A stretch of DNA of 64,000 nucleotides, taken from assembly GCA_019429425.1 (NCBI GenBank), contig JAHYIU010000001.1, positions 1 through 64,000 of the forward strand, given 5' to 3'. The number at the start of each line of letters is the position of its first letter. Position 1 is the first letter of the stretch. This document shows, piece by piece, positions 1 through 64,000 of the stretch. Made by a program: the position numbers and the translations under genes. Source of the DNA: Candidatus Syntrophosphaera sp. (GTDB lineage Bacteria; Cloacimonadota; Cloacimonadia; Cloacimonadales; Cloacimonadaceae). The notes beneath the pieces are model-generated. The model was not told where the DNA came from, did not search any database, and worked only from the letters and a program-made list of their open reading frames with translations.

Positions 1-10
1 ATTTATTCGC

Positions 11-363
11 GGCTCTCTTTTAAACTTAGTGGGTGAGCCCCGGAGGTGGCGACATATCATAGCGGTGGGTGCGCAGCAAACCGGGGTCCTCGCAAGTGAG
101 CGAAGCGAGCTTGTGGGGTGGAAAGCGGAGCCCCCCGTTTCAGTTAACGTCAGCATCCATGAGCCCCGGAGGGCGCGACAGAAGAAAACAATCCTGTGTC
201 TTATTGTTGTGTCGCACTCTCCGGGGATCACATCTACGTTGGGGCTTGGGTCGGGGGGCTGCACTTCCTACGGTCGTTCTGCATCCACCGCTATGATCTG
301 TCGCCCTCCGGGCTGATTTTACTTGATGAGCCTTAATTGATCCGCTTGATTTGAAAGAGAGCC
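11..363. mobile_element. MITE-like element with IS256-type ends
   Basis: The left end begins GGCTCTCTTTTAAACTTAG. The right end, read on the minus strand, begins GGCTCTCTTTCAAATCAAG, so these are imperfect terminal inverted repeats. The IS256-type remnant at 61567 starts with almost the same bases (GGCTCTCTTTCAAATCGAG). The element is flanked by TTATTCGC (3-10) and TTATTTGC (364-371), a 7/8 match that suits an 8-bp target duplication. It carries no credible transposase. Inside it, GAGCCCCGGAGG occurs twice forward (near 35 and 160) and once inverted (near 305-315). Stretches around 35-75 and 280-318 are complementary over roughly 35 nt, giving a large hairpin. The small reading frames inside it have no coding signal. 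It is probably mobilised in trans by an IS256-like transposase. Confidence 0.75.
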
Positions 364-1749
364 TTATTTGCCGATGCAGAAGGAAGAGAATATCTGCTGG
401 AGCAGGTCGTCGGTGGTGACGATGCCGAGGATCTCTTCCAGGGCCTTGCTGGCGGTGATCAGGTCGAAGGCGATGAATTCGAAGCCGGCCTCTTTGCGCA
501 AGGCCAGTTGCGCTTTTTCCAGGGCGGAGACGCAGCGTTCCAGAGCCGCCAGATGGCGCGCGTTGGTGAGCAGGGGATGGTCCAGTTCGTCCAGAGGCAG
601 TTCGAAACGCTTCAGGATGGCTTCCTGCAAGGCATCCAGGCCGCCCGGACTGACCACCGAGACGGGGATTCCGGCCTGGGGCGAGTAACCGTCGCGGACT
701 TTAGGGTTAGTCTCCGCGCCGTTTTCATCCGCCACGAGGTCGTATTTACTGGACAGCCAGAGGGTTTTGGTTCTGATCGCTTCAGGCAAGGGGACTTCTT
801 CCAAACTGGCTGGACCGGATCCCGCCTCCACCAGATAGAGCACCAGATCAGCGCTTTGCATCAGGTCCCGGCTGCGGTCGATGCCTTCCTTTTCTGTCAG
901 GTCCGAGCTGGCGCGCAGGCCCGCGGTGTCGTATAAAACGAGGGTGTAGCCGCGCAGCGATACCGATTCCTCGAGGTAATCGCGCGTGGTGCCGGGATGG
1001 GGGGTGACAATGGCGCGGTTGAACTTCAGGAAAGCGTTGAACAGCGAGGATTTGCCGGAATTGGGCGCTCCGGCCAGGCAGACGCGGATGCCCTCGCGGA
1101 TGTAGCGGCCCTGGGAACCCTCGCTGTGCATGGCTTTGGCCTGTTCCAGAATGCCATTGATCCTCTCCTGGAGGTCATCCAGATCGATCTGGGGCAGGTC
1201 CTGGTCGGCAAAATCGATGGCCAGTTCGCAGCGCAGGCGGGCTTCGGTGATGGCTGTCAAAAGCGCCTGCAGATGTTGGGACAATCCTCCCTGGACCTGC
1301 ATCAGGGCGGCGCTTTCGGCCTTGCTGCTTTTGGCCGTGATGAGGTCGTTGACCGCCTCAGCTTGGATCAGATCGAGCTTTCCGTTCAGCAGGGCGCGCA
1401 GGGTGAATTCCCCCGGTTCGGCCAGACGGGCGTCGTAAAGCAGGTTTTGCAGGATCCTGGAGGCGATCTGCGGATTCCCGTGGCAGGATATTTCCACGCT
1501 GTCCTCGCCCGTGTAGCTGAGCGGGGCGCGGAAAACGGTGCAGAGAACCTGGTCGAGGGCCCTGCCCTCCCGGTCGTGGAAAGTGCCCCTCAGAACGCGG
1601 TGCGATGGGGCTTTCAGCAATTTGGCCCGGGGCTGGAAAAACTGCGCCACGATGCCGATGCTGCCGTGACCGCTGATCCGGAGGACATTGATGGCGGCGT
1701 GGCCCGGTGGGGAGATCTGGGCGCAGATGGGATCACTTTGGCTGTGCAT
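364..1749 (-). CDS. mnmE: tRNA uridine-5-carboxymethylaminomethyl modification GTPase MnmE
   Basis: With MnmG, MnmE installs the aminomethyl-type modification on wobble uridine 34. The 461-aa length is normal. An N-terminal tetrahydrofolate-binding domain covers about residues 1-120. An embedded G domain follows, with P-loop GAPNSGKSS near 227-235 and DTAG near 274. The chain ends in the family's CIGK, whose cysteine is catalytically important. The G4 position reads SKYD instead of NKxD, so the Asn is Ser. The start ATG overlaps the dxs stop by one base (TGATG), so translation is probably coupled. The stop codon lies within the target duplication of the MITE at 11-363, so the insertion left the C-terminus intact. 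Confidence 0.95.
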   Translation of the reverse strand: MHSQSDPICAQISPPGHAAINVLRISGHGSIGIVAQFFQPRAKLLKAPSHRVLRGTFHDREGRALDQVLCTVFRAPLSYTGEDSVEISCHGNPQIASRILQNLLYDARLAEPGEFTLRALLNGKLDLIQAEAVNDLITAKSSKAESAALMQVQGGLSQHLQALLTAITEARLRCELAIDFADQDLPQIDLDDLQERINGILEQAKAMHSEGSQGRYIREGIRVCLAGAPNSGKSSLFNAFLKFNRAIVTPHPGTTRDYLEESVSLRGYTLVLYDTAGLRASSDLTEKEGIDRSRDLMQSADLVLYLVEAGSGPASLEEVPLPEAIRTKTLWLSSKYDLVADENGAETNPKVRDGYSPQAGIPVSVVSPGGLDALQEAILKRFELPLDELDHPLLTNARHLAALERCVSALEKAQLALRKEAGFEFIAFDLITASKALEEILGIVTTDDLLQQIFSSFCIGK

Positions 1750-3611
1750 CAGGCTGGCAGGTGTTTTTTGATCTCAGCAAGCAGCTTATCCGGAGTAAAA
1801 CCGATCCGGGCGTTGAGTTCGGAGATCTTGCCATGGGCGATGAAACTGTCCGGATAGCCGAAATTGATCACCCTGCAGGGATACTCCGCGAGCAACTGCG
1901 CGACGCGGGAACCCGTTCCGCCAATGATGGCGTTGGTCTCGAAAGTGAAGACATGGGTGCAGCTTTCCCCCAGTTTGCGGAGCAGTGGTTCGTCCAGGGG
2001 TTTGAGGCTGCGCAGGTTTACCAGCCAGGGTTTGCGGCCTTCCCGGGTCAGGAGTTCCCAGGTCTGGGATGCGACCGGCAAAGCGCCTCCGTCGGCCAGC
2101 AAAGCGATTTCCGCGCCTTTATGCACGGTCTGGGCCTTGCCCAAAGTGAATTTTCCCAGTTCCTTGCCCCCGCAGGGCGCGGCTCCACGCGGATAGCGGA
2201 TGGCGACGGGGCCATCTTTGTAGGTGGAGGCAAAGCGCAGCATGGCATCCAGTTCTTCCGCGGTGGCAGGTGAAAGGAGCACCAGATTGGGGATCCCGCT
2301 GAGCAGGGAAACGTCGAAGGCGCCGTGGTGCGTGGCTCCGTCCTCTCCCACCAATCCAGCCCGGTCGACACAAAAAACCACTGGCAGGCGGGGCAGGGCG
2401 ACGTCGTGGATGACCTGGTCCATGGCGCGCTGGAGGAAGGTGCTATAGATTGCCACGAACGGCTTGATGCCCTTGCAGGCCATGCCGGCTGCGAGAGTGA
2501 CGGCGTGCTGTTCGGCGATGCCGACATCGAAGAAGCGTTTGGGAAATCTCTTTTCAAAATCCGCCAGCCCCGTTCCGGAGGTCATGGCGGCCGTTATGGC
2601 GACCACATTGGGATCCGCAGCGGCAATTGAGCACAGATTGCGGCCGCAAACCTCGCTCCAGCTTTCGGTTCCGCTGCAGGCCTGCTTTCCGTTCCGCACC
2701 TCGAAGGGCCCCACGCCGTGGAACAGCGAGGAGTTCTTCTCCGCCGGGGCGTAGCCTTTTCCTTTTTGGGTGACCACATGCAAAAAGACCGGGCCCACCA
2801 TGTGGCGCTGGATGCGGCGGAGCATGGTGCACATCAGTTCGATGTCGTGGCCGTCGATGGGGCCGACGTATTTGAGGCCCAGGTCCTCGAAGATGATGCT
2901 GGGCACGAGGATGTTCATCATCGATTCCTCGAGCTTCTGGGCGCCGAGGATGAAACGGCGGCGCAGATTGTCGGGCAGGGTGGTGCTGAGATCCCAGATC
3001 TGCTGTTTCATCGTGTTGTAGGGCCGGCTGGCCATCATGCGGGCCAGGTATTTCTGAAGGCCGCCCACGTTTTTGGAAATGGACATGGCGTTGTCGTTGA
3101 GGATCACCAGGAATTTATCTTTCTGGAGGTGGCCCGCATGGTTGAGGGCTTCGAAGCTCATGCCGCCGGTGAGGGCTCCATCCCCGATCACGGCGATGCT
3201 GTGGCCCTTTTCCCGAAGCAGGTCGCGGGCGCAGGAAAGGCCCAATGCGGCGGAGACGGAAGTGCTGCTGTGGCCTGTGGAAAAGGCATCGCAGGGGCTT
3301 TCATCCCGGTTCGTGAAACCGCTGATCCCATCCAGGCTGCGCAGGGTGTCGAAACGGTCGTTGCGTCCGGTGAGGATCTTCCAAGCGTAGCTTTGATGGC
3401 CAACGTCCCAGACGACGCGATCATGGATGGGGTCAAAAACGTTCAGCAGGGCGATGGTGAGGTCCACCGCTCCGAGGCTGGGCGCGACGTGCCCGCCGGT
3501 GTGGGAAACCACGTCCACAATGCGTTTGCGCACTTCCCGGGCCAGGAGCTCAAGCTCGTTTGGCTTGAGATTCCTGATCTCCGCGGGGTCGTTTAGCTTT
3601 TCCAGGATCAT
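1749..3611 (-). CDS. dxs: 1-deoxy-D-xylulose-5-phosphate synthase
   Basis: This thiamine-diphosphate enzyme condenses pyruvate with glyceraldehyde 3-phosphate to start the MEP isoprenoid pathway in the cytoplasm. The 620-aa length is typical. Visible signatures are HVAPSLGAVDLT near residue 40, the ThDP/Mg motif GDGALTGG near 143, IAEQHAVTLAAGMA with the catalytic Glu, and DRAGLVGEDGATHHG in the pyrimidine domain. It overlaps the upstream BatA-like gene by ATGA and the downstream mnmE by one base, so it is inside a minus-strand operon. Nothing is missing. Confidence 0.97.
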   Translation of the reverse strand: MILEKLNDPAEIRNLKPNELELLAREVRKRIVDVVSHTGGHVAPSLGAVDLTIALLNVFDPIHDRVVWDVGHQSYAWKILTGRNDRFDTLRSLDGISGFTNRDESPCDAFSTGHSSTSVSAALGLSCARDLLREKGHSIAVIGDGALTGGMSFEALNHAGHLQKDKFLVILNDNAMSISKNVGGLQKYLARMMASRPYNTMKQQIWDLSTTLPDNLRRRFILGAQKLEESMMNILVPSIIFEDLGLKYVGPIDGHDIELMCTMLRRIQRHMVGPVFLHVVTQKGKGYAPAEKNSSLFHGVGPFEVRNGKQACSGTESWSEVCGRNLCSIAAADPNVVAITAAMTSGTGLADFEKRFPKRFFDVGIAEQHAVTLAAGMACKGIKPFVAIYSTFLQRAMDQVIHDVALPRLPVVFCVDRAGLVGEDGATHHGAFDVSLLSGIPNLVLLSPATAEELDAMLRFASTYKDGPVAIRYPRGAAPCGGKELGKFTLGKAQTVHKGAEIALLADGGALPVASQTWELLTREGRKPWLVNLRSLKPLDEPLLRKLGESCTHVFTFETNAIIGGTGSRVAQLLAEYPCRVINFGYPDSFIAHGKISELNARIGFTPDKLLAEIKKHLPA

Positions 3612-5581
3612 GTTGTGCTCCCTGTAGAAGGGTTCTTGGCTGCCGAGGTGGGACGCAGTTCCTCGGCCTTGACCAGGATGATCTCCAAAACAACCAGCAG
3701 CAGTGCCGCCGCCATCAGTATTTTCCAGAGATCGTGTCCCAAGCGGGTGTGAAAGAGGGCGTTTTGCCAGTTGGCGCCCAAGAGTTTGACGTTCTTCAGG
3801 CCCTTGTAGTCCATGGGCTCAAATTCGCTTTCCTGGCGGGGCGTGTCCACAGCCAGCAGGGTTTCGGAGCCGTCGGCCTTCCTGAGGGTGTAAATTCCAG
3901 GCTGGGCGAGTGTGTGTGTCCGGTTGGCCAGGACCAGGACGCTTCCGTCGGGAAGCACGACCTGATGGGCGCTGACGGCATCGCCCAAGGCATGGCTTTC
4001 TCCTGAGGCAATGATGGAACTGGTGTATTCCAGGCTGCGATAGGCAAAAACGGCAAAGGCGGCATCCAAGAAGAATGCGGAGCGCTGGCTGGCCAGATCG
4101 AAGTTCCAAAGCAGGAAGTTGTCTTTGGCCAGGGCGAAAACATCGCCTCCACCGGCCAGAAGGGTCGTGGCATCGGTCCCGGAGATCTGCCAGAAACCCG
4201 TTATCCCCTTATACTGGATGTTCTTGCCTGCCATCAGCGAAGTGGTGAAATGGTGGGGATTTACGTAACCGATGCTCCCTTCCCGGGCCTGGAAAGCGCC
4301 GATGCTGACGCCAAAGAGTCCACCCAGCCAGGTTTTCTGCTCCGGGCTGAGGTTTTGGTCGAGGCAGAAGAGCACTCCGCGGCCGCCGGACCGCAGGGTC
4401 TCGACCAACTCGCGCAGTTTGGGGGAAAGATGGGTCGAAGCCTGCAAAACGAAGGTCTGGTACTGGTTCAGCGTGGCCAGGTTGATGCTCTGGGGATCCA
4501 GGACGTCGATCCGGCCACCGGGGCCAGTGTAAACCTGCAGCAGCGATCTCAGATAGAGTGGCAAGGCGGCGCGGTCTGAGATGACTGCCACCCGGGGCGC
4601 GAGTTGGAAAGGAAAGGCGAAATGGCTGCGGTTGTCGTGCTCGAGGCGGTCGTCCATGACCTCGACGTAGCCGCTTTGCCAGCCATCCTGGCGGATGTCG
4701 ACCACGATGCTCTGGTTGACGGTCTGGCGCGCGGGCAGGTTGACGAATTTCTCGGCGACCTTGGCATCTCCGAGCACAACCTTGACCAGCACTTCATTGC
4801 GGTCCTCCGCGCCGTGATTGCTGAGCCTGAACTCAATGCTCTGGCGGCGGGATTTTTCCACCAGCTGGGGCAGCACGGCCGCGCCAGAACAGCTCAGATT
4901 GTCGAACTCGCGGTCTTGGGCGATGTTGATGACATTGAGGTTTTGCCCCTCCGGAACTGGATATTCCTGCTTCTGGCCGTCGGTGATCAGATAGAGCTCG
5001 CGATTTGCCAATTGGGTTTCGCGCAGCTTTTCCTCGGCCAGGCTGACCATGTTTGCCAGAGGCAACGGAGAATAGGTCACCCCGATCTGGCTTATCAGGC
5101 CCTGGGGAAAAGAGCCGGCATAGATCTGGGCGTGGAGGCGGTTCCAAGCCTCATCGGAAGTGATCAGGACCAGCCTGTCCTGCGGCGTGCAGAGGGCTTC
5201 GATCTCCCGGACCGCGTCCTTCGCCCGGTCCAGGTCGCTCCGGGATTCACGCACGTAATCCAGGCTGAAAGAGGTATCCAGCAGAATGGCGATGGCCGTG
5301 GGCGGGTGTTTTTGGGCAGGTTTCAGATGTTTGGATTGAAGCAGCGGACGGGTCGCCGCCAGGGTCACCAGCAAAATGATCAGCATGCGGATGATGAGCA
5401 GGAGGATGTTTTTCAGGCGGGTGCGCTTTTTCTCCTGTTCCTGGCTGGCCTTGATGAAGCGCAGGGTTGGAAAGACGACGCGTTTGGGTTTCTTTTTGGC
5501 CAGCAGCCAGATGATCAGGGGCAGGATGGTGGCTGCCGTGAACAGCAGCAGCCCGGAGTTTAAAAAGCTCAATCCGCCCAT
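3608..5581 (-). CDS. BatA-like membrane protein with VWA domain
   Basis: This 657-aa protein begins with the aerotolerance (BatA) N-terminal module: two membrane segments at about 8-25 and 60-80 flanking a basic KKKPKR stretch. A von Willebrand A domain follows, with a MIDAS-like DTSFS near 106-110, then a long domain of possible class I glutamine amidotransferase-like fold. A C-terminal membrane helix ends near residue 640. Family members are membrane proteins often linked to MoxR/Bat stress or assembly clusters, but no MoxR or other Bat gene is next to it here. It overlaps dxs by 4 nt and lies 3 nt from the PorV-like gene. Its molecular role is unknown. Confidence 0.75.
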   Translation of the reverse strand: MGGLSFLNSGLLLFTAATILPLIIWLLAKKKPKRVVFPTLRFIKASQEQEKKRTRLKNILLLIIRMLIILLVTLAATRPLLQSKHLKPAQKHPPTAIAILLDTSFSLDYVRESRSDLDRAKDAVREIEALCTPQDRLVLITSDEAWNRLHAQIYAGSFPQGLISQIGVTYSPLPLANMVSLAEEKLRETQLANRELYLITDGQKQEYPVPEGQNLNVINIAQDREFDNLSCSGAAVLPQLVEKSRRQSIEFRLSNHGAEDRNEVLVKVVLGDAKVAEKFVNLPARQTVNQSIVVDIRQDGWQSGYVEVMDDRLEHDNRSHFAFPFQLAPRVAVISDRAALPLYLRSLLQVYTGPGGRIDVLDPQSINLATLNQYQTFVLQASTHLSPKLRELVETLRSGGRGVLFCLDQNLSPEQKTWLGGLFGVSIGAFQAREGSIGYVNPHHFTTSLMAGKNIQYKGITGFWQISGTDATTLLAGGGDVFALAKDNFLLWNFDLASQRSAFFLDAAFAVFAYRSLEYTSSIIASGESHALGDAVSAHQVVLPDGSVLVLANRTHTLAQPGIYTLRKADGSETLLAVDTPRQESEFEPMDYKGLKNVKLLGANWQNALFHTRLGHDLWKILMAAALLLVVLEIILVKAEELRPTSAAKNPSTGSTT

Positions 5582-5584
5582 GGC

Positions 5585-6616
5585 TTAAGGCATTCCCACT
5601 CCCAGGGAAAAGAGGTATTCGCTGTCTTTGATCTTCATGCCCTGGTTGTTCATGGAGAAGTCGAAACGGAAGACGTTGTAGTTGTAGCCGGTGCCGAAGG
5701 TGTAATTGATGTTGCTCGTCCCATAGAAATCGTGGCTGTACATGCCAAGGCGCAGGACTATGCCCTGATTGACATTCTCCCTGCCCGGGGAACCGGGGCT
5801 GTTCCAGTCCCAGAGATACTGGAATCCGAAGTGGTAGGTGGTGTCCGTAGACTGGCTCAGTTTGCCCTGCAGGCCGGCCTTGAGGATCATGTTGTCCGAA
5901 TTGTACTGCGCTCCGATGCCCATCCGGCGCTGGATTGGGACCGATGGGTAGTTTTCCCAGTACAGGCGCGAAAAGAGGTCGTAGCCGCTCACACCGAAGG
6001 TCATGCTGCCCGCGTCCATGGTCACGCCCAGGTCTGTGGAAAAGCCTTTGATCTTGTCGTCGATGAAAACATCGTTTTCCCCGGGCACGTTGTAAACCTG
6101 GTAGACCAGCCTGCCGGTGAGGTATTTGAGATTGAGGCCGAAGCTGACCGGCTGCCAGGAATCGTCACGCCCCGCCAGGGATACTTGCACTTTGTCCATT
6201 TGGTAGTCGTAATAGCGGTAACTCCGGTTTGCGTAAGTATCGACGATATGCACGCTGGCGACGGGCTGATAGGTCCAGGCGGTGTTTTTCGCCAACAGGG
6301 TAAAATACTTGAACTGCTTGTCCCGCAGCGCGTTGCTGATCGAGGCTGCTTCCCAGAAGCTCAGGTTTTCTTCATTTTTCAGCCGGAATGAGGTCAGCAG
6401 GGCACTGTACGTGTTGGCGCCGATCAAAGCCGGATTGGAATAGCTGGCGAAAAAATCCCCGGCGTTGGTCACGTTCAGCCCGCCCATGCCGATGCAGATC
6501 GGGGAAACGTTGTTGTCCGGGATGGCGTAATCGAAGGTGGTGACGGGAAGCGCCGGTTGCTGGGCCGACAGGGCCAGGCTCAAAGCCAGGGCCAGAAAAA
6601 GCAGCAGGTGTTTCAT
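5585..6616 (-). CDS. PorV/PorQ-like outer-membrane beta-barrel protein
   Basis: The start at 6616 was chosen because it overlaps the upstream PAP2 stop as ATGA and places a clean signal peptide (MKHLLLFLALALSLALSAQ) at the N-terminus. A longer in-frame start at 6649 exists. The mature 343-aa protein opens with the motif of PorV/UPF0164-like barrels (IGMGGLNVTNAGDFF, then SNPAL) and continues with alternating aromatic strands such as YNYNVFRFDFSMN. Relatives sit in the outer membrane, and some act as type IX secretion shuttles or assembly factors. That fits the FlgD-like sorting domains on secreted proteins elsewhere in the window, but the link to secretion is an inference. Confidence 0.7.
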   Translation of the reverse strand: MKHLLLFLALALSLALSAQQPALPVTTFDYAIPDNNVSPICIGMGGLNVTNAGDFFASYSNPALIGANTYSALLTSFRLKNEENLSFWEAASISNALRDKQFKYFTLLAKNTAWTYQPVASVHIVDTYANRSYRYYDYQMDKVQVSLAGRDDSWQPVSFGLNLKYLTGRLVYQVYNVPGENDVFIDDKIKGFSTDLGVTMDAGSMTFGVSGYDLFSRLYWENYPSVPIQRRMGIGAQYNSDNMILKAGLQGKLSQSTDTTYHFGFQYLWDWNSPGSPGRENVNQGIVLRLGMYSHDFYGTSNINYTFGTGYNYNVFRFDFSMNNQGMKIKDSEYLFSLGVGMP

Positions 6617-7566
6617 AACTTCTCTCTTTGCAGTTTGGTGCGGACCCAATCAGCCGCGAAATAACCCAGCACGCCGGCGAAGATCCCGGCCACCGCGTCG
6701 ATGAACCAGTGGTAATGGCAAAAAACCGTGGCCAGGGAAAGGAAAAAGGAGATCATCACGAACAGGTAGCCCAGCTTGCGCGCGTATTTGAGGGCGGCGA
6801 TGGTGAGCACGAGCGTGATGGCGATGTGAGAGCTGGGAAATGCCCCGCCCCAATGCCCGCTGTGGTTGTAGATGAAGGCCATGATGTGGGTGAAAGGGCC
6901 GTGGCGGTACGCGTGGGCAAGTTGGTATGCTTCAGGAAAATACCTGCCCCCCACAACCGGGATGAGGCTGTAGAAGAAATAGCAGGCGTAAAACACAAAT
7001 GTAAGGTTGAAGATCAGTTCGCCAAAGGCCTTTCTGTTCTTGAACCAGAAATAGACCGGCAGGCCGCCGATCATCGGATAGTAGCAGAAATAGGCGAAGT
7101 GGAAAAGCTCCTGCATGAACGGCGTGTCGTATCTTTGGCCCCAGACCAGGGAAGGATAGTAGCCGAAGAGCTTGTGGTCGATGCTCATGAACCAGGGATC
7201 GAGCCAGTCCTGGAAGGCGATGAGGCTCACGGAGTGCAGCGAAGTGTAGAAAAAACCGAACAGCGCCACGGGATATATCCCCCGCGCGAACTGCAGGGCC
7301 TTCAGCAATCCGGGTTTCATGGCCGCGCCAAGGCTCCTTTCCAGCCAGGCCAGAAGCAGCACTCCAGTAAAGATCGAGAGATAGCTGGGATAGTAGAATT
7401 CAGGACTCTCCGCCCTGCCCAGGATGATGCCCACCAGCATGTAGAGGAGCATCCAGCCGCAAAAGGCCAGAGTGATCTTGTCGATCGGGCTCAGCCAGGG
7501 ACGGAGCCCATTCATTTCCGCCGTGCCACTCAACCTGGGTGTGGTTATCGACTGTCCGCTGCCCAT
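6613..7566 (-). CDS. PAP2-family membrane phosphatase/transferase
   Basis: This multi-pass protein of up to 317 aa has PAP2_3-type motifs: FPSSHIAI near residue 243 and HYHWFIDAVAG near 287, which supply the catalytic histidines. The first PAP2 motif (KxxxxxxRP) is not evident, as in the Aur1/inositol-phosphorylceramide-synthase-like branch. It may dephosphorylate a lipid phosphate or transfer a phospho-headgroup; the substrate is unknown. The start at 7566 sits one base after the plsY stop. An in-frame ATG at 7515, preceded by GGCGGAA, is an equally possible start. Its position between plsY and the barrel gene suggests envelope lipid work. Confidence 0.8.
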   Translation of the reverse strand: MGSGQSITTPRLSGTAEMNGLRPWLSPIDKITLAFCGWMLLYMLVGIILGRAESPEFYYPSYLSIFTGVLLLAWLERSLGAAMKPGLLKALQFARGIYPVALFGFFYTSLHSVSLIAFQDWLDPWFMSIDHKLFGYYPSLVWGQRYDTPFMQELFHFAYFCYYPMIGGLPVYFWFKNRKAFGELIFNLTFVFYACYFFYSLIPVVGGRYFPEAYQLAHAYRHGPFTHIMAFIYNHSGHWGGAFPSSHIAITLVLTIAALKYARKLGYLFVMISFFLSLATVFCHYHWFIDAVAGIFAGVLGYFAADWVRTKLQREKL

Positions 7567-7567
7567 G

Positions 7568-8203
7568 TCACAATTCGCCCATCTTCTTGGATACGATGAA
7601 GTTAAGAGCCCCCATCAGGATCGCGATGCCCCAGATGATGGCCACGAAATAGGGCGGCAACTCCTTGCGGAACAGGGGAATGAAGGTGTAAAACACGTGC
7701 GTCAGCAGCACCGGCAGGATCACGATCACATATTGCGCGAAGCGGATCTGCTTCCAGATCAGCACGATCAGCCAGGCCACTATCAGGGCCACCAGCATCG
7801 GACCCGGCGCGAAATAGAGCAGAAAGCCCGTGTAGGTGAATATCCCCCGGCCCCCGCGAAACCTGTGAACGGCGGGCAGGCAGTGCCCGATCAGCATCGC
7901 CAGGCCGTAGACAAGCATGACGCTCTTGTCGTGGAGCAGGCTGAATTCCCCCGTGGGGAACAGCGCTCTGAGGCCGTATTCCACCACCAGCAGGAACAGC
8001 AGAGCTTTTAGGATGTCCAGAGCGCCCACCAGGATGCCCAACGGTTTGCTGACATTGGCGTAGATGTTTTCGGTATCAGCCAGGCCGGTGCCGATCTTAT
8101 AAATATTCAATGACCGCGCGGTCTTGGCCAGCAGCCGGGCCGTGGAAAAGCAGCCGTAGCAGTAGGCCACCACAACGGTCAGGAACATGATCAGATACAT
8201 CAT
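7568..8203 (-). CDS. plsY: PlsY-like glycerol-3-phosphate acyltransferase
   Basis: The family transfers an acyl group from acyl-phosphate to glycerol 3-phosphate, the first step of phospholipid synthesis. This 211-aa protein has about five or six membrane segments. The third family motif is clear (GHCLPAVHRFRGGRGIFT near 125-142). The first is recognisable (GCFSTARLLAKTA). The second, normally GxxGATN, is replaced by GTGLADTENIYANV, so the sequence is divergent and its activity could differ. It overlaps yggS by ATGA and is followed after 1 nt by the PAP2 gene. Confidence 0.75.
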   Translation of the reverse strand: MMYLIMFLTVVVAYCYGCFSTARLLAKTARSLNIYKIGTGLADTENIYANVSKPLGILVGALDILKALLFLLVVEYGLRALFPTGEFSLLHDKSVMLVYGLAMLIGHCLPAVHRFRGGRGIFTYTGFLLYFAPGPMLVALIVAWLIVLIWKQIRFAQYVIVILPVLLTHVFYTFIPLFRKELPPYFVAIIWGIAILMGALNFIVSKKMGEL

Positions 8204-8913
8204 CGCGGATCTCCGTAATTACGCGCCCCGAACAGGGCCGAGCCCAGCCGTAGCATGTTCGAGCCTTCTTCCAGGGCCACCAGATAGTCGTCGCTCATGC
8301 CCATGGAGAGATACTTCATCTCCACCCCCGGAATCGCCTGCTGGCCGATCTTGGCTGCCAGTTCCCGCAACTGCCTGAAATAAGGCCGCGTGCGTTCCGG
8401 ATCGATGCTCATCAGCCCGATCGTCATCAGGCCCCGGACCCGCAGGCAAGGCAGGGCCGCGATCTGCCACATCATATCCAGGGCGTTGTCAAAACTGACC
8501 CCGCTTTTTGATTCTTCGGAGGTGGTATTGACCTGGATCAGGATATCCTGGGTGAGGTTTTTGCTTCCCAGGTGGCGGTTCAGCTTCTGGGCGATGTAGA
8601 GGCTGTCCACGGATTGGATCAGAAAGGGTTTCAGGCTCAGCAGGTTGTTGATCTTGTTGGATTGCAGGTGCCCGATATAGTGAAAAGCCTGGTAGGGAAC
8701 GTTCAGCATGGGAATCTTGCGCAGGGCTTCCTGCACCTTGTTTTCGCCGATGTGGCCGATTCCCAGGCGCAGTGCATCTTCGACCGTCTCCACCGGATGG
8801 GTCTTGGTCACCGCGACCAAAGTCACCTCATCCGGGGCCCGGCCAAGCTGGCTCAGCTTGTTCCCTATCTTTTCCTGCACCCGTTTGATATTGTCCGCAA
8901 GGGTGGGCATCAT
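8200..8913 (-). CDS. yggS: YggS/PLPBP-family pyridoxal-phosphate homeostasis protein
   Basis: This 237-aa single-domain PLP-binding protein has the fold of the alanine-racemase N-terminal barrel. Hallmarks are LVAVTKTHPVE, with the PLP lysine, then IGENKVQEA, HYIGHLQSNK and LSMGMSDDY. Family members buffer free PLP and are not enzymes in any established sense. The start at 8913 (MMPTLADN) follows GGGAGCG and matches the family's N-terminus. An upstream ATG at 8976 would add an atypical 21-residue leader. It is the first gene of the block running down to mnmE. Confidence 0.9.
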   Translation of the reverse strand: MMPTLADNIKRVQEKIGNKLSQLGRAPDEVTLVAVTKTHPVETVEDALRLGIGHIGENKVQEALRKIPMLNVPYQAFHYIGHLQSNKINNLLSLKPFLIQSVDSLYIAQKLNRHLGSKNLTQDILIQVNTTSEESKSGVSFDNALDMMWQIAALPCLRVRGLMTIGLMSIDPERTRPYFRQLRELAAKIGQQAIPGVEMKYLSMGMSDDYLVALEEGSNMLRLGSALFGARNYGDPR

Positions 8914-9123
8914 CGCTCCCGTTAAATAATCTGCAAAGCCTTTTGGGATCTTGCTTTCAGTAGAGGCCGGCTGCATCCGGCAGCAGGTTTCTGATCAAGA
9001 TCAGGCCTTATTAGCCATTTTCCTCTGAGCCACTGGCTGTCAAGCAGAATCTCCCGCCGCTTATGCCTGTCAGGACATGGGCATACAAATCCAGCTTTTA
9101 CTCAAGTTTTGAACCACTCCTCC

Positions 9124-9210
9124 CCCTCCCGATCACTACGCTATCATTACGGACTCACTACGGACTTTGTCCGTAATGAGTCCGTATTGACACCGTAATG
9201 ATAAGGGGGG
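9124..9210. repeat. Long palindrome A1 (family A, 11-bp units)
   Basis: This is one of three family-A palindromes. The centre is TTT (9166-9168). The right arm (9169-9210) reads as three 11-bp units and then TAAGGGGGG. The left arm matches its mirror at 34 of 42 positions, so it has decayed. Outside it, the gap 8914-9353 between two minus-strand genes shows nothing else I can support: no tRNA, and no terminator with a T tract. Confidence 0.85.
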
Positions 9211-9353
9211 CGACAGGGGTATGGCATGCTTAAGCTGCAGTCTGGAATAGCTTTGACACTATACTGTGAATTATATTTGCCCGAGCCAAAGCTAATGTTC
9301 TGCTTTTAAACTATCTATGGCCATAAATTGGCCAATCTGGGCCGGGTTGATAC

Positions 9354-10307
9354 TCAGACGTGGTTACGCAGGGCCAGCTCCATTGGATGGGGGTTCAGGT
9401 AGTATTGCTGGGCCAGATAGGGTTGGCCGTATTTGCGCACATAGTGGTTGATCAGGGTGACGGGCACGATCAGGGGCAGCAGGCCGGACCTGTAATTGCT
9501 TATCAGTTCGAGCATTTCGGCTTTCTCCGCCGGGGTCAGGTCCTCTTTGAAATAGCCAAGGATGTGCTGCATCACGTTCTGGTGCTTGGCCCGGGTGGCG
9601 TGGAATGAGGTGGCGCGCATCAGGTTTTCCAGATAGAGGCGGGCAAATTCCTCCGGGTCGTGCTGTTTGACGGATGCCACCAGTTTGCCCATTTCCCTGT
9701 AGAGCTGGGGGTTGTGGGCCATCAGCAGGAGTTTGTGGCGGGTGTGGAAATCGACCAGGCTGCCGGGGGTGAATTTGCTTTTGCGCAGCTTCAGCCAGCG
9801 CTGCATGATGAAGATGCGCTCGATGAAACTCTCGCGCAGCACGGGATCGTGCAGCCGGCCCTCCTCCTCCACGGGCAACAGGGGAAAGGCTTTCATGAAT
9901 TGGCGGGCAAAGATTCCCACGCCCTTTTTCTCGGCCGCTCCGCCTTTGGCTGGATAGACCTTGACCCGTTCCATGCCGCTGGAGGGGGATTTGCTCTTGA
10001 AGACGAAGCCGCAGAGTTCCTTTCCAGCCAGGTCCTGGAGCCTTTTAGCGCTCCAATCCAGCATTCGCTGGGTGTGGTCGATGCCGGTCTGAGTGGTCAG
10101 CAAGAGGGGATTGTCCGCGCTGCCAACCAGGCGCATGGCCTCGCGGGGGATGGGCAGGCCGCATTCGACCTCGGGGCAGACAGGAACGTAAGATACATAT
10201 TTGCCAAGGGTTTCCACCAGCCAGTTGTCATACTTGTGCTGCCCGTCGTAGCGCACCTTGTTGCCCAGCAAACAGGAACTGATGCCCAGGGTCAATACTT
10301 CTTCCAC
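9354..10307 (-). CDS. DUF523 and DUF1722 (YbgA-like) protein
   Basis: This 317-aa protein has two domains. Residues 1-150 are DUF523, with SSCLLGNKVRYDGQHK near 10-25, PVCPEVECGLPIPRE near 42-56 and CGFVFKSKSPSSGM near 99-112; its conserved cysteines suggest metal or cofactor binding. Residues 190-310 are DUF1722 (YbgA-like), rich in HxxL-type helices. The two-domain fusion occurs in many bacteria. Its function is not established, though YbgA-type genes are often near DNA photolyases. It stands alone between palindrome A1 and the CoA-transferase operon. Confidence 0.85.
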   Translation of the reverse strand: MEEVLTLGISSCLLGNKVRYDGQHKYDNWLVETLGKYVSYVPVCPEVECGLPIPREAMRLVGSADNPLLLTTQTGIDHTQRMLDWSAKRLQDLAGKELCGFVFKSKSPSSGMERVKVYPAKGGAAEKKGVGIFARQFMKAFPLLPVEEEGRLHDPVLRESFIERIFIMQRWLKLRKSKFTPGSLVDFHTRHKLLLMAHNPQLYREMGKLVASVKQHDPEEFARLYLENLMRATSFHATRAKHQNVMQHILGYFKEDLTPAEKAEMLELISNYRSGLLPLIVPVTLINHYVRKYGQPYLAQQYYLNPHPMELALRNHV

Positions 10308-10382
10308 TTCTCCTCCATATGGAATAGATAAGGCAGCCGCGAGTTCTGTATCGCGGCCGCCAGGGGTTAAATGTTTTGAGAA

Positions 10383-11030
10383 CTATTTCAGGTTGGCCGG
10401 GATGATCAGCTCGGCCTCGGTGGCTTTGAGCACGTCATCCACGGAAAAACCTTCGCTCACCTCTTTGAGGACCAGGCCCTCGGGAGTCACCTCCAGAACC
10501 GCCATTTCCGTCACGATCAGGTTGACCCGGCCTTTGGCGGTGAGGGGTAAAGTGCACTGTTTCAGGATCTTGGGATTGCCGTGCTTGTCGCAATGCTCCA
10601 TGGCCACGATCACTTGCTTGGCCCCAGTCACCAGGTCCATGGCGCCGCCCATGCCGGGAATGAGCTTGCCCGGGATCATCCAATTGGCGAGGTTTCCCTC
10701 TTGGTCGACCTGCAGGGCGCCCAGCACCGTCATGTCCAGATGCCCGCCGCGAATGATGCCGAAACTGGTGGCGGAATCAAAGAAAGAAGCTCCCGGCAGG
10801 GCTGTGATGAAACCCCCGCCGGCGTTGATCATGTCGGCGTCCTCAAATCCCGCTTCCGGAGCGGGTCCCACGCCCATGATGCCGTTCTCGGATTGGAAGA
10901 CGACATGCACTCCCGGGGGAATGTGGTTGGCCACTTCGGTGGGCAGTCCGATGCCCAGGTTCACGTAATCTCCGTCTTTCAGCTCGCGGGCGATGCGGGC
11001 TCCGATCTGTGCGCGTTTGTCCATGGCCAT
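10383..11030 (-). CDS. 3-oxoacid CoA-transferase, subunit B
   Basis: This 215-aa beta subunit of a family I CoA transferase carries the catalytic glutamate in SENG ([11 protein letters not shown] near 46-56). It also has [11 protein letters not shown] and the glycine-rich [12 protein letters not shown]. Family I enzymes move CoA between acids such as acetate, acetoacetate, butyrate or succinate through a glutamyl-CoA intermediate; the substrate here cannot be read from sequence. It starts 1 nt after subunit A, so the two are co-transcribed. A role in amino-acid or carboxylate fermentation is likely. Confidence 0.92.
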
Positions 11031-11031
11031 C

Positions 11032-11688
11032 TCAATTCTCCTTGCTCATGATGATGTAATTGACGAAGATGCCGGGAGTTACGATCTGCTCCGGATCAAG
11101 CTCGCCTGCTTCCACGATCTCGTCGACCTCGGCGATGGTGGTTCGGCCCGCCATGGCCATGATGGGATTGCTGTTGCGCGCGGTTTTGCGGTAGATCAGG
11201 TTTCCCGCCTTGTCGGCCTTCCAGGCGCGGATGATGGCAAAATCGCTGGGGATCGCGGGCTCCAGGATGTAGTCCTTGCCGTCAATGTTGATGATCTGCT
11301 TGCCTTCCTGCACAACGGTTCCCAGACCCGTGGGGGTGAGGATCCCGCCCAGTCCGGTCCCGTAGGCACGGCACCTTTCCATCAGGGTTCCCTGGGGTAT
11401 CAGCTCGACCTTGATCTCGCCGGAATTCATCTGGTTTTGGATCTCCCGGTTGGTGCCGGTGTGGGAAACCTGGGCGCTTTTCAATTGATGGTTCACCACC
11501 AGCTTGCCCACGCCGCGGTTTTCCCAGTCCGAGGCGATGACGATCATATGCAGGTCTTTGGTCCCGGCTGCCACGATGGCGTCAATGATGGTCTCCGGGG
11601 CCCCCACAGCCAGGAATCCTCCGATGGCGACGCGGCTGTGCGGTTCGATCATGGCGGCTGCTTCTTCCGCCGTTATCAGCTTGAACAT
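11032..11688 (-). CDS. 3-oxoacid CoA-transferase, subunit A
   Basis: This 218-aa alpha subunit pairs with the gene just downstream. The CoA-binding signature [18 protein letters not shown] is near residue 20, followed by [30 protein letters not shown], typical of AtoD/ScoA proteins. The start ATG at 11688 is preceded by AAGGAGAAGC, a good ribosome-binding site. It is the first gene of a two-gene operon. Separate alpha and beta chains are the bacterial norm, as opposed to the fused mitochondrial form. Confidence 0.92.
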
Positions 11689-11743
11689 TGCTTCTCCTTG
11701 GGGTGTGAATGATATTTGTGGGCAGGAAAAAACACCCGCCGCT

Positions 11744-13072
11744 TTATGTCAATAGATAGTCCTGGACGCGGTGGACATCCTCGCTGTTGAGCAGCACTTC
11801 CAGATAGATCCCGTCCGCGCGGTATTCCTCGGCCTGGATCACGGCTATCTCGTGCAGCAGCGAGGCCAGGGCGCCCTTGTCGTATGGCAAAAGCATCTTG
11901 CAGAGCTGGTTTTGGAACAGGCTGGCCTCTACGGTTTGCAGCAGGTCCTCGATGCGCTCCCTTTCCAGCGCGGAGATGGTGATCGCCTCAGGATGGCGCC
12001 TCTTAACAAGGGTGAGGTAGGTGCCCTCAACCAGATCAGTCTTGTTCAGGACCAGGACCTGCGGGATGGACGCGGCCCCGATCTCGGCCAGGACACAGTT
12101 CACCTGTTCCATGTAATAATCGTGCCGCTGGTCGGAAACATCCACGATATGCAGGAGCAGATCAGCGTCGTTGACCTCCATCAAAGTCGCGCTGAATGAG
12201 GCAACCAGGTGGTGGGGCAGGTTCGAGATGAAGCCCACCGTGTCTGAGATCACGACCGGAAATGAGACTGAGAGCTTGAGCTGCCTTGAGGTGGAGTCCA
12301 GAGTGGCGAAAAGGCGGTCCTCAACCAGCACGCCGGCCTCGGTGAGGGCGTTGAACAGAGTTGATTTGCCGGCATTGGTGTAGCCGACGAGGCAGATCTT
12401 CTTGGTTTTGCCGCGCTGCTTGCGCTGGGTTTCTTTCTGATGCTTGATGGTTTCGATGGCCTGGTTGATCTTGCGGATCTGCTGGCGGATCAGGCGTTTG
12501 TCGATCTCGATCTGCTTTTCGCCCATTCCTCGCGTGGCTGTGCCGCCGGCCGACCGTGCCGAGCCGCGTTCCTTGTCAAAATGGCCCCATAGCCTGCGCA
12601 GGCGGGGAAGCTGGTATTGCAATTCGGCCAAACGCACCTGCAGCTTGGCTTCGCGGGTTCGGGCATGGTCGTGGAAGATGGAGAGGATCACCTCGGTGCG
12701 GTCGATGACGCGGATGCTGTGGTCCTTTTCGATATTGCGGGCCTGGATCGGATTCAGTTCCTCGTTGACGATCAGGACGTCCGCCCCGGCCTGATGCATC
12801 TTGTAGCTTGTCTCTTCCAGGAAACCTTTGCCGAAAAAGCTGCCCCGCTCGGGGTGGTTGCGCCTCTGGGTGTAGCGGCCCAAAACCTCGATCCCGGCTG
12901 TGTCGGCCAGCCTTTCCAGTTCGTCCAGGGAATCGTTGACGTCAGTTTCGCTTTCGCCCTGGCGGATGATGGCCGCCAGAAAAGCCGTCTTGTCCTGCTT
13001 CTCCAGGTCTTCCCAGGACTCCTGCTCGAGGTCGTATTCCTCCACCAGATAGTCTTTTTCTTCGTCGCGCAT
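11744..13072 (-). CDS. hflX: GTPase HflX
   Basis: This ribosome-associated GTPase acts on 50S subunits and stalled or hibernating ribosomes under stress. The 442-aa length is normal. The N-terminal HflX domain includes the GTP-independent nucleotide-binding region and NPIQARNIE; a coiled-coil linker is seen near RQQIRKINQAIETIKHQ. The G domain has GYTNAGKSTLFNAL, DTVGFISNLPHHLVASF (the family's DTVGFI) and NKTDLV. A C-terminal extension of about 60 residues follows. It is separated from the CoA transferase by 55 nt and from the upstream secreted-protein gene by 22 nt. Confidence 0.95.
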   Translation of the reverse strand: MRDEEKDYLVEEYDLEQESWEDLEKQDKTAFLAAIIRQGESETDVNDSLDELERLADTAGIEVLGRYTQRRNHPERGSFFGKGFLEETSYKMHQAGADVLIVNEELNPIQARNIEKDHSIRVIDRTEVILSIFHDHARTREAKLQVRLAELQYQLPRLRRLWGHFDKERGSARSAGGTATRGMGEKQIEIDKRLIRQQIRKINQAIETIKHQKETQRKQRGKTKKICLVGYTNAGKSTLFNALTEAGVLVEDRLFATLDSTSRQLKLSVSFPVVISDTVGFISNLPHHLVASFSATLMEVNDADLLLHIVDVSDQRHDYYMEQVNCVLAEIGAASIPQVLVLNKTDLVEGTYLTLVKRRHPEAITISALERERIEDLLQTVEASLFQNQLCKMLLPYDKGALASLLHEIAVIQAEEYRADGIYLEVLLNSEDVHRVQDYLLT

Positions 13073-13094
13073 GTCTCTCCTGTAAAGGTTTTAC

Positions 13095-13943
13095 TCAGTT
13101 GCTGATCTTGGTGCCGCGGGCGTCCTTCCTGCCAGGCGAACTGTCGTAGATCTCCACATTGTAATAGATCACGGCGATACAGTCGCGGGGATATTCGCCG
13201 TGGAAAAAGCTGTGCATGAGGTTGACATACTGGACCACCTGGCGTTCGTAGGTGCTGAGCTTGGGATCCAGCGGATGCAGCAAACGCGCGATCTGCTTGA
13301 CCTTGAAGGTGGGGATGTCCATCCAGACCGTTACGCAGGCGGGATTCAGCATCTGGTTGATGAAGGTCTGGGTGTTGTAGCCCGGCTCAGAATAGAGTTC
13401 CAGAGAAACCAGCCGGTTCGGGCTGAAGTTCTTTTCCGCGTTGATATACAGGCTGTCCAGGATGTCCAGCTTGACGTCCAGGCCCTCTTCCATGTTGGCC
13501 CGCAGCAGCGCGATCAGTTCCGCGATTTTGTCCTCTGGCGGCAAAAAGCCCATGCCCTTGATGGCGTTGTTGAGCTTGAAGCGGGAGTCCTTGCGCGCGG
13601 CGCCGTAGGTGGCGACTATCCCGTTGTGCGGTCCGGCGAGTTGCGGGCTGCGCGTGGCTTCCCGGCCCTTGGTGAGCATCTCGCGGAAGATGTCCAGATA
13701 TTCCCTGCGCTGGTTTCTGTTCCAGTCCCAAAACGATTGGGGGAACTCCACCAATGGGAAATCCTGCCAATCACTGTCCACCTGGGCGCGGATGCTGGTT
13801 GCGCCGGCCTCCGGAGTGATGGCGGTTTTTTGCACGCTGTAGCCTTCCTGCCAGAATGTGGCGGGATCGATAACGTCTTCGGCGCGCAGAAGGCCGATTA
13901 CTATCAGCAAGCCGAAAACGCAAAGGATGAGTATCTTTTCCAT
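13095..13943 (-). CDS. Secreted protein of unknown function
   Basis: I do not recognise a family. The 282-aa product has an N-terminal signal peptide (about residues 1-21, ending LLRAED). A mixed globular domain follows with FWDWNRNQRREYLDIFREM near 91-109 and an Asp/Pro-rich tail. There are no cysteine motifs, lipobox or sorting domain except an isolated cysteine near 214. It sits 2 nt from the DUF3795 gene and just upstream of hflX, so it is probably in the same operon. It may be a periplasmic protein of this lineage. Confidence 0.6.
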   Translation of the reverse strand: MEKILILCVFGLLIVIGLLRAEDVIDPATFWQEGYSVQKTAITPEAGATSIRAQVDSDWQDFPLVEFPQSFWDWNRNQRREYLDIFREMLTKGREATRSPQLAGPHNGIVATYGAARKDSRFKLNNAIKGMGFLPPEDKIAELIALLRANMEEGLDVKLDILDSLYINAEKNFSPNRLVSLELYSEPGYNTQTFINQMLNPACVTVWMDIPTFKVKQIARLLHPLDPKLSTYERQVVQYVNLMHSFFHGEYPRDCIAVIYYNVEIYDSSPGRKDARGTKISN

Positions 13944-13945
13944 GT

Positions 13946-14281
13946 TTAACTCCTATGGGATTCGATGTTTTCCTTGGCCGCGGGAACCGCCTGGTAGAGA
14001 AATGCGTTGGTCTGGCAGGGGAAATCCCCGCATTCCGCGCAGCTTTGGAATCCTTTGCCCACCACGCAGGCGCGGATGGGGCAGTTGTTGCACCAGTTGA
14101 AATGAACGCCCTCGCTCATGCAGCCATCGCAATTGATTTCTGCAGCAGTTAGTTGGGTGTCGTAATTCTTGCTCCAGCGGATGGCGATATCCGCTTTCTT
14201 TTCCGTGTCTCCGGACTTGGTGGCCAGATAGCATTCGCAGGCCAGGCAATCAAGTCCGCAGGCCGAGCTTGGTTTAGTCAT
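13946..14281 (-). CDS. DUF3795-type cysteine-rich protein
   Basis: This 111-aa protein has about a dozen cysteines in the DUF3795 pattern: CGLDCLACECYLAT near 8-21, CDGCMSE near 51-57, CNNCPIRACV near 64-73 and CAECGDFPC near 81-89. The spacing suggests zinc or iron-sulfur binding; the function is unknown. Its start codon overlaps the end of trmFO by 8 nt, so translation is likely coupled, and the secreted unknown follows 2 nt later. Confidence 0.8.
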   Translation of the reverse strand: MTKPSSACGLDCLACECYLATKSGDTEKKADIAIRWSKNYDTQLTAAEINCDGCMSEGVHFNWCNNCPIRACVVGKGFQSCAECGDFPCQTNAFLYQAVPAAKENIESHRS

Positions 14282-15581
14282 CTTCTTCTCCCAGATATAT
14301 TTGCAGAGCCGCCAGGCTGCGCCGGGACAGGCTCAGTTTCTTTTCCTTCTTGTCCCTGATGGGGGTTTCCAACGCGGGAAGCAAGCCGAAATTGGCGTTC
14401 AGGGGCTGAAAACCTTTGGTGGCCTGATCGATCAAACGCCGCCAGAGCTGGCCCAGAATCGTTTCCGGCGGCAGCATACCGATCCCTTCGGCCAGGATCT
14501 TGGCTACCAAAAGCCCGGTGGCGACGCATTCCATATAGCCCTCCACCCCGCTCAGTTGCCCGGCCACAAAGACGTTGCGGGCGTTTTTCAAAGTCAGGTT
14601 GGGATACAGGACCTGCGGCGCATTCAGATAGCTGTTGCGGTGGATGGAGCCGTAGCGCAGGAATTCCGCCTGTTCCAAGCCGGGGATCATCCTCAGGATC
14701 CTTTTTTGCTCCGGATAGCGTAGCATGGTCTGGCAACCGACCAGATTGTAGGCGGTTTGGTCCTTGTTTTCCGTCCTGAGTTGCAGCACCGCGAAGGGTT
14801 TCTTGCCATCCTTTTCCAAGCCCATGGGACGCATAACCCCGTGCGCCAGAGTGTCTTTGCCCCGCCGGGCCAGTTCCTCGATGGGGGTGCAGTTCTCGTA
14901 GTAAGAAAACTCCAGTTCCCGGAAAAACTCATTCTCAAACTCCCGCGCCTGGTGCTTTTCGCCGGCCAGTAGGGCATCCACGAAGGCGTAGTACACGTCC
15001 CGGGTGAAAGGGCAGTTCAGATAATCCGCGTCGCCCTTGTCATAGCGGTCTTTGCGGTATATTTTGCTGAGGTCCAGGCTGTCCGCGGACACGATGGGTG
15101 CAATGGCGTCGAAGAAATAGAGCTGTTCAGAGCCCAGAAGCCTTTGCAGTTCACGCATCAGGTCATCGGAGGTGAGCGGTCCGGTGCAGAGTATGCAGGC
15201 CCCTTCGGGAAATTTGGATACTTCTTCCCGGATGAGTTCGATCCGGGGGTGCTGTTCTATACGATCGCTAACTGTTTGGGCAAACAGCTCCCGATCCACG
15301 GCCAAAGCGTGACCCGCCGGCACGGAGCAGCTTTCGGCGATAGGGAGGAGCTTCGATCCCAGCAGGCGAACCTCTTCCTTCAGCAAGCCGGACGCGGTAT
15401 CCAGGAGAGTGGATTTGAGGGAATTGCTACACACCAGTTCCGCCGCCAGGCCTGTCTGATGGGCGGGGGTCATTTTGTCCGGCCGCATCTCGTAGAGCCG
15501 GACCGGAAGGCCCAAGTCTGCCAGATACAGCGCGGCCTCGCTGCCAGCCAGGCCGGCCCCGATGATGTTTATCGCCGCCAA
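14274..15581 (-). CDS. trmFO: Methylenetetrahydrofolate-tRNA-(uracil-5-)-methyltransferase TrmFO
   Basis: TrmFO makes 5-methyluridine 54 in the tRNA T-loop, using methylene-THF and FADH2. The 435-aa length is normal. The FAD-binding N-terminus IIGAGLAGSEAALYLA is followed by YEMRP, the family motif CSNSLKS near 51-57, and a C-terminal VAGQLSGVEGYMECVATGLL. The start overlaps the flippase-like gene by 13 nt. Together with mnmE the window encodes two folate/FAD-linked tRNA uridine modification enzymes. Confidence 0.95.
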   Translation of the reverse strand: MAAINIIGAGLAGSEAALYLADLGLPVRLYEMRPDKMTPAHQTGLAAELVCSNSLKSTLLDTASGLLKEEVRLLGSKLLPIAESCSVPAGHALAVDRELFAQTVSDRIEQHPRIELIREEVSKFPEGACILCTGPLTSDDLMRELQRLLGSEQLYFFDAIAPIVSADSLDLSKIYRKDRYDKGDADYLNCPFTRDVYYAFVDALLAGEKHQAREFENEFFRELEFSYYENCTPIEELARRGKDTLAHGVMRPMGLEKDGKKPFAVLQLRTENKDQTAYNLVGCQTMLRYPEQKRILRMIPGLEQAEFLRYGSIHRNSYLNAPQVLYPNLTLKNARNVFVAGQLSGVEGYMECVATGLLVAKILAEGIGMLPPETILGQLWRRLIDQATKGFQPLNANFGLLPALETPIRDKKEKKLSLSRRSLAALQIYLGEEDD

Positions 15582-16462
15582 TGCAGGTGTCCCGGAAGCT
15601 TTTTCAAAGTGAAGAAAATCAGCGCGCCCACCAGTCCGGATAGTACCTCATGGATGATGAAGACCATCAGGGTGCTGCCCACAATCTGTTCCTGGGCGAG
15701 GCCGATCTCGGACAGGAAATGGATGGCGAAAATTTCCTTGAATCCCAGCCCGGCATAGGTGATCGGGATGCTGTGGGAGATGTTGGACAGGCTCATCCGC
15801 GTCAGCACTTCGGCAAAATTGACGGGCTGGGTCCGCATCAGGATCAGCCAGTACTGCAGATAATTGAGCAGCGTGGTCAGGATCAGGAGTCCAACAATGC
15901 GCGGGGCGGGGCGCAGAGAGGCTTTGCGGAGGTCCTTCCAGTGCTTGTTCAGGGCCAGCAGGAAATAGCCCCAGATGGGAAAAGTCGCCAGCCCGATCAG
16001 CAGCGCCAATCTGAGCCCGAGAGGTATGCCAATGGGGAGGAAGATCAAGGACAGAGCGGCAAAAAGCAGCAGTGCCCAGGTCACCAGGGTGCGCTCATAG
16101 AGAAAGGCATAAGCTGAATCCCGCACACTGCTGTTGTCTATAAAGGCTGTTTTACCCACCAAGCCCAAACCTCCGGGCAGGGCGAAACGCAGCGCCTGGC
16201 CGATCAGATATGATCTGCCAACCTCAGGCCAGTTCGGTCGGTAGAGGGGATTGATCTGCAGCGACCAGCCCCACACCAGGGCAAGCCCCAAATGACGAAA
16301 CAAAGACAGACTTAGCAGGGACAGCAGCAGCCAGGGGGGCAGATTGAACATGCTGGCAAAGACCATCGCCATGTCGATCTTGCGGAAAATGCTCCACAGG
16401 ATCAGTACGGTTATCCCCATCTTGAGGGCAAAGATCAGGATGTTGCTTACTTTCTTATTCAA
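15569..16462 (-). CDS. Lysylphosphatidylglycerol synthase TM-like (UPF0104) membrane protein
   Basis: This polytopic protein has about eight membrane segments, of the AglD/MprF flippase-domain superfamily. Typical features are FALPGGLGLVGKTAFI and the C-terminal SISHSIPITYAGLGFKEIFAI followed by EVLSGLVGALIF. I place the start at TTG 16462, 6 nt after AGAGGG and just past the malic-enzyme stop. It gives MNKKVSNILIF, while the longer ATG frame from 16552 would overlap malic enzyme by 80 nt. The substrate is unknown; relatives act on lipid-linked or aminoacylated lipids. Confidence 0.75.
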   Translation of the reverse strand: MNKKVSNILIFALKMGITVLILWSIFRKIDMAMVFASMFNLPPWLLLSLLSLSLFRHLGLALVWGWSLQINPLYRPNWPEVGRSYLIGQALRFALPGGLGLVGKTAFIDNSSVRDSAYAFLYERTLVTWALLLFAALSLIFLPIGIPLGLRLALLIGLATFPIWGYFLLALNKHWKDLRKASLRPAPRIVGLLILTTLLNYLQYWLILMRTQPVNFAEVLTRMSLSNISHSIPITYAGLGFKEIFAIHFLSEIGLAQEQIVGSTLMVFIIHEVLSGLVGALIFFTLKKLPGHLHWRR

Positions 16463-16472
16463 AAAACGCCCT

Positions 16473-17933
16473 CTAAGCCGGCAGAACACTCTTCCGGGCA
16501 TGTTCCAAGGCTTGTAGAACCAGATCCCGTGGCGGCTTATCGATGCTTCCATCCTCCATCATGCTCTGGCAGAGGGAACGTGCAGCATGGATCTGAGCGT
16601 CGGCCAAGGCATAAACCTCATCCCGGGATAGGGGCAGCCGCGCCACTTCGTCCTGTATGGCCTGCATCGCCACATCCGCTGCCACATGGGCAAAAAGCCC
16701 TGACTCATCCATGCGGGGAATGATGCTGTCAGTTGAGATACCGCGCGCGGCGGCAAAATCAGCCAGGGAATGGGCCGCCCGGATCGCCATCGCGTCTGTG
16801 ATCTTGCTTGCACGCACGAGCAGAGAGCCTTTCAGGATGCCGGGAAAGCCGCAGGAATTGTTGATCTGGTTGGCAAAATCGCCCCGTCCGGTGGCCACGA
16901 TGAAGGCCCCGGCGGCTTTGGCCTCATGGGGATAGATCTCCGGGACCGGATTGGCACAGGCGAAAACGATCGAGCGGGCCGCCATGCGCCTGATCCAATC
17001 TGGTTTCACGGTGCGCGGTCCAGGCGTGGAAAGCGAGATTAAAACATCCGCCCCCTCAATTGCCTCTTCCATTGTCTGCATCCGCCCCGGATTGCTGATC
17101 CGCGCGAGCTCCCATTGCCTGAATTTATCAGGGTTCCGGGCCAGGTCTTCGCGTCCCGCATGGAGTCCGCCCTTGCTGTCGAACATGATCAATTTGTCCG
17201 GATCGAGCCCGCTCTGGAGCAGGAAACTGGCGATCGTGGTATTGGAAGCTCCAGCTCCAAAGAGCACCGCGCGGATCTCTCCGATCTTCTTTCCAGCCAG
17301 CTGCAAAGCGTTGATCAAGCCGGCCAAAGTCACGCAGGCCGTGCCTTGGGCGTCGTCGTGCCAGACCGGGATGGCGCAGGACTGGCGCAGTTCATCCAAA
17401 ACCCGGTAACAGTTAGGTTGGGAAATATCCTCCAGATTGACCGCGCCCACGCTGGGCTCCAGCATTTTCACGAAGTCGATCAGTTTGGCCGGATCCGGCT
17501 TGCCGTCCGGACCGCGGTCGTTGACGCAAAGCGCGATGGCGTCCAGCCCGGCCAGATACTTCATCAGCATCGCCTTGCCTTCCATGACCCCCATTCCGCC
17601 GGCCACGCCGCAGTCTCCATCGCCCAAAACCCTTGTGCTGTCTGAGACCACGGCCACGAGGTTGCCCCGGTTGCTCAGCTCAAAGGATGCGTCCTGGTCG
17701 TCGCGGATGGTGGTGGAAACGCTGGATACGCCTGGAGTGTACCACACATTGAACCAATTGAAATCCCAGATCCCAGCCTTGGGCAGGGTCTGCATCTTGC
17801 CCCGGTAGTGGCGGTGCATCAGTTCGGAGAGCTTTTTCAGAAACGCGGTCTGAGCCTCCGCCCGCTGCCCGGGAGGGAAATTCGCGGCAAAATATTCTCT
17901 CAGATTGGCCAGGTCACTGCGCAGTTCATCCAT
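16473..17933 (-). CDS. Malic enzyme (oxaloacetate-decarboxylating malate dehydrogenase)
   Basis: The enzyme oxidatively decarboxylates malate to pyruvate, linking the C4 acids to pyruvate. The 486-aa protein has the catalytic malic domain (YTPGVSSVS, then SDSTRVLGDGD and GGMGVMEGKAMLMK near 105-125). It also has IPVWHDDAQGTA, where the two Asp ligands reside, and an NAD(P) domain with FGAGASNTT near 226. The N-terminal 45 residues are longer than usual. It has no phosphotransacetylase tail, unlike MaeB. The cofactor is undetermined. It faces the glycosyltransferase genes across palindrome A2. Confidence 0.9.
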   Translation of the reverse strand: MDELRSDLANLREYFAANFPPGQRAEAQTAFLKKLSELMHRHYRGKMQTLPKAGIWDFNWFNVWYTPGVSSVSTTIRDDQDASFELSNRGNLVAVVSDSTRVLGDGDCGVAGGMGVMEGKAMLMKYLAGLDAIALCVNDRGPDGKPDPAKLIDFVKMLEPSVGAVNLEDISQPNCYRVLDELRQSCAIPVWHDDAQGTACVTLAGLINALQLAGKKIGEIRAVLFGAGASNTTIASFLLQSGLDPDKLIMFDSKGGLHAGREDLARNPDKFRQWELARISNPGRMQTMEEAIEGADVLISLSTPGPRTVKPDWIRRMAARSIVFACANPVPEIYPHEAKAAGAFIVATGRGDFANQINNSCGFPGILKGSLLVRASKITDAMAIRAAHSLADFAAARGISTDSIIPRMDESGLFAHVAADVAMQAIQDEVARLPLSRDEVYALADAQIHAARSLCQSMMEDGSIDKPPRDLVLQALEHARKSVLPA

Positions 17934-18190
17934 TTAATAATCCTGTTCTTTTTTGGAAAAACCAGTTTTGTAATAGGGTGATTGTTGTCAATCTACTTTA
18001 CGCGAGGTGGGGCAAATTTAGGATGGACTGGGCTTACAGGTATTCTTAAAATCATTCTTATCAGTACCTTAAGAGCCAATTGCGTGTTTTTCCCTTCCTG
18101 TCCCAAGCGCCCTTCGCCTCCTCATACGATGCACTATTATATTCATTTGATCACAGATAACTATATTTTCGCCATGCATTTATCCCTTGC

Positions 18191-18279
18191 CCTCTCTTGA
18201 TCAATACGGTGTCAATACGGACTCATTACGGACAAAGTCCGTAATGAGTCCGTATTGACACCGTATTGATAAGGGGGGC
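18191..18279. repeat. Long palindrome A2 (family A, 11-bp units)
   Basis: Arms 18201-18233 and 18237-18269 are perfect 33-bp inverted repeats around AAA (18234-18236). Each arm is three 11-bp units: TCAATACGGTG, TCAATACGGAC, TCATTACGGAC. The right side continues TAAGGGGGG; the left flank is a degraded mirror of it. It lies between divergent genes (malic enzyme minus, glycosyltransferase plus), so it is not a terminator of either. The remainder of 17934-18490 shows no gene I can support. TTGACA occurs at 18439-18444 without a convincing -10. Confidence 0.92.
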
Positions 18280-18490
18280 CATGGCATAAAGTTCTGTGGA
18301 TCTGCGGCAGGCAAAACGTCCGGAAGCCTTGATCCAAGAGGCCTAACGCCGTGTTCATCCCGATCAGGAAAGAAGGGTGTCAGTAGGAAAATCCGGTGCC
18401 AGGCTCTCCCCCGGTTGAGATCAGAGGCGAAAAAAGTCTTGACAGCAAAGCATTTGCAACAAACAAGCGTTTGGAGAGAAGGACTTGAAA

Positions 18491-19621
18491 ATGAAGATAT
18501 GCATCGTGAGCAACTCCCACCACACGACCGACGTGCGCCTGTATTACAAAATGGCGCGCAGCCTGGCCAAGCAGGGCGAGGTGCATCTGATCTGCGCGAG
18601 CGGGGTGCGCAACGACGCGGTCAATCCCTATCAGGTGGTCGTGGACACGGAATCAAGTTGGTACGCGCTGTTCCTGCTCTATCAGAAAGCCCGGAAGATC
18701 AAACCGGACGTGGTGATCTGCGTGGAACCGCTGACCATGTTTGTGGGCTTGGCGCTGCGCCGGAAACTGGGCACAAAGGTGATCTTCGACGTGCATGAGT
18801 TCTTTGCCGACGCCTTTTCTGAGCGAAGCCGGCCACCTTTCAGCTGGCTGCTCAAGACCCTCTATCTGGGATTCGAGCGCTGGCTGGAGCGGCGTTCCGA
18901 CGCCACCATCGCGGTATCCGACGAGATCCTGGACCAGCTTGTCCCTTCCCGTCTGCGGGATAGGGCCGTCACCATCCCCAATTATCCCGTCAAAAACGTC
19001 TGGGACTATTCCTGCGAGACGCCGGCAGACCTCAGCACCATATGCAGCCTGAATTTCGACCTCATCTACATCGGCGGGATCACTCCCGACCGCGGCGTGT
19101 TCAAGGTCCTGCGCAGCGTGAGCCTGCTCAAGCGCGAATTTCCCAGCCTGAACGTCCTGATCCTGGGCAAGTTCTTTTCGGATGAGGTCAAGCGGGAATT
19201 CGACACCCTGATCAACACCCTGAGCCTCAATGCCATCGTCTATTACCAGAATTGGATCCCGGCCGAAAAGATCGGGCTGTTGCTCAAGCGAAGCCGGGTG
19301 GGGCTCTGGATCTTCAATCCGCTGAACCGCAGGATGCGCAAGGCCGTTCCGCTCAAAGTTCTGGAATACCTTGCCGCCGGCTTGCCCGTGATTTCGATCA
19401 ATACGCCCCTGATGCGAGATCTGGTGGAGAAAAACCGGGTCGGCCTCTGTTGCGAATTCCAGCCGGCCGCGATCGCCAATGCCGCAGGCGAACTTTTACG
19501 CTTGAAGCCAAGCGAATATCAGGAAATGAGCCGGCGCGCCCGAGATCTGATCGAAAACAACTACAACTGGGAAGCGATCGAGCCCCGCCTCTTCAGCGTA
19601 GTCAAACAGCTTGTCCCATAA
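18491..19621 (+). CDS. Glycosyltransferase, GT4-like
   Basis: This 376-aa protein has the GT-B fold. The N-terminal Rossmann half begins MKICIVSNSHHTTDVRLYY. The C-terminal half has IGGITPDRGVFKVLRSV and LEYLAAGLPVIS, in place of the usual ExxPxxxxE region. The start ATG at 18491 is preceded by GAAGGAC; an upstream TTG at 18485 is less likely. A DVHEFFAD stretch near 105 resembles sugar-nucleotide transferases of surface polysaccharide clusters. The next glycosyltransferase starts 4 nt after its stop. The acceptor is unknown. Confidence 0.87.
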   Translation: MKICIVSNSHHTTDVRLYYKMARSLAKQGEVHLICASGVRNDAVNPYQVVVDTESSWYALFLLYQKARKIKPDVVICVEPLTMFVGLALRRKLGTKVIFDVHEFFADAFSERSRPPFSWLLKTLYLGFERWLERRSDATIAVSDEILDQLVPSRLRDRAVTIPNYPVKNVWDYSCETPADLSTICSLNFDLIYIGGITPDRGVFKVLRSVSLLKREFPSLNVLILGKFFSDEVKREFDTLINTLSLNAIVYYQNWIPAEKIGLLLKRSRVGLWIFNPLNRRMRKAVPLKVLEYLAAGLPVISINTPLMRDLVEKNRVGLCCEFQPAAIANAAGELLRLKPSEYQEMSRRARDLIENNYNWEAIEPRLFSVVKQLVP

Positions 19622-19625
19622 TAAG

Positions 19626-20882
19626 ATGCGCATCCTCTATATCAGCTATTTCTATCCCCCTTTGGGTGGCCCGGCAGTCCTGCGCAACGTCAAGACGGTC
19701 AAATACCTGGCCCGGATGGGCATCGAATGCGACGTGATCACGCTCCGGGATTTGGAATACCTCTACCGAGACGCATCCCTGCTGGGCGAATGCGCCGAAA
19801 AACGGATCTTCCGCACCGCCTCGCTGGATCCCATGGCTCTGGTCAAAAGAGCCCGGACCGGCGGAGCAAAGAAGGTTTCCGGCCTGTACATGAACACCCC
19901 GGAACACATCAAGCTGTGGGTGCGACGCCTTTATCCGATCGACGACAAGATCGGCTGGAACCCATATCTGGTGAGGGCTGGCCGGAAAGCGCTGGCCACC
20001 GCGGATTACGATTTCATCTACGTATCCCTGGGGCCTTTCTCCTCCGCGCTCGGAGCTTACAAGCTTTCCCGGGCAAGCGGGATTCCCCTGGTGGTCGATC
20101 TGCGCGATTACTGGAACCTACTGACGGATTACGAACTGCAGGTCTCAGCCCTCCACCGCAGGTTCTCAAGGCATTGGGAGGCAAAGATCTATCGCCACGC
20201 GAGCCTGATCGTCACCGCAACCCGGGGAATCGGGACAGATGCCGCGGCCGCCTTTGGCAAAGACCTGGCAGACAAGATGATAACCGTCTACAACGGTTGG
20301 GATGCCGGGGATTATCAGGACCTTCCAGAAGTTGAGAAACCTGATGAATTTACCCTGGCCTATTTTGGCAACATCTACGCGCGCCGGAGCTTGAAGCATT
20401 TTTACGCGGCCGTAAAGCGCCTCCGCGAAGAAAATTTGCTGCCAGCAAACACCCGCATCCGGCTCTATGGCAACTTTTTCCGGGAAACCCGGGCTGAGAT
20501 ATCCACCAGCGGGATTGACGGCATGATCGAGATAGTTCCCCAGCTTGAGCATAAAGAGGCCCTGGCCCGGATGCAGGCCTCCGACGTCCTTCTGCTCGTG
20601 ATAAACAGCAGTTCGCCGCGCGGGACGCTGACTTCCAAAGTATTTGAATACCTGCGCGCCGGAAAGCCCATCCTGGCGATGGTCCCGGATCACAAAGAAG
20701 CCGCGGAGCTGCTGCGCGCCCACGGCCAGGACTTCATCTGCGCCATGGAATCCGCGGAAAGCATCTATGATTGCCTGAAACGCCTGCTTATTTCAGGGCA
20801 AAAGGAATATTCGATCCCGCTGGAACTGGAACGGGAAAAGCAGATCGAAGCCTTGGCCAGGCGGCTGAAGTCGCTGGTGTAA
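19626..20882 (+). CDS. Glycosyltransferase, GT4-like
   Basis: This 418-aa protein begins MRILYISYFYPPLGGPAVLR, the glycine-rich N-terminus of many GT4 enzymes. DVLLLVINSSSPRGTLTSK and FEYLRAGKPILAMV, near residues 320-355, form the nucleotide-sugar-binding half. ATG 19626 was chosen because the only upstream in-frame start is a TTG inside the previous gene. No strong ribosome-binding site is visible, so translation is probably coupled to that gene. Together the two likely extend a surface glycan; the sugars are unknown. Confidence 0.87.
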   Translation: MRILYISYFYPPLGGPAVLRNVKTVKYLARMGIECDVITLRDLEYLYRDASLLGECAEKRIFRTASLDPMALVKRARTGGAKKVSGLYMNTPEHIKLWVRRLYPIDDKIGWNPYLVRAGRKALATADYDFIYVSLGPFSSALGAYKLSRASGIPLVVDLRDYWNLLTDYELQVSALHRRFSRHWEAKIYRHASLIVTATRGIGTDAAAAFGKDLADKMITVYNGWDAGDYQDLPEVEKPDEFTLAYFGNIYARRSLKHFYAAVKRLREENLLPANTRIRLYGNFFRETRAEISTSGIDGMIEIVPQLEHKEALARMQASDVLLLVINSSSPRGTLTSKVFEYLRAGKPILAMVPDHKEAAELLRAHGQDFICAMESAESIYDCLKRLLISGQKEYSIPLELEREKQIEALARRLKSLV

Positions 20883-20901
20883 AGCTTTTCTGAATAAAGG
20901 T

Positions 20902-22029
20902 TTAACTGCCCAAGATCCCCAGCAGCACACCCGCCGCCACGGCTGAACCCACCACTCCGGCTACGTTTGGGGCCATGGCGTGCATCAATAGAAAGTTTGT
21001 GGGATCGTATTTCTGGCCCACCATCTGGGAAACCCTGGCGCTGGCCGGAACCGCGGATACACCGGCGTTTCCGATCAGGGGATTGATCTTGTCCTTCACA
21101 AACAGGTTCATCAGTTTGGCGAACAGCACGCCCATGGCGGTGGCGACCGCGAAGGCAAAGGCTCCCAGGAAAAAGATCCCCAGGGCACGGGGGGTTAGAA
21201 ATACGTCCGCAGTGGTTTTGGCGCCAACCGTGAAGCCCACCAGCACGGTCACGATATCGATCAAAGCCGTGCGGGCCGTGGAAGCAAGGCGCTCAGTGAC
21301 CCCGCATTCCTTGAGCAGATTGCCCAGAAAGAGCATGGCCAGCAGCACCACGCCGCCCGGGGCGATCATGGCAGTCACCATAAAGGCAACGATCGGAAAG
21401 AATATCTTTTCCTTCTTGGTCACCTGGCGGGGCGGTTTCATCCGGATCACTCGTTCTTTGGGAGTTGTGAGCAGTTTCATGATGGGGGGCTGGATCACCG
21501 GCACCAGAGCCATGTAGGAATAGGCTGCCAGAGCGATCGGCCCGATCAGGTGGGGGGCCAGTTTGGAGGAGAGGAAAATGGATGTGGGTCCGTCCGCTCC
21601 GCCGATGATGCCGATGGAACCGGCCTCCAGAACATTAAAGCCCAGAAGCAGCGCTCCGATGAAGGTTCCGAAGATTCCCACCTGGGCCGCGGCGCCCAGC
21701 AGGATCAGCTTGGGATTGGCGATCAGGGTGGAAAAATCCGTCATCGCCCCGATCCCCAGAAAGATCAGCGCGGGATAAACACCCTTGTTTACACCGAAAT
21801 AGAGATAGCTGAGCACCGAACCTTCGCTCACGACGCCCAGGCCCTGTTGCAGCATGCCGGGGATGTTTCCCACCACGATGCCGAAGCCGATGGGAACCAA
21901 TAAAAGAGGCTCAAACTGCTTGGAGATGGCCAGCCAGATGAAGACGATGCCGGCCGCGATCATCAGGATGTTGCCCCAGCTGAAGTTCACGAAGCCCGTG
22001 GTATTGAGGATCTGGAACAGTTCGTCCAC
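20902..22029 (-). CDS. mmdB: Na+-translocating decarboxylase beta subunit
   Basis: This 375-aa integral membrane subunit carries out decarboxylation of carboxybiotin coupled to Na+ export. Family signatures include GIVVGNIPGM, FLGIGAMTDFSTLIANPK, GSIGIIGGADGPTSIFLSSKLAP (with the Asp important for Na+), VIQPPIMKLLTTP and GNAGVSAVPASARV. It has about nine or more membrane segments. It is the last gene of the alpha, gamma-like, biotin-carrier, beta operon, 3 nt from the carrier gene. The methylmalonyl-CoA assignment comes from the alpha subunit in the same operon. Confidence 0.93.
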   Translation of the reverse strand: MDELFQILNTTGFVNFSWGNILMIAAGIVFIWLAISKQFEPLLLVPIGFGIVVGNIPGMLQQGLGVVSEGSVLSYLYFGVNKGVYPALIFLGIGAMTDFSTLIANPKLILLGAAAQVGIFGTFIGALLLGFNVLEAGSIGIIGGADGPTSIFLSSKLAPHLIGPIALAAYSYMALVPVIQPPIMKLLTTPKERVIRMKPPRQVTKKEKIFFPIVAFMVTAMIAPGGVVLLAMLFLGNLLKECGVTERLASTARTALIDIVTVLVGFTVGAKTTADVFLTPRALGIFFLGAFAFAVATAMGVLFAKLMNLFVKDKINPLIGNAGVSAVPASARVSQMVGQKYDPTNFLLMHAMAPNVAGVVGSAVAAGVLLGILGS

Positions 22030-22032
22030 TTT

Positions 22033-22746
22033 CTATGCCTCCAGTTCGACCAGGGGATCGCCTTCCTGCACGGAATCGCCTTTCTGCACATGGATCTGTT
22101 TGACCTTGCCGGCCAGGGAACTATGGATCTCGGATTCCATCTTCATCGCTTCCAGAATGAGCAGGACCTGCTGCTCGCTGATCGTCTCGCCGGGACGGAC
22201 CTTGAGTTCGATGATCGTGCCGGGCAGCGGGGCGCGGATGATACCGTCCCGCGTCTTTGTTTCCGCCGGGGCCGGGGAAGCCTGCTGGCGCGCGGGTTTG
22301 GCGACCTGTTTGGCGCTGATCTCGACCCCTTCCAGGGTCATCAGCAGGTCGCCTTCCTGCACCGGAGCGTGCTCTTTCACGTGGATGCTGCCGATCACGC
22401 AATCAACCGGGGCGGCGATCTCGGATTCCATCTTCATCGCCTCCAAAACCAGGATGGTCTGGCCCTTTTTCACCGCGTCACCTTCCTGCACCCGTAGTGA
22501 GGAAATCACACCCGGCAGCGGCGCGCGGATCTCTCCGGTATCGGCGGAAAAACCGCTGGAAAAAGCCGCGGCCAAAGGCACTGCCTTTTCCTGCTGGGGC
22601 AGAACGGGGATCTGGGACTGGGTGTCGTCCTCGATCTGGATCAGGTAGTCGGTGCCGTTGATGTTGATCTTGGCATGGTCGGACGAGTATTCAAGTACCT
22701 GGGCCTCATATCTTTGCCCGCCGATGATCAGTTTATAGGTTTTCAT
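22033..22746 (-). CDS. Biotin carrier with two tandem biotinyl domains
   Basis: This 237-aa protein carries two complete biotinyl domains, at about residues 72-139 and 168-236. Each contains APLPG...LEAMKMESEI, with biotin-accepting lysines K105 and K202. A Pro/Ala-rich linker (residues 146-163) joins them. An N-terminal beta region of about 65 residues resembles the leader of other decarboxylase biotin subunits. Normal carriers have one domain. The nucleotide stretches coding EAMKMES are nearly identical (near 22130-22145 and 22425-22440), pointing to internal duplication. It should shuttle carboxybiotin from the alpha to the beta subunit. Confidence 0.9.
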   Translation of the reverse strand: MKTYKLIIGGQRYEAQVLEYSSDHAKININGTDYLIQIEDDTQSQIPVLPQQEKAVPLAAAFSSGFSADTGEIRAPLPGVISSLRVQEGDAVKKGQTILVLEAMKMESEIAAPVDCVIGSIHVKEHAPVQEGDLLMTLEGVEISAKQVAKPARQQASPAPAETKTRDGIIRAPLPGTIIELKVRPGETISEQQVLLILEAMKMESEIHSSLAGKVKQIHVQKGDSVQEGDPLVELEA

Positions 22747-22750
22747 TGTC

Positions 22751-23623
22751 CTATCTCCTTGTGCGCAGGATGTCCCGGTTCGGCATGTTGAGGACCGCGC
22801 TGCTGCGCCATTGGTCGGAATGCGCGCGCCGGAAAGTGAGCAACAGCCTGCGCTGGTCTTCGATGCTCTGTTTGTGGAGGTGCAGGGCGGCTATGAGCGC
22901 GGCGATCACGTCGCTGTTCATGTCATGTGGCTGGGCGATGACATTGCCTTTGGCGTCCAGGACCAAATTCCGGTCTGCCTGTTTGGGTTTTCTGTTCAGG
23001 TGGCGCAACTGGCTGATGACCAATGCCGTGATCGCCAGGGCGGAAAACACCATCAGAACGCCCACGGCGGTGATGGAAAGCCCGAAGCCGATCCGGTTCT
23101 CATTGAAGGTTTCCTCAAACTCGACCATGTCCAGGGTTGTCTTTCCCAAGGCTTGCAGGGAATGGTTGTCGTAACTCTTGTCCGTGGTTTCTATGCCCGC
23201 GAACTGGCGCAGTTTCTTGATCGGCAGTTGTTTCTGGGCCGCGAGCTCATCCAGGGTGCTGAGTTCGGTGAAGCCGTAGATGCTGTATTGCTGTGCCAGC
23301 AAGGCTCGATAGGGCGAGATCCCCAGCTTGCGCAGGCTCATTTTGTCCAGCACTTCGTTTTCCGGCTCGATCTCCAGATAGCTTTTCCACTGGGCAATGT
23401 TGGCGATCTGCAGCTTCGCGGCAACGTCTTCCAGTTTGTCCGTGTCCCGGAATCCGTATTCGCTGTAGATCTCCTGCTCGCGGAATTGCAGCAGGCTGTC
23501 GGACATGGCCTGGATCTGCAGTTGCAGGTCCTCGATGGTAGGTGGGGGAGTGTCATCCACCTGCGCGAAGAGGAAGGCAGCGCCAAGCAGGGCCAGGATC
23601 AGGAGGGAAATGGTTTTGGGCAT
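22751..23623 (-). CDS. OadG/MmdD-like gamma subunit with periplasmic N-terminal domain
   Basis: In this 290-aa protein a signal peptide or first helix covers about residues 1-20. Residues 21-175 form a soluble region predicted outside the membrane. A membrane helix at 178-204 (GFGLSITAVGVLMVFSALAI) matches the single helix of decarboxylase gamma chains. The C-terminal cytoplasmic tail (236-285) has VIAALIAALHLH and SDQWRSSAVLNM like MmdD/OadG tails. The extra domain has two related blocks of about 55 residues (from EYGF near 55 and IYGF near 115). It lies 4 nt from the carrier gene and 11 nt after mmdA. Confidence 0.8.
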   Translation of the reverse strand: MPKTISLLILALLGAAFLFAQVDDTPPPTIEDLQLQIQAMSDSLLQFREQEIYSEYGFRDTDKLEDVAAKLQIANIAQWKSYLEIEPENEVLDKMSLRKLGISPYRALLAQQYSIYGFTELSTLDELAAQKQLPIKKLRQFAGIETTDKSYDNHSLQALGKTTLDMVEFEETFNENRIGFGLSITAVGVLMVFSALAITALVISQLRHLNRKPKQADRNLVLDAKGNVIAQPHDMNSDVIAALIAALHLHKQSIEDQRRLLLTFRRAHSDQWRSSAVLNMPNRDILRTRR

Positions 23624-23634
23624 CGCGATCTCTC

Positions 23635-25185
23635 CTAAAGCGGTATGTTCCCGTGCTTGCGGGGAGGAATGGTGTCCTTTTTGTTGGCCAGCATTTCCAG
23701 GGCCCGGATCAGCCGGAAACGGGTGCGCGAAGGTTCGATGATGTCGTCGATGTAGCCGCGTTCGGCCGCCACGTAGGGATTGGAAAACTTCTCGCGGTAT
23801 TCCTCCTCCCGCTCCAGCAGGGTCTGCTTGGGATCATCGGAACTCTGGGCATCCTTGCGGAAGATCACTTCCACCGCGCCTTTGGGGCCCATGACCGCGA
23901 TCTCGGCAGATGGCCAGGCATAGACGATATCCGCGCGCATGTGCCGGCTGTTCATCACGCAATAGGCGCCGCCATACGCCTTGCGCAGGATGACAGTGAT
24001 CTTGGGAACAGTGGCTTCGGCAAAGGCGTAGAGCATCTTGGCGCCGTTGCGGATTATTCCGTTGTGTTCCTGATTGGTGCCGGGCAGGAAGCCGGGAACG
24101 TCCTCCAGCACGATCAGCGGGATGTTGAAGGCGTCGCAGAAGCGGACAAATCTGGCGGCCTTGATCGAAGCGTCGATATCCAATACCCCGGCCAGGACCT
24201 TGGGCTGGTTTGCCACTATGCCAACGGGAAAGCCGTTCATGCGGGCAAAGCCGACCACGATGTTCTGGGCATAGTTCATCATCACCTGAAGGAATTCCCG
24301 GTCATCGACGATCTCCTGGATCACGTCCAGGATATCGTAAGGTTTGTTCGGATTTTCTGGAATGAGGTCGTCTAAAAGGTCGCAGGAGCGGTTTATCGGA
24401 TCGTGGGTGGGGTTATAGGGCGGATCCTCCATGTTGTTGGAAGGCAGGTAGCTGAGCAGCTTTTTGATCAGCAGCAGGGTCTCTTCCTCGCTGTTGGTGA
24501 TGAAATGCGCCACGCCGCTTTTGCTGCTGTGCACCCCCGCGCCGCCGAGGTCGGCCGTGCTGACGGTCTCGTTCAGGACGGTCTTGACCACCTTGGGGCC
24601 GGTGACGAACATATAGCTGTTGTGCTTTTCCATCAGGATGAAGTCCGTGATGGCCGGAGAATAGACCGCTCCGCCAGCGCAGGGACCCAGAATCGCGGAT
24701 ATTTGGGGGATCACGCCGCTGGCCATCACGTTGCGCCAAAAGATCTCAGCGTAGCCGGCCAAAGCGTCCACCCCTTCCTGGATGCGGGCTCCGCCGCTGT
24801 CATTGAGTCCGATCACGGGGCAGCCGTTCTTCATGGCCATGTCCATGATCTTGCAGATCTTTTCCGCGTAGGTCTTGGAAAGCGAGCCGCCGAACACCGT
24901 GAAATCCTGAGCAAAAATGTAGACCAGGCGTTCATTGATGGTGGCGCTGCCGGTCACGACGCCGTCTCCGGCGAAGACCTGTTCCTCCATGCCGAAATCA
25001 GTACAGCGGTGGGTGACGAAGAGGTCGAATTCCTCAAAACTGTCCGGATCGACGAGCAGGGCGATCCTCTCCCGGGCGGTCAGTTTGCCCTTGTCATGCT
25101 GTTCCTGGACGCGTTTTAAGCCTCCGCCCAAAGTGGCATTATCGCGCATTTCCCGCAGCCTGTAAAGCTGTTTTGATGGTGCCAT
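23635..25185 (-). CDS. mmdA: Methylmalonyl-CoA decarboxylase alpha subunit (carboxyltransferase)
   Basis: This 516-aa acyl-CoA carboxyltransferase of the crotonase superfamily moves carboxyl from methylmalonyl-CoA (or a similar acyl-CoA) to biotin. Two half-domains are visible. Oxyanion-hole motifs are [14 protein letters not shown] near 133, [12 protein letters not shown] near 167, and [23 protein letters not shown] near 367-389; KHGNIPL is at the C-terminus. It heads the operon with the gamma, biotin and beta subunits, which supports the Na+-pump assignment. A paralogue of nearly equal length lies at 52131-53684 without membrane partners. Confidence 0.93.
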
Positions 25186-25325
25186 CGCTTGTTCCTCAAT
25201 GCTTTGTGAATATTGTTTTTAAGTCCAGAAGATTACAGCTTCAGCATGGCTGTCAATCCTCGGATGCCAATTTATTCAAGGGCCTGATTTCGTAAAGCCA
25301 AATTCCGGCCGGAAGGTCATTTCGC

Positions 25326-28205
25326 TTATTGGGAGAGCAGGATCTTCAGGTTCCTGCGCTGTCCCGAAGCGCGCAGTTCGATCAGATAGATCCCCGCCGC
25401 AACCTTTCGGCCCAGATCGTCGCGACCGTTCCAAACGGCCTGATGCGTACCCCGGAAATAGGCCCCCGTCGCGATATTGCGCACTTTCTGGCCCCTGAGA
25501 TTGTAGACGTCGAGGCTCAGCGGGGTCTTGTCCGCCGGCAGGCTGAAATTGATCTCCGCGCTTTGCTGGAAAGGGTTGGGATGGCAGCTCAGAGCCAGGG
25601 CCGGACCGGGAATTGGCTGATCAGACAAGGCCAGGGGAGGATAAAATTCCGGCAGAAACTGGTTCAGGAAAGCCCGGACCTCATCCTGGAGCATGAAATA
25701 GAGCGGAAAGCCAAGCAGGGCCAGGGTTCCGGTATGCTCCACCCGGATTGCCAGAGGCTCGTTGTCATTCACGCCGCCGTTGAGGATCTCGGCCCGGTAC
25801 AGCGGGTCCGGCGCGCCCAAAAACACATAGCTCATGGGCAGCATGCCGTTCCAGGCCGTTGCCAGTTTGGCAGGGTCGGGATGCAGATTTGGATATGCAG
25901 CAGACTGGGCTGAGACCAGAACCGCGGAATTGTTCAGCACGGGCGTGATCCCGGGCAGGAATTTGTTCAGGAAAGCCGTGTCGAACTGGCTGGGGTACTT
26001 CCAGCCCGAGATAAGCAGCTTTCCGCCGCTCAGGACATAGCTTCCCAGCATGTTCAGATGGTTGATCAGCTGCATGTCCGAAAAGTCGTCGCAGTGCCAG
26101 AGCACGAGCGGATGGTGGCTCAAGTGGTTGATGGACAGCCCGGGCTGTTCATCGACATCCCACTGCGTATAGTTAATATCCTGCAGCACATAATCATAGA
26201 ACGCGTCCACCTCGGCGTCGGTGGGCGAAATATTGGCCCCGTTGCCGTGCCGGGTCTCGTCCACCACCAAAAAGCCCTGGTCAAAGGGAAAATCTATCGG
26301 TTCGGCCAGCATCGCGTTGGAGGGCAGCGAATGGAAGTCTTCCGTGTCCACGGCCACCACATAATATTCATAACTGTTTCCATTGGTGACAGTTAGGTCT
26401 GTATAGGCCAATCCCAGGACGGGGTTGTCCGTGATCCGGATGAAAGCCCCGGAGGGTAGCTCGCGCCGGTAAACATGGTAGCCATTCAGGTCGATGCCGG
26501 CCCCAAACTCGCTCCAGGTGAGGTCCACAGCCTGATTGTAGGCCAGGCAGGTTTCCAGCAGCATCGCGTTTTGGCTGAAGGAGCGGGTCAGAACCCAATG
26601 GTTGGGATCGATCCTGATGCCGCTCATGTCATCCGAAAGCCCTATGGGAAAGTAGTTTACGAAGCCACCTGGAGTCGCGCGGATAACCACCGAATCCGCC
26701 ACCGCCGAGCCCGGAACGCTGATGGGAACGTCGATATCGAACCAGGTCGCGGTGGGACTGGTAGTCGTGCCGATGATCTTGCCCAGGCCAGAATCGTTGT
26801 GCAGCACGGTGAAAGTGGCGTTGGGTATGCCCGGGGAATAGATCCATTGCTGGAAGAATTGGGTCAGGTCCAATCCGCCGGCCTGTTCCGCCAGGTCGAT
26901 GAATTCCGCCGTGTTGATGTTGGTGCCGGGATAGGTGGTCAGGATGGACTGGATGAACTGGAAGAAGGCCGCGTTGCCGAGCTTGAGGCGCAGCATGTGC
27001 AGGACGGAAGCGGATTTTTCATAGGTGGGCGGGGCGAACATCATGTTGTATTCAGGGTCAAAGATGGTTTGGGGCCCGTTGTTGTTCTCCCAGGAGATGT
27101 AATACTGCTGGATATTGTCGCGCAGGTAGTCGCAGCCGGCTTCCCAGCCCTCGTGATGCGCTTCCCAGAGAAACTCGGAATAGGTGGCAAAACTCTCCTT
27201 GAGCCAGACTTCGCGCATGGTGATGGGAGTCACGTAATTGCCATACCATTGATGTGCAAGTTCATGCGCCACAATCGATTCATACTGCTGGTTGCCGGTC
27301 AGGTAGGCGGCGCCGAAGGTGGTCATGGTCTGGTGTTCCATCGCCGCGTAGGTGGTCATGGGAACCACCATGTGGCCGTATTTCTGGAAGGGATAGGGGC
27401 CGAAAATGTCGCTGAAAAAGGCGATCATGGCCGGAACGTTGGCAAAGTCCGTCTGGGCGTTGTTTAGCTGCCCGGACGTCACGAAATTCTGGACCGGCAG
27501 AGCGCCCGCCTGCTGGGCAAACTCGATATAGGGCCCGGCGGCGAAGCCCATCACGTAGGTCGCCACGTTGGAATTGCAGGTCCAGTGGTGCGTGCGGGTG
27601 CCGTCGCCATTGTCCGTTATGGCGTAGCGGACCCCGTTTGCCGCCACCAGCCAGTCCTCGCGCACGGTGATGTGCCAATCCACCCAGGCTTTCTTCCAGG
27701 GATGGTCATAGCTCGGCCACCAATAGCGCCCGGCGTCCGGGTTGGATAGCGTGTAGATGAAATTGGGGGTGAAGATCATGCCGATGTTGTAGGGCGCCGG
27801 ACTGCGGCTCGGCACACCGGAATAGTGGACCGTGGTGGTGAAGATGCCTTGCGAGACAGAGAGCGGAATGTGGATGATCCCGTCCTGATGCGTGAAAGCG
27901 CTGGCGACGCCATCCACGAGGACGCTGTTCACGCTCAGGGAATCGCCCTCCAGTTCATAGTCGATGCCGGTAAGATTCTGTTGGGCATAGACATACGCAG
28001 TCACGCTGCCCTGGATGAACTGCGTCTGGTCGTTGATCGCCAGGTTGATGACATACTTGGAGATCAAGAACCCGGTCATCGAGTCAGCTCGCACGATCTC
28101 CTGAGTGCTGGGTTCCAGGCTCCAGAAGGGCTGGGTCGCCTCCAAGCTGGCCACTCCCACCATCATTAATAAACCCAAAATCCAAACTGTCAAACGTCTG
28201 TTCAT
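25326..28205 (-). CDS. Secreted M1-family metallopeptidase with FlgD-like sorting domain
   Basis: The 959-aa protein has a signal peptide (residues 1-24). Its M1 catalytic domain has HELAHQWYGN (H314 and H318) and LKESFATY (E337) as zinc ligands. The usual GAMEN exopeptidase motif reads AAMEHQ. Residues 540-640 form a fibronectin type III-like region. The C-terminus (about 870-959) has CHPNPFQQSAEINF, YNLRGQKVR, WNGRDDLGRKVAAGIY and a final strand, which is the FlgD-like/T9SS type A pattern. It is likely an extracellular or surface aminopeptidase that digests peptides. It is separated from mmdA by 140 nt and ends a minus-strand block. Confidence 0.9.
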   Translation of the reverse strand: MNRRLTVWILGLLMMVGVASLEATQPFWSLEPSTQEIVRADSMTGFLISKYVINLAINDQTQFIQGSVTAYVYAQQNLTGIDYELEGDSLSVNSVLVDGVASAFTHQDGIIHIPLSVSQGIFTTTVHYSGVPSRSPAPYNIGMIFTPNFIYTLSNPDAGRYWWPSYDHPWKKAWVDWHITVREDWLVAANGVRYAITDNGDGTRTHHWTCNSNVATYVMGFAAGPYIEFAQQAGALPVQNFVTSGQLNNAQTDFANVPAMIAFFSDIFGPYPFQKYGHMVVPMTTYAAMEHQTMTTFGAAYLTGNQQYESIVAHELAHQWYGNYVTPITMREVWLKESFATYSEFLWEAHHEGWEAGCDYLRDNIQQYYISWENNNGPQTIFDPEYNMMFAPPTYEKSASVLHMLRLKLGNAAFFQFIQSILTTYPGTNINTAEFIDLAEQAGGLDLTQFFQQWIYSPGIPNATFTVLHNDSGLGKIIGTTTSPTATWFDIDVPISVPGSAVADSVVIRATPGGFVNYFPIGLSDDMSGIRIDPNHWVLTRSFSQNAMLLETCLAYNQAVDLTWSEFGAGIDLNGYHVYRRELPSGAFIRITDNPVLGLAYTDLTVTNGNSYEYYVVAVDTEDFHSLPSNAMLAEPIDFPFDQGFLVVDETRHGNGANISPTDAEVDAFYDYVLQDINYTQWDVDEQPGLSINHLSHHPLVLWHCDDFSDMQLINHLNMLGSYVLSGGKLLISGWKYPSQFDTAFLNKFLPGITPVLNNSAVLVSAQSAAYPNLHPDPAKLATAWNGMLPMSYVFLGAPDPLYRAEILNGGVNDNEPLAIRVEHTGTLALLGFPLYFMLQDEVRAFLNQFLPEFYPPLALSDQPIPGPALALSCHPNPFQQSAEINFSLPADKTPLSLDVYNLRGQKVRNIATGAYFRGTHQAVWNGRDDLGRKVAAGIYLIELRASGQRRNLKILLSQ

Positions 28206-28360
28206 CGCTTTCCTCCTCCGGGAGATCCCGGCGGTGTTTTTTTCCTTATTCCATGCTCCCCCACCCTCCTCCTTTTGTCAAACAATTTTATCGGCTGGCC
28301 CGTCTGACCCGCTCACAGCACAGCCATTTATAGATTTAAAGCCTTGTATCCCATCACTTT

Positions 28361-28480
28361 CCCCATCCCGCCCTCCCTTGACGGTGTTAATCACTTGTCT
28401 ATCCACTGTCTATCACTTGTCTATAATAGACAAGTGATAGACAGTGGATAGACAAGTGATAGGCAGGGTGAAAAGAGGGC
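28361..28480. repeat. Long palindrome B1 (family B, 11-bp units)
   Basis: Arms 28390-28424 and 28426-28460 are perfect 35-bp inverted repeats around one A. Read as 11-bp units, each arm is TCACTTGTCTA, TCCACTGTCTA, TCACTTGTCTA around TAA. The flanks are conserved and inverted relative to copy B2. The left flank (28361-28390) matches the reverse complement of B2's right flank at 27 of 30 bases, and the right flank (28461-28480) matches B2's left at 18 of 20. It lies between divergent genes (peptidase minus, PtsN-CBS plus). The rest of 28206-28553 shows no gene. Confidence 0.92.
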
Positions 28481-28553
28481 GGAACAAAATCATTGACCGG
28501 ATAACGCGGGCGGAAATAATGCCATCGTTAAAGAATTTGAGCGAGGTAAACAG

Positions 28554-29459
28554 ATGCTATTGGCAAACTTACTGGATCCCAAGACCATCCATATCGAACC
28601 GCGCGTGCTGGGCAGGGAGCAGGTGTATCAGGACATCATCGACCGCATCTGCCAGCAGAAGCATTATGCCAGCCCCCTCTGCGGCAAGCCGCTGCTGCCC
28701 GCGATAGCGGACCGGGAAAAGGAATCTTCCATGGCCTATCCTTCCGGGATCGCGATCCCCCACGTGCGCATCGAAGGGCTGGAGGACACTATCATTGGCA
28801 TCACCTTTTTGCAGAATCCGATCGACTACGAGGGCGTCGAGGTGAACTGGGTGGCCCTGATCTTCACGGACAAATCATCCTCCAAGCTATATCTGAACGT
28901 TGTTTCCGCTTTGCTGAAGCTTTCCCTGGATAGCGAGGCCATGACCCAACTCCGCTCCCAAAGCGACGGGTACGGGGTGGTCAATTACCTGCGCAAGAGC
29001 AACATAGAGGTGGGCAAAGACATCTGCATCGCGGACATCATGGTCGTGGACCCCATCTGCGTTTCGCCGGACGCGCCGCTGAGTGTTTTGGACAGCCTGA
29101 TGAACGAACACAAGATCTCCATGATCCCGGTTGTGAATGACCATAAGCACTATCTGGGTGAGGTCAACATCCTGGATGTGCTCAAAGTGGGAGTACCGCA
29201 TTATGTGATGATGATCGACGATCTGGCCTTCCTGCGTTCCTACGAGCCTCTGGAAAGCCTCTTTGAACAGGAGGACAGAATCCTGGTGCGCGAGGTCATG
29301 CGCCGCGATGCCAAAACCCTTTCCCCCGGGGCCTCGATCATCGAAGCGGTGTATTACATGATCCAGAAACGGCAGCGCTATTTCTGCGTTGTGGAAGGAA
29401 AAACCCTGGTTGGTGTCCTCACCGCCATGGACGTATTCAGAAAGGTGATCAAAGCTTGA
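28554..29459 (+). CDS. PTS EIIA (PtsN-like) domain with two CBS domains
   Basis: Residues 1-150 are an EIIA-fructose/nitrogen-type domain with the phospho-accepting histidine in SGIAIPH at H70. Residues about 159-215 and 247-301 are CBS domains, which usually bind adenine nucleotides. It starts at ATG 28554 after GAGGTAAACAG and its TGA overlaps the TTG start of the transporter that follows. This suggests a cytoplasmic sensor that gates the transporter. No PTS sugar permease, HPr or EI gene is in the window, so the phosphate donor is unknown. Confidence 0.88.
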   Translation: MLLANLLDPKTIHIEPRVLGREQVYQDIIDRICQQKHYASPLCGKPLLPAIADREKESSMAYPSGIAIPHVRIEGLEDTIIGITFLQNPIDYEGVEVNWVALIFTDKSSSKLYLNVVSALLKLSLDSEAMTQLRSQSDGYGVVNYLRKSNIEVGKDICIADIMVVDPICVSPDAPLSVLDSLMNEHKISMIPVVNDHKHYLGEVNILDVLKVGVPHYVMMIDDLAFLRSYEPLESLFEQEDRILVREVMRRDAKTLSPGASIIEAVYYMIQKRQRYFCVVEGKTLVGVLTAMDVFRKVIKA

Positions 29460-30745
29460 GCCAGACTCTTGTCATGCTCGCCGCGATGGCGATCTTCGTG
29501 ATCTCCTACATCCTGATCATCACCGAATGGATCAACAAGATGCTGGCCTCCCTGATCGGGGGCTTCCTGTTGGTCATGACCGGGATCATCACGCAGGGCG
29601 AGGCTTTCCGGGCGGTGGATTGGAACGTGATCTTCTTCCTGATCGGGATGATGCTGGTGATCTCCGTGTTGCGCAAGACCGGGGTGTTCATGTATGTGGC
29701 GATCAGGACGGCCAAGCTGGCGCGGGGAAATCCGCTCCTGATCATGATGATGATGTATGTCGTGACCGCGTTTTTCGCCGCCTTCCTGGACAGCGTGACC
29801 GCGATCATGATCCTGGTGCCGGTGGTGATGCTGATCTGCGGGGAACTGAAGATCTCGCCCATACCCTTCATCATCACGATGTCCGTGGCCGCGAACATGG
29901 GCGGGGCCGCGACAATGGTCGGCGATCCGCCCAACGTCATCATCGGCAGCGCGACAGGCTACAATTTCCTCGATTTTGTCTATAACCTGGCACCTCTGGT
30001 GATCGTCGCGGTGGGCTTCAGCCTGGGGATAATCTATCTGCTGTTCAGGAAAAACCTGCGCGTAAGCATGAAAGACCGGGCCAAGCTGATGAGCTACCAG
30101 GAAGAAAACCTGATCACGAACAAGCAGCAGCTGGGAATTTCCCTCACCGTGCTGGTGCTCATGCTCACCGGACTGGCCCTGGACGGATTCCTGCACATCG
30201 GCACGGCCACCATTTCCATGACCGCGGGACTGTTTCTGATGGTGCTCAGCAACCGCAAAAAGATGGAGCCTGTGATGGCCGGGGATATTGACTGGGTGAC
30301 CCTGTTCTTCTTCACCGGGCTGTTCATCCTGGTGGAGGGGCTGGTCAAAACCGGGTTCATCGACAAACTGGCCCGGCAGGTCATCGCCACGACCCATGCA
30401 GAGCCGCGTTCCACCTCCCTGGCGATCCTCTGGATCTCCGGAGTTTTCTCCGCCTGCATCGACAACGTGCCCTTCGTGGCAACCATGATCCCCGTCCTCA
30501 AGCAGATCGGGACCGTGATCAACAACCCCAAAATGATGGACCCAGTCTGGTGGTCATTATCCCTGGGAACCTGTCTGGGCGGGAACGGGACCCTGATCGG
30601 CGCCTCGGCCAACATCATCGCCGTCGGCATCGCCAAACAGAGCGGCTATCACATCAGCTTCCTCAAATTCACCAAGATCAGCATCATTTTCACCCTGCTC
30701 TCTCTGGGCTTGAGCACGGTCTACATCTTGGTGCGGTATTTTTAG
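29456..30745 (+). CDS. Ion transporter superfamily (ArsB/NhaD type) membrane protein
   Basis: This 429-aa protein has about 11 or 12 membrane helices. Landmarks are ILITEWINKMLASLIGG, DWNVIFFLIGMM, DSVTAIMILVPVV, ANMGGAATMVGDPPNVIIGSA near 142-162 and a repeat-related GGNGTLIGASANIIAVG near 382-398. These match the citrate/arsenite/NhaD permease fold. It may be a Na+/H+ antiporter or anion permease; substrate specificity is not readable. The start is TTG at 29456, overlapping the previous stop as TTGA, with AAAGGTGATC upstream. Pairing with PtsN-CBS suggests allosteric control. In a Na+-pumping cell a sodium role is attractive but unproven. Confidence 0.85.
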   Translation: MSQTLVMLAAMAIFVISYILIITEWINKMLASLIGGFLLVMTGIITQGEAFRAVDWNVIFFLIGMMLVISVLRKTGVFMYVAIRTAKLARGNPLLIMMMMYVVTAFFAAFLDSVTAIMILVPVVMLICGELKISPIPFIITMSVAANMGGAATMVGDPPNVIIGSATGYNFLDFVYNLAPLVIVAVGFSLGIIYLLFRKNLRVSMKDRAKLMSYQEENLITNKQQLGISLTVLVLMLTGLALDGFLHIGTATISMTAGLFLMVLSNRKKMEPVMAGDIDWVTLFFFTGLFILVEGLVKTGFIDKLARQVIATTHAEPRSTSLAILWISGVFSACIDNVPFVATMIPVLKQIGTVINNPKMMDPVWWSLSLGTCLGGNGTLIGASANIIAVGIAKQSGYHISFLKFTKISIIFTLLSLGLSTVYILVRYF

Positions 30746-30844
30746 GCGTTCGGCGTAAGATCTATCTCCTCATTGAGTTATGAGACGGGGAGAAGCGCAT
30801 AAGGGGAAAAGGGGATCTCGCGGGCTTGGTTTGACTAGAAAGAT

Positions 30845-32413
30845 CTACTGGTCCAGGCGGCCGGAAACCAGTTCCCTGATGTAGTACAAAGCCTGGAGGG
30901 CGTTGATGTTGGCGTCCAGGACGTTCAGGTCCGGATTGACGAAGTCGGGATAGGCCAGGTTGGGGGCCAGGAGGCTGGAAACCTTGGTGAAAAGATAATC
31001 GTGGCGGTTCCGGTAATCCAGGAATCTGCCGTAGCGCTGGTCCGGAAGATTGCCGGCCTGCATGCGCGCGTATCTGTTGTGGATCCTTCTGGAGAGAGGA
31101 TAATCGTTGTAGGCGGGGATGGGGACTGACTGGCATTTCTTCGCATATTGGTTCATCAATTCGCGCCTCATCCGCAGTTGGAGGGGCACACGGGTCCAGA
31201 AATCGATGTATTCCATGTCCCAGAGCGGCAGATACCAGTCGTAGCCGAAGAAATCGTAGATGCGCAGGGAGTTCACGTAAAGCTTGGATTGGCGCTGGCG
31301 CCAGTCCCATTCATCGAAGATCGAGGCGGCGATCTCCACTTTCACGTTTTCCGGGATCTGGAGCTGATCGCCCACCCGCTGCCCAAAAAGCTTGTTGCGC
31401 CTGTCATTGGGGCAATACCAGAGGTCGTAGTGCTCCTTCAGAATCGCATCCAGAAGTTCGCGCGCCGTGATCTCCTCCCGGTTCTCAAACAAAAGGGGCA
31501 GATCGGCACCCTGGAACATTCCGCCGGAATGGCCCGGAACGATGATCGCGTCTGGCGGAATGAGTTTTCTCTCCTGAAGCTGTTTCACAGCCAGCCAGTC
31601 ATGCACGTGGGGCAGCGAGCTCAGATTGGTTCCAAAGCGGAAATAGCGCCGCATTTCGTCTGAATGGTAGGCCTGATACCACATCCGGCGGTTGGTTTCA
31701 ATGATGGTCCAGGGCAGGTTGAGGAATCTGGCCACCTTGCGCGAGGTGACGCATTCGTCCTGCAGGGAGCTGCCAAAAGTGTAGCACATAACCTTCGGAT
31801 AGCCCAAACGCTTGAGCATCACAGCAATGAGGCGCGAATCCAAGCCACCGCTGAGCGGAACCACGATGGTGCGCCCGGCGGCGCTTTCGATCAGCCGGGA
31901 AAAGACTCTCTCGTGCATCTTGTCCAGTTCTGCCAGCGGGTCGGCCGGATGGTCGAAGTTTTGCCTGTAAATAAAGTAGTCACGCACTTCGAGGGTCTGG
32001 GTGAGTTTGTCCCAAACCAGGTATTGGCCGGCCTCCAGCTGTTTCAAGCCGGGGCAGAGAGTGTCGCCCAGGCAGGTGTAGCCAGCCAGCAGAAACTCGG
32101 TCAGGGCGTTTTGGTCGAGGCCCGGAGTTTTCAAGCGGGAGCGGAGTTCGAAGGCATCGTGGCTGAGCAGCAAAGCGTTGTTATGCAAGGCATAAAACAG
32201 AGGGAGGGAACGGATCCGGTCCACAGCGGCGAAGATGTGGTGTTCACGATCCAAAACCAGGCGGAAACAGCCATCGGACTCTTTCAGGATACTGGCAAAA
32301 CGTACCTCAGAGCAGTCTTCAGGGAAGATCTGTTCCGAAATCTGGGCGTGGAACTTTCCCCCGTGCCAGAGATAACCCCGGTTGAGGCTTTTGTCGGTCA
32401 GGCTTTTTTCCAT
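30845..32413 (-). CDS. Asparagine synthase-like protein
   Basis: This 522-aa protein has a C-terminal ATP pyrophosphatase domain with SGGLDS at 188-193 and an N-terminal region that resembles the Ntn glutaminase fold. It starts MEKSLTDKS, so the catalytic Cys2 of true glutamine-hydrolysing enzymes is absent. It may use ammonia or amidate or adenylate another substrate. Its stop is 100 nt from the transporter on the opposite strand, and it overlaps the flippase gene by 16 nt. Such genes often sit in polysaccharide clusters and may modify a sugar or peptide, but the substrate is unknown. Confidence 0.82.
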   Translation of the reverse strand: MEKSLTDKSLNRGYLWHGGKFHAQISEQIFPEDCSEVRFASILKESDGCFRLVLDREHHIFAAVDRIRSLPLFYALHNNALLLSHDAFELRSRLKTPGLDQNALTEFLLAGYTCLGDTLCPGLKQLEAGQYLVWDKLTQTLEVRDYFIYRQNFDHPADPLAELDKMHERVFSRLIESAAGRTIVVPLSGGLDSRLIAVMLKRLGYPKVMCYTFGSSLQDECVTSRKVARFLNLPWTIIETNRRMWYQAYHSDEMRRYFRFGTNLSSLPHVHDWLAVKQLQERKLIPPDAIIVPGHSGGMFQGADLPLLFENREEITARELLDAILKEHYDLWYCPNDRRNKLFGQRVGDQLQIPENVKVEIAASIFDEWDWRQRQSKLYVNSLRIYDFFGYDWYLPLWDMEYIDFWTRVPLQLRMRRELMNQYAKKCQSVPIPAYNDYPLSRRIHNRYARMQAGNLPDQRYGRFLDYRNRHDYLFTKVSSLLAPNLAYPDFVNPDLNVLDANINALQALYYIRELVSGRLDQ

Positions 32414-33666
32414 AGGGCTTGGAGATCCTCACTTGTGAGCTGGAACATGTCGCGGAAGCTGAATCCTTCGCGGAATCTGAACATGGCTATATAGAAGAGT
32501 CCATATCCCAGATAGGAAATGGCGGAAGCTATCGCGGCACCGGTGATGCCATATCTGGGAATGAGGATGAAATTGAGCGTGACGTTTACTGCCAGGGTGG
32601 CCAAAGATGAGTACAGATGGACTTTGGGCCTCCCCAGGGTGAAGAAATACTGCATCGCGACCTTGGCCACGGAGGCGAAAACCGCTCCGGCCAGCAGGAT
32701 CATGGTGCTGAGCACCGCGCCGGAATATGCCTGGCCATAAACCGCTGGAATGAGCAGGCATAGCGGGATCCCCACCAGAGCCAATGCCACGCTGACATAC
32801 AGGGTCAGCTTCAGCGTGCGGGCCATAATGCCCCTCGCCAGAGAGGGTTTATCGATGTTGTAGAGCTTGCCCAGAAGGGCGGAATTGATGCTCACGGGAA
32901 CCAAAAACAGCAGTTCAGCCAGGACCACGGCAATGGAATAGACACCCAGATCGCTGATGCCCAGCATTCCCTTGATCATGAACTGGTCGGCCCGGAAATA
33001 AAGGAAGGAAAAGATCGCTCCCAACCAGAGGACTCCGCCATAGGAGAATTCGGCCTTGAGCAGCCTGGTGTCGATCGCCGGGGTATATTTTTGCCCGGTA
33101 TGGCGCGCCAGATAAAGGGCGTTGAGCAGCATTCCCAAAACCGTGGCACCGAAGAAGGTAAGCGGCGTGAGGAATCCTGCCAGCCAGAGGATCAGGATGA
33201 GGGCGCTCTTGACGAGGAAAACGGTGATGATGTATCTGTTGCTTTCCAGGATGCGCTCATCGCCCACATACCAGGAATGGAGGCTGGTGAAGAACAGGTC
33301 TGAGGCCACAAAGACAAGCCCGCCAAAGACATAGAGATAGTTGTAGCCGGTGAGGGCAATCCCGGTTGAACGGAGCAGCAGAACGAGGGCGGAGATAACC
33401 AGAAAGATCAGGCCCAGGGCGGTCACATTGACATTGAAGAGGTGGTTGGGGTCGTAGGCGCTGCGCTTCTTGAAATACATGGTGGAGTTGTTCAGGCCGA
33501 AATGGCCAAAATCCCCGATCAGCATGAATACCAGGATGATGTAAGCTATGTAGCCCTGTCCCGTGGGGCCCAGAACCCTGGCCACGATGATGCTGGTGGC
33601 GCCGCCGATGACGATCCGCAGGAGTTGGTTGATCAGGTTGCTGCTGATATTGGCCTTGTATCCCAT
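32398..33666 (-). CDS. Polysaccharide flippase (Wzx/MATE-like)
   Basis: This 422-aa protein has 12-14 predicted membrane segments of the MOP superfamily. The N-terminus GGATSIIVARVLGPTGQGYIAYI is typical of Wzx-type translocases, and ADQFMIKGMLGISDLGVYSIA follows. It should flip undecaprenyl-linked oligosaccharide across the inner membrane. It overlaps the asparagine synthase-like gene by 16 nt and is 57 nt from ruvB. No polymerase lies beside it; the O-antigen ligase is at 46.7 kb. Confidence 0.87.
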   Translation of the reverse strand: MGYKANISSNLINQLLRIVIGGATSIIVARVLGPTGQGYIAYIILVFMLIGDFGHFGLNNSTMYFKKRSAYDPNHLFNVNVTALGLIFLVISALVLLLRSTGIALTGYNYLYVFGGLVFVASDLFFTSLHSWYVGDERILESNRYIITVFLVKSALILILWLAGFLTPLTFFGATVLGMLLNALYLARHTGQKYTPAIDTRLLKAEFSYGGVLWLGAIFSFLYFRADQFMIKGMLGISDLGVYSIAVVLAELLFLVPVSINSALLGKLYNIDKPSLARGIMARTLKLTLYVSVALALVGIPLCLLIPAVYGQAYSGAVLSTMILLAGAVFASVAKVAMQYFFTLGRPKVHLYSSLATLAVNVTLNFILIPRYGITGAAIASAISYLGYGLFYIAMFRFREGFSFRDMFQLTSEDLQALWKKA

Positions 33667-33723
33667 ATTGTTCTATTTGTTAGTTAATCCAGCTTTGATA
33701 TGGAATTGAAACACCAGGCGGGA

Positions 33724-34740
33724 TCAGAAGATATCCTGCTGTTCGGAATAGGGCGTCACACCCAGATGTTTGTAGGCCTTGAAGGTGGCTTTCCTGCCCT
33801 GCGGCGTGCGTTCCAGGAAGCCCTGCTGCACGAGATAGGGCTCAAAGATCTCCTCGATGGTGCCGGAATCCTCGCCGATCGCTGTGGACAGGGTTTTAAG
33901 GCCGACCGGACCGCCGCGGTAATTTTCCATGATCGTGAGCAGCAGGCGCTTGTCCATCTCGTCCAGGCCGGCGTGGTCGACCTGCAGCATTTCCAATGCT
34001 TTAAGCGCGATATCCAGGGTGATGATGCCGTCGCCCATGATCTGGGCGAAATCGCGCACCCGGCGCAGCAGGCGGTTCGCGATGCGCGGGGTGCCCCGGC
34101 TGCGTCGGGCCAGTTCCTTGATCCCGTCTTCATCCGCGGGAATCTCCAGAATGCCGGCGGAACGCTTGATGATCTGGCAGATGGAGTCAAAATCGTAATA
34201 ATCCAGCCTCAGGACAATGCCAAAACGGTCGCGCAGAGGCGGCGTTAGCAATCCGGCCCGGGTGGTGGCGCCGATCAGGGTGAAGGGCTCGACCCCGATC
34301 CTGAGCGTTCTGGCGCTGGGCCCGCTATCCAGGATGATCTCCATCTGGAAATCCTCCATGGCTGGATAGATATACTCTTCGATGACATGGCTGAGCCGGT
34401 GGATCTCGTCGATGAAGAGCACCTCGTGGCGTTGGAGGTTGGTGAGGATGCCGGCCAGATCGCTTGGTTTTTCCATCACGGGCCCGCTGCTGATAGTAAT
34501 GTCGACTCCCAGTTCGCGGGCTATGATGCTGGCCAGGGTGGTCTTTCCCAGCCCGGGAGGGCCGAAAAAGAGCACATGGTCAAGCGATTCTTTGCGTAGC
34601 TTGGCTGCCCGGATGGAAATGTCCAGCAGTTGCTTGATCTGCTGCTGCCCGATGAATTCATTCAGGCTGCGGGGCCGCAGGGCGCGGTCGAACTCAAGGT
34701 CCTCGAGCCCTTCCTGCGGCGCGTTGATGCGTTCCAGCAT
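33724..34740 (-). CDS. ruvB: Holliday junction branch migration ATPase RuvB
   Basis: This 338-aa hexameric helicase drives branch migration with RuvA. Walker A is [13 protein letters not shown] near 56-68, Walker B is [14 protein letters not shown] near 107-120, and sensor 1 is [18 protein letters not shown]. The RuvB C-terminal winged helix carries [13 protein letters not shown] and RTPQGRKAT. Its start is 2 nt from the small secreted gene upstream. RuvA and RuvC are not in the window. Confidence 0.96.
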
Positions 34741-34742
34741 TG

Positions 34743-35207
34743 CTATTTCTGGGCTTTGCTGAAGGGCGGAATGAGCTGCGGAGTGTCCAAAATGGTGATC
34801 GGTCCTGATCCTTCAGGGACAGTGATCTCCCATTCGACCAGTTCCCCGCTGGCCTTGTGCGTTACCTCCAGATGGATGGTTTCGCCCACTTCCCAACGCG
34901 AGGCAAAGTTCCCCATTTCCAAAATGACGACGGCCGTGACGGGATACTCGATATCATCGCCGAACGAGAGCAGGTTCAGATGCCAGACGGAGTGTTCGTC
35001 CGTGCTCAGGATCTCATCCGGACGCTCCAGCATCCAGGCCCGCACCAGGTATTCCTCGGCGGATTTTTCCTCAGCCCAGGTCAGGGTGGGGATCTGGCCA
35101 TTGTCCAGAATCACGCTCTGGATATAGGACCTTGGTTCCGTAAATTGGGCATGAGCAGCAACCAGAACGAACAGCAACAGGAACAGGAACAGGGATTTTT
35201 TCATCAT
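34743..35207 (-). CDS. Small secreted protein, unknown
   Basis: I do not recognise a family. The 154-aa product has a classical signal peptide ([20 protein letters not shown], cleavage near residue 20). A short region with many acidic residues and tryptophans ([16 protein letters not shown]) follows. It could be a beta-rich periplasmic domain with a proline-containing tail. It lies between ruvB (2 nt) and the polyprenol glycosyltransferase gene (7 nt), so it is co-transcribed with them. No cysteine or lipobox is present. Confidence 0.65.
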
Positions 35208-35214
35208 TGGCTCC

Positions 35215-35931
35215 TTATTTTATCCTTTTCAAAAGTTTTAGCAGGTGCAGCCTCCAGACCATCCAGACGGCCTCCCAAACAATGTGGCGGCTCATTTTGG
35301 AAACCCCGTTGAGGCGCTCGGTGAATACGATCGGGATCTCCTTGATGCGGAAGCCCTTGACCCAGGCGCGGAAGTTCATTTCGATCTGGAACGCGTAGCC
35401 GTCGGAGAGGATCTTGTCCAGGTCGATGGCTTCCAACACTCTACGGTTGAAGCATTTGAAGCCGCCGGTGGGATCCTTGACCGGCATGCCTGTGATCACG
35501 CGGACGTATTTGGAGGCAAAATAGCTGATCAGCAGGCGCTTGAAGGGCCAATTGACGATATTGACGCCCTGGCAGTAACGCGAGCCGATCACCAGGTCTT
35601 TCTTCTGCGCCATTTCCAGCAGGCGGGGCAGGTCATCCGGGTTGTGGGAAAAATCCGCGTCCATCTCCAAAACAAAGTCAAAATCACGCTCCAAAGCGTA
35701 TTTGAAGCCGGTCACATAGGCGGAGCCGAGCCCCATCTTGCCGGGACGCTCGATCAGATGTATCCTCGGTTCGCTCTGCATCAGGTCTTTGACCACCTGG
35801 GCGGTGCCATCCGGGGAATTGTCGTCCATCACCAGGACCTCCAGGTCCGGGCTTTGTGACAGCGCGGCGGGGATGATCCGGCCGATGTTTTCGATCTCGT
35901 TGTAGGTGGGGATGATCAGCAGCGCTTTCAT
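35215..35931 (-). CDS. Polyprenol-phosphate mannose/hexose synthase-like glycosyltransferase (GT2)
   Basis: This 238-aa protein has a GT-A fold and resembles dolichol-phosphate mannose synthase. It begins MKALLIIPTYNEIENI. It has the DDNSPDGT nucleotide-sugar motif near 36-43, GLGSAYVTGFKYAL near 67, the metal-binding DADFSHNPDDLP near 92, and PVKDPTGGFKCFNRRVLE near 149. A polyprenol-phosphate hexose made here can donate sugar in the periplasm. It has no C-terminal membrane helix, so it is the soluble type. It overlaps the acyltransferase gene as ATGA. Confidence 0.9.
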   Translation of the reverse strand: MKALLIIPTYNEIENIGRIIPAALSQSPDLEVLVMDDNSPDGTAQVVKDLMQSEPRIHLIERPGKMGLGSAYVTGFKYALERDFDFVLEMDADFSHNPDDLPRLLEMAQKKDLVIGSRYCQGVNIVNWPFKRLLISYFASKYVRVITGMPVKDPTGGFKCFNRRVLEAIDLDKILSDGYAFQIEMNFRAWVKGFRIKEIPIVFTERLNGVSKMSRHIVWEAVWMVWRLHLLKLLKRIK

Positions 35932-36683
35932 TGTTTATCCAGATTGTTCTTGAGAAGTTGGGCTTCGGGAACCTCGCGCACCGGCTTGGCTGGGCTACCC
36001 AAAACGATCTTTCCTGCAGGCGCGTCCCGGGAAACGACCGCTCCGCCGGCGACGCAGGCATCCACGTCCAAAACCTTGCCAGGCAGGATGGTGGCATTGA
36101 CCCCGATGCGGGAGCCGCGTTTCATGGTGATTCCTTTGAAATGCTGGAACCGCTCGGGATCGCGGGCCATGTAGTTGTCGTTGCTGGTGGCCACGCAGGG
36201 CGCCACGAAGCAGTAGTCCTCGATCTCGGAGTAGGCCGTGATATAGCAATTGGTCTCAAACTTGTTGCGTGAGCCGATGCGGACGTGGTTTTCGATCGAG
36301 ACGTTGCGGCCGATGATGTTCAGGTCGCCGATGGCCACATTTTCACGGATGGTGGCCAGATCCGCGATCAGGTTCCGCTCCCCGATCTCGCTCCCTGCAT
36401 AGATGATCACGTTGGCTCCGATCTGGCAGAAAGGGCCGATCACAGCAGGCTTCAGGTCCACGGGCGGCTTGAAGATGCTGCGCGGCGAGGAAAGCGGCTT
36501 TTTGCCGATTATCGTGTTGTCGTCAACGCGCGTGCCTTCCCCGATGACGCTGCCCGGATGGATCACAACGTTGTGGCCGATCTGGCAATCGTTCCCGATC
36601 CGGACCTCGTCCAGGATCACGGCGTTGACGCCAATCTCGACGTTCCCGCCAAGCTTGGCGCTGGCTGAAATATACTGGCTCAT
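35928..36683 (-). CDS. Left-handed beta-helix sugar acyl/acetyltransferase
   Basis: The 251-aa protein is almost wholly hexapeptide repeats ([LIV]GxxxxI type: NVEIGVNAVI, VRIGNDCQIG, AVIGPFCQIG), giving a left-handed parallel beta helix. The middle CVATSNDNYM and C-terminal IVLGSPAKPVRE resemble nucleotide-sugar N-acetyltransferases. The start was placed at ATG 36683 because GGAGG lies 4 nt upstream; a TTG one codon before is less likely. It may acylate or acetylate a UDP-sugar for surface polysaccharide. Acyl donor and sugar are unknown. A single-domain LpxA/LpxD relative is an alternative. Confidence 0.82.
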   Translation of the reverse strand: MSQYISASAKLGGNVEIGVNAVILDEVRIGNDCQIGHNVVIHPGSVIGEGTRVDDNTIIGKKPLSSPRSIFKPPVDLKPAVIGPFCQIGANVIIYAGSEIGERNLIADLATIRENVAIGDLNIIGRNVSIENHVRIGSRNKFETNCYITAYSEIEDYCFVAPCVATSNDNYMARDPERFQHFKGITMKRGSRIGVNATILPGKVLDVDACVAGGAVVSRDAPAGKIVLGSPAKPVREVPEAQLLKNNLDKQ

Positions 36684-36763
36684 CAAACCTCCACTGGCTT
36701 AGCGCTATTTTTTTCTCGACAAGTAATCAGGCAAGAAAAAAATACGTCCTCAAGGAATAAGAT

Positions 36764-37660
36764 ATGCGAAATGACGTCGAAAACTATCTGCAATACATAC
36801 GCGGGGAGGCCAAGTCTTCCTGCACGATTCTTGCCTACAAGCGCGATCTGGAACAATTTCAGGGCTTCCTGGAAAGATTTTTTGAATCAAGCAATGTGCA
36901 GACTGAAGCCATCAGCGTCCTGATGATCCGGGATTTCCTGCGCTGGCTGCACGACAAACCCGTCTGCAACCGCACCCTGGCCCGCAAAACAGCCACCCTG
37001 AACAGTTTTTTCCGCTATCTCAAGCTCACCGGACGCATCGCCAAAAATCCCATGGACAAGATCAAACGCCCCAAATTCGAAAAGAAGCTGCCCCAGGTCT
37101 TCACTGAGGAGGAAATGGTCACATTGCTCCGCGTCCCTGACCAATCCAGCGTCTACGGGATCCGCAACCGCGCCATACTGGAATTGCTCTATTCATCCGG
37201 ACTGCGCATCTCCGAACTCGCCAACCTGCAGATGAACGACCTCGACTTGAAAAAAGGCCTGGCCCGCGTGGTCGGCAAAGGAAACAAGGAACGCATCGTT
37301 CCCGTGGGCAAAGAAGCCCTTTCCGCCATCCTGGACTACCTCCCCGCGCGGGATAAGCTGAAAAAGGAGCACAGCTCAAACCGGCTGTTCCTCACCAAAA
37401 GCGGCAGGGATTTCAAAGATTTCCAACTCTACACAGTCCTCAACGGCTACTTCGCGATCGTGGCCCAGCGCAAGGGATATTCGCCCCACACCCTGCGCCA
37501 TAGCTTTGCCACCCACATGCTGGCACGCGGTGCCGACCTGCGCGCGGTGCAGGAAATGCTCGGCCACGCCAACCTCTCCACCACGGAGATCTACACCCAT
37601 GTGACACTGGAGGACCTGAAAGAAGCTTACAAAAAGGGCCATCCGCGCGGAAAGGACTGA
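36764..37660 (+). CDS. Tyrosine recombinase, XerC/XerD type
   Basis: This 298-aa protein of normal Xer length has a SAM-like core-binding domain (1-105) and a catalytic domain. All active-site residues are present: Arg in [11 protein letters not shown], Lys in GKGNKER, His-x-x-Arg in [12 protein letters not shown], His in [12 protein letters not shown] and the nucleophilic Tyr in the same motif. It could be the chromosome-dimer resolvase or a related recombinase; no second Xer is in the window. Palindrome B2 begins about 60 nt after its stop. It stands alone on the plus strand. Confidence 0.92.
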
Positions 37661-37720
37661 TTCCGGCGGGGTTTGGCCAATACATGGCCTGAAACTTCAA
37701 GCCGGGCCTCATTTTCCCTT

Positions 37721-37840
37721 ACCCTCTTGTCACCCTGCCTATCACTTGTCTATCCACAGTCAATCACTTGTCTATAATAGACAAGTGATTGACTGTGGAT
37801 AGACAAGTGATTAACGCCGTCAAGGGAGGGCGGAATGGGA
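37721..37840. repeat. Long palindrome B2 (family B, 11-bp units)
   Basis: Arms 37741-37775 and 37777-37811 are perfect 35-bp inverted repeats around one A. The 11-bp units are TCACTTGTCTA, TCCACAGTCAA, TCACTTGTCTA around TAA. Compared with B1 two bases differ in the middle unit and both are mirrored in the opposite arm. It lies between convergent genes (Xer recombinase plus, serpin minus). No T tract follows the stem. Confidence 0.92.
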
Positions 37841-37856
37841 AAAAACAAGGCTCTGT

Positions 37857-39128
37857 CTACATTTGGGGCGGATCGGCGAACTTGCCCAGGAAGAGGATGG
37901 TGCCCGAGGGCTTGTGGAGAATCATATAGACGAAGGGCTTGTCCGCCCGGAAGACAGGAATGGCCGGCGCTGACGGTCCCACGGAGGTGACGCCCATAAC
38001 CACTCCGGTGGCCGCGGCGGCTTCGGTGCCCTCTTCTTTCACTTCCACAAAGGCTTTGTGGATCACGTCCAGGATATACAGCCGCTGGCCGGGGCTGAGC
38101 TTCATTATTCCTGAAAAGTCAGCCCTGTCTGGATCAAAAGCCGCGTTCATGCCCAGGTTTTTCAGTATGTCGGACAGGCCTTCGAGGGTTAGCTGGAATT
38201 TGAATCTGGGGATCTGGACATGCACTTCCTGTCTCACGAGCTTTTCCTGCCATTCCATCAGGGAGCCGTGATTCAGGGCCATCTTCATCTGCCAGATCTC
38301 TTCCGGCAGGATGAAGAGCATGGCCAGGTCCGGCTCGGCGTAGGGAAGCTCAAGTATCTGGTATCCAGGAAGTTCCGCGTAGGCGAAGCTATCCCGGAGG
38401 GACATCATCTGGACGGGTCTGGCCGTTTCCGGAGTCCTGACCTGGGAGGAAGTGTAGAACCTGTCCGGGCGTGTTTGCTTGGGATCGAACCGCTTCAGCC
38501 AGCTGCCCTTGAAATAGATGGCGTTCACCAGCACCAAACCGTTGTTGCTGTCCCTGATGTGGCTGGGTCTGATCAGGTCCTTGATCCGCTCTTTGGTCCG
38601 TTTCTCGACCCAGGCGTTGATGAACTTCGCCGAGCCTTCGGCATCGGAAAAATCGAGCGAAAACAACTCGCTGGAATATTGGTCGCGCAGGAGTTTGAGA
38701 TAGTCTCCCAGCAGGCGATCCTGATTAGCCCGGGCTCCGAACAGCGCGTTGGCGGCGTTCAATTCCGCCTTACCCCCGGCGCCGAGGGTGTTCAGGCTCT
38801 TTTGCAGGGCGCGGAAAGCCTCATGCTGTTCTTCGGGAGGCAAAACAAAAGTCAGGGCCTGCTTGATCCCCTCCGCGGTTTCGCCCTGCGCGCCGCCCCA
38901 GGCCATAGCCAGGGCGGAGGAAATGCTGTAGGGCGAAAAGAAGAGGTTTTGGCCGGGCTGGTCCGCCTCGTGGTAGAGCTTGTAGGCAAAATCGTTGGTC
39001 TGGAATCCGGAGGGTGGTGTATCCCAAGCCCGGTCCTCCGCGGTGTCTTTTTCGGCTTTGTTGCAGGAACAGCCGATGCAGAGGCTCAGGACCGCGAGCA
39101 GGATAAGGTACCTTATCACTGTGGTCAT
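37857..39128 (-). CDS. Serpin (serine protease inhibitor), lipoprotein-like
   Basis: This 423-aa serpin has a signal peptide that ends in a possible lipobox (Cys20 preceded by Ile-Gly). It shows the family's core: NLFFSPYSISSALAMAWGGA near 60, LVLVNAIYFKGSW near 199, HKAFVEVKEEGTEAAAAT (hinge) and ADKPFVYMILH near 397. The hinge has small residues from P15 to P9, the pattern needed for loop insertion and inhibition. The loop after it is about 6 residues longer than in alpha-1-antitrypsin, so the P1 residue is uncertain. Bacterial serpins may protect the cell from host or its own secreted proteases. Confidence 0.93.
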   Translation of the reverse strand: MTTVIRYLILLAVLSLCIGCSCNKAEKDTAEDRAWDTPPSGFQTNDFAYKLYHEADQPGQNLFFSPYSISSALAMAWGGAQGETAEGIKQALTFVLPPEEQHEAFRALQKSLNTLGAGGKAELNAANALFGARANQDRLLGDYLKLLRDQYSSELFSLDFSDAEGSAKFINAWVEKRTKERIKDLIRPSHIRDSNNGLVLVNAIYFKGSWLKRFDPKQTRPDRFYTSSQVRTPETARPVQMMSLRDSFAYAELPGYQILELPYAEPDLAMLFILPEEIWQMKMALNHGSLMEWQEKLVRQEVHVQIPRFKFQLTLEGLSDILKNLGMNAAFDPDRADFSGIMKLSPGQRLYILDVIHKAFVEVKEEGTEAAAATGVVMGVTSVGPSAPAIPVFRADKPFVYMILHKPSGTILFLGKFADPPQM

Positions 39129-39209
39129 ATGTTACTCCTTGTTGGGAATGGCGCAATTCTTGGCCAGGCGGGGAACGCGTTAATGTGTTTTACGCTTCCC
39201 CGGCTTCCC

Positions 39210-41552
39210 TTATTTGATCAGCATCAGTTTCCTAATCGAACTTCCCTGCTCCGTGCTGAGGCGGGCAAAATACAATCCTGAGGGCAGGGTCTGGCCGGAA
39301 TCGTCCCTTCCTTCCCAGACCCAGGTGCTTTCCCCGGAGGGAAGTTCTCCGTCCAGCAGGGAGCGCACTTTCTGGCCTTTGGCGTTGTAGATGTCCAGGC
39401 TGGCGCGGCCGGCTTGGGGCAGGCTGAACTTCAGGCTGCAGGAGGGATTGAAGGGATTGGGCCAGCTCGAAAGCTCAAATGGTGCGGGCGCCACGGGGTC
39501 TTCAGCAGCAGTGGTGATGGTGTAGGCATAGATGGCGACGTTGTCGTTGCAAAGGAGATAGAGGTAGTTGTCGTCCCAGTCGATGTCCGTAGTGTAGGAG
39601 CATTGGGGCAGGAAGAGGTCTTCGGCGACCCAGTCATGGATTCCCGTCGCGTCACTGAAATCGTAGAAACTGACTCCCGTCTCGCGGCCGATGCATACGT
39701 AATTGCGAAAATCGAAGCCGAAATAGTCAGGCCGGACCATCAGTGTGGTGGTGGGATTGTAAAACAGGGCGGGCAGGCTGTGGCTGAAAGTCCTGACAAA
39801 AGCGAATTCCCCGGCGTTATACATGTCGGCGTAGTCCGGATGAAAGAAAGCGGGGATGAGTTCACCCAGCAGAGGGGCATTTTCTGGAAATCCACTGCAG
39901 GTATAGAGCCCGTTCCCATCATTGGCAGTGGGGCGGAGAAGATGTAGCAGGCCGTTCACGAAGGTGGGGCTCTGCACCGGCTCGGGCAGGTAAACCCCGC
40001 AGACGAGGCTGGCCTGATCGTTCAGCACGGAATACTTTGAGATGTTCGGGACAGAATTGTCAAGCTGGTAAAAGGCATTGGGCTCATCGTAATTGAAAAA
40101 GGTCGTAACATACTGGGTTAGGGGGTAGGAAGCCACCAACTGAGGGTTTTGCAGGTCGCTGAGATCATAGATCCTCTGGGTGGGCGGGTTTCCAGAACTG
40201 GAGTCAAACAACGCCAGCATGAGGTCGCCGCAGATGTCGAAGCGCACGGAAAGTCCATCCCAGAGGGTGAAGGCGTAGTGAGGGTTTTGGGGGTCGGAGA
40301 CGTCAAAACAGGCCACTCCGCCGCGGAAAGAGGACCTCAGGATGTAAGAACCGTAGTTGCGGCCGTGGCCGGATGTGAGGTTGAAGCGGTAGCATCTGCC
40401 ACTGAAGGACAGATTGCCGCTGTTGTCCAAACCCAGGCAGAGACAGCCTTGGTTCATGTTGCAATGGAAGAGGAAAGTGCCCTGGGGGGTCATTCTTTCC
40501 ACCCCGCCCGTGGGGTAGCCCAGGCCGGAAGGATAGTTGGTTGTGCTGGCCAGGACAGGGTTGGCGGGCTCGGTCAGGTTGTAGATGTAGAAGCGGGTGA
40601 GGTCTTCGGCAACTTCGTAATTGGCCCCAACCAACCAGCCGCTGGCATAAACCCCTCGCGCGGAAAATGGCTGTTCAACCATGGACAGCAATTCCCAGTT
40701 GAAGAGGTTTGCGGTGTCCCAGATCCTGATCCCTTCGCCGCATTGGGTGGCTACAAAACTGTCCCGGACGTCGAAAATGAGGGGGAAAGTGTTGACGGTA
40801 TAGTGCGGCAGGCTGAGATAGCCCAGGAAATTGAGGCCGGAGGAGGGATCGACGTCGAAGAGGTGGAACTGGCTGGAATTGTAAGGCCGGGAGATGACAT
40901 ACTGGCCCCGGATCACCTCAAAATGGTAGTGGCCGGGATAAGTGCCCACTATGCTGAGGGTTACGGGGTCTATCTGGACGAGGTTATGCAGACCACCATA
41001 GTATTCGTCATTAGCCAGCAGGGCGTCGCCAACGATATGCAGGTTGCCGTATTTGATCTCCTCCTCCCCCACGGGCATAAGTCCCGCGGCCTGGGGATGC
41101 AGCGGATCGGAAATGTCCACTTTGTAAAGGGCCCCCATATCCGGCTGGACTTCGCTCATAAAGCCATATCCCACAGCCAGAAAGAGGTAATCCTGCCAGG
41201 CGACCATTTCATGCACACTGCCCTGCACGCCGTAATTGGCGACCTCGGTGAAGGTATTCGCGAGGCTGTCCCAAATGCTGACCTGGAAGCCGTAACTGTT
41301 TGGCAGATAGACATATGGATAGCGGATCACGGCTTCGCGGCGGGTGGCCATGTCGTGGGAAGTGAAGGCAAAGCGGGAAACTTCCTGCAACTGCAGCTCG
41401 GTCTTATTGGCAGATAGCAAAGCGCAACCGAGAAGCAGAAACAGGGTAATGCCAATCGAAACCTTCAGACCGGATGCCACAAGACGCGTTCCATATTGCC
41501 GCAAAGCGATGTCTTTCAGTATCTTATTCGCCCTGACTGGATTCCCTGGCAT
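39210..41552 (-). CDS. Secreted repeat protein with FlgD-like sorting domain
   Basis: This protein of about 780 aa has a hydrophobic segment (GITLFLLLGCALLSA). A long series of beta-rich blocks follows with motifs such as FDVSDPQNPHYAF and VDISDPLHPQAAG, which resemble LVIVD/beta-propeller repeats. The C-terminal domain has SWPNPFNPSCSLKF, YNAKGQKVR, WEGRDDSGQTLPSGLYFA and LMLIK, as in the M1 peptidase. The start is uncertain: ATG 41552, with GAGGG 8 nt upstream, overlaps the MORN-like gene by 29 nt. GTG 41480, just before the signal segment, and ATG 41600 are alternatives. Likely a surface protein; function unknown. Confidence 0.75.
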   Translation of the reverse strand: MPGNPVRANKILKDIALRQYGTRLVASGLKVSIGITLFLLLGCALLSANKTELQLQEVSRFAFTSHDMATRREAVIRYPYVYLPNSYGFQVSIWDSLANTFTEVANYGVQGSVHEMVAWQDYLFLAVGYGFMSEVQPDMGALYKVDISDPLHPQAAGLMPVGEEEIKYGNLHIVGDALLANDEYYGGLHNLVQIDPVTLSIVGTYPGHYHFEVIRGQYVISRPYNSSQFHLFDVDPSSGLNFLGYLSLPHYTVNTFPLIFDVRDSFVATQCGEGIRIWDTANLFNWELLSMVEQPFSARGVYASGWLVGANYEVAEDLTRFYIYNLTEPANPVLASTTNYPSGLGYPTGGVERMTPQGTFLFHCNMNQGCLCLGLDNSGNLSFSGRCYRFNLTSGHGRNYGSYILRSSFRGGVACFDVSDPQNPHYAFTLWDGLSVRFDICGDLMLALFDSSSGNPPTQRIYDLSDLQNPQLVASYPLTQYVTTFFNYDEPNAFYQLDNSVPNISKYSVLNDQASLVCGVYLPEPVQSPTFVNGLLHLLRPTANDGNGLYTCSGFPENAPLLGELIPAFFHPDYADMYNAGEFAFVRTFSHSLPALFYNPTTTLMVRPDYFGFDFRNYVCIGRETGVSFYDFSDATGIHDWVAEDLFLPQCSYTTDIDWDDNYLYLLCNDNVAIYAYTITTAAEDPVAPAPFELSSWPNPFNPSCSLKFSLPQAGRASLDIYNAKGQKVRSLLDGELPSGESTWVWEGRDDSGQTLPSGLYFARLSTEQGSSIRKLMLIK

Positions 41553-42105
41553 CGCCATCGCCCTCAGAATCCGCGCCTTCGGTGAGGCGCCGGGTTTCAT
41601 CGTCCGAAACGTAATCCCCCGCGTAACCTGTTTGGTTGATCACCATGTCGTAGATGACGCCGCCGTGGCGGTACCAGCCCAGAAATCTGCCGTTCAGCCT
41701 GCCCTGGCGGTAATTGGCACTCATCTGCGGGGAGCCGTCAGGATACCAGAGATACATGGGGCCGTGCTGGAGTCCTTTATAGAGGCTGAGCAGGCGGGCC
41801 AGCCTCTTGTTCTCAAAGCGTTCATAAGCTATTCCCGTGAAAGGAGTTCCATCTTTCATATAGACCTCTTCTTTCTGGTTAAGTTCGCTCAATGGCACCG
41901 CGGCCTGGGGCAATTTAAAGGTCTTCACCAAGTCATACTCCGCCTGATTGCTCTGGGCGGCCAGTAGCCCGATTCTGGCGACAAAGATCAGGCTGAAGAT
42001 CAGGCCCGGCAAGAGGTTCAGCCTTGATCGACTAGTCCTGGCTGCCTTTGGAGTTGGGGTAGTGTCGGCTATTACGTCAAACATTTTTATCTCCATGTTG
42101 GTCAT
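41524..42105 (-). CDS. MORN/YwqK-like membrane-anchored protein
   Basis: This 193-aa protein has an N-terminal membrane anchor at about residues 32-50. A short MORN-like/YwqK antitoxin-like repeat region at about 85-160 follows, with KDGTPFTGIAYERF and GLQHGPMYLWYPDGSPQMSANYRQGRLNG. The C-terminal tail is acidic. Repeats of this type appear in many secreted or exported proteins and rarely tell function. It overlaps the downstream repeat-protein gene and is likely co-transcribed. I cannot name a substrate. Confidence 0.6.
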   Translation of the reverse strand: MTNMEIKMFDVIADTTPTPKAARTSRSRLNLLPGLIFSLIFVARIGLLAAQSNQAEYDLVKTFKLPQAAVPLSELNQKEEVYMKDGTPFTGIAYERFENKRLARLLSLYKGLQHGPMYLWYPDGSPQMSANYRQGRLNGRFLGWYRHGGVIYDMVINQTGYAGDYVSDDETRRLTEGADSEGDGDARESSQGE

Positions 42106-42196
42106 AAATTACATCCATGTATATACAGGATAAGGCAAAAGCCTGCACTGGCAATAGCTTTGGGTGCCTGTTCGGGAGAGGTGGAAACGTTCAAGC

Positions 42197-42898
42197 TTAA
42201 AACTTCACTTCCCCAGGGCCTTCGATCCGCTTGATCTCGCCGCCGGCATTGATATCGCGGCAGGGACCGGGTTCGATCTCAGCGCTGTCCGTGTAGCCGC
42301 GAACTTCCCAATAACCGGAAACGTATAGCTCCATTAGTTCGATCTTGACGACCGATTTGGCGGATTTATAGCCCCAGAGATAAGGAATGAAGGCACGCAC
42401 GGGGCCGCCGTAATCCTCGTCCAGGAATTCGCCGTCAAAGCTGTGCGCCAGCAGGGATTTTTCCAGCAAGGCTATTTCCACCGGGATGGAGGTGTCGTAG
42501 ACCAGGCCCACGGACCAGAACCGTATGTATTTGCAACTGGGCAACATACCAACTTCCCGAAGGAGGGCGGAAAGGGAGACGCCTTTCCACAGGCCTTGCA
42601 CAGACCAGCGGGTCACGGAGGTCAGACGGCTGTCGACCTCGGCCTGCGGCAATGCTATAAGTTCTTTCCAGGTCAAGGTTTGCGGATGTTCGCAGGCGCC
42701 CGTGACCTCGATCTTCCAGTTTTCCCGATCAAGTTTCCCGGGATGTCCCTCCGCCCAAAAGATGGGCGTGTTCATGGCAGCGAGCTTGCTCACTTTGTCT
42801 CCTTTTTCTTCTTGTGATTTGGGTGAATCGGCCTGGCCCGTGCAGGCTTGGAACAGGACCAGCAGGACCAGCAGGATGAATATCCTTCCCGACATCAA
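42197..42898 (-). CDS. Lipoprotein with molybdopterin oxidoreductase domain lacking the Mo-ligand cysteine
   Basis: This 233-aa protein has a signal peptide ending FQAC (Cys19), a likely lipid anchor. The rest is a sulfite-oxidase/YedY-type Moco domain (WKIEVTG, LTWKELIALP, RWSVQGLWKGVSLSALL, GGPVRAFIPYLWGYKSAKSV). The position normally occupied by the molybdenum-coordinating cysteine (CVTRWS in relatives) is Ser94 (SVTRWS). It may have lost catalysis or bind a different ligand. It overlaps nnr as ATGA. A maturation gene for molybdopterin was not seen nearby. Confidence 0.8.
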   Translation of the reverse strand: MMSGRIFILLVLLVLFQACTGQADSPKSQEEKGDKVSKLAAMNTPIFWAEGHPGKLDRENWKIEVTGACEHPQTLTWKELIALPQAEVDSRLTSVTRWSVQGLWKGVSLSALLREVGMLPSCKYIRFWSVGLVYDTSIPVEIALLEKSLLAHSFDGEFLDEDYGGPVRAFIPYLWGYKSAKSVVKIELMELYVSGYWEVRGYTDSAEIEPGPCRDINAGGEIKRIEGPGEVKF

Positions 42899-44424
42899 TC
42901 CTCTCGATTTTCTTTCACGAACAGGTTGTCGATGATGTCCGTGGGCAGAATGGACGCCGTATCTGTTTCTTCCGCAAGCAGTTCAGCGGTGTGACCCAGC
43001 AGGTATGAGGCGTTGATGGCGGCGTCCGGGATCTCCAGGCCCTGGGCTAAAAACGAGGCTATGATGCCAGCCAGGACGTCTCCGCTGCCCCCTGTGGCCA
43101 GTCCGTCGTTACCGGAGATGTTGACCCAGGTGAAGTCCGCATCGTGGTAGATGCTGAAATGGCTCTTCAGCAACACCCGGGCCTGGTGCTGGTCCACGAA
43201 TTTCCGCAAGGGCGAAAGGCAGTCCTGTTCCAGCAAATCCTTGTCGATGCCCGCAAGTCGGGCGAACTCGCCCCAATGCGGCGTCAGCAGGACATTCGGA
43301 CGGGAAACGAATTTCAGCAGCGCCGGGTTTTCCGATATCAGGTTGAGGCCGTCCGCATCCACCACCAGAGGCACTTTCACGTTCTTGAGCACCGTTTCCA
43401 GCAGCTTGAGGGCATAATCGTCGCGACCCAGTCCGGGGCCGATCAGGACGGATGAGGCGTCGGAAAGCAGGTGCAGCAAGGTTTTGGTGTCTGGCAATCC
43501 GGTCTTGGAATTTTCCGGAATGGCCAGGGACAAGGCTTCGGTGAGTTTGAGCGCGTAAACCGCCATCAGTTCGATCCGGTGGAGGACGTAGACGTAGCCG
43601 CAGCCTGCACGAAGAGCTGCCTGGGCTGCCATGACGGATGCTCCGGTGTAGCCGGGAATCCCGCCAAAGACATAGACCTTGCCAAAATCGTTCTTGTGAA
43701 AGTGGGAATGGCGCATGGGGGGCATGAAATCGTCTTCAGTGAAGAGTTTGACGCAGTCCAGTTCTCGGTAATAGGAATTGGGGATGCCTATGTTGACAAG
43801 ATGCAGTTGGCCGCAAACCTCTTTGCCAAGACCCAGGATATGGCCCTGCTTGAGGCTTTCGACGCAGAGCGTGGCATCGGCGTAAATGGAATTCCCGCAA
43901 TAACCTGTGTCCGCGTTCAGACCGGAGGGGATGTCCACCGCCACGGTGAACTCCGCGTAGGAATTGACCAGGCAGAAAAGCTCATCCAGCCAGGGTTCCA
44001 ACTTTCCTTTGAAACCGATGCCAAAAACCGCGTCTACAACCAGAGTGCTGGCTGTGAGCAGTTCCAGGGCCAGAGGCAGGTCTTCGTCACAGGCGATGTT
44101 CAGGATGGGAATGTCCAGGGCGCGGCACAGTTCCAGGTTGGCCTTGGTTTCAGTGCTGAGGGGGCCTTTGCCGATTCTCAGGATTCCCACCTCGCAACCT
44201 GCCTCATGCAGCCAGCGCGCGATCACTGCCCCGTCGCCGCCGTTGTTTCCGCTGCCGCAGAGAACACAAACACCACCATGCAGATGCTGGCGATATGAAT
44301 TAAAGATGGTTTCGACGCAGGCCCTGCCGGCATTTTCCATCAGGAGGCGGGCTGGAAGGCCGAACTCCTCTATGGTGCGCCGGTCCAGGGCTTTCATTTG
44401 GGCTGAACTGAGCAGGTTATGCAT
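42895..44424 (-). CDS. nnr: Bifunctional NAD(P)H-hydrate epimerase/dehydratase
   Basis: This 509-aa repair enzyme fuses the YjeF_N epimerase (1-215: MENAGRACVE, CGSGNNGGDGAVIAR, VDAVFGIGFKG, VDIPSGLNAD) and the ADP/ATP-dependent (S)-NAD(P)H-hydrate dehydratase (225-500: GGIPGYTGASVMAAQAALRAG, GPGLGRDD, VDADGLN, TPHWGEFARL, GSGDVLAGI). Both halves look intact. It repairs damaged nicotinamide cofactors. It lies between the histidine kinase gene (9 nt) and the Moco lipoprotein gene (4-nt overlap). Confidence 0.93.
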   Translation of the reverse strand: MHNLLSSAQMKALDRRTIEEFGLPARLLMENAGRACVETIFNSYRQHLHGGVCVLCGSGNNGGDGAVIARWLHEAGCEVGILRIGKGPLSTETKANLELCRALDIPILNIACDEDLPLALELLTASTLVVDAVFGIGFKGKLEPWLDELFCLVNSYAEFTVAVDIPSGLNADTGYCGNSIYADATLCVESLKQGHILGLGKEVCGQLHLVNIGIPNSYYRELDCVKLFTEDDFMPPMRHSHFHKNDFGKVYVFGGIPGYTGASVMAAQAALRAGCGYVYVLHRIELMAVYALKLTEALSLAIPENSKTGLPDTKTLLHLLSDASSVLIGPGLGRDDYALKLLETVLKNVKVPLVVDADGLNLISENPALLKFVSRPNVLLTPHWGEFARLAGIDKDLLEQDCLSPLRKFVDQHQARVLLKSHFSIYHDADFTWVNISGNDGLATGGSGDVLAGIIASFLAQGLEIPDAAINASYLLGHTAELLAEETDTASILPTDIIDNLFVKENRED

Positions 44425-44433
44425 TGTTTCCTC

Positions 44434-45981
44434 CTATTTGGCGTGGTCGGTATGGAGTTTTATCTCGAAGGTGGTGCCTTCGTTGATCGTGCTGGCCAGG
44501 ACACGGATATGGCCATGGTGGTATTCTTCGATGATGCGTTTGGCCAGACTGAGCCCGAGTCCCCAGCCCCGGGTCTTGGTGGTGACCCCGGGATCGAAGA
44601 TCTTTTTCCAGCGGGAATGAGGAATGCCCTTACCCTCGTCGCGGATGTGCAGAAAGACGTGTTTAGCGTTGTGGGTGGCGGTTATCACTATGTTCCCTCC
44701 CTTGCCGGACATGGCGTCAACGCAGTTCTTGATCAGGTTTTCCAGCGTCCATTTGAAGAGTTCCGCGTCCAGCATGACCATGATACCTTCGATCTTGGAG
44801 ATCAGATGGATCTCGATGCGGGAGCTCAGATGCGGCATGCGGTCGTGGAAATAGGACACTGTTTCTTCCAGGATCCTGTGCAGTTCGAGGGGTTTGAGCT
44901 TGGTCTGCGAGCCAACTTTGCCGAAGCGCGAGGAGATTATCTTGAGTTGCTCCAGGTCGGTGGTCATGTAGTCGAGGATCTTGTTCATATCCGGACGGCA
45001 TGAGCCTTCCGGCGGAGTTTCCCGCAGCAGGTCGAGCCAGCCCATCATGGATGTGATCGGAGTGCCGAATTGATGCGCGGTTTCCTTGGCAAGACCGATC
45101 CAGAGGGTGTCCTTTTCCGTACGGTGCAAAAGCAAGAGGCCATAGCTGCTGAAGCCGATCAAAAGAATTGCCAGTGCCAGTTCCAGGATCACGAAATAGC
45201 GGATGCGGGAAAGGGATTTGGGCGCGCTGAAGTAGATGTAGCCAAGGTTGTCGGCCTCATTGCCGAGCGGCATTTCATCCATTCCCAGGATCCTTTCCCG
45301 CAGGACAGCGCGCTCCTCGGAGCTGATCTGAGCCCAGGTCTCAGCTTCAGGAATGCCCACATTGCGCCAGTAGAGCGGAGTTTTATGTCTGTCGGTAACC
45401 ACCAGGGAATAGTCGATCTGCTTGATGAATTCCTGCAGAGAGGTGGGGCGGGCGTAATAGACAAAGTTGGTGATCTCATCTTCGTAGCTTATCTCGGTGC
45501 AGTTCATCAAAGGCAGGAAGGCCTTCAATTTCCGCTGGGATTCCTCGCAGAGGTCGACGAAGCTGCTATCCGGGGAGACCCCAACCTGGTTCCAGAACAG
45601 CGGTTCGAGATTGGCGTCCGTGATGATGATGGGGATGGGGTTGTTGGGCATGAACTCGAAAAGGATGTAGGAACTGATCGCCTCCTCGTAATTGGGCTGC
45701 TGGGCGGATTCAAAGTGCTTGGAGCTCAATTCGCCGAGGGTTTGGGCGTATTTTTCGGACTGACGCAGATAGGCATCCGTGTAGGCAATGTATTTGGCAA
45801 AGATGCGGGGCACGTGTTCCTGCTCGCGTTTGGCGTTTTGGATCAGGATCTGGGTGTAGACGGCAAAGGCGGCAAAGATCAGCACACTGCTGAAGATCAG
45901 GTAGAGGCGCAGGGATTTGAAATAGTCAGTCTTTTTTCGCGAGATCCCAGACGGCGTCAAGTTCTTCGAGGCTTGCTTCAT
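44434..45981 (-). CDS. Sensor histidine kinase, orphan
   Basis: This is a 515-aa protein starting at ATG 45981 with ACGGAG upstream. The frame extends to 46161, but that part overlaps mazG and reads like non-coding shadow sequence. Membrane helices lie at about 24-44 and 262-285 and enclose a sensor domain of about 215 residues. The HisKA motif ETAHQFGTPIT places the phosphorylated H at 303. The HATPase domain follows, with ENLIKNCVDA, RDEGKGIPHSRW and GWGLGLSLAKRIIEEY. It overlaps the mazG end by 56 nt. No response regulator gene lies beside it, so its target is unknown. Confidence 0.87.
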   Translation of the reverse strand: MKQASKNLTPSGISRKKTDYFKSLRLYLIFSSVLIFAAFAVYTQILIQNAKREQEHVPRIFAKYIAYTDAYLRQSEKYAQTLGELSSKHFESAQQPNYEEAISSYILFEFMPNNPIPIIITDANLEPLFWNQVGVSPDSSFVDLCEESQRKLKAFLPLMNCTEISYEDEITNFVYYARPTSLQEFIKQIDYSLVVTDRHKTPLYWRNVGIPEAETWAQISSEERAVLRERILGMDEMPLGNEADNLGYIYFSAPKSLSRIRYFVILELALAILLIGFSSYGLLLLHRTEKDTLWIGLAKETAHQFGTPITSMMGWLDLLRETPPEGSCRPDMNKILDYMTTDLEQLKIISSRFGKVGSQTKLKPLELHRILEETVSYFHDRMPHLSSRIEIHLISKIEGIMVMLDAELFKWTLENLIKNCVDAMSGKGGNIVITATHNAKHVFLHIRDEGKGIPHSRWKKIFDPGVTTKTRGWGLGLSLAKRIIEEYHHGHIRVLASTINEGTTFEIKLHTDHAK

Positions 45982-46693
45982 GGATGTCGGCTCCGTTTTT
46001 GCGGTAGTGTTCTTCGATGTAGTTGAATCTTTTATGGAATTTGCGGGCTGTTTCCTTGAGCGCGCTTTCCGCGTCGATATGGAGTTTGCGGGCCAGGTTG
46101 ACAATAGTGAATAGCAGGTCTCCCAGTTCCTCGCGGATCTGCAGAATGTCCTCGGAGTCAAGGGCTTCGCGCAATTCAGCCTCTTCTTCGTTCAGCTTGG
46201 CCAGGATGGGTGTGATGTTGGGCCAATCAAAACCTACCGAGGCGGCCTTTTCCTGGGTCCGCTGAGCGTAGATCAGGGCCGGCAGGGAGCGCGGAATACC
46301 CTCCAAAACGCTTTGGCGCTTGGTCTTTTCCTGTTTCTTGAGGCGTTCCCAGTTCAGCTTCACCGCGTCAGCGTCCGCAACATCCAGATCTCCAAAGACA
46401 TGCGGATGCCGGCGGACGAGTTTCTGGGCAATGCCGCGGAGGACGTCGGCGATGTCGAAACGGCCTTCCTCAGAGGCGATCTGGGCTTGGAAGACCACAT
46501 GCAGCATGAGGTCCCCCAGTTCCTCCATCAAAGCAGCGCCATCCCCGTCCTCGATCGCTTCCACGGCTTCGTGCAGCTCTTCGATGAAGTTCGGCACCAG
46601 GCTTTGGGAGGTTTGTTTCACATCCCAAGGGCAGCCGGAAACGGGATCGCGCAGTTGCGCTATTATATCCACGAGTTTTTGAAACTCTGTCAT
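45926..46693 (-). CDS. mazG: Nucleoside triphosphate pyrophosphohydrolase MazG
   Basis: This 255-aa protein has two MazG domains. The first (1-110) carries CPWDVKQTSQSLVPNFIEELHEAVEAI with the EExxE metal site, EELGDLMLHVVF and RHPHVFGD. The second starts near 165 (LNEEEAELREAL) and has EELGDLLFTIVNLAR. It hydrolyses (d)NTPs to the monophosphate and PPi, cleansing the pool or lowering (p)ppGpp. It overlaps the O-antigen ligase gene by ATGA upstream and the histidine kinase gene downstream by 56 nt. Confidence 0.95.
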   Translation of the reverse strand: MTEFQKLVDIIAQLRDPVSGCPWDVKQTSQSLVPNFIEELHEAVEAIEDGDGAALMEELGDLMLHVVFQAQIASEEGRFDIADVLRGIAQKLVRRHPHVFGDLDVADADAVKLNWERLKKQEKTKRQSVLEGIPRSLPALIYAQRTQEKAASVGFDWPNITPILAKLNEEEAELREALDSEDILQIREELGDLLFTIVNLARKLHIDAESALKETARKFHKRFNYIEEHYRKNGADIHEASLEELDAVWDLAKKD

Positions 46694-47979
46694 TGTTCCT
46701 CAATTTGTGGTTCATTTTTGGAGAGGGCGTAGGCAAAGCCCAAAGTACTCCAGAAAACCAGGCTGACGTGGTATTGCTGGATGAAGATGTCCGTGAGGCA
46801 GGCCACGAGCAGGGCGGCCAGGCCGATCAGGACAACGCGGTGGAAATTGTCCTCAGAGCGCTTTACCAGCCTGAGATAATAGCGCCTCAGCACCGCGGCG
46901 ATCAAATAGAAATACGCCAGGAAGCCAAAGACGCCGATTTCCAGCCAGATCTTGAGGAAGATATTGTGGGAATGCTCGGCGTAGAGGATATCCATTGGCG
47001 CTGCGCCCGCGTACCAATCTTTCCAAACACTGATGCCGATCCCGAACCAGGGATGGAGCATAATCTGCTGGATGGAAAAATACCAGGCCACCAGGCGGAT
47101 GATTATCGAATAGTCAAAAGTGAAGCCCAATTGAATGCGGCTGATCATGGAAGAGGGAATCAGCAAAGGTAAAAGCAGCAAGGTCCCCATCCCCACATAG
47201 CGCATCCGTTTCATCCTCAGCATCAGCAGGAAAAAGCCGACCGCAACGCCCACCAAGACAATCCGCGTGTAGGTGTAGAGCATTCCCATCAGGATCAGAA
47301 AGGCAAAGGCGTACCAGAGATGCCGGCTTCCGGAGCCTCTGGAATCGACCCCCAGGGCGATGGCGAAAAAGAAGGCCAGCAAGTAAAAACCATTAATATT
47401 CATGGCGGTTATCCACAGCGAACCGTATCGCTCAGCCGGATTGAGGAGGGCCATGACGATCCCGATGACCGCCAGCACCACTCCCACGTAGACAATGAAC
47501 TTGAGCCAAGCGGTAAAATCCGCTCTGCTGATCCGGCTGTTGGCAGCCAGGAGCATAAAGATCCCCGGCACGATCGCGGTGGAGAGGAAATAGAGGTAGG
47601 AATCGCCGAAGCTGCGGGCTCGCATGAACCCGTAAACAGCTACCGCAAAGAGAATTATCAGGGCCGCTGGATGGGGCAACAACAGGCTGCGCCTTTTTTC
47701 CTGTTGAAACTCGAGCAGGAGGCTGAGAGGCAGGATGAACAGCACGCTGATAAAACTCTGGGGATAGGGCTTGAGAAAGAACAAAGCGCTGAACAGCAGG
47801 CTGTTACGCACACTGAAGCCAAACAGCAGCCCGGTGAGCAGCCAGCCCGCAAGGATGAGGCCCACAAAGCCGACCTGATGGGCTTCCACGGACTGCATCG
47901 CCGCCGCCGCGGCCACAATCCCGGCTGTGAGCCCGGCACAGGCAAAGATCAGGGGCAGGCGTTTGAGGATCATGGCCAA
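46690..47979 (-). CDS. O-antigen ligase family (Wzy/WaaL-like) membrane protein
   Basis: This 429-aa protein has about 11 or 12 membrane helices and a periplasmic loop near residues 300-345 (GIGISVWKDWYAG, AEHSHNIFLKIWLEIGVFGFLAYF), with the EHSHN region typical of the PF04932 family. It joins or polymerises lipid-linked polysaccharide. The chain-length protein gene is immediately upstream (7 nt) and mazG overlaps downstream. Whether it is polymerase or ligase cannot be told from sequence. Confidence 0.85.
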   Translation of the reverse strand: MAMILKRLPLIFACAGLTAGIVAAAAAMQSVEAHQVGFVGLILAGWLLTGLLFGFSVRNSLLFSALFFLKPYPQSFISVLFILPLSLLLEFQQEKRRSLLLPHPAALIILFAVAVYGFMRARSFGDSYLYFLSTAIVPGIFMLLAANSRISRADFTAWLKFIVYVGVVLAVIGIVMALLNPAERYGSLWITAMNINGFYLLAFFFAIALGVDSRGSGSRHLWYAFAFLILMGMLYTYTRIVLVGVAVGFFLLMLRMKRMRYVGMGTLLLLPLLIPSSMISRIQLGFTFDYSIIIRLVAWYFSIQQIMLHPWFGIGISVWKDWYAGAAPMDILYAEHSHNIFLKIWLEIGVFGFLAYFYLIAAVLRRYYLRLVKRSEDNFHRVVLIGLAALLVACLTDIFIQQYHVSLVFWSTLGFAYALSKNEPQIEEQ

Positions 47980-47986
47980 AGCCTTG

Positions 47987-49150
47987 TCAGAGCGACTTTT
48001 TGATCTCCTGCAGGCGGTCTTTGTTGTTTTGGAGAAGATTGATGATCAGGACGATGACCACGGCCAGCAGGCAGGCCAGCAGGAAGGCGATGATGCAGAT
48101 CACGGCACGTTTGGGCCGCGCCCGCAATCCCGCTTCGCGCGGGGTATCCAGGATCTCCAGAGAGGGCATGTCGCGCAGTTCTTCCAGCCGCGCGGCCTCA
48201 AACTGGGGATAGAGGAATTCGAAGACCTTGGACTGGATCTGAAGGTTTAGCTGGAGTTGAGCGAACTGGGAAGCAAGATCTGGCAGGGTGGAAAGATTGA
48301 TCTGGTAGCGCGGTTTAAGCTCACTACTGCCGGCCTCGAGGTCACGGATCTGCTGTGAAAGCGCCTCGCCGCGCTTCCTCAGTTCCGCATAGACGGGGGA
48401 ATTCTCGGAATAGTTGCTGCGCGCCAGCTCGAGTTCGACGTCGTTTTGCATCCTGGCAGCCACCACTGCGGCGTATGATTCGATCATGGCCTTGGTCTGG
48501 ACCTCCAGGTCAACGGAGTTGTGTTTGGTTTGGAAATCGCGCACTTCCAGGAGCAGGGAATCGATCAGGGCGCGGGTGTCGCCTACCCGTTGCTCCAGGA
48601 ACTCGCGGTTCATCTTGCCGCGCGTGACCTTCTGCTCGCGGTTGTAGACATCCAGCCGCTCCAGATAGTAATCCACCATATCCCTGCTGAGCTTTTTGCT
48701 TTTGGTCTGCACGCGGACGCCCACCAGGCCGGTCTCTGTGCTGTAGCCGATGTTGAGAGTCTTTTCGCGCAGGCGTTTCAGGGCCATGTCCATCGCCTTG
48801 AGAGTATCCGCTTCGGTGATCTGGTAATAGTCGATCAGCTTGAAACGGCGGATCACATCCTCAGAAAAGACGCGTGAAGTCATTGCTGATACCGAATTAA
48901 TGGCATTCTGGGAGCCTTCTGATCCCAGCAACTGTGACGTCAGGCCGCCCAGGCCGGCGATGTCGAAAGGCAGGCTGCTGCTTTGGTCGCCCACCACATA
49001 GAAAGTGGCCCGCGATTCCCAGATCTGGGGCGTGAGCAGGCTGTAGACCACCGCGGCGACACTCACCACGGCCACAAATATGATCACGAACCTGCGATGC
49101 TTCAGGATTAACCTGACCAGTTCAAAGATGTCGAACTCTCTTTTATCCAT
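47987..49150 (-). CDS. Wzz/GumC-like polysaccharide co-polymerase (chain-length determinant)
   Basis: This 387-aa protein has two membrane helices, at about residues 23-40 and 350-372, flanking a long periplasmic domain rich in alpha-helical coiled coil (residues 150-300). The Wzz domain N-terminus includes FDIFELVRLILKHRR. LEILDTPREAGLRARPKRA before the second helix is the Pro-rich motif of chain-length determinants. No tyrosine kinase domain is attached, so it is the short form. It precedes the O-antigen ligase gene. Confidence 0.88.
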   Translation of the reverse strand: MDKREFDIFELVRLILKHRRFVIIFVAVVSVAAVVYSLLTPQIWESRATFYVVGDQSSSLPFDIAGLGGLTSQLLGSEGSQNAINSVSAMTSRVFSEDVIRRFKLIDYYQITEADTLKAMDMALKRLREKTLNIGYSTETGLVGVRVQTKSKKLSRDMVDYYLERLDVYNREQKVTRGKMNREFLEQRVGDTRALIDSLLLEVRDFQTKHNSVDLEVQTKAMIESYAAVVAARMQNDVELELARSNYSENSPVYAELRKRGEALSQQIRDLEAGSSELKPRYQINLSTLPDLASQFAQLQLNLQIQSKVFEFLYPQFEAARLEELRDMPSLEILDTPREAGLRARPKRAVICIIAFLLACLLAVVIVLIINLLQNNKDRLQEIKKSL

Positions 49151-49279
49151 TGCGACCTATCCTTGTAATCTTTTCTTGTTTCGCCGTCCGGAGACCGCAT
49201 GAGCTTTCTAAGGTGAATATTCCTTATTTGCCCAGTCCATATTATTGTCAATGAATAGTTTTGCCCTGCGCTGAGGAAG

Positions 49280-50530
49280 TCATCCCAGGTAGGGGGCCAG
49301 AACTTGCGGTAGGTCCAGGCCGCCCCCGCTGTTCTGATATGTCTCCAGCAGCGCGATCATCAGGCGCGGCGTGGCCACTCCCGATCCGTTCAAAGTATGC
49401 AGGAATCCCACCTTGCCGCTCGCGTCGCGATAGCGGATATGGGCGCGGCGGGCCTGGAAATCCTCAAAATTACTCACGGATGAGACCTCCAGATATTTCT
49501 GCGAGCCGGGCGCCCAGACTTCGATATCGTAGGTCTTGGCCGAGGCGAAACTCAGGTCGCCGCTGCAGAGCTGGACCACGCGGTAATGCAGGCCCAGGGC
49601 TTGCAACACCTCCTCCGCGTCCAGCAGCATTTCTTCCAGCGCGGAATAGGATGTTTCCGGCTCCACGAAGCGCACCATTTCCACCTTGTTGAATTGGTGC
49701 AAGCGCTGCAGGCCTTTGGTGTCCTTGCCGTAGGAACCGGCCTCGCGGCGGAAGCAGGGCGTGTAAGCCACATATTTCAGAGGCAGTTGTGAATGCTGAA
49801 GCACCTCTCCCCCATAGATGTTGGTCACCGGGACCTCGGCTGTGGGGATCAGAAACAGGTCGTCCTCGTCCACGTGGTACATGTCGGCTTCCAGCTTGGG
49901 CAGTTGGCCCGTGCCGGTCATGGTTTTTCTGGTCACCAGAAGCGGGACGGCCAGTTCGGTGTAGCCGTGCTTTGCGACATGCAGGTCCAGCATGTAATTG
50001 ATCAGGGCCCGTTCCAGCCTGGCCCCGAAACCAGTGTAGATGGGGAATCCGGAGCCGCTTATCCTGGCCCCGCGCATCAAATCGAGCAGTCCGTTCCGGT
50101 CCGCGACACCCAGGTGGTCCAAAGGCTCGAAAGCAAAGCCGGGCTTGCTTCCCCAGCTCTTTATCTCCAGATTGCTGCTTTCGTTGCTGCCGATCGGCAC
50201 GCTGGGGTGGGGGATGTTCGGAATGGTTAGCAACAGCGCGTCCAGGGCTGAATTGGCCTCGCTCAGGGAGGCGTTCACGGCTTTGATCCGGTCTGCCACG
50301 ATGCTCATTTCCTGCACAAGCCCGGAGGCATCCTCACCCGCTTTCTTCTTTTGGGCGATGGTCTGGGAAACCTGGTTCTGGCTGGCTTTCAGGTTGTCAA
50401 ATTCGAATTGGAGCCTGCGGCGATTCTCGTCCACAGCCAGCAGGGCGTCCAGATCGGCCTTTTCGTTCTTGTTGCGTATCGCGGTCCGCACGGCTTCGAT
50501 GTTCGCGCGTATATATTTGATATCCAGCAC
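49280..50530 (-). CDS. serS: Seryl-tRNA synthetase
   Basis: This 416-aa class II synthetase charges tRNA-Ser. The N-terminal antiparallel coiled coil covers about 1-105. The catalytic core has TAEVPVTNIY (motif 1 region), PCFRREAGSYGKDTKGLQRLHQF (motif 2) near 250-272 and NGSGVATPRLMIALLE (motif 3) near 380-395. All motifs are complete. It starts 1 nt from the tpiA stop, so the two are co-transcribed. Confidence 0.97.
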   Translation of the reverse strand: MLDIKYIRANIEAVRTAIRNKNEKADLDALLAVDENRRRLQFEFDNLKASQNQVSQTIAQKKKAGEDASGLVQEMSIVADRIKAVNASLSEANSALDALLLTIPNIPHPSVPIGSNESSNLEIKSWGSKPGFAFEPLDHLGVADRNGLLDLMRGARISGSGFPIYTGFGARLERALINYMLDLHVAKHGYTELAVPLLVTRKTMTGTGQLPKLEADMYHVDEDDLFLIPTAEVPVTNIYGGEVLQHSQLPLKYVAYTPCFRREAGSYGKDTKGLQRLHQFNKVEMVRFVEPETSYSALEEMLLDAEEVLQALGLHYRVVQLCSGDLSFASAKTYDIEVWAPGSQKYLEVSSVSNFEDFQARRAHIRYRDASGKVGFLHTLNGSGVATPRLMIALLETYQNSGGGLDLPQVLAPYLG

Positions 50531-50531
50531 C

Positions 50532-51317
50532 TTAGGCTCCCCTAATCTTGATCACCTGGGAGGCGGTGTCGATCATGGCGCAAAAATCCTCCAGGATCAG
50601 AGAAGCCCCGCCGATCAAGCCGCCGTCAATGTCCGGCTGCAGCAGCAGTTCGCGGATGTTGCCGGGTTTCACGCTGCCGCCATAGAGGATGTGGATATTG
50701 GCGGCGATGGCTTGCCCGAATTGCTTGTCCAGCCATTCGCGGATGAGCGCGTGCACTTCCTGGGCCTGGTCCGATGTGGCGGTTTTGCCTGTGCCGATGG
50801 CCCACACGGGCTCATAGGCGATCACGACCTCACGGCCGGAAGACAGCTCCACTTCCTCGAAACAGCCGGCAAGCTGCGTCAGGATCACTTTCTCGGTTTG
50901 TCCGGCCTCTCTCTGAGCCAGGGTTTCGCCGATGCAGACGATCGGAATCAGGTCGTTTTCCCGCAACCGGAACAGCTTTTCCCGGATCAGGGCGTCAGAT
51001 TCCCCGTGGTACTGGCGCCGTTCGGAATGGCCGATGATGCAATAGGAAAGCCCCAGGGAGTTCAACTGCACGGCCGAGACCTCACCCGTGTAAGCTCCTG
51101 CGGTTTCGGCGCTTACATCCTGCGCCGCCACTGCCGCCGGAATTCCCTGCAGCAAAGACTGGGCCTTGGCCAGAAAAGGAAAAACGGGGGCGATGATGGG
51201 CACAACCCTTTCCTCATCGTGATCCTTGAGATAGTCTCCCAAATCGAGGCAGAACTGTTCTGTCTCGAAGGCGTCCTTGTTCATCTTCCAATTGCCTGCT
51301 ATGATGATATTGCGCAT
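50532..51317 (-). CDS. tpiA: Triosephosphate isomerase
   Basis: This 261-aa glycolytic isomerase interconverts DHAP and glyceraldehyde 3-phosphate. It has the N-terminal NWKMN (Lys), GHSERRQ with catalytic His near 99, AYEPVWAIGTGKTAT with catalytic Glu near 169, and ILYGGSVKPGN. The start ATG 51317 follows AGGTGG by 6 nt; a GTG three codons earlier is less likely. It is the first gene of the serS operon. Divergent palindrome A3 lies 280 nt upstream. Confidence 0.96.
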   Translation of the reverse strand: MRNIIIAGNWKMNKDAFETEQFCLDLGDYLKDHDEERVVPIIAPVFPFLAKAQSLLQGIPAAVAAQDVSAETAGAYTGEVSAVQLNSLGLSYCIIGHSERRQYHGESDALIREKLFRLRENDLIPIVCIGETLAQREAGQTEKVILTQLAGCFEEVELSSGREVVIAYEPVWAIGTGKTATSDQAQEVHALIREWLDKQFGQAIAANIHILYGGSVKPGNIRELLLQPDIDGGLIGGASLILEDFCAMIDTASQVIKIRGA

Positions 51318-51600
51318 GTATTCCACCTGTTGATCTTAGTTTGAAAAAGTACCTAATCCTGAAAAGTGCCGATTCGTCAAGGAAATTGTCAAAACCGCGC
51401 GGAACAGCCGACCCCGCCTCAAGAAAGGCCGTATTAGCCGCCGAGGATTATCGCGGTGCCAAGAGTGGCAAAGAGTTGTTGTTTTGAATCCCAATACTGA
51501 GCGGTCCTACAATGGGTCCATACCTTGTTGACGTACTTTCGGCCCCGGGGCAGTTCCCATTGACCATTTCGGGACAATCCAACTCCTCTTTTTTGCTTTG

Positions 51601-51689
51601 GCCCCCCTTATCATTACGGTGTTAATACGGACTCATTACGGACTTTGTCCGTAATGAGTCCGTATTAACACCGTAATGATAAGGGGGGC
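51601..51689. repeat. Long palindrome A3 (family A, perfect 43-bp arms)
   Basis: The arms 51601-51643 and 51647-51689 are perfect 43-bp inverted repeats around TTT (51644-51646). The outer 10 bp is GCCCCCCTTA; then come TCATTACGGTG, TTAATACGGAC, TCATTACGGAC. It is the best-preserved copy of family A. It sits between divergent tpiA and the carboxyltransferase gene. The rest of 51318-52130 contains no supportable gene; the small reading frames found there look non-coding. Confidence 0.95.
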
Positions 51690-51724
51690 GACAGCTTAAT
51701 TTCTTGTTCGACAGGCTGTGCCTT

Positions 51725-51808
51725 CCCGGCGCAGGCCCGGACCCAGTCAGACATAAACTGATCGTAATTAACTGGTATTAAAAGAACTGGATCCCTGCCT
51801 GCGCCGGG
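51725..51808. repeat. Inverted repeat/dispersed GGGATGACA-type repeat
   Basis: CCCGGCGCAGGC (51725-51736) and its exact reverse complement GCCTGCGCCGGG (51797-51808) lie 60 nt apart. The second is followed by ATGACAG. Further partial copies follow (CGCCGGGATGACACAGG near 51890; GGATCCCTG near 51834). This resembles dispersed intergenic palindromes in other bacteria, but its family cannot be identified here. Confidence 0.5.
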
Positions 51809-52130
51809 ATGACAGTGCTCTAACTACTCATTTGGATCCCTGACGAACCACCCCACACACTTTCTGCGCTCCTCCGCGGAGGCCAAGGACGCCGGGATGA
51901 CACAGGAGTTTGCCTGCAGAGGCCAAGACTAGCCGCCATGAATGGACAAGAGGCTGGTTTTTTTGCCTTGTCATGGGGGCAATTATCACGGTTTTACCGG
52001 CACTTGACAGCTTAACATCGCTTTTGCTTGACGAAATAATGCTCTGTTCAAAAATGGAAAAATATATGCATTTGGTGAAAAAACCAATTTCAAAACACCC
52101 GAATCATACCTGAACAAGAGGTAAACAGAG

Positions 52131-53684
52131 ATGTTAACAAGCAAGGACGCGATCAGGAAGCTGCAGGAGAAGGAAGCCAGGATCCTGCAAATGGGCGGCG
52201 AAAAGGCCGTGGAAAAACAGAAGCAGGGCGGCAAACTCAATGCCCGCGAGCGTTTGGACCTGCTGTTCGATCCCGGCACCTTCCGTGAATTGGATATGTT
52301 TGTGCAGCACCGCTGCGATAATTTTGGCATGGAAAACATCGAGATCCCCTCAGATGGAGTGATCACCGGCCATGGATTGGTCGACGGACGCCCTGTCTTC
52401 GCGTTTTCGCAGGATTTCACCTCGCGGGGCGGATCGTTGGGAGAAATGCACGCCGCCAAGATCTGCAAGGTCATGGACATGGCCCTGAAAAGCGGGCTTC
52501 CCCTGATCGGAATCCAGGATAGCGGCGGGGCCCGCATTCAGGAAGGAGTTGACGCACTGCGCGGCTACGGGGATATTTTCTACCGCAATTCCCGCGCCAG
52601 TGGAGTGATCCCCCAGATCACCGCGATCATGGGGCCCTGCGCCGGTGGGGCGGTCTATTCACCCGCCATGACGGATTTCGTTTTCATGGTCAAGCACACC
52701 AGTTTCATGTTCATCACCGGACCAGACGTGATCCGCGCGGTCACCGGCGAAGAAACCACCCAGGAAGAGCTCGGCGGCGCGATGGCTCACAACAGCAAGA
52801 GCGGGAACGCCCATTTCGCCTGTGAGAACGATGCCGACGCCATCCAGCAGATCAAGATGCTGCTCAGTTTTTTGCCGGCCAACAACATGGAGGACGCGCC
52901 GCGCACAGAATGCGCGGATGATCCCTGGCGGCTATGCCCTGAACTGGATGAGATCATTCCGGACAGCCCTAAGATGAGCTATGACATGCGCGACATCATC
53001 CACAGCATCGCGGATAACGGCCTCTTTTTCGAACCGCACAAGTATTACGCTCAAAACGTGATCGTGGGATTTTCCCGCCTCAACGGACGCGTCGTCGGCA
53101 TAGTGGCAAACCAGCCCACAGTGCTGGCAGGCTGCCTGGACATCGATGCCTCGGACAAGGCCACCCGCTTCATCCGCTTTTGCGATGCCTTCAACATACC
53201 GCTGCTGACCTTCGTTGACGTGCCCGGCTACCTGCCCGGCACGCATCAGGAACATAGCGGAATCATCCGCCACGGCGCGAAGTTGCTCTGGTGCTACTCC
53301 GAAGCGACCGTTCCCAAACTCACGGTCGTCACCCGCAAGGACTACGGTGGAAGCTATATCGCCATGAGCAGCAGGCACTTGGGCGCGGACATGGTTTTTG
53401 CCTGGCCCAAGGCCGAGATCGCCGTGATGGGCGCACAGGGCGCGGCCAACATCATCTTCCGCAAGGAGATAGCCGCGGCCGAAGACAAAGATGCCAAGCG
53501 GGCTGAAATGATCCAGATCTATGAAGACCAGTTCAACAATCCCTATGTGGCGGCCGCCCGCGGCTATGTGGACGCGGTGATCCTGCCCTCCGAAACCCGC
53601 AAGCGCCTGATCGACGCTCTGGAAATCCTGAGCAGCAAGAGCGAAAGCCTGCCGCCCAAAAAACATGGGAACATACCGGCCTAA
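52131..53684 (+). CDS. Acyl-CoA carboxylase/transcarboxylase carboxyltransferase subunit
   Basis: This 517-aa crotonase-superfamily carboxyltransferase is a paralogue of mmdA (23635-25185). It has [15 protein letters not shown] near 132, [16 protein letters not shown] near 165, VDVPGYLPGTHQEHSGIIRHGAK near 366, and KHGNIPA at the C-terminus. It likely moves carboxyl between methylmalonyl-CoA and the biotin of the 668-aa protein (53911). The start ATG is preceded by GAGGTAAACAGAG. It heads an operon lacking a membrane subunit, which suggests a soluble transcarboxylase rather than a Na+ pump. Acyl-CoA specificity is inferred. Confidence 0.9.
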   Translation: MLTSKDAIRKLQEKEARILQMGGEKAVEKQKQGGKLNARERLDLLFDPGTFRELDMFVQHRCDNFGMENIEIPSDGVITGHGLVDGRPVFAFSQDFTSRGGSLGEMHAAKICKVMDMALKSGLPLIGIQDSGGARIQEGVDALRGYGDIFYRNSRASGVIPQITAIMGPCAGGAVYSPAMTDFVFMVKHTSFMFITGPDVIRAVTGEETTQEELGGAMAHNSKSGNAHFACENDADAIQQIKMLLSFLPANNMEDAPRTECADDPWRLCPELDEIIPDSPKMSYDMRDIIHSIADNGLFFEPHKYYAQNVIVGFSRLNGRVVGIVANQPTVLAGCLDIDASDKATRFIRFCDAFNIPLLTFVDVPGYLPGTHQEHSGIIRHGAKLLWCYSEATVPKLTVVTRKDYGGSYIAMSSRHLGADMVFAWPKAEIAVMGAQGAANIIFRKEIAAAEDKDAKRAEMIQIYEDQFNNPYVAAARGYVDAVILPSETRKRLIDALEILSSKSESLPPKKHGNIPA

Positions 53685-53707
53685 GGGCAACACGGGGATA
53701 ACAGATC

Positions 53708-53899
53708 ATGAGCGATAGCAAAAAGGAACTTGCCGCCATCGCCGGAGTGATGGCGATGTTGACCTCGGAACAATCAGTTCTTGAATACCCCAACCGTCCG
53801 CTGGAAAACGCGCCCAGCGTCTGGCAGGCCTACGGACGCCAGCAAACCATGCAATACCGCGACATCATCCAACGCAGAATTATAAAAAGAAGCAGATAA
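53708..53899 (+). CDS. Small MmdE/OadG-tail-like protein
   Basis: This 63-aa protein has no signal or membrane helix. ELAAIAGVMAMLTSEQ followed by W near 43 and a GR...R tail resembles the C-terminal cytoplasmic segment of decarboxylase gamma chains, and MmdE of Veillonella is a similarly small protein homologous to that segment. It probably stabilises the carboxyltransferase complex. Its position between the carboxyltransferase and the biotin protein supports this. The homology is by eye and weak. Confidence 0.6.
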   Translation: MSDSKKELAAIAGVMAMLTSEQSVLEYPNRPLENAPSVWQAYGRQQTMQYRDIIQRRIIKRSR

Positions 53900-53910
53900 A
53901 AGGAGAGACC

Positions 53911-55917
53911 ATGGCAGAACATGGAATCGTAGAAAAAAGCGCCATGCGCTACGAAGCCGACCGTCCCAGGGCGGCAAACCCGATCAAGATCCAGGACCTG
54001 TCCTTCCGGGACGGGCATCAGTCCCTGTTCGCCACCCGCGGCAGGACGGAAGACATGCTGCATGTGGCCGAACTCATGGACCAGGTTGGCTATTACAGCA
54101 TGGAAGTATGGGGCGGAGCGACCTTTGACGCGATGCACCGCTATCTGGGAGAGGATCCCTGGGAGCGCATCCGCGTCCTTAAAAAACACATCAAGAAAAC
54201 CCCCTTTTCCATGCTCCTGCGCGGGCAAAACCTCGTGGGCTACCAAAACTATGCCGACGATGTGGTGGAAGCCTTCGTGCAAAGGGCCTGCGACAACGGG
54301 ATAGACATCTTCCGCGTGTTCGACGCCCTTAACGACTTCCGCAATTTCCAGACCGCGGTCAAGATCATCAAGAAGAACAAGAAACATTTCCAGGGAACGA
54401 TCTGTTATTCGCTCACCGAACAGCGCATGGGTGGCGAAACCTACAACCTGGAGTACTATCTGAAAAAAGCCAAACAGCTTGAGGAGATGGGTGCTGACAC
54501 AGTCTGCATCAAGGACATGGCGGGCCTGGTGGCTCCCTATGACGCCTACGACATTGTCAAGGGGCTGAAGGAAACTGTGAAGGTTCCGGTGCATTTCCAC
54601 ACCCATTTCACCAGCGGAATGGGTGATCTGGCCTTGTTCAAAGCCATCGAGGCCGGGGTGGACATCATCGACACCTGCCTCGGGCCCTATGCCTACCGGA
54701 CCTCGCATCCTGCCGTGGAACCCTTTGTGAACGCGCTTTTGGGCACCAACCGCGACACCGGGTTCGACATCCGTCTGCTGAACAAGATCAGCAAGGAAAT
54801 GGAAAAGGACATCCCCAAATACCTGCATTTCGCGGACAACACGAAGTTTTCCATCATCGACACGGACGTCATCATCCACCAGACCCCAGGCGGCATGCTA
54901 TCCAACCTGGTGAACCAGCTCAAGCAGATGGACGCCATCGACAGGCTGGACGACGTGTTTGCCGAGATCCCCAAGGTCCGCAAGGAACTGGGCCAGATAC
55001 CTCTGGTGACGCCAACCAGCCAGATCGTGGGCATCCAAGCCGTGAACAATGCCCTGTTTGACACCAAAGATGGCGAATACTCCCGCATCACCGAACAGGT
55101 AAAAGACCTCTGCTACGGACTCTATGGCAAGACGACCTTGCCCATTGACCCAGAAGTACAGAAAAAAGCCCTGAAAGGTTATCCCCGCGGAGAAAAACCC
55201 ATCACGGTCCGCCCCGGCGACGTGATCGAACCCGCCATGGACAAGGTGAAGGCCGAGACCGAAGGCCTGGCCAAGGATCTGGACGATCAATTGATCGTGG
55301 CGCTATACAATCTCACCGGAAAGAAATTCCTCAGGATCAAGTATGATCTGGAACCCATGCCGGAAGACATGAAACCTCTCACTATCGAAGAAGTCAAGCG
55401 CCAGGAAGAGCTATGCCAAAAGGCCAGAGCCGGCCAATTGGTTGAAAAAACCGCCAAGCAGCCAACCGAAAAACCCGATGGTCTTCGCCAGTTCGATGTA
55501 TATGTGGATGACACCTATTACCAGGTTGAAGTGTCAGAGAAAGGCGGAAATCCGCGCGTGGTGAGAACCGCGCCGGTTGCGCAAGCCCCCGCGGCCCTGG
55601 CTCCCAAAGCCAGTAATCCGGCCCCCGCGCCAGTCCAGAACAATCCCGCTCCCGCTCCCGCACCCAAACCTGCCAAACCTGTTGTAGATTCTGCTGAAGG
55701 CACTCCGGTGCATGCCCCCATGCCCGGAATGTTCATCAAATATGACAAACAGGTCGGGGACAAAGTCCAGGTCGGCGAAACAGTTCTGGTGCTGGAAGCC
55801 ATGAAGATGTACAACAACATCCCCAGCCCGGTCGAAGGAACCGTCGTTTCGACGCCTTTCACTTCGGGCGACACGGTCGGCAAGGGCGATGTTCTGATCG
55901 TCATCAAACCGGAATAA
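53911..55917 (+). CDS. Biotin-containing oxaloacetate/pyruvate carboxyltransferase (OadA/PycB/5S-like)
   Basis: This 668-aa protein has an HMGL-like TIM barrel at 1-310 ([14 protein letters not shown] near 30, VCIKDMAGL near 203 with the carboxylated/metal Lys, [11 protein letters not shown] near 231). The conserved PYC/OADA domain follows to about 490. An Ala/Pro-rich linker at about 560-600 leads to a biotinyl domain with VLEAMKM near 630-636. With the 517-aa carboxyltransferase it would form a transcarboxylase interconverting methylmalonyl-CoA plus pyruvate with propionyl-CoA plus oxaloacetate. It could be the carboxylase half of a decarboxylase instead. Confidence 0.9.
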
Positions 55918-55936
55918 ACCACTATCAGGAGTCAAG

Positions 55937-56473
55937 ATGCAGACAAAAAGCACGATCATGGACAAAGCGCAGATGGAGCGCAGCGTCCACCGCATGGCGC
56001 ATGAAATCATCGAGCAGAACCGCGGCCTGGAAAAGATCCGCCTGGTGGGAATCCGCTCCAGGGGAGTGCCTCTGGCGCAGCGGCTTTCCAACTATCTGCG
56101 CCTGATCGAGGGCCAGGACATTCCCGTGGGAATATTGGACATAACCCTTTACCGCGATGATCTTTCCACCATCTCGCATCAGCCCGTGATAAAAGGCTCG
56201 CAATTGGGTTTCGATATCGAGGACGCCATCATCATCCTGGTCGACGATGTGCTTTACACCGGCAGGACGGTGCGCGCGGCCATCGACGCGCTGATGGATT
56301 TCGGCCGCCCCAAACAGATCCAACTGGCCGTGCTGATCGACCGCGGACACCGCGAACTGCCGATCAAGGCTGATTTCGTGGGCAAAAACGTCCCCACTTC
56401 CAAGGAAGAGATCATCAGCGTGGAATTTGAAGAAACGGATGGCAACGATGCGGTCAAGATCGTTCTACTCTAA
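55937..56473 (+). CDS. pyrR: Bifunctional pyr operon regulator/uracil phosphoribosyltransferase PyrR
   Basis: This 178-aa phosphoribosyltransferase-fold protein has the PRPP loop [19 protein letters not shown] near 98-116. Other signatures are [14 protein letters not shown] near 36 and [21 protein letters not shown] near 135. In Gram-positive bacteria PyrR attenuates pyrimidine operons by binding RNA, and many have weak UPRTase activity. I saw no attenuator structure upstream in this window. It overlaps pyrF by about 35 nt and lies 19 nt after the transcarboxylase-like gene. Confidence 0.9.
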
Positions 56474-57245
56474 ATACCAGGCCCGCTGGCAAAGCACCGC
56501 AAGCCTCGTCTGCATCGGCCTGGATTCGGACGTCACCCAACTGCCGGATTGCGTGCTCTCGGAAGCCAACCCGATCTGGGAGTTCAACCGCCGCATCATA
56601 GACGAGACCCATGCCCATGCCTGCGCCTACAAGCCCAATCTGGCCTTCTATCTCAGCGACGGAAGCCGGGGCCTGGAAGCTCTGCGGCTCACGGTCGAGT
56701 ACATTCCCGAGGATATACCCGTGATCCTGGATTGCAAGGCCGGCGATATTGGCAACACCATGGAGCAGTATGCCGTCAGCTTTTTCGACAAACTCCGCTT
56801 TGACGCCATCACCCTCAACCCGCTGATGGGTTCAGATGTCCTCAAGCCAGTTCTGAAGAGGGACGGGGCCTTTGCCTTCGCGCTTGCCCTGACCTCCAAT
56901 CCCTCGGCGGAGGATTTTTTTCTGCAGGGCGGCATGGCGGAAAGGGTGTCGGATTGGATCAACGGCTTTGCCGTCGATAAGGTCGGCGCCGTGGTCGGTG
57001 CCACTCAAAGCCAGGATTTGAGGCGCATGCGGGAACTAATGCCCGGCCGGATTTTTCTGATTCCCGGGATCGGAGCCCAGGGCGGAGACCTCCAGGACGT
57101 TCTCCAGGACGCGACCGACACCCGGGAAATGCCCAACATCCTGATCAATTCATCGCGGGGGATCATCTTCAAGGAAAAAACCCCCCTGTTTGCCAAAGCT
57201 GCAGGGGACGAGGCCCGGAAACTCAAGGACCTGGCTGTAGTTTAG
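56439..57245 (+). CDS. pyrF: Orotidine-5'-phosphate decarboxylase, type 2
   Basis: The 268-aa enzyme converts OMP to UMP. The catalytic tetrad is in [12 protein letters not shown] near 101-111 (DxKxxD); [23 protein letters not shown] and [12 protein letters not shown] mark the type 2 branch. The start is uncertain: ATG 56439 lies inside pyrR (35-nt overlap); ATG 56448 and TTG 56427 are alternatives. It is downstream of pyrR, so pyrimidine control may act on it. Confidence 0.88.
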
Positions 57246-57256
57246 CCCGCCGGTTG

Positions 57257-58303
57257 CTAGAGCATTTTTCGCAAGGTCTGGATAAATTCCTCGATCTGCT
57301 CCTGTGTCGTGTTATAACTGCACATCAGGCGAACCTCATTGAGGGCCTCGTTCCACATGTAGAAATGGTATTTTGCCTGCAAAGCCGGAGTTGTTTCCCG
57401 GGGCAGGACCACATAAAGAGAATTGACCATCACCGGCTGGGTGATCCGCACCTGCGGGATCTCCCGCAAACGCGATGCCAGCAAAGCGGCCATGGCATTG
57501 GCTTTAAGCGCGTTTTCTCTCCATAGATCATTTTCCAGATAGGCCTCAAACTGCGCGGCAATATAGCGCATCTTGCTAAATAGCTGGGTGCATTGCTTGC
57601 GGTAGAAACGCAGGTCGGAAGTGAGTTCCGGCCGGAAACTGATGATCGCCTCGCCGAACAGCAGGCCGTTCTTCGCTCCTCCCAAGCTCACTATGTCCAC
57701 TCCCGCGTCCTTGGTCATTTCCCGCATCGTGCAGTTCAAGGCCGCAGCCGCGTTGGCCAGCCGGGCACCGTCGATATGCAGATACATCTCGTGAGTGTGG
57801 GCGAAATCCGCCAGGGCCCTTAACTCCTCTAAAGTGTAGAGGGTGCCGTATTCCGTGCTTTGGGTGATGGAAACGACGCGTCCTTGGGAATGGTGCTGGT
57901 CGCGGTTATTTAAGAGGTTTGGCAAGATCAGTTCCGGAGTGAGTTTGCCATCCGGGGTATCAATCACTTTCAGCCGGGACTGGGTGAATTTTTGCACCGC
58001 GCCGCATTCATCCACGTTGATGTGGGCTGTGGCGGCGCAGAACACCGCATGGTAGGACCGCACGTAGTTTTGCAAGGCGATCACGTTCGCGCCCGTGCCG
58101 GTGGTCACAAAACTCGCCTCGCAGCCTCCTCCGAACAGCTCTTCCAGGCTTCTCAGGACCCGCAGGGTCAATTCATCGTCGCCATAGGCCGCACAATATC
58201 CTTCATCCGCTTTCCGCATTGCTTCCCAGATTTTGGGATGCACTCCGGAATGGTTGTCGCTGCCAAAACTCACTGCAAACATGTCTTCTCCCAATGTCAT
58301 CAT
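57257..58303 (-). CDS. ltaE: Low-specificity L-threonine aldolase (beta-eliminating lyase family)
   Basis: The 348-aa PLP enzyme cleaves threonine or allo-threonine to glycine and acetaldehyde. Signatures are FGSDNHSGVHPKIWEAM (N-terminal), GTGANVIAL near 68, HIDGARLANAAAAL near 175 with the PLP-stabilising Asp, and SLGGAKNGLLFGEA near 206 with the Schiff-base Lys. Fold type I. Its stop is 12 nt from the pyrF stop (convergent). A shorter start at the second ATG (MFAVSFGSDN) is possible. Confidence 0.88.
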   Translation of the reverse strand: MMTLGEDMFAVSFGSDNHSGVHPKIWEAMRKADEGYCAAYGDDELTLRVLRSLEELFGGGCEASFVTTGTGANVIALQNYVRSYHAVFCAATAHINVDECGAVQKFTQSRLKVIDTPDGKLTPELILPNLLNNRDQHHSQGRVVSITQSTEYGTLYTLEELRALADFAHTHEMYLHIDGARLANAAAALNCTMREMTKDAGVDIVSLGGAKNGLLFGEAIISFRPELTSDLRFYRKQCTQLFSKMRYIAAQFEAYLENDLWRENALKANAMAALLASRLREIPQVRITQPVMVNSLYVVLPRETTPALQAKYHFYMWNEALNEVRLMCSYNTTQEQIEEFIQTLRKML

Positions 58304-58390
58304 TTTCGCCTTTTTGGCTGATGCCCCGATTACGTCAAGTGATTCTTGCCCCCGGGAATAAGGTCTTCCAAACGGAACGCCTCAATGAAT

Positions 58391-58417
58391 AAAAAAACCC
58401 CGGTCTAAACCGGGGTT
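58391..58417 (-). terminator. Rho-independent terminator for the 58457-61033 gene
   Basis: A 9-bp stem (58396-58404 and 58409-58417; AACCCCGGT paired with ACCGGGGTT) with a 4-nt loop is followed on the minus strand by seven T residues (58391-58397 as A on the plus strand). This is a canonical intrinsic terminator placed 40 nt after the minus-strand gene. Confidence 0.88.
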
Positions 58418-58456
58418 GTAATTGGTTCATTCGAGGAGGTAATGATTTCCTTGGGG

Positions 58457-61033
58457 TCATTTCAGGATCTTGGCTGCCGGCTCCGTCGAGGCGGTAACCC
58501 GATAGAATTTCCTCGCCTGCGGGAAATCCGGGGCCTGCCAAGTAGTGGAATTGGTGCTAGCCTCATAGGTGAAGGTACCTTGGGGATCGCTGCTGCTGTA
58601 GATGTTGTAGCTGGCCGCGCCATCTATGGCTGCCCAGGAAAGGGTTCCGTTGGCCTGTAGGGTCAGAATCGGCGGATCAGGCTGTCCCACGGACCCTCCA
58701 CTCAGGCTCAGCATCAGGTTTGGGACGATGGTCAGGTTGTATCCGCCGGTTACTGTCGAGGCGTTATAAGCCGCGTTATCATTGGAAACCGACCGGCTGC
58801 GCTGTCCCGTTACCGAAGATACGTGGAATCCATCCAACTGTGAATACCAGATATTGGCTGGCCCGCCATTTTCGTTGACCGCGATGACCAGGTTGTCCGT
58901 GCCGTTGTAGCTGAATGGGGTGGTCAGGATGAAGTTGCGCCAATCCGCTGTCGTGCCTACAGAGTAGGGCCCCGAATACACCAGCGTCATGCCAGAAATT
59001 GGCAGAAAATTGCTGCCCATAGTGCTTAGGCTGGTGTGGCCCATATAGATGTCGATATTGGGCTCCGTGATCGCGGAATTTCCATTCCAGTACCAGGCCA
59101 GGCTTTCGATCGTGCCGGGCATGCCGATCTCGGAGGCCAGGTAGATGGATTGCGAATAGGTATAGGTATAATATGGATAAACGGGCACTGAGCCGATCCC
59201 GGTCCCGTTGCCGATGATCACCAGATTGCCCGACATCCCCTGCCCGGAGAGGGCTACGTCGTAGTTCACGCTGCCATACACCATGCGCAGGGTGGCTGTT
59301 TTAAGCCCTTCGGAAGTGGCGGTGAAGCGCACGGGAATGGTGACGGACTGGCCCGCGGCCAGAGTCGCTGGCAGGTTGATGGGGTTGAACTGGAACTGGC
59401 TCGCGTGCGAGCCGATGATGCTCAACGCGCTGGAGGGCAGGTTAAGGATTCCGCCGCCGTAGTTGTTGACGGTCACATTCACCCAATCAGTTGGCTCGTC
59501 CTGCGCCACCAGCCCGAAATCTATGTCGGTTGGTGAGTACTGGAAGATCGGATCGGTGGGAGCATCGCCAAACAGCAGCTTGATATTGGGATAGCCAAAG
59601 ACTTGGACAATGCCGCTCATAGGCGGGTTCGCCGGATCGGGGTTGATGCTGTCGTCTGAATAACGCATGCTGCGGCGGTCTTGGCTGGCGGTGGAATGGA
59701 AGTAGGAAGAATTGGAGTCATATCCGGGCCTATTTTCATCCACCGCGATCAACAGGTTGTCCGTGTTGTTGTAATAAAAGGGATTGGCCAGCACGATCTC
59801 GACCCATCCTTCAACCGCGGGCAGGGAAACAATGCCGCTGAAGACCTGGGTCAGATTGCTCAGGGGTACCCATTGAGGGGACATATCGAAATAATCGGCA
59901 GTGATGTGACCCATATAGATGTCCCACAGGTCGGACGAGGTCGCGTTCTCATTGCCGTTCCAGTAATAATAGATCTTTTCGATGCGCTGGTTGGGCATGT
60001 TGATCTCAGACTGCAGATAGATGCTCTGGCTGTAAGTATAGCCATAATAGGGGTAGATGGGAATGTTCATGTTGCTGTTGCCGTCACCAATGGTCACCTG
60101 CCCCGCGGGAAGGCCTTCGCCGCTGAGCGCGGTGTCGTAGTTCACGCCGTCATACACAATGCGTAAAGTGGCGGTTTTGGCCCCTTCAGAACTGGGGACG
60201 AAGCGCACCGGTATGTTCACGGACTGCCCTGCGGACAGAGCTGCAGGCAGATTGGCGGTACTGAATTGGAATTGGCTGGCCTGGGTGCCGATGATGCTCA
60301 CGGCGCTTGCCGCCAAGCTCAGTGTTCCCCCTCCGATGTTGCTCACGGTCACGTTTTGCCATTCGGAGGGCATATTCACATTCCCCAGCCCGAAATCGAT
60401 GTCCGCTGGACTGCGATTGAATTGAGGGTCGTTGGGTATCGCGCTGAGCTGAAGTTGTATGTTGGCATAGCCATAGCGCATGGTCCCGGAGGGCGGATCC
60501 GCAGGATCGGGATTGATGATGTCGCTCGAAAAACGGAGGCTGCGGCGGTATGATGATGAACTGGAATGGAAAAAGCCGTTTGAGGAGTCGCTTCCAGGTT
60601 CGTTTTCCTCAACTGCCACCACCAGGTTTTGGGTGTTGTTGTAAAAGAAAGGTGTGTCCAGCACGATCTCGATCCAACCAGCAGTGGTCGAGGTGATGAC
60701 CTGTCCGCTAAAGACCTGGGTCAGACTGTTCCGAGGCAGCCAGGCGGTGCTGGATTGAAAATAGGAGGCTGAGGTGTGGCCCATGTAGATGACCCACTGG
60801 TCGGTAAGGTCGGCGTATTCATATCCGTTCCAGTAATACCAGATCTTTTCGATGCGTTGGTTGGGCACGTTGATCTCAGATTGCAGGTAAATGCATTGGC
60901 TGTAGGTGTATCCAAAGGTGGGATGCACCGGAATGTAATGGTTTTGGGTGTCGGTGCCAATGGTGATGACGGTTTGAGCGAAGGCCGCGAGGGCAAACGC
61001 CATTACAAGTATGGTCAAGAGGATTCTCTTCAT
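58457..61033 (-). CDS. Secreted repeat protein with choice-of-anchor-D/ASH-like domains
   Basis: This is an 858-aa protein from ATG 61033, which follows AGGAGCTTGAAG and gives a clean signal peptide (MKRILLTILVMAFALAAFAQ). Three long repeats each open with a YTYSQSIYL-type motif and contain FxYNxTxNLVIAVxEN. The first two are followed by a FNRSPADIDFGL or FQYSPTDIDFGL ASH/hydin-like segment with VNIPVRFVPSSEGAKTATLR. A C-terminal fibronectin type III-like domain ends PAAKILK. No FlgD-like sorting domain is seen, so anchoring differs from the other secreted proteins. It is followed by the intrinsic terminator. Confidence 0.85.
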   Translation of the reverse strand: MKRILLTILVMAFALAAFAQTVITIGTDTQNHYIPVHPTFGYTYSQCIYLQSEINVPNQRIEKIWYYWNGYEYADLTDQWVIYMGHTSASYFQSSTAWLPRNSLTQVFSGQVITSTTAGWIEIVLDTPFFYNNTQNLVVAVEENEPGSDSSNGFFHSSSSSYRRSLRFSSDIINPDPADPPSGTMRYGYANIQLQLSAIPNDPQFNRSPADIDFGLGNVNMPSEWQNVTVSNIGGGTLSLAASAVSIIGTQASQFQFSTANLPAALSAGQSVNIPVRFVPSSEGAKTATLRIVYDGVNYDTALSGEGLPAGQVTIGDGNSNMNIPIYPYYGYTYSQSIYLQSEINMPNQRIEKIYYYWNGNENATSSDLWDIYMGHITADYFDMSPQWVPLSNLTQVFSGIVSLPAVEGWVEIVLANPFYYNNTDNLLIAVDENRPGYDSNSSYFHSTASQDRRSMRYSDDSINPDPANPPMSGIVQVFGYPNIKLLFGDAPTDPIFQYSPTDIDFGLVAQDEPTDWVNVTVNNYGGGILNLPSSALSIIGSHASQFQFNPINLPATLAAGQSVTIPVRFTATSEGLKTATLRMVYGSVNYDVALSGQGMSGNLVIIGNGTGIGSVPVYPYYTYTYSQSIYLASEIGMPGTIESLAWYWNGNSAITEPNIDIYMGHTSLSTMGSNFLPISGMTLVYSGPYSVGTTADWRNFILTTPFSYNGTDNLVIAVNENGGPANIWYSQLDGFHVSSVTGQRSRSVSNDNAAYNASTVTGGYNLTIVPNLMLSLSGGSVGQPDPPILTLQANGTLSWAAIDGAASYNIYSSSDPQGTFTYEASTNSTTWQAPDFPQARKFYRVTASTEPAAKILK

Positions 61034-61566
61034 CTTCAAGCTCCTGTTTGAATTGCTTATTGGTGTTTTTTCAGCATGCTGCGGCGAGTTCCTTTTCGAA
61101 GAAACACGCACAGATTTGGTTTTGAAACTGACTGCCGGCTTGGGGACAAACACTGCCTCTCAAAGCGATATCCGCCGTATGTTGGCAAACTGCAGGCATT
61201 CCGTGATGATGGGAGCTGCCCGCACATGGGATGAAAACGTAGGCGAAAGCGGGTTTGGCTTGAGATCTGGTTCCCTGAGAACGAGACGTTGGCTGCTGAT
61301 AGAGATGAAAAACTCCAAGCTCCACTCCATACTCCTTATCCGCGATGATGTTTTCTCATTTTGATTCCAGCCATCGATAGATTCGACCAGCTTATCCGAT
61401 ACCCGGAGTAAGTTCCTCAAAAAACCGTTACCAACTCCCAGGCTCTGGCAAAATACTTATGCCGTTACCTCTAATCCAGACCATATTATTGTGTCAAGCA
61501 GATTATGGAAAAGTACTAGAAAATTAAACTCGCCCTAATCACATTAACCTGAAGTATAATTTTTAA
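61034..61566. other. Intergenic stretch without a supportable gene
   Basis: I see no tRNA, ncRNA or repeat of families A or B here. An in-frame upstream extension of the secreted repeat protein (to 61153) lacks a signal and is unlikely to be translated. The stretch becomes AT-rich toward the IS remnant at its right edge. Confidence 0.5.
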
Positions 61567-62559
61567 GGCTCTCTTTCAAATCGAGTGGGTGATTGGCGCG
61601 TCAAATCCGGAGTGAACAAGCAGCGGGTTGACCGGGCCTTGATCAGCATCATCAGCGAGGCCTATTTTGCCGGTGTCTCAACCCGCAGGATGAATCAGCT
61701 GTTCGTTGATCTGGGGCTTTCAAACATTGATCGCAGCTTTGTAAGCCGTTGCGCAAAGCAGATCGACGCGGAAGTGGAAGTTTGGAAGAACAGGGAATTG
61801 GACAATCGGTATGCCTATATCTGGCTTGACGCGATCTACACCAAGATCCGGACAGAGAAGGGTGTGCGGCCGACAGCGGTATTGATTGCCATTGGTCTGA
61901 AGGAAGACGGCCATCGTGATGTTTTGGGTCTTCACTTGGGGAACCGTGAAAGTTACTACAACTGGAAGGACTTCCTGCAAAGCCTCAAAGAGCGTGGTTT
62001 GAAGCGTAGCGAGCTCTGGATCAGTGACGAGCATGACGGCCTGATCAAGTCGATAGAAGAGTGTTTTCCCGGCCAGCTCAGGCAACGTTGTATCGTCCAC
62101 TGGATGCGCAATGCCCAGAGCAAGGTGTCAAAGACCGATCTATTATGGTTGTTGCCGCTCCTGAAAGACCTGGTGGGCTCAAGAACGAGGGAATCGTTTG
62201 AACTTGCCTGGAGGCATTTGTGCAGCGTGGTCGAAGCCAAAGGGAAAGATAAGCTTGGGAGTTGGCTGGACGACACTTATCATGAGATTTCCGTGTATCT
62301 GGAGTTCCCCACCGGCCACTGGAGCAGGATAAAGTCCACCAACCCGCTTGAAAGGCTCAATGAAGAGCTCCGGCGCAGGGAAAAGAGCATCCGTATCTTT
62401 CCCGACGAAAAGAGCTGCATGCGCCTTCTGGGCGCTATCCTGCAAGGGTATTCTGAAGATTGGACCAGTGGCAGGATCTATCTGTCAGAGCCCTTGGAAA
62501 AGATCAGGGAAATCCAGAAAAGATCGATACCGGTCGAGTCGCAGCAAGGTAGCTGTTGA
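61567..62559 (+). mobile_element. IS256-family element, remnant
   Basis: The left end GGCTCTCTTTCAAATCGAG starts at 61567 and matches the ends of the MITE at 11-363. The transposase frame opens within that end. I found no matching right end (ATTTGAAAGAGAGCC) before 64000 and no second copy of the flanking ATTTTTAA (61559-61566). The element is therefore probably truncated on the right, in addition to having lost the transposase N-terminus. Confidence 0.75.
61585..62559 (+). CDS. IS256-family transposase, N-terminally truncated
   Basis: This is a 324-aa mutator-type transposase starting at GTG 61585. The catalytic DDE residues are all visible: the first Asp in YIWLDAIYTK near 74, the second in WISDEHDG, and the Glu in STNPLERLNEELRR near 250-263. 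RCIVHWMRN precedes the third. Full IS256 transposases are about 390 aa; the 70-80 residues usually preceding GVSTR are missing, apparently because the left terminal repeat is joined to the middle of the gene. It is probably inactive. Confidence 0.87.
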   Translation: MGDWRVKSGVNKQRVDRALISIISEAYFAGVSTRRMNQLFVDLGLSNIDRSFVSRCAKQIDAEVEVWKNRELDNRYAYIWLDAIYTKIRTEKGVRPTAVLIAIGLKEDGHRDVLGLHLGNRESYYNWKDFLQSLKERGLKRSELWISDEHDGLIKSIEECFPGQLRQRCIVHWMRNAQSKVSKTDLLWLLPLLKDLVGSRTRESFELAWRHLCSVVEAKGKDKLGSWLDDTYHEISVYLEFPTGHWSRIKSTNPLERLNEELRRREKSIRIFPDEKSCMRLLGAILQGYSEDWTSGRIYLSEPLEKIREIQKRSIPVESQQGSC

Positions 62560-62820
62560 TGAAAAAGAACTTGACTTGGATTAACGAGGTGAAAATAATG
62601 CAATTGGTCGCTTGGCCTTACATAGATTGTGAGTAACGAGGGCGATAAGAAATTGCTTGACAAACCGCAGCCATATAAATAAATAGCATTTCAGCTATGT
62701 AATCTAAATCGGTTTACGAACTAGGAAATGCTCTTTGTTAGGTTAATTGAAACGGGAAATGATGATTGTCTGCATTAAGAATTACCACAGGTCAAAAATA
62801 TAAATTAGGAGATCAAAAAA

Positions 62821-64000
62821 ATGATCAAAATCAGACGAGACCTTTTTACCCCCCCCCCCGTTACGGAGCTATTGTTAAAATGGCTCTGCTGATATGTCTC
62901 TTTGCTGCACTATGTGGAGTGTGCTTTGCCTATGATTTGTATGTTAATTCCGAAGCAAACGAAAATGGAGCCGATGGATCAGAAGAACACCCGTACATAA
63001 ACATACAAGATGCTATCAATCATGCTTTCGATGATACATTGCCCATCAATCTACCGAGTCCAAGTGTTGTTATCAATGTTTACACTAATGCATCAGGCTA
63101 CCAAGAGAACCTAAATCTCAATTACATGGGTAGTAATGGTCCTCATCTAGTATCAGACATAATCATCCAAAGCACAAACAATGATCCTGAGGATTGTGCA
63201 ATAATAGCTTACGATTCATCTGATCCGGTTATAACCCTGAAAGGAACGACGAGTAGTTTATTTAAGCTTCAAGGATTCGAAATAAAACACTCTGCCATGG
63301 TTAATGGTGTTGTAAATCGTGGCATTTTTCTTACTTTACCATCAGGAAATTATGGGTACTTTAACATACTCGATATCAACAATTGTATATTTGACAACAA
63401 TCATTTGTCATTAGAAATTGATTCTCATATGTTTACGGTAAACCAGTTAAAGGTGATTAATTCCACCTTTAGCATAACGCAGCACTATACATCTCAATCT
63501 TATGGTATAAAAGCTGATTTTGCGGGCCATGGAAGTAACGTTTATATCAGCGGGAATGAATTTATACGCAATAATCCTAACACCTTGGAAAGTACATCTG
63601 TTGCTCTTGGAAGTGGTGTCGCAAACATAGAGCTATACGATAATCTATTTGATAATACACATATTGGATCAACTGGTGCCGGGGTAGGCTATTTTATTCA
63701 TCAGGATGTCGTTATTCGAAACAATAGATTTCAAGACGCAGGAATATATCTTGCAAGAGCCTTTGGTAATTGGTTGATTGAACAAAACAAATTCGTTGGG
63801 TTATCTTCAGCAGGAGATAGAAGCGCAATAACGTTGCGTGGAGGCATATCCTCATCTTCATATTTATGTTCTATAAATGAGAATACATTTTATAACTGCT
63901 TTCAACCTTTAGAAATAAAGTTCGAAGGTAATCTCTATCTATCTGAATATATTATTGCCGTTTTAAGCAATAACAGCTTTATTAACTGCGGAGGAGTCCT
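62821..64000 (+). CDS. Secreted beta-helix-like protein, poly-C out of frame, runs past the window
   Basis: ATG 62821 follows AGGAGA (62807-62812) with good spacing. Eleven Cs at 62849-62859 put it out of frame, and translation stops at TGA 62890-62892. With twelve Cs it would read MIKIRRDLFTPPPRYGAIVK and continue in the frame that is open from 62880 to the end of the window. That frame encodes a signal-like segment (MALLICLFAALCGVCFA) and then repeats rich in N and I such as INNCIFDNNHLS, ISGNEFIRNN, LYDNLFDNTH and IRNNRFQDAGIY, typical of right-handed parallel beta-helix (Pectate-lyase/NosD-like) proteins. ATG 62880, with GGAG at 62865-62868, is an alternative start. The region is clearly more AT-rich than the rest. 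Function unknown. Confidence 0.75.
62849..62859 (+). repeat. Poly-C tract of 11 near the start of the beta-helix gene
   Basis: Homopolymer CCCCCCCCCCC lies 28 nt after ATG 62821. It breaks the frame between the good ribosome-binding site and the downstream open frame by exactly one base; a 12-C or 9-C tract would restore it. Such tracts mutate by slipped-strand mispairing. A sequencing error in this homopolymer is possible. Confidence 0.85.

What the first reader, a model, noticed from the sequence alone, without database searches (positions are those of the whole stretch)
11..363. MITE with same ends as the IS256-type remnant 61 kb away
The element has matching 15-26 bp ends, an 8-bp near-perfect target duplication and no transposase. 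The IS remnant at 61567 has the same left end and a defective transposase. A full-length IS256 relative likely exists elsewhere to move it. The MITE also contains AGCCCCGGAGG repeats that appear as inverted copies, so it is a nested mosaic.
Basis: seen in the sequence. Interest (0 to 1): 0.55.

Follow-up and report, generated by a model that had tools for sequence, protein, structure and literature searches.

The report
Miniature transposon moved by ISL3 transposase
A 353-base stretch with no transposase gene, sitting at the end of a tRNA-modification gene in what is probably a Cloacimonadota bacterium, belongs to a family of small jumping DNAs whose ends match those of ISL3-type insertion sequences rather than the IS256 type first suspected; such elements are already known elsewhere, so this is ordinary but now better assigned.

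Summary
In detail: window 11-363 is a 353-bp element without a transposase, with imperfect inverted ends and a 7-of-8 target duplication, inserted at the stop codon of mnmE. Its ends belong to a large family: GGCTCTCTTTCAAAYYRAGTGGGT, 40 sites in this genome against 0 for the reversed control; 28 of 29 exact-match contigs elsewhere are named Cloacimonadota. IS256 elements here have different ends (GGTAGTGTCTCAAAGG...; one full relative is flanked by a repeat of at least 8 bp, GGAAACAA). The "remnant" at 61567 is a chimera: 64 bp of a MITE left end joined to an internal IS256 fragment at a 10-bp overlap. The matching ends belong to ISL3 elements: 12 of 21 ISL3-bearing loci have such an end, and in several the transposase frame runs into it. 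One relative has a pair of ISL3-like ends, 23 and 24 of 24 identical to the MITE consensus, with a perfect 8-bp duplication across two contigs. This genome carries two ISL3 copies whose middles are missing from the assembly, plus ISL3 C-terminal relics on ends of the MITE type. Verdict: ISL3-mobilised MITE with a REP-like interior. ISL3 MITEs are published: a new member of a known kind.

The parts
3..10 (.). left copy of the 8-bp target duplication (TTATTCGC)
11..34 (+). left terminal inverted repeat of the MITE (22 of 24 to the family pattern)
39..72 (+). left arm of the REP-like repeat (AGCCCCGGAGG...ATCATAGCGGTGG), inverted copy at 281-312
   Evidence: 88% over 34
161..230 (.). internal palindrome with AGCCCCGGAGGGCGCGACA arms (limits read by eye)
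281..312 (-). right arm of the REP-like repeat; a 19-bp motif in it has 8 sites in the genome at <=3 mismatches (this one included), control 0
340..363 (-). right terminal inverted repeat of the MITE (22 of 24 to the family pattern)
364..371 (.). right copy of the target duplication (TTATTTGC); contains the stop codon of mnmE
364..1749 (-). mnmE (trmE) tRNA-modification GTPase, 461 aa, host gene whose 3' end is the insertion site
61567..61630 (+). left 64 bp of a 196-bp-type MITE (63 of 64 identical)
61621..62545 (+). internal fragment of an IS256-family element (93% to the C32 copy); ORF 61585-62559 lacks about the first 95 profile positions

Best explanation
The element is a non-autonomous ISL3-type MITE. 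Shown from sequence: its 24-bp ends have the boxes GGYTC...TTCAA...GTGGGT found at the ends of many Cloacimonadota ISL3 elements, it duplicates 8 bp as they do, and it has no transposase of the IS256 or ISL3 kind. Shown: two ISL3 copies lie in the same genome with paired 8-bp flanks. Inferred: an ISL3 transposase, supplied in trans, binds and cuts the ends and inserts the element into an AT-rich target. At this locus the target was the last bases of mnmE, and the duplication (GCAAATAA on the gene strand) kept the stop codon, so the gene stayed whole. Inferred: the interior was assembled from REP-like palindromes present elsewhere in the genome and is not needed for movement. The site at 61567 is a separate recombination product of a MITE end and an IS256 fragment.
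For: Family: 40 sites in the own genome for the 24-bp end at <=1 mismatch, control 0; 13 of 60 genomes examined (own included) have it. 28 of 29 exact-match stretches in genome contigs are named Cloacimonadota/Cloacimonetes. Duplications: 9 of 21 end pairs in own loci have a duplication with <=1 mismatch against 2.1% of 420 swapped pairs; 11 of 34 in relatives against 0.6% of 1122. ISL3 link: of 21 loci brought in by an ISL3 transposase match (53 kb), 12 hold a 24-mer scoring >=17 of 24 to the end pattern, against 1 such site on both strands of 61 kb of the window. Transposase C-terminal frames run into or stop within about 35 bp of such ends in G030, G068, G091 and G120. The full ISL3 in G068 (L168, 1346 bp, flanks 7 of 8) is NCBIfam transpos_ISL3 at 253.6 bits, cut-off 180. 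G022 has a left and a right end on two contigs, 23/24 and 24/24 to the MITE consensus, with the same 8-bp flank TTTCATAT; the right one encodes an ISL3 C-terminus. Own genome: left halves at the end of C36 and start of C105 (126 of 126 identical), right halves at the ends of C37 and C10 (125 of 125), flanks pairing as ATATAAAA and TTTTTTTT. C28 (E 2.9e-8 to the G068 transposase) and C32 (weaker, E 0.26; 94% over 17 aa to the C28 relic) keep an ISL3 C-terminus on an end that fits the MITE pattern 24 of 24.
Against: No whole ISL3 transposase is assembled in this genome: PF01610 gave 0 hits, so whether the two copies are intact is unknown. Their ends match the MITE consensus at only 16 and 18 of 24, and one of the two paired flanks is a homopolymer (TTTTTTTT), which says little. 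The C28 relic alignment holds one in-frame TAG. The G022 right-end frame has an internal stop, its middle is not assembled, and its left end carries no coding sequence: it was called ISL3 from a short likeness next to the end (84-88% over 16-19 bp, E 0.006). 9 of the 21 ISL3 loci have no 24-mer scoring >=17, so only part of the phylum's ISL3 elements share these ends. 12 of the 21 own pairs and 23 of the 34 relative pairs lack a duplication with <=1 mismatch (some are wrong pairings or rearranged copies). The 353-bp element as a whole has no second copy; only parts recur. Movement was not observed.
Confidence: 0.9

Rival explanations
1. The MITE derives from and is moved by the IS256-family elements of this genome.
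For: The IS256 fragment at 61621-62545 is preceded by the MITE left end, and an IS256 relative is also flanked by a repeat of about 8 bp (GGAAACAA).
Against: The C23 and C32 IS256 copies begin at GGTAGYGTCTCAAAGG. The G069 and G025 copies have ends 11 and 9 of 24 to the MITE consensus, no better when slid by up to 5 bases. The window IS256 fragment starts inside the transposase gene and overlaps the MITE part by 10 bp.
Confidence: 0.03
2. The element is a decaying ISL3-type relic whose transposase source has been lost, so it no longer moves in this genome (compatible with the best explanation of its origin).
For: The 353-bp element has a duplication with one mismatch, diverged ends (19 of 26) and no second whole copy. 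No full ISL3 transposase is assembled. The ISL3 with the MITE-type end survives only as 15-25-aa relics.
Against: Two ISL3 copies with identical 125-126-bp termini and paired flanks exist in the genome, and 6 of 12 own elements of 193-196 bp have exact duplications.
Confidence: 0.45
3. The stretch is a REP/BIME-like palindromic cluster dispersed by a REP-associated transposase, and the inverted ends are incidental.
For: The interior is built of REP-like palindromes found elsewhere, at C3:25998 without any end of this type in the fetched stretch and at C4:9550 beside only a partial end.
Against: The 24-bp ends and duplications occur on elements with other interiors, and ISL3 elements have the same kind of ends. 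A REP-associated transposase was not searched for.
Confidence: 0.05

Closest known systems
Microcystis aeruginosa 187-nt MITE attributed to ISL3 (PMC11448079; passages seen)
   Same: Ends starting GGCTCTTCG shared with ISL3 transposases, 8-nt duplications, stem-loop folding, no transposase
   Different: Another phylum and sequence; here the end is GGCTCTCTTTCAAA...GTGGGT and the interiors vary and often hold REP-like palindromes
ISMac21 (ISL3) MITE of Methanosarcina acetivorans, 179 bp (PMC3852290; one table passage seen)
   Same: MITE with an ISL3 autonomous partner
   Different: An archaeon; its sequence was not compared here
TIMEs, Tn3-derived miniature elements with mosaic descendants (PMC4133298; passages seen)
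   Same: Non-autonomous elements defined by the ends of an autonomous family; mosaics arise from them
   Different: Tn3 ends and 5-6-bp duplications. The same table lists ISPpu12a (ISL3) with IR 24/21 and an 8-bp duplication, as found here
Type II MITEs as defined in a review of prokaryotic MITEs (PMC10969869; passages seen)
   Same: Similarity to the autonomous IS confined to the terminal repeats
   Different: Two own-genome relics (C28, C32) keep some ISL3 coding sequence, closer to type I

Membership tests
MITE mobilised by ISL3 | Terminal inverted repeats match those of an ISL3 element | tested here: met
   MITE consensus against 14 ISL3 ends chosen for their likeness: 15-24 of 24, G022 23 and 24; unselected test: 12 of 21 ISL3 loci with a score >=17 against 1 site in 61 kb of window
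MITE mobilised by ISL3 | 8-bp target duplication | tested here: met
   Window element 7 of 8; 9 of 21 own and 11 of 34 relative pairs with <=1 mismatch against 2.1% and 0.6% in swapped controls
MITE mobilised by ISL3 | No transposase gene, short (below about 1 kb) | tested here: met
   353 bp; no PF00872 or PF01610 hit inside; longest listed ORF inside 95 aa, not run against profiles
MITE mobilised by ISL3 | Multi-copy family | tested here: met
   40 own sites of the 24-bp end, 12 own elements of 193-196 bp; the 353-bp form itself is single copy
MITE mobilised by ISL3 | Autonomous partner with intact transposase in the same genome | tested here: inconclusive
   Two ISL3 copies seen only as contig-end halves, middle not assembled
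MITE mobilised by ISL3 | Transposition in trans demonstrated | not testable with these tools
   Needs a mobility assay
MITE of IS256 | Terminal inverted repeats match those of the IS256 elements | tested here: not met
   IS256 ends of G069 and G025 match at 9-11 of 24
REP/BIME element | Palindromic repeat units dispersed in the genome | tested here: met
   Interior only: 8 sites for the 19-bp motif at <=3 mismatches, control 0, a low number for a REP family
REP/BIME element | Associated REP tyrosine transposase | not tested
   No search made

The most novel reading that the evidence does not exclude
In Cloacimonadota, ISL3 ends act as a loose packaging system. A 24-bp end pair mobilises almost any short DNA between two ends (REP hairpins, gene fragments), with some preference for the T-tracts of intrinsic terminators, so that these elements swap the 3' ends of transcripts across the genome.
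Probability: 0.1. Interest if true: 0.45.

Novelty: new member of a known kind. Interest (0 to 1): 0.22.

Why it matters
It moves the assignment of a Cloacimonadota MITE family from IS256 to ISL3, shows how a MITE-IS chimera can mislead a reader, and gives an end sequence and duplication length with which the family can be annotated in other genomes of a largely uncultured phylum. It does not open a new mechanism.

Tried and rejected
IS256 as mobiliser: rejected by the real IS256 ends. A transposase beside unpaired MITE-type ends: loci L086-L144 were scanned for ORFs of 120 aa or more inside ends without a partner, at most six printed per end; by eye, apart from the window's own IS256 fragment (L089), none looked like a transposase (not run against profiles, and the inside of paired ends was not examined for ORFs). 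A first reading of the C28 relic in another frame (56 aa) matched parts of long frames in relatives and in this genome, which suggests a captured gene fragment; the ISL3 C-terminus lies in a different frame. ISL3 loci L145, L148, L150, L165, L170, L172 and L173 have no 24-mer of 16 or more to the end pattern, L167 and L171 only 16, and L146, the full-length ISL3 in the same genus, only 17. Terminator targeting: 5 of 11 own and 2 of 12 relative elements (duplication mismatches <=2) sit at a hairpin plus T-tract, against 132 of 1500 AT-rich and 334 of 1500 A- or T-rich control sites. This is weak and not claimed. Rfam: one match far below its cut-off (Acido-Lenti-1, 15 bits against 37), taken as chance. 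No viral contig has an exact match to the 24-bp end. Literature: searches; no paper on Cloacimonadota MITEs was among the titles listed (20 of 246 shown, 20 of 210), which covers this library only.

Full report
What is there. The window is the first 64 kb of contig C1 of a 134-contig, 2.38-Mb genome. 28 of 29 named contigs carrying the same end are from Candidatus Cloacimonadota, so the window is taken to be from that phylum (inference). At 11-363 lies a 353-bp element with ends agreeing at 13 of 15 and 19 of 26, flanked by TTATTCGC and TTATTTGC. In the window it is the only one of 98 comparable inverted pairs with a duplication of at most one mismatch. It abuts mnmE (364-1749, minus strand), and the right duplication includes the mnmE stop codon, so the insertion left the gene complete.

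The family. The 16-bp end gives 80 sites in the genome at <=3 mismatches against 2 for the reversed pattern. The 24-bp end GGCTCTCTTTCAAAYYRAGTGGGT gives 40 at <=1 mismatch against 0. Pairing ends within 100-1000 bp (each end >=17 of 24, one >=20) gave 21 candidate pairs in own loci and 34 in the other loci; 9 and 11 have a duplication with at most one mismatch, against 2.1% of 420 and 0.6% of 1122 swapped pairs. The commonest form among the own pairs is 193-196 bp: 12 elements, 6 with exact duplications and 6 with 4-6 mismatches. Interiors vary: REP-like palindromes, 400-850-bp mosaics, and in C28 a stretch resembling protein-coding sequence found elsewhere in the genome (E 2.2e-14 at C23).

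Not IS256. PF00872 finds three places in the genome: C23, C32 and the window site. The C23 and C32 copies share sequence from GGTAGYGTCTCAAAGG onwards, with different DNA before it. A related IS256 is found in 35 of 97 genomes searched (at most a few candidates scored per genome). The G069 copy is full length, about 1574 bp, with ends GGTAGTGTCTCAAAGG... and AGTTGAGTCCCAAATG..., and flanks GGAAACAA on both sides; the repeated stretch can be read as up to 11 bp. Its ends match the MITE consensus at 11 and 9 of 24, no better when slid by up to 5 bases; the same holds for G025. Of the five other copies examined, L194, L198 and L200 show similar end pairs without a clear duplication, and for L193 and L195 no right end was found. 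At 61567 the first 64 bp match the 196-bp MITE at 63 of 64 and IS256 similarity starts at 61621, so the two overlap by 10 bp, CAGCGGGTTG. The C23 and C32 copies agree with that stretch at 8 of 10 each (by eye). This is a join of two elements, most simply by short homology (inference).

ISL3 instead. PF01610 has no hit in the own assembly, hits in 7 of 60 relatives and in 16 of 124 genomes of the phylum. Of the 21 loci brought in by these matches, 12 hold a 24-mer of 17 or more to the end pattern in 53 kb, against one in both strands of 61 kb of window; 9 do not. In G030, G068 and G091 the C-terminal coding frame runs into such ends, and in G120 it stops about 35 bp short. In G014 a broken ISL3 match ends 14 bp from the outer base of GGCTCTCTTTCAAACTAG. 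G068 holds a full ISL3 of 1346 bp with a frame of 420 codons (NCBIfam ISL3, 253.6 bits) and flanks agreeing at 7 of 8. G091 holds another with somewhat different ends (19 and 15 of 24 to the MITE consensus) and exact flanks AAAAAATG. G022 has a left and a right end on two contigs, 23 and 24 of 24 to the MITE consensus, both contigs stopping inside the element, with the same flank TTTCATAT. Its right end encodes an ISL3 C-terminus with one internal stop; its left end is called ISL3 only from a short likeness to the own and G068 left ends (16-19 bp at 84-88%, E 0.006).

In the own genome, a protein search with the G068 transposase finds C-terminal codons at the ends of C37 (E 1.4e-16) and C10 (8.2e-16), and weakly N-terminal codons at the end of C36 and start of C105 (E 0.65 each, 17 aa). 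The weak pair is supported by the DNA: both left termini begin with GGCTCAAGTTCAATTATGGTGGGT and lie at contig ends, 126 of 126 identical; the right termini are 125 of 125 identical. The flanks pair exactly: C36 with C37 (ATATAAAA) and C105 with C10 (TTTTTTTT, a homopolymer). Two ISL3 copies are therefore present with about 1.1 kb missing from the assembly (length inferred from the G068 copy). C28 keeps a 25-aa ISL3 C-terminus (E 2.9e-8, one in-frame TAG in that alignment) and C32 a 15-17-aa one (E 0.26; 94% to C28), both on GGCTCTCTTTCAAACTAAGTGGGT.

Mechanism. The best reading is trans-mobilisation by an ISL3 transposase. Shown: shared end boxes, 8-bp duplications, multiple copies, partner elements present. 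Inferred: binding, cutting and insertion. Open: whether the present copies encode a working transposase, and whether the two own copies (ends 16 and 18 of 24 to the consensus) or a closer relative moved this element.

Interior. The arms 39-72 and 281-312 are inverted copies, about 161-230 is a palindrome, and parts recur outside complete MITEs (C3:25998, C4:9550). The strand folds at -86.1 kcal/mol against a shuffle mean of -54.85. 'Nested mosaic' is a fair description.

Known or new. An ISL3-attributed MITE with GGCTCTTCG ends and 8-nt duplications is published for Microcystis (PMC11448079, passages), and an ISL3 MITE for Methanosarcina acetivorans (PMC3852290, one passage). ISPpu12a, an ISL3 element, is listed with IR 24/21 and an 8-bp duplication (PMC4133298, passages). 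This is a new member of a known kind.

Noticed in passing
window 61567-62545: Chimera of a MITE left end and an IS256 transposase fragment joined at a 10-bp overlap; the resulting ORF starts inside the MITE end.
   Followed up: yes
L085 (C127) 3232-3354: A 74% copy of the mnmE 3' end in the same genome, with no ORF of 80 aa or more over it, on a 3.5-kb contig; either an old duplication or a stray contig.
   Followed up: partly
L126 (JAKQJK010000107.1) 3954-4306: A 353-bp element with the same ends and an exact duplication CAAATTCA on a contig labelled Pseudomonadota; misbinning or transfer.
   Followed up: no
own elements in L006, L010, L023, L024, L029: Insertion at the T-tract of a hairpin that looks like an intrinsic terminator, 5 of 11 own elements; weak against the stricter control.
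   Followed up: partly
L054 (C28) 618-1463: Nested arrangement of three MITE-type ends, one carrying the ISL3 C-terminal relic, with a stretch resembling a captured gene fragment beside it.
   Followed up: partly
G003 C6 and C15, G072 C14, C61 and C101, own C53, contig starts: Contigs that begin within the first 130-190 bp of the IS256 element, so IS256 copy number is probably hidden by assembly breaks.
   Followed up: no

Follow-up and report, generated by a model that had tools for sequence, protein, structure and literature searches.

The palindromes of families A and B in the window (the whole 64,000-nucleotide stretch of DNA analyzed here) are probably promoter-less copies, scattered through the genome, of the palindromes that two paralogous genes have at their promoters. 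The products of these genes we predict to bind the palindromes unit by unit, to regulate their own genes, and to act at the dispersed copies. In each family one copy lies directly upstream of its own gene, with TTGACA in its outermost unit; gene type and array type co-occur over genomes; and arrays evolve in concert with their own promoter copy. The genes belong to a family of uncharacterised ~147-aa proteins of the order Cloacimonadales, which we name MKVK. Judged from sequence, the palindromes point to an undescribed pairing, between a probable DNA-binding protein and scattered sites that co-evolve with its promoter.

All five palindromes reported for the window in the initial annotation are present at their positions, and gene calls bear out the contexts it gave (three divergent, one convergent, one co-directional). 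The three family A copies, to which no strand is assigned, are A1 (9124..9210; symmetric core 9132-9202, TTT centre, decayed left arm), A2 (18191..18279; core 18200-18270, arms of 34 bp around the 3-nt centre AAA) and A3 (51601..51689; TTT centre), whose perfect arms of 43 bp each consist of three 11-bp units GTCCGTANTGA plus TTATC/GATAA and a C/G-run end. No perfect arm in the window is longer than these 43 bp; 20 simulated windows from a first-order Markov model reach 7-10 bp. Family B is represented by B1 (28361..28484, + strand; core 28390-28460), with its units in the order GACAAGTGATA / GACAGTGGATA / GACAAGTGATA, and by B2 (37721..37840, - strand; core 37741-37811), reversed relative to B1; both have 35-bp perfect arms and a single central base or, in an alternative reading, 3x11 bp around TAA. 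The plan of three 11-bp units per arm about a 3-nt centre, proposed for both families, is seen in A2 and A3 and can be read into B1 and B2, while A1 shows the same plan with the left arm decayed, as had been said. The 11-bp period is also borne out: at offset 11 the mean self-match reaches 0.74 for A and 0.66 for B, vs. 0.14-0.39 at the remaining offsets from 5 to 17. Two claims stand in part: units 1 and 3 are alike and unit 2 different in B but not in A, whose three units (GTCCGTANTGA) match, the outermost slightly off; and the families, described as having no obvious shared sequence, do have CGCCCTCC-like outer ends and 11-bp units in common.

The genome, a member of Candidatus Cloacimonadota (2.38 Mb in 134 contigs, of which 1.77 Mb, or 74%, was read for A copies), holds many further palindromes of both kinds: 57 copies of family A in the part read, about eight more on other contigs, and about 21 copies of family B. 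The outcome that the initial annotation named as refuting, an absence of other such palindromes, did not occur. A scan of the 1.77 Mb for tandem periods gave 54 period-11 regions, every one of them family A, vs. 0-4 regions each for periods 10 and 12-30, 31 for period 8 and 10 for period 9. All A and B copies are intergenic by our own gene calls. Family A occurs in both orientations and is not end-symmetric, carrying TGGCTCCCC on one side and TCGCCCTCC on the other; a target-site duplication longer than one ambiguous base was not found for it, and that one base reflects the two unlike ends, present in both orientations. Gaps between convergent genes are enriched for A (19/50, Fisher P = 3e–4). 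The smallest distance between its copies is 4.9 kb (0.9 kb for the null median, 0/500), and their spacing is somewhat regular (CV 0.62 vs. 0.82, P = 0.04), both values coming from 25 spacings in a fragmented genome. Across the 57 copies, variation in the inner two units of each arm is almost confined to the N of ANTGA (GTCCGTANTGA), more variation is seen in the outer unit and at the ends, and the left and right arms vary independently; this pattern is in better accord with separate recognition of each unit than with selection on a hairpin. Selection for hairpin pairing in A was rejected as a candidate, mirror-pair matching being equal to or below the expectation from column frequencies, and the cruciform role offered by the initial annotation finds no support in this family, given that its two arms vary independently. 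As a separate observation on family B, about 10 of the 22 B loci, some of which overlap, have an IS-like end (TGACCCGTCCTGAAATAGGTTGACC) at their base, often with a contig break (L027, L030, L033, L035, L039, L045, L048 and others), and the IS seems to target this family.

The gene was reached by searching relatives of A and B in 50 Cloacimonadaceae genomes and inspecting the genes that flank the matches. A small gene lies directly behind a B-type array in this genome (G000; C43:877-1317) and in G025, and the same small-gene family sits behind arrays with another unit in G047. The C43 gene (+ strand) and C33:9308-9754 (- strand), both outside the window, are MKVK paralogs. MKVK genes occur in 50/50 Cloacimonadaceae genomes, at 1-26 each and up to 28 by profile search; a profile search of the phylum found the family in 61 of 125 genomes, within one order only, and a scan with a 16-sequence alignment returned 25 loci, nearly all in Cloacimonadota/Cloacimonetes records. 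Searches of Pfam, NCBIfam, PHROG and PDB sequences with MKVK proteins gave no match, nor did a search for phage or plasmid origin, and nothing relevant turned up in the literature on such repeats or on this family in Cloacimonadota. The proteins are basic (median pI 9.5, with +7 in the N-terminal 45 residues). The C43 and C33 types were modelled with AlphaFold at a mean pLDDT of 89.9 and 81.7, respectively, and both models have the same topology of three strands followed by five helices; a Foldseek search with the C43-type model returned nothing significant and no match to a known DNA-binding fold, and in the protein we recognised neither a catalytic motif nor a nuclease or transposase fold.

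The array lies 81 bp upstream of the C33 gene (family A) and 51 bp upstream of the C43 gene (family B). The -35-like TTGACA is found in one of 57 A copies, namely that of C33, and in one of 13 B copies, namely that of C43, so the dispersed copies are promoter-less; B1 has a right end that matches the side of the C43 promoter palindrome facing the gene, except that TTGACA is absent. The core ortholog has in most genomes an array ~45-150 bp upstream, built as a three-unit palindrome around a TTAATAATTAA-like centre and with TTGACA in the final unit, spaced mostly 89-92 bp from array centre to ATG and 51-54 bp from -35 to ATG; the G010 array, for example, reads TCAATCACTTC-TTAATCCCCTC-TTAATCAAGCG-TTAATAATTAA-CGCTTGATTAA-GAGGGGATTAA-GAAGTGATTGACA. 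In this genome the core-ortholog promoter palindrome takes the form of family B, and that of the second paralog, C33:9308-9754, takes the form of family A. Near the best gene per genome we counted 22 period-11 stretches and 0-3 for other periods, and over the whole set a period-11 stretch lay upstream of 40.5% of 126 MKVK members vs. 5.4% of 425 control upstreams. The units upstream of MKVK genes are paralog-specific, with many unrelated sequences; ~60% of the genes have no upstream array at the threshold used, and MRAYFKNM-type paralogs have none. A comparison of 17 genomes showed that unit 2 of the promoter array changes jointly in both arms (0/2000 shuffles). The suggestion that the two families have a shared builder or binder, not one ancestral repeat, is well supported in the form of two paralogs, each with its promoter palindrome.

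Presence of gene and array was compared over draft genomes, one per species, from which the contexts and positions were also taken, with core-gene and C33-type genes called at E-value gaps that were set after the lists had been inspected (E <= 1e-42 for the C33, or A-type, gene). A-type arrays occur in 14 genomes, the C33-type gene in 16 and both in 13 (Fisher P = 2e–8), and the core gene is associated with B-type arrays (P = 1.6e–4) despite nine exceptions; these values overstate the evidence, because close relatives are not independent, and part of the co-occurrence and similarity reflects common ancestry. In nine of these genomes the C33-type gene has an upstream array bearing that genome's own unit. 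Three genomes (G001, G005 and G048) have the A-type gene with no A-type arrays found, and some A-type genes in G001, G025, G046 and G048 have no upstream array. Dispersed arrays best match the promoter array of their own genome in 71 of 74 cases (55/56 in G000 and 16/18 in other genomes, where both exceptions are from G023, in which one operator arm is mostly gone).

Core-type (B-like) arrays are dispersed in 28 genomes, and the nine exceptions are those among them without an intact core gene. One of the nine, G004, has gene remnants adjoining its arrays: in two diverged copies (L459, L463) the same internal deletion has fused the array to the 3' end of the core gene, keeping its last ~47 codons and common downstream sequence. 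The array+gene cassette is duplicated in G044 and G047, and it occupies different loci in different genera, with neighbours that are not conserved between genera. G044 has about 14 near-identical array+gene copies, mostly 3'-truncated, of which those at contig ends (L289-L297, L298-L311) comprise the array and the 5' part of the gene with varied cut points; several G044 copies were also seen to run into the same TTGAGAAGG-rich sequence. Array locations are mostly unlike between species; six shared ones, picked by hand from tblastn output, compare with a rough expectation of ~1, distances differ in most of them, and just one (G000:C43/G025:C9) is clearly the same ancestral array. The exceptions, duplications and remnants fit a system that has been gained, duplicated and lost, but would be compatible with a purely selfish element as well.

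The proposal that the palindromes are mobilised by a REP-type transposase did not hold up, and we consider it most improbable that A and B are REP elements moved by Y1 (RAYT/IS200-like) enzymes. In favor of Y1, one of the three Y1 genes in this genome, on C18, has an A copy about 20 bp past its stop codon, and several genomes have arrays close to Y1 genes. Yet these genes carry repeats of their own or another palindrome family: the C18 gene has tandem GTCCCNNNGGGACGGCAT REPs upstream, as do its relatives in G024 and G026, and these short REPs stay with one Y1 subgroup through three species (L054 1900-2180, L196 1060-1420, L198 80-340) while the arrays near the same genes differ, being of A, A and B type. 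A third palindrome family, CCCCACCCC..AAACACAGAT.. (L055 1140-1190, 2140-2200), lies on either side of the C93 gene, and G031 and G044 have arrays without any Y1 gene. Y1 genes with their own repeats and arrays without Y1 both disfavour Y1, which we rejected as the mobiliser, and the genome is its own positive control for RAYT pairing. The call for a protein whose presence tracks the repeats was answered by the A-type MKVK gene, present in 13 of the 14 genomes with A-type arrays, and not by Y1. Other repeats were observed alongside: the third family also occurs elsewhere in this genome, its C93 case resembling a classical REPIN-RAYT pair; two more palindrome families, CCCCACCCC..CATTGGCGGGACG and CCCCACCCC..TCCGCGGCTC, lie on C5, C17, C27, C45 and C46 and on C3, C39, C44 and C11; and in G005 a Y1 gene is preceded by 11-bp units (GCAAGGATTGA) that are direct and not palindromic, about 21 in number (L197 1057-1296). 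Hairpins acting in RNA, as terminators or RNase III substrates, we judge very unlikely as well: the long perfect stems and the enrichment of A between convergent genes would suit them, but the A arms vary independently with no compensatory change, the window has no Rfam match, a T-run is lacking, and the overlap with a -35-like box is conserved at gene promoters.

A selfish pair in the manner of REPIN-RAYT, in which non-autonomous mobile palindromes are copied with the MKVK protein, in place of a Y1 transposase, as enzyme or essential factor, and which was founded by the gene together with the palindrome at its promoter, is a serious possibility, if not one that we would expect to hold. It is favored by the many copies in both orientations with defined ends and strictly intergenic placement, by array locations that mostly differ between species, by a cassette at unlike loci in unlike genera, by the near-identical, mostly truncated G044 copies and the G004 derivative with its internal deletion, present twice, and by the mutual tracking of gene and arrays; against this, the protein has no recognised catalytic motif, nuclease fold or transposase fold, target duplication is at most one ambiguous base, six array locations are common to more than one species, and the truncated G044 copies could be decay. 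Somewhat more doubtful is a role in chromosome organisation, with MKVK proteins as autoregulated nucleoid-associated proteins and the arrays as selected putative binding sites, like matS for MatP. The spacing of at least 4.9 kb and its partial regularity, the placement between convergent genes (P = 3e–4), the almost invariant inner units of 57 copies and the loss of the promoter from dispersed copies would all agree with such a role, although the spacings number only 25 in a fragmented genome, copy number ranges from few to >40 among close relatives, and several sister species have neither array type.

Under our preferred reading, in which A and B are dispersed copies of MKVK promoter palindromes, the MKVK protein would be a basic, sequence-specific DNA binder that places one protomer on each 11-bp unit, and we propose that bound protomers would then align on one helix face along both arms. 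Binding at its own gene would occlude the -35 element and so repress the promoter (autoregulation), while the dispersed promoter-less copies, which in family A favor convergent-gene gaps, may be occupied as nucleoprotein sites. Like REPINs and their RAYT, the copies and the operator change together, though the protein is an unrelated one. Binding sites for a multimeric protein, one of the options in the initial annotation, are therefore favored, as putative sites.

The nearest known parallel is REPIN-RAYT, in which dispersed extragenic palindromes go with a cognate gene that has a palindrome beside it (Nunvar 2010, PMC2817692; Bertels and Rainey 2011, PMC3116915). The A and B palindromes share with it their dispersed extragenic location, one cognate gene with an adjacent cognate palindrome, several gene-palindrome pairs per genome, concerted evolution, and gene presence that tracks palindrome abundance (13/14 for the A-type, P = 2e–8; P = 1.6e–4 with 9 exceptions for the core gene and B-type, both values inflated by relatedness as above). 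They differ in that MKVK is not a Y1/HUH transposase and has no Pfam or fold relation to one, that the array is only upstream of the MKVK gene, over a -35-like box, whereas the RAYT gene is flanked on both sides, that the palindrome arms are tandem 11-bp units, and that the family has 1 to 28 genes per genome. In plasmid partition by ParR/parC, 11-bp iterons are bound by ParR, a ribbon-helix-helix protein that is autorepressed and has an actin-like partner, ParM. Here too 11-bp tandem units, one helical turn apart, lie at the promoter of the presumed binder, but the MKVK protein is not recognised as ribbon-helix-helix (three strands then helices, no PDB match) and its units form inverted arrays with many dispersed chromosomal copies. 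MITEs, ERIC, NEMIS and foldback elements are likewise intergenic palindromes in tens of copies, the foldback arms having tandem repeats, and MITEs have terminal repeats in common with an autonomous transposon as well as target-site duplications; A and B, at roughly 90-120 bp and also in tens of intergenic copies, differ in having no parent transposase found and no target duplication seen beyond one ambiguous base, and in their relation to a promoter palindrome. MatP/matS and similar nucleoid proteins combine dispersed sequence-specific sites with one dedicated protein, as A and B putatively do, but the site here is a 70-120 bp multi-unit palindrome that changes from species to species, and there are several MKVK paralogs whose inferred specificities differ. 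That these features amount to a new class of system, with lineage-specific multi-copy binder genes, private 11-bp codes, operators copied by their own product and rewritten in concert, several gene-palindrome systems per genome and no known transposase, is a tentative idea that we think rather unlikely.

In bacteria, dispersed palindromes that have a cognate gene were so far tied to a single class of enzymes, the Y1 transposases. The MKVK proteins follow the same logic, but they are unrelated to Y1, are without a known fold relative, and occur in all 50 genomes examined. Several gene-array pairs per genome with unlike 11-bp units, in versions of each species' own, provide a natural series from which a protein-DNA code could be derived by comparison, and the system makes the reason why bacterial genomes retain such palindromes directly testable.
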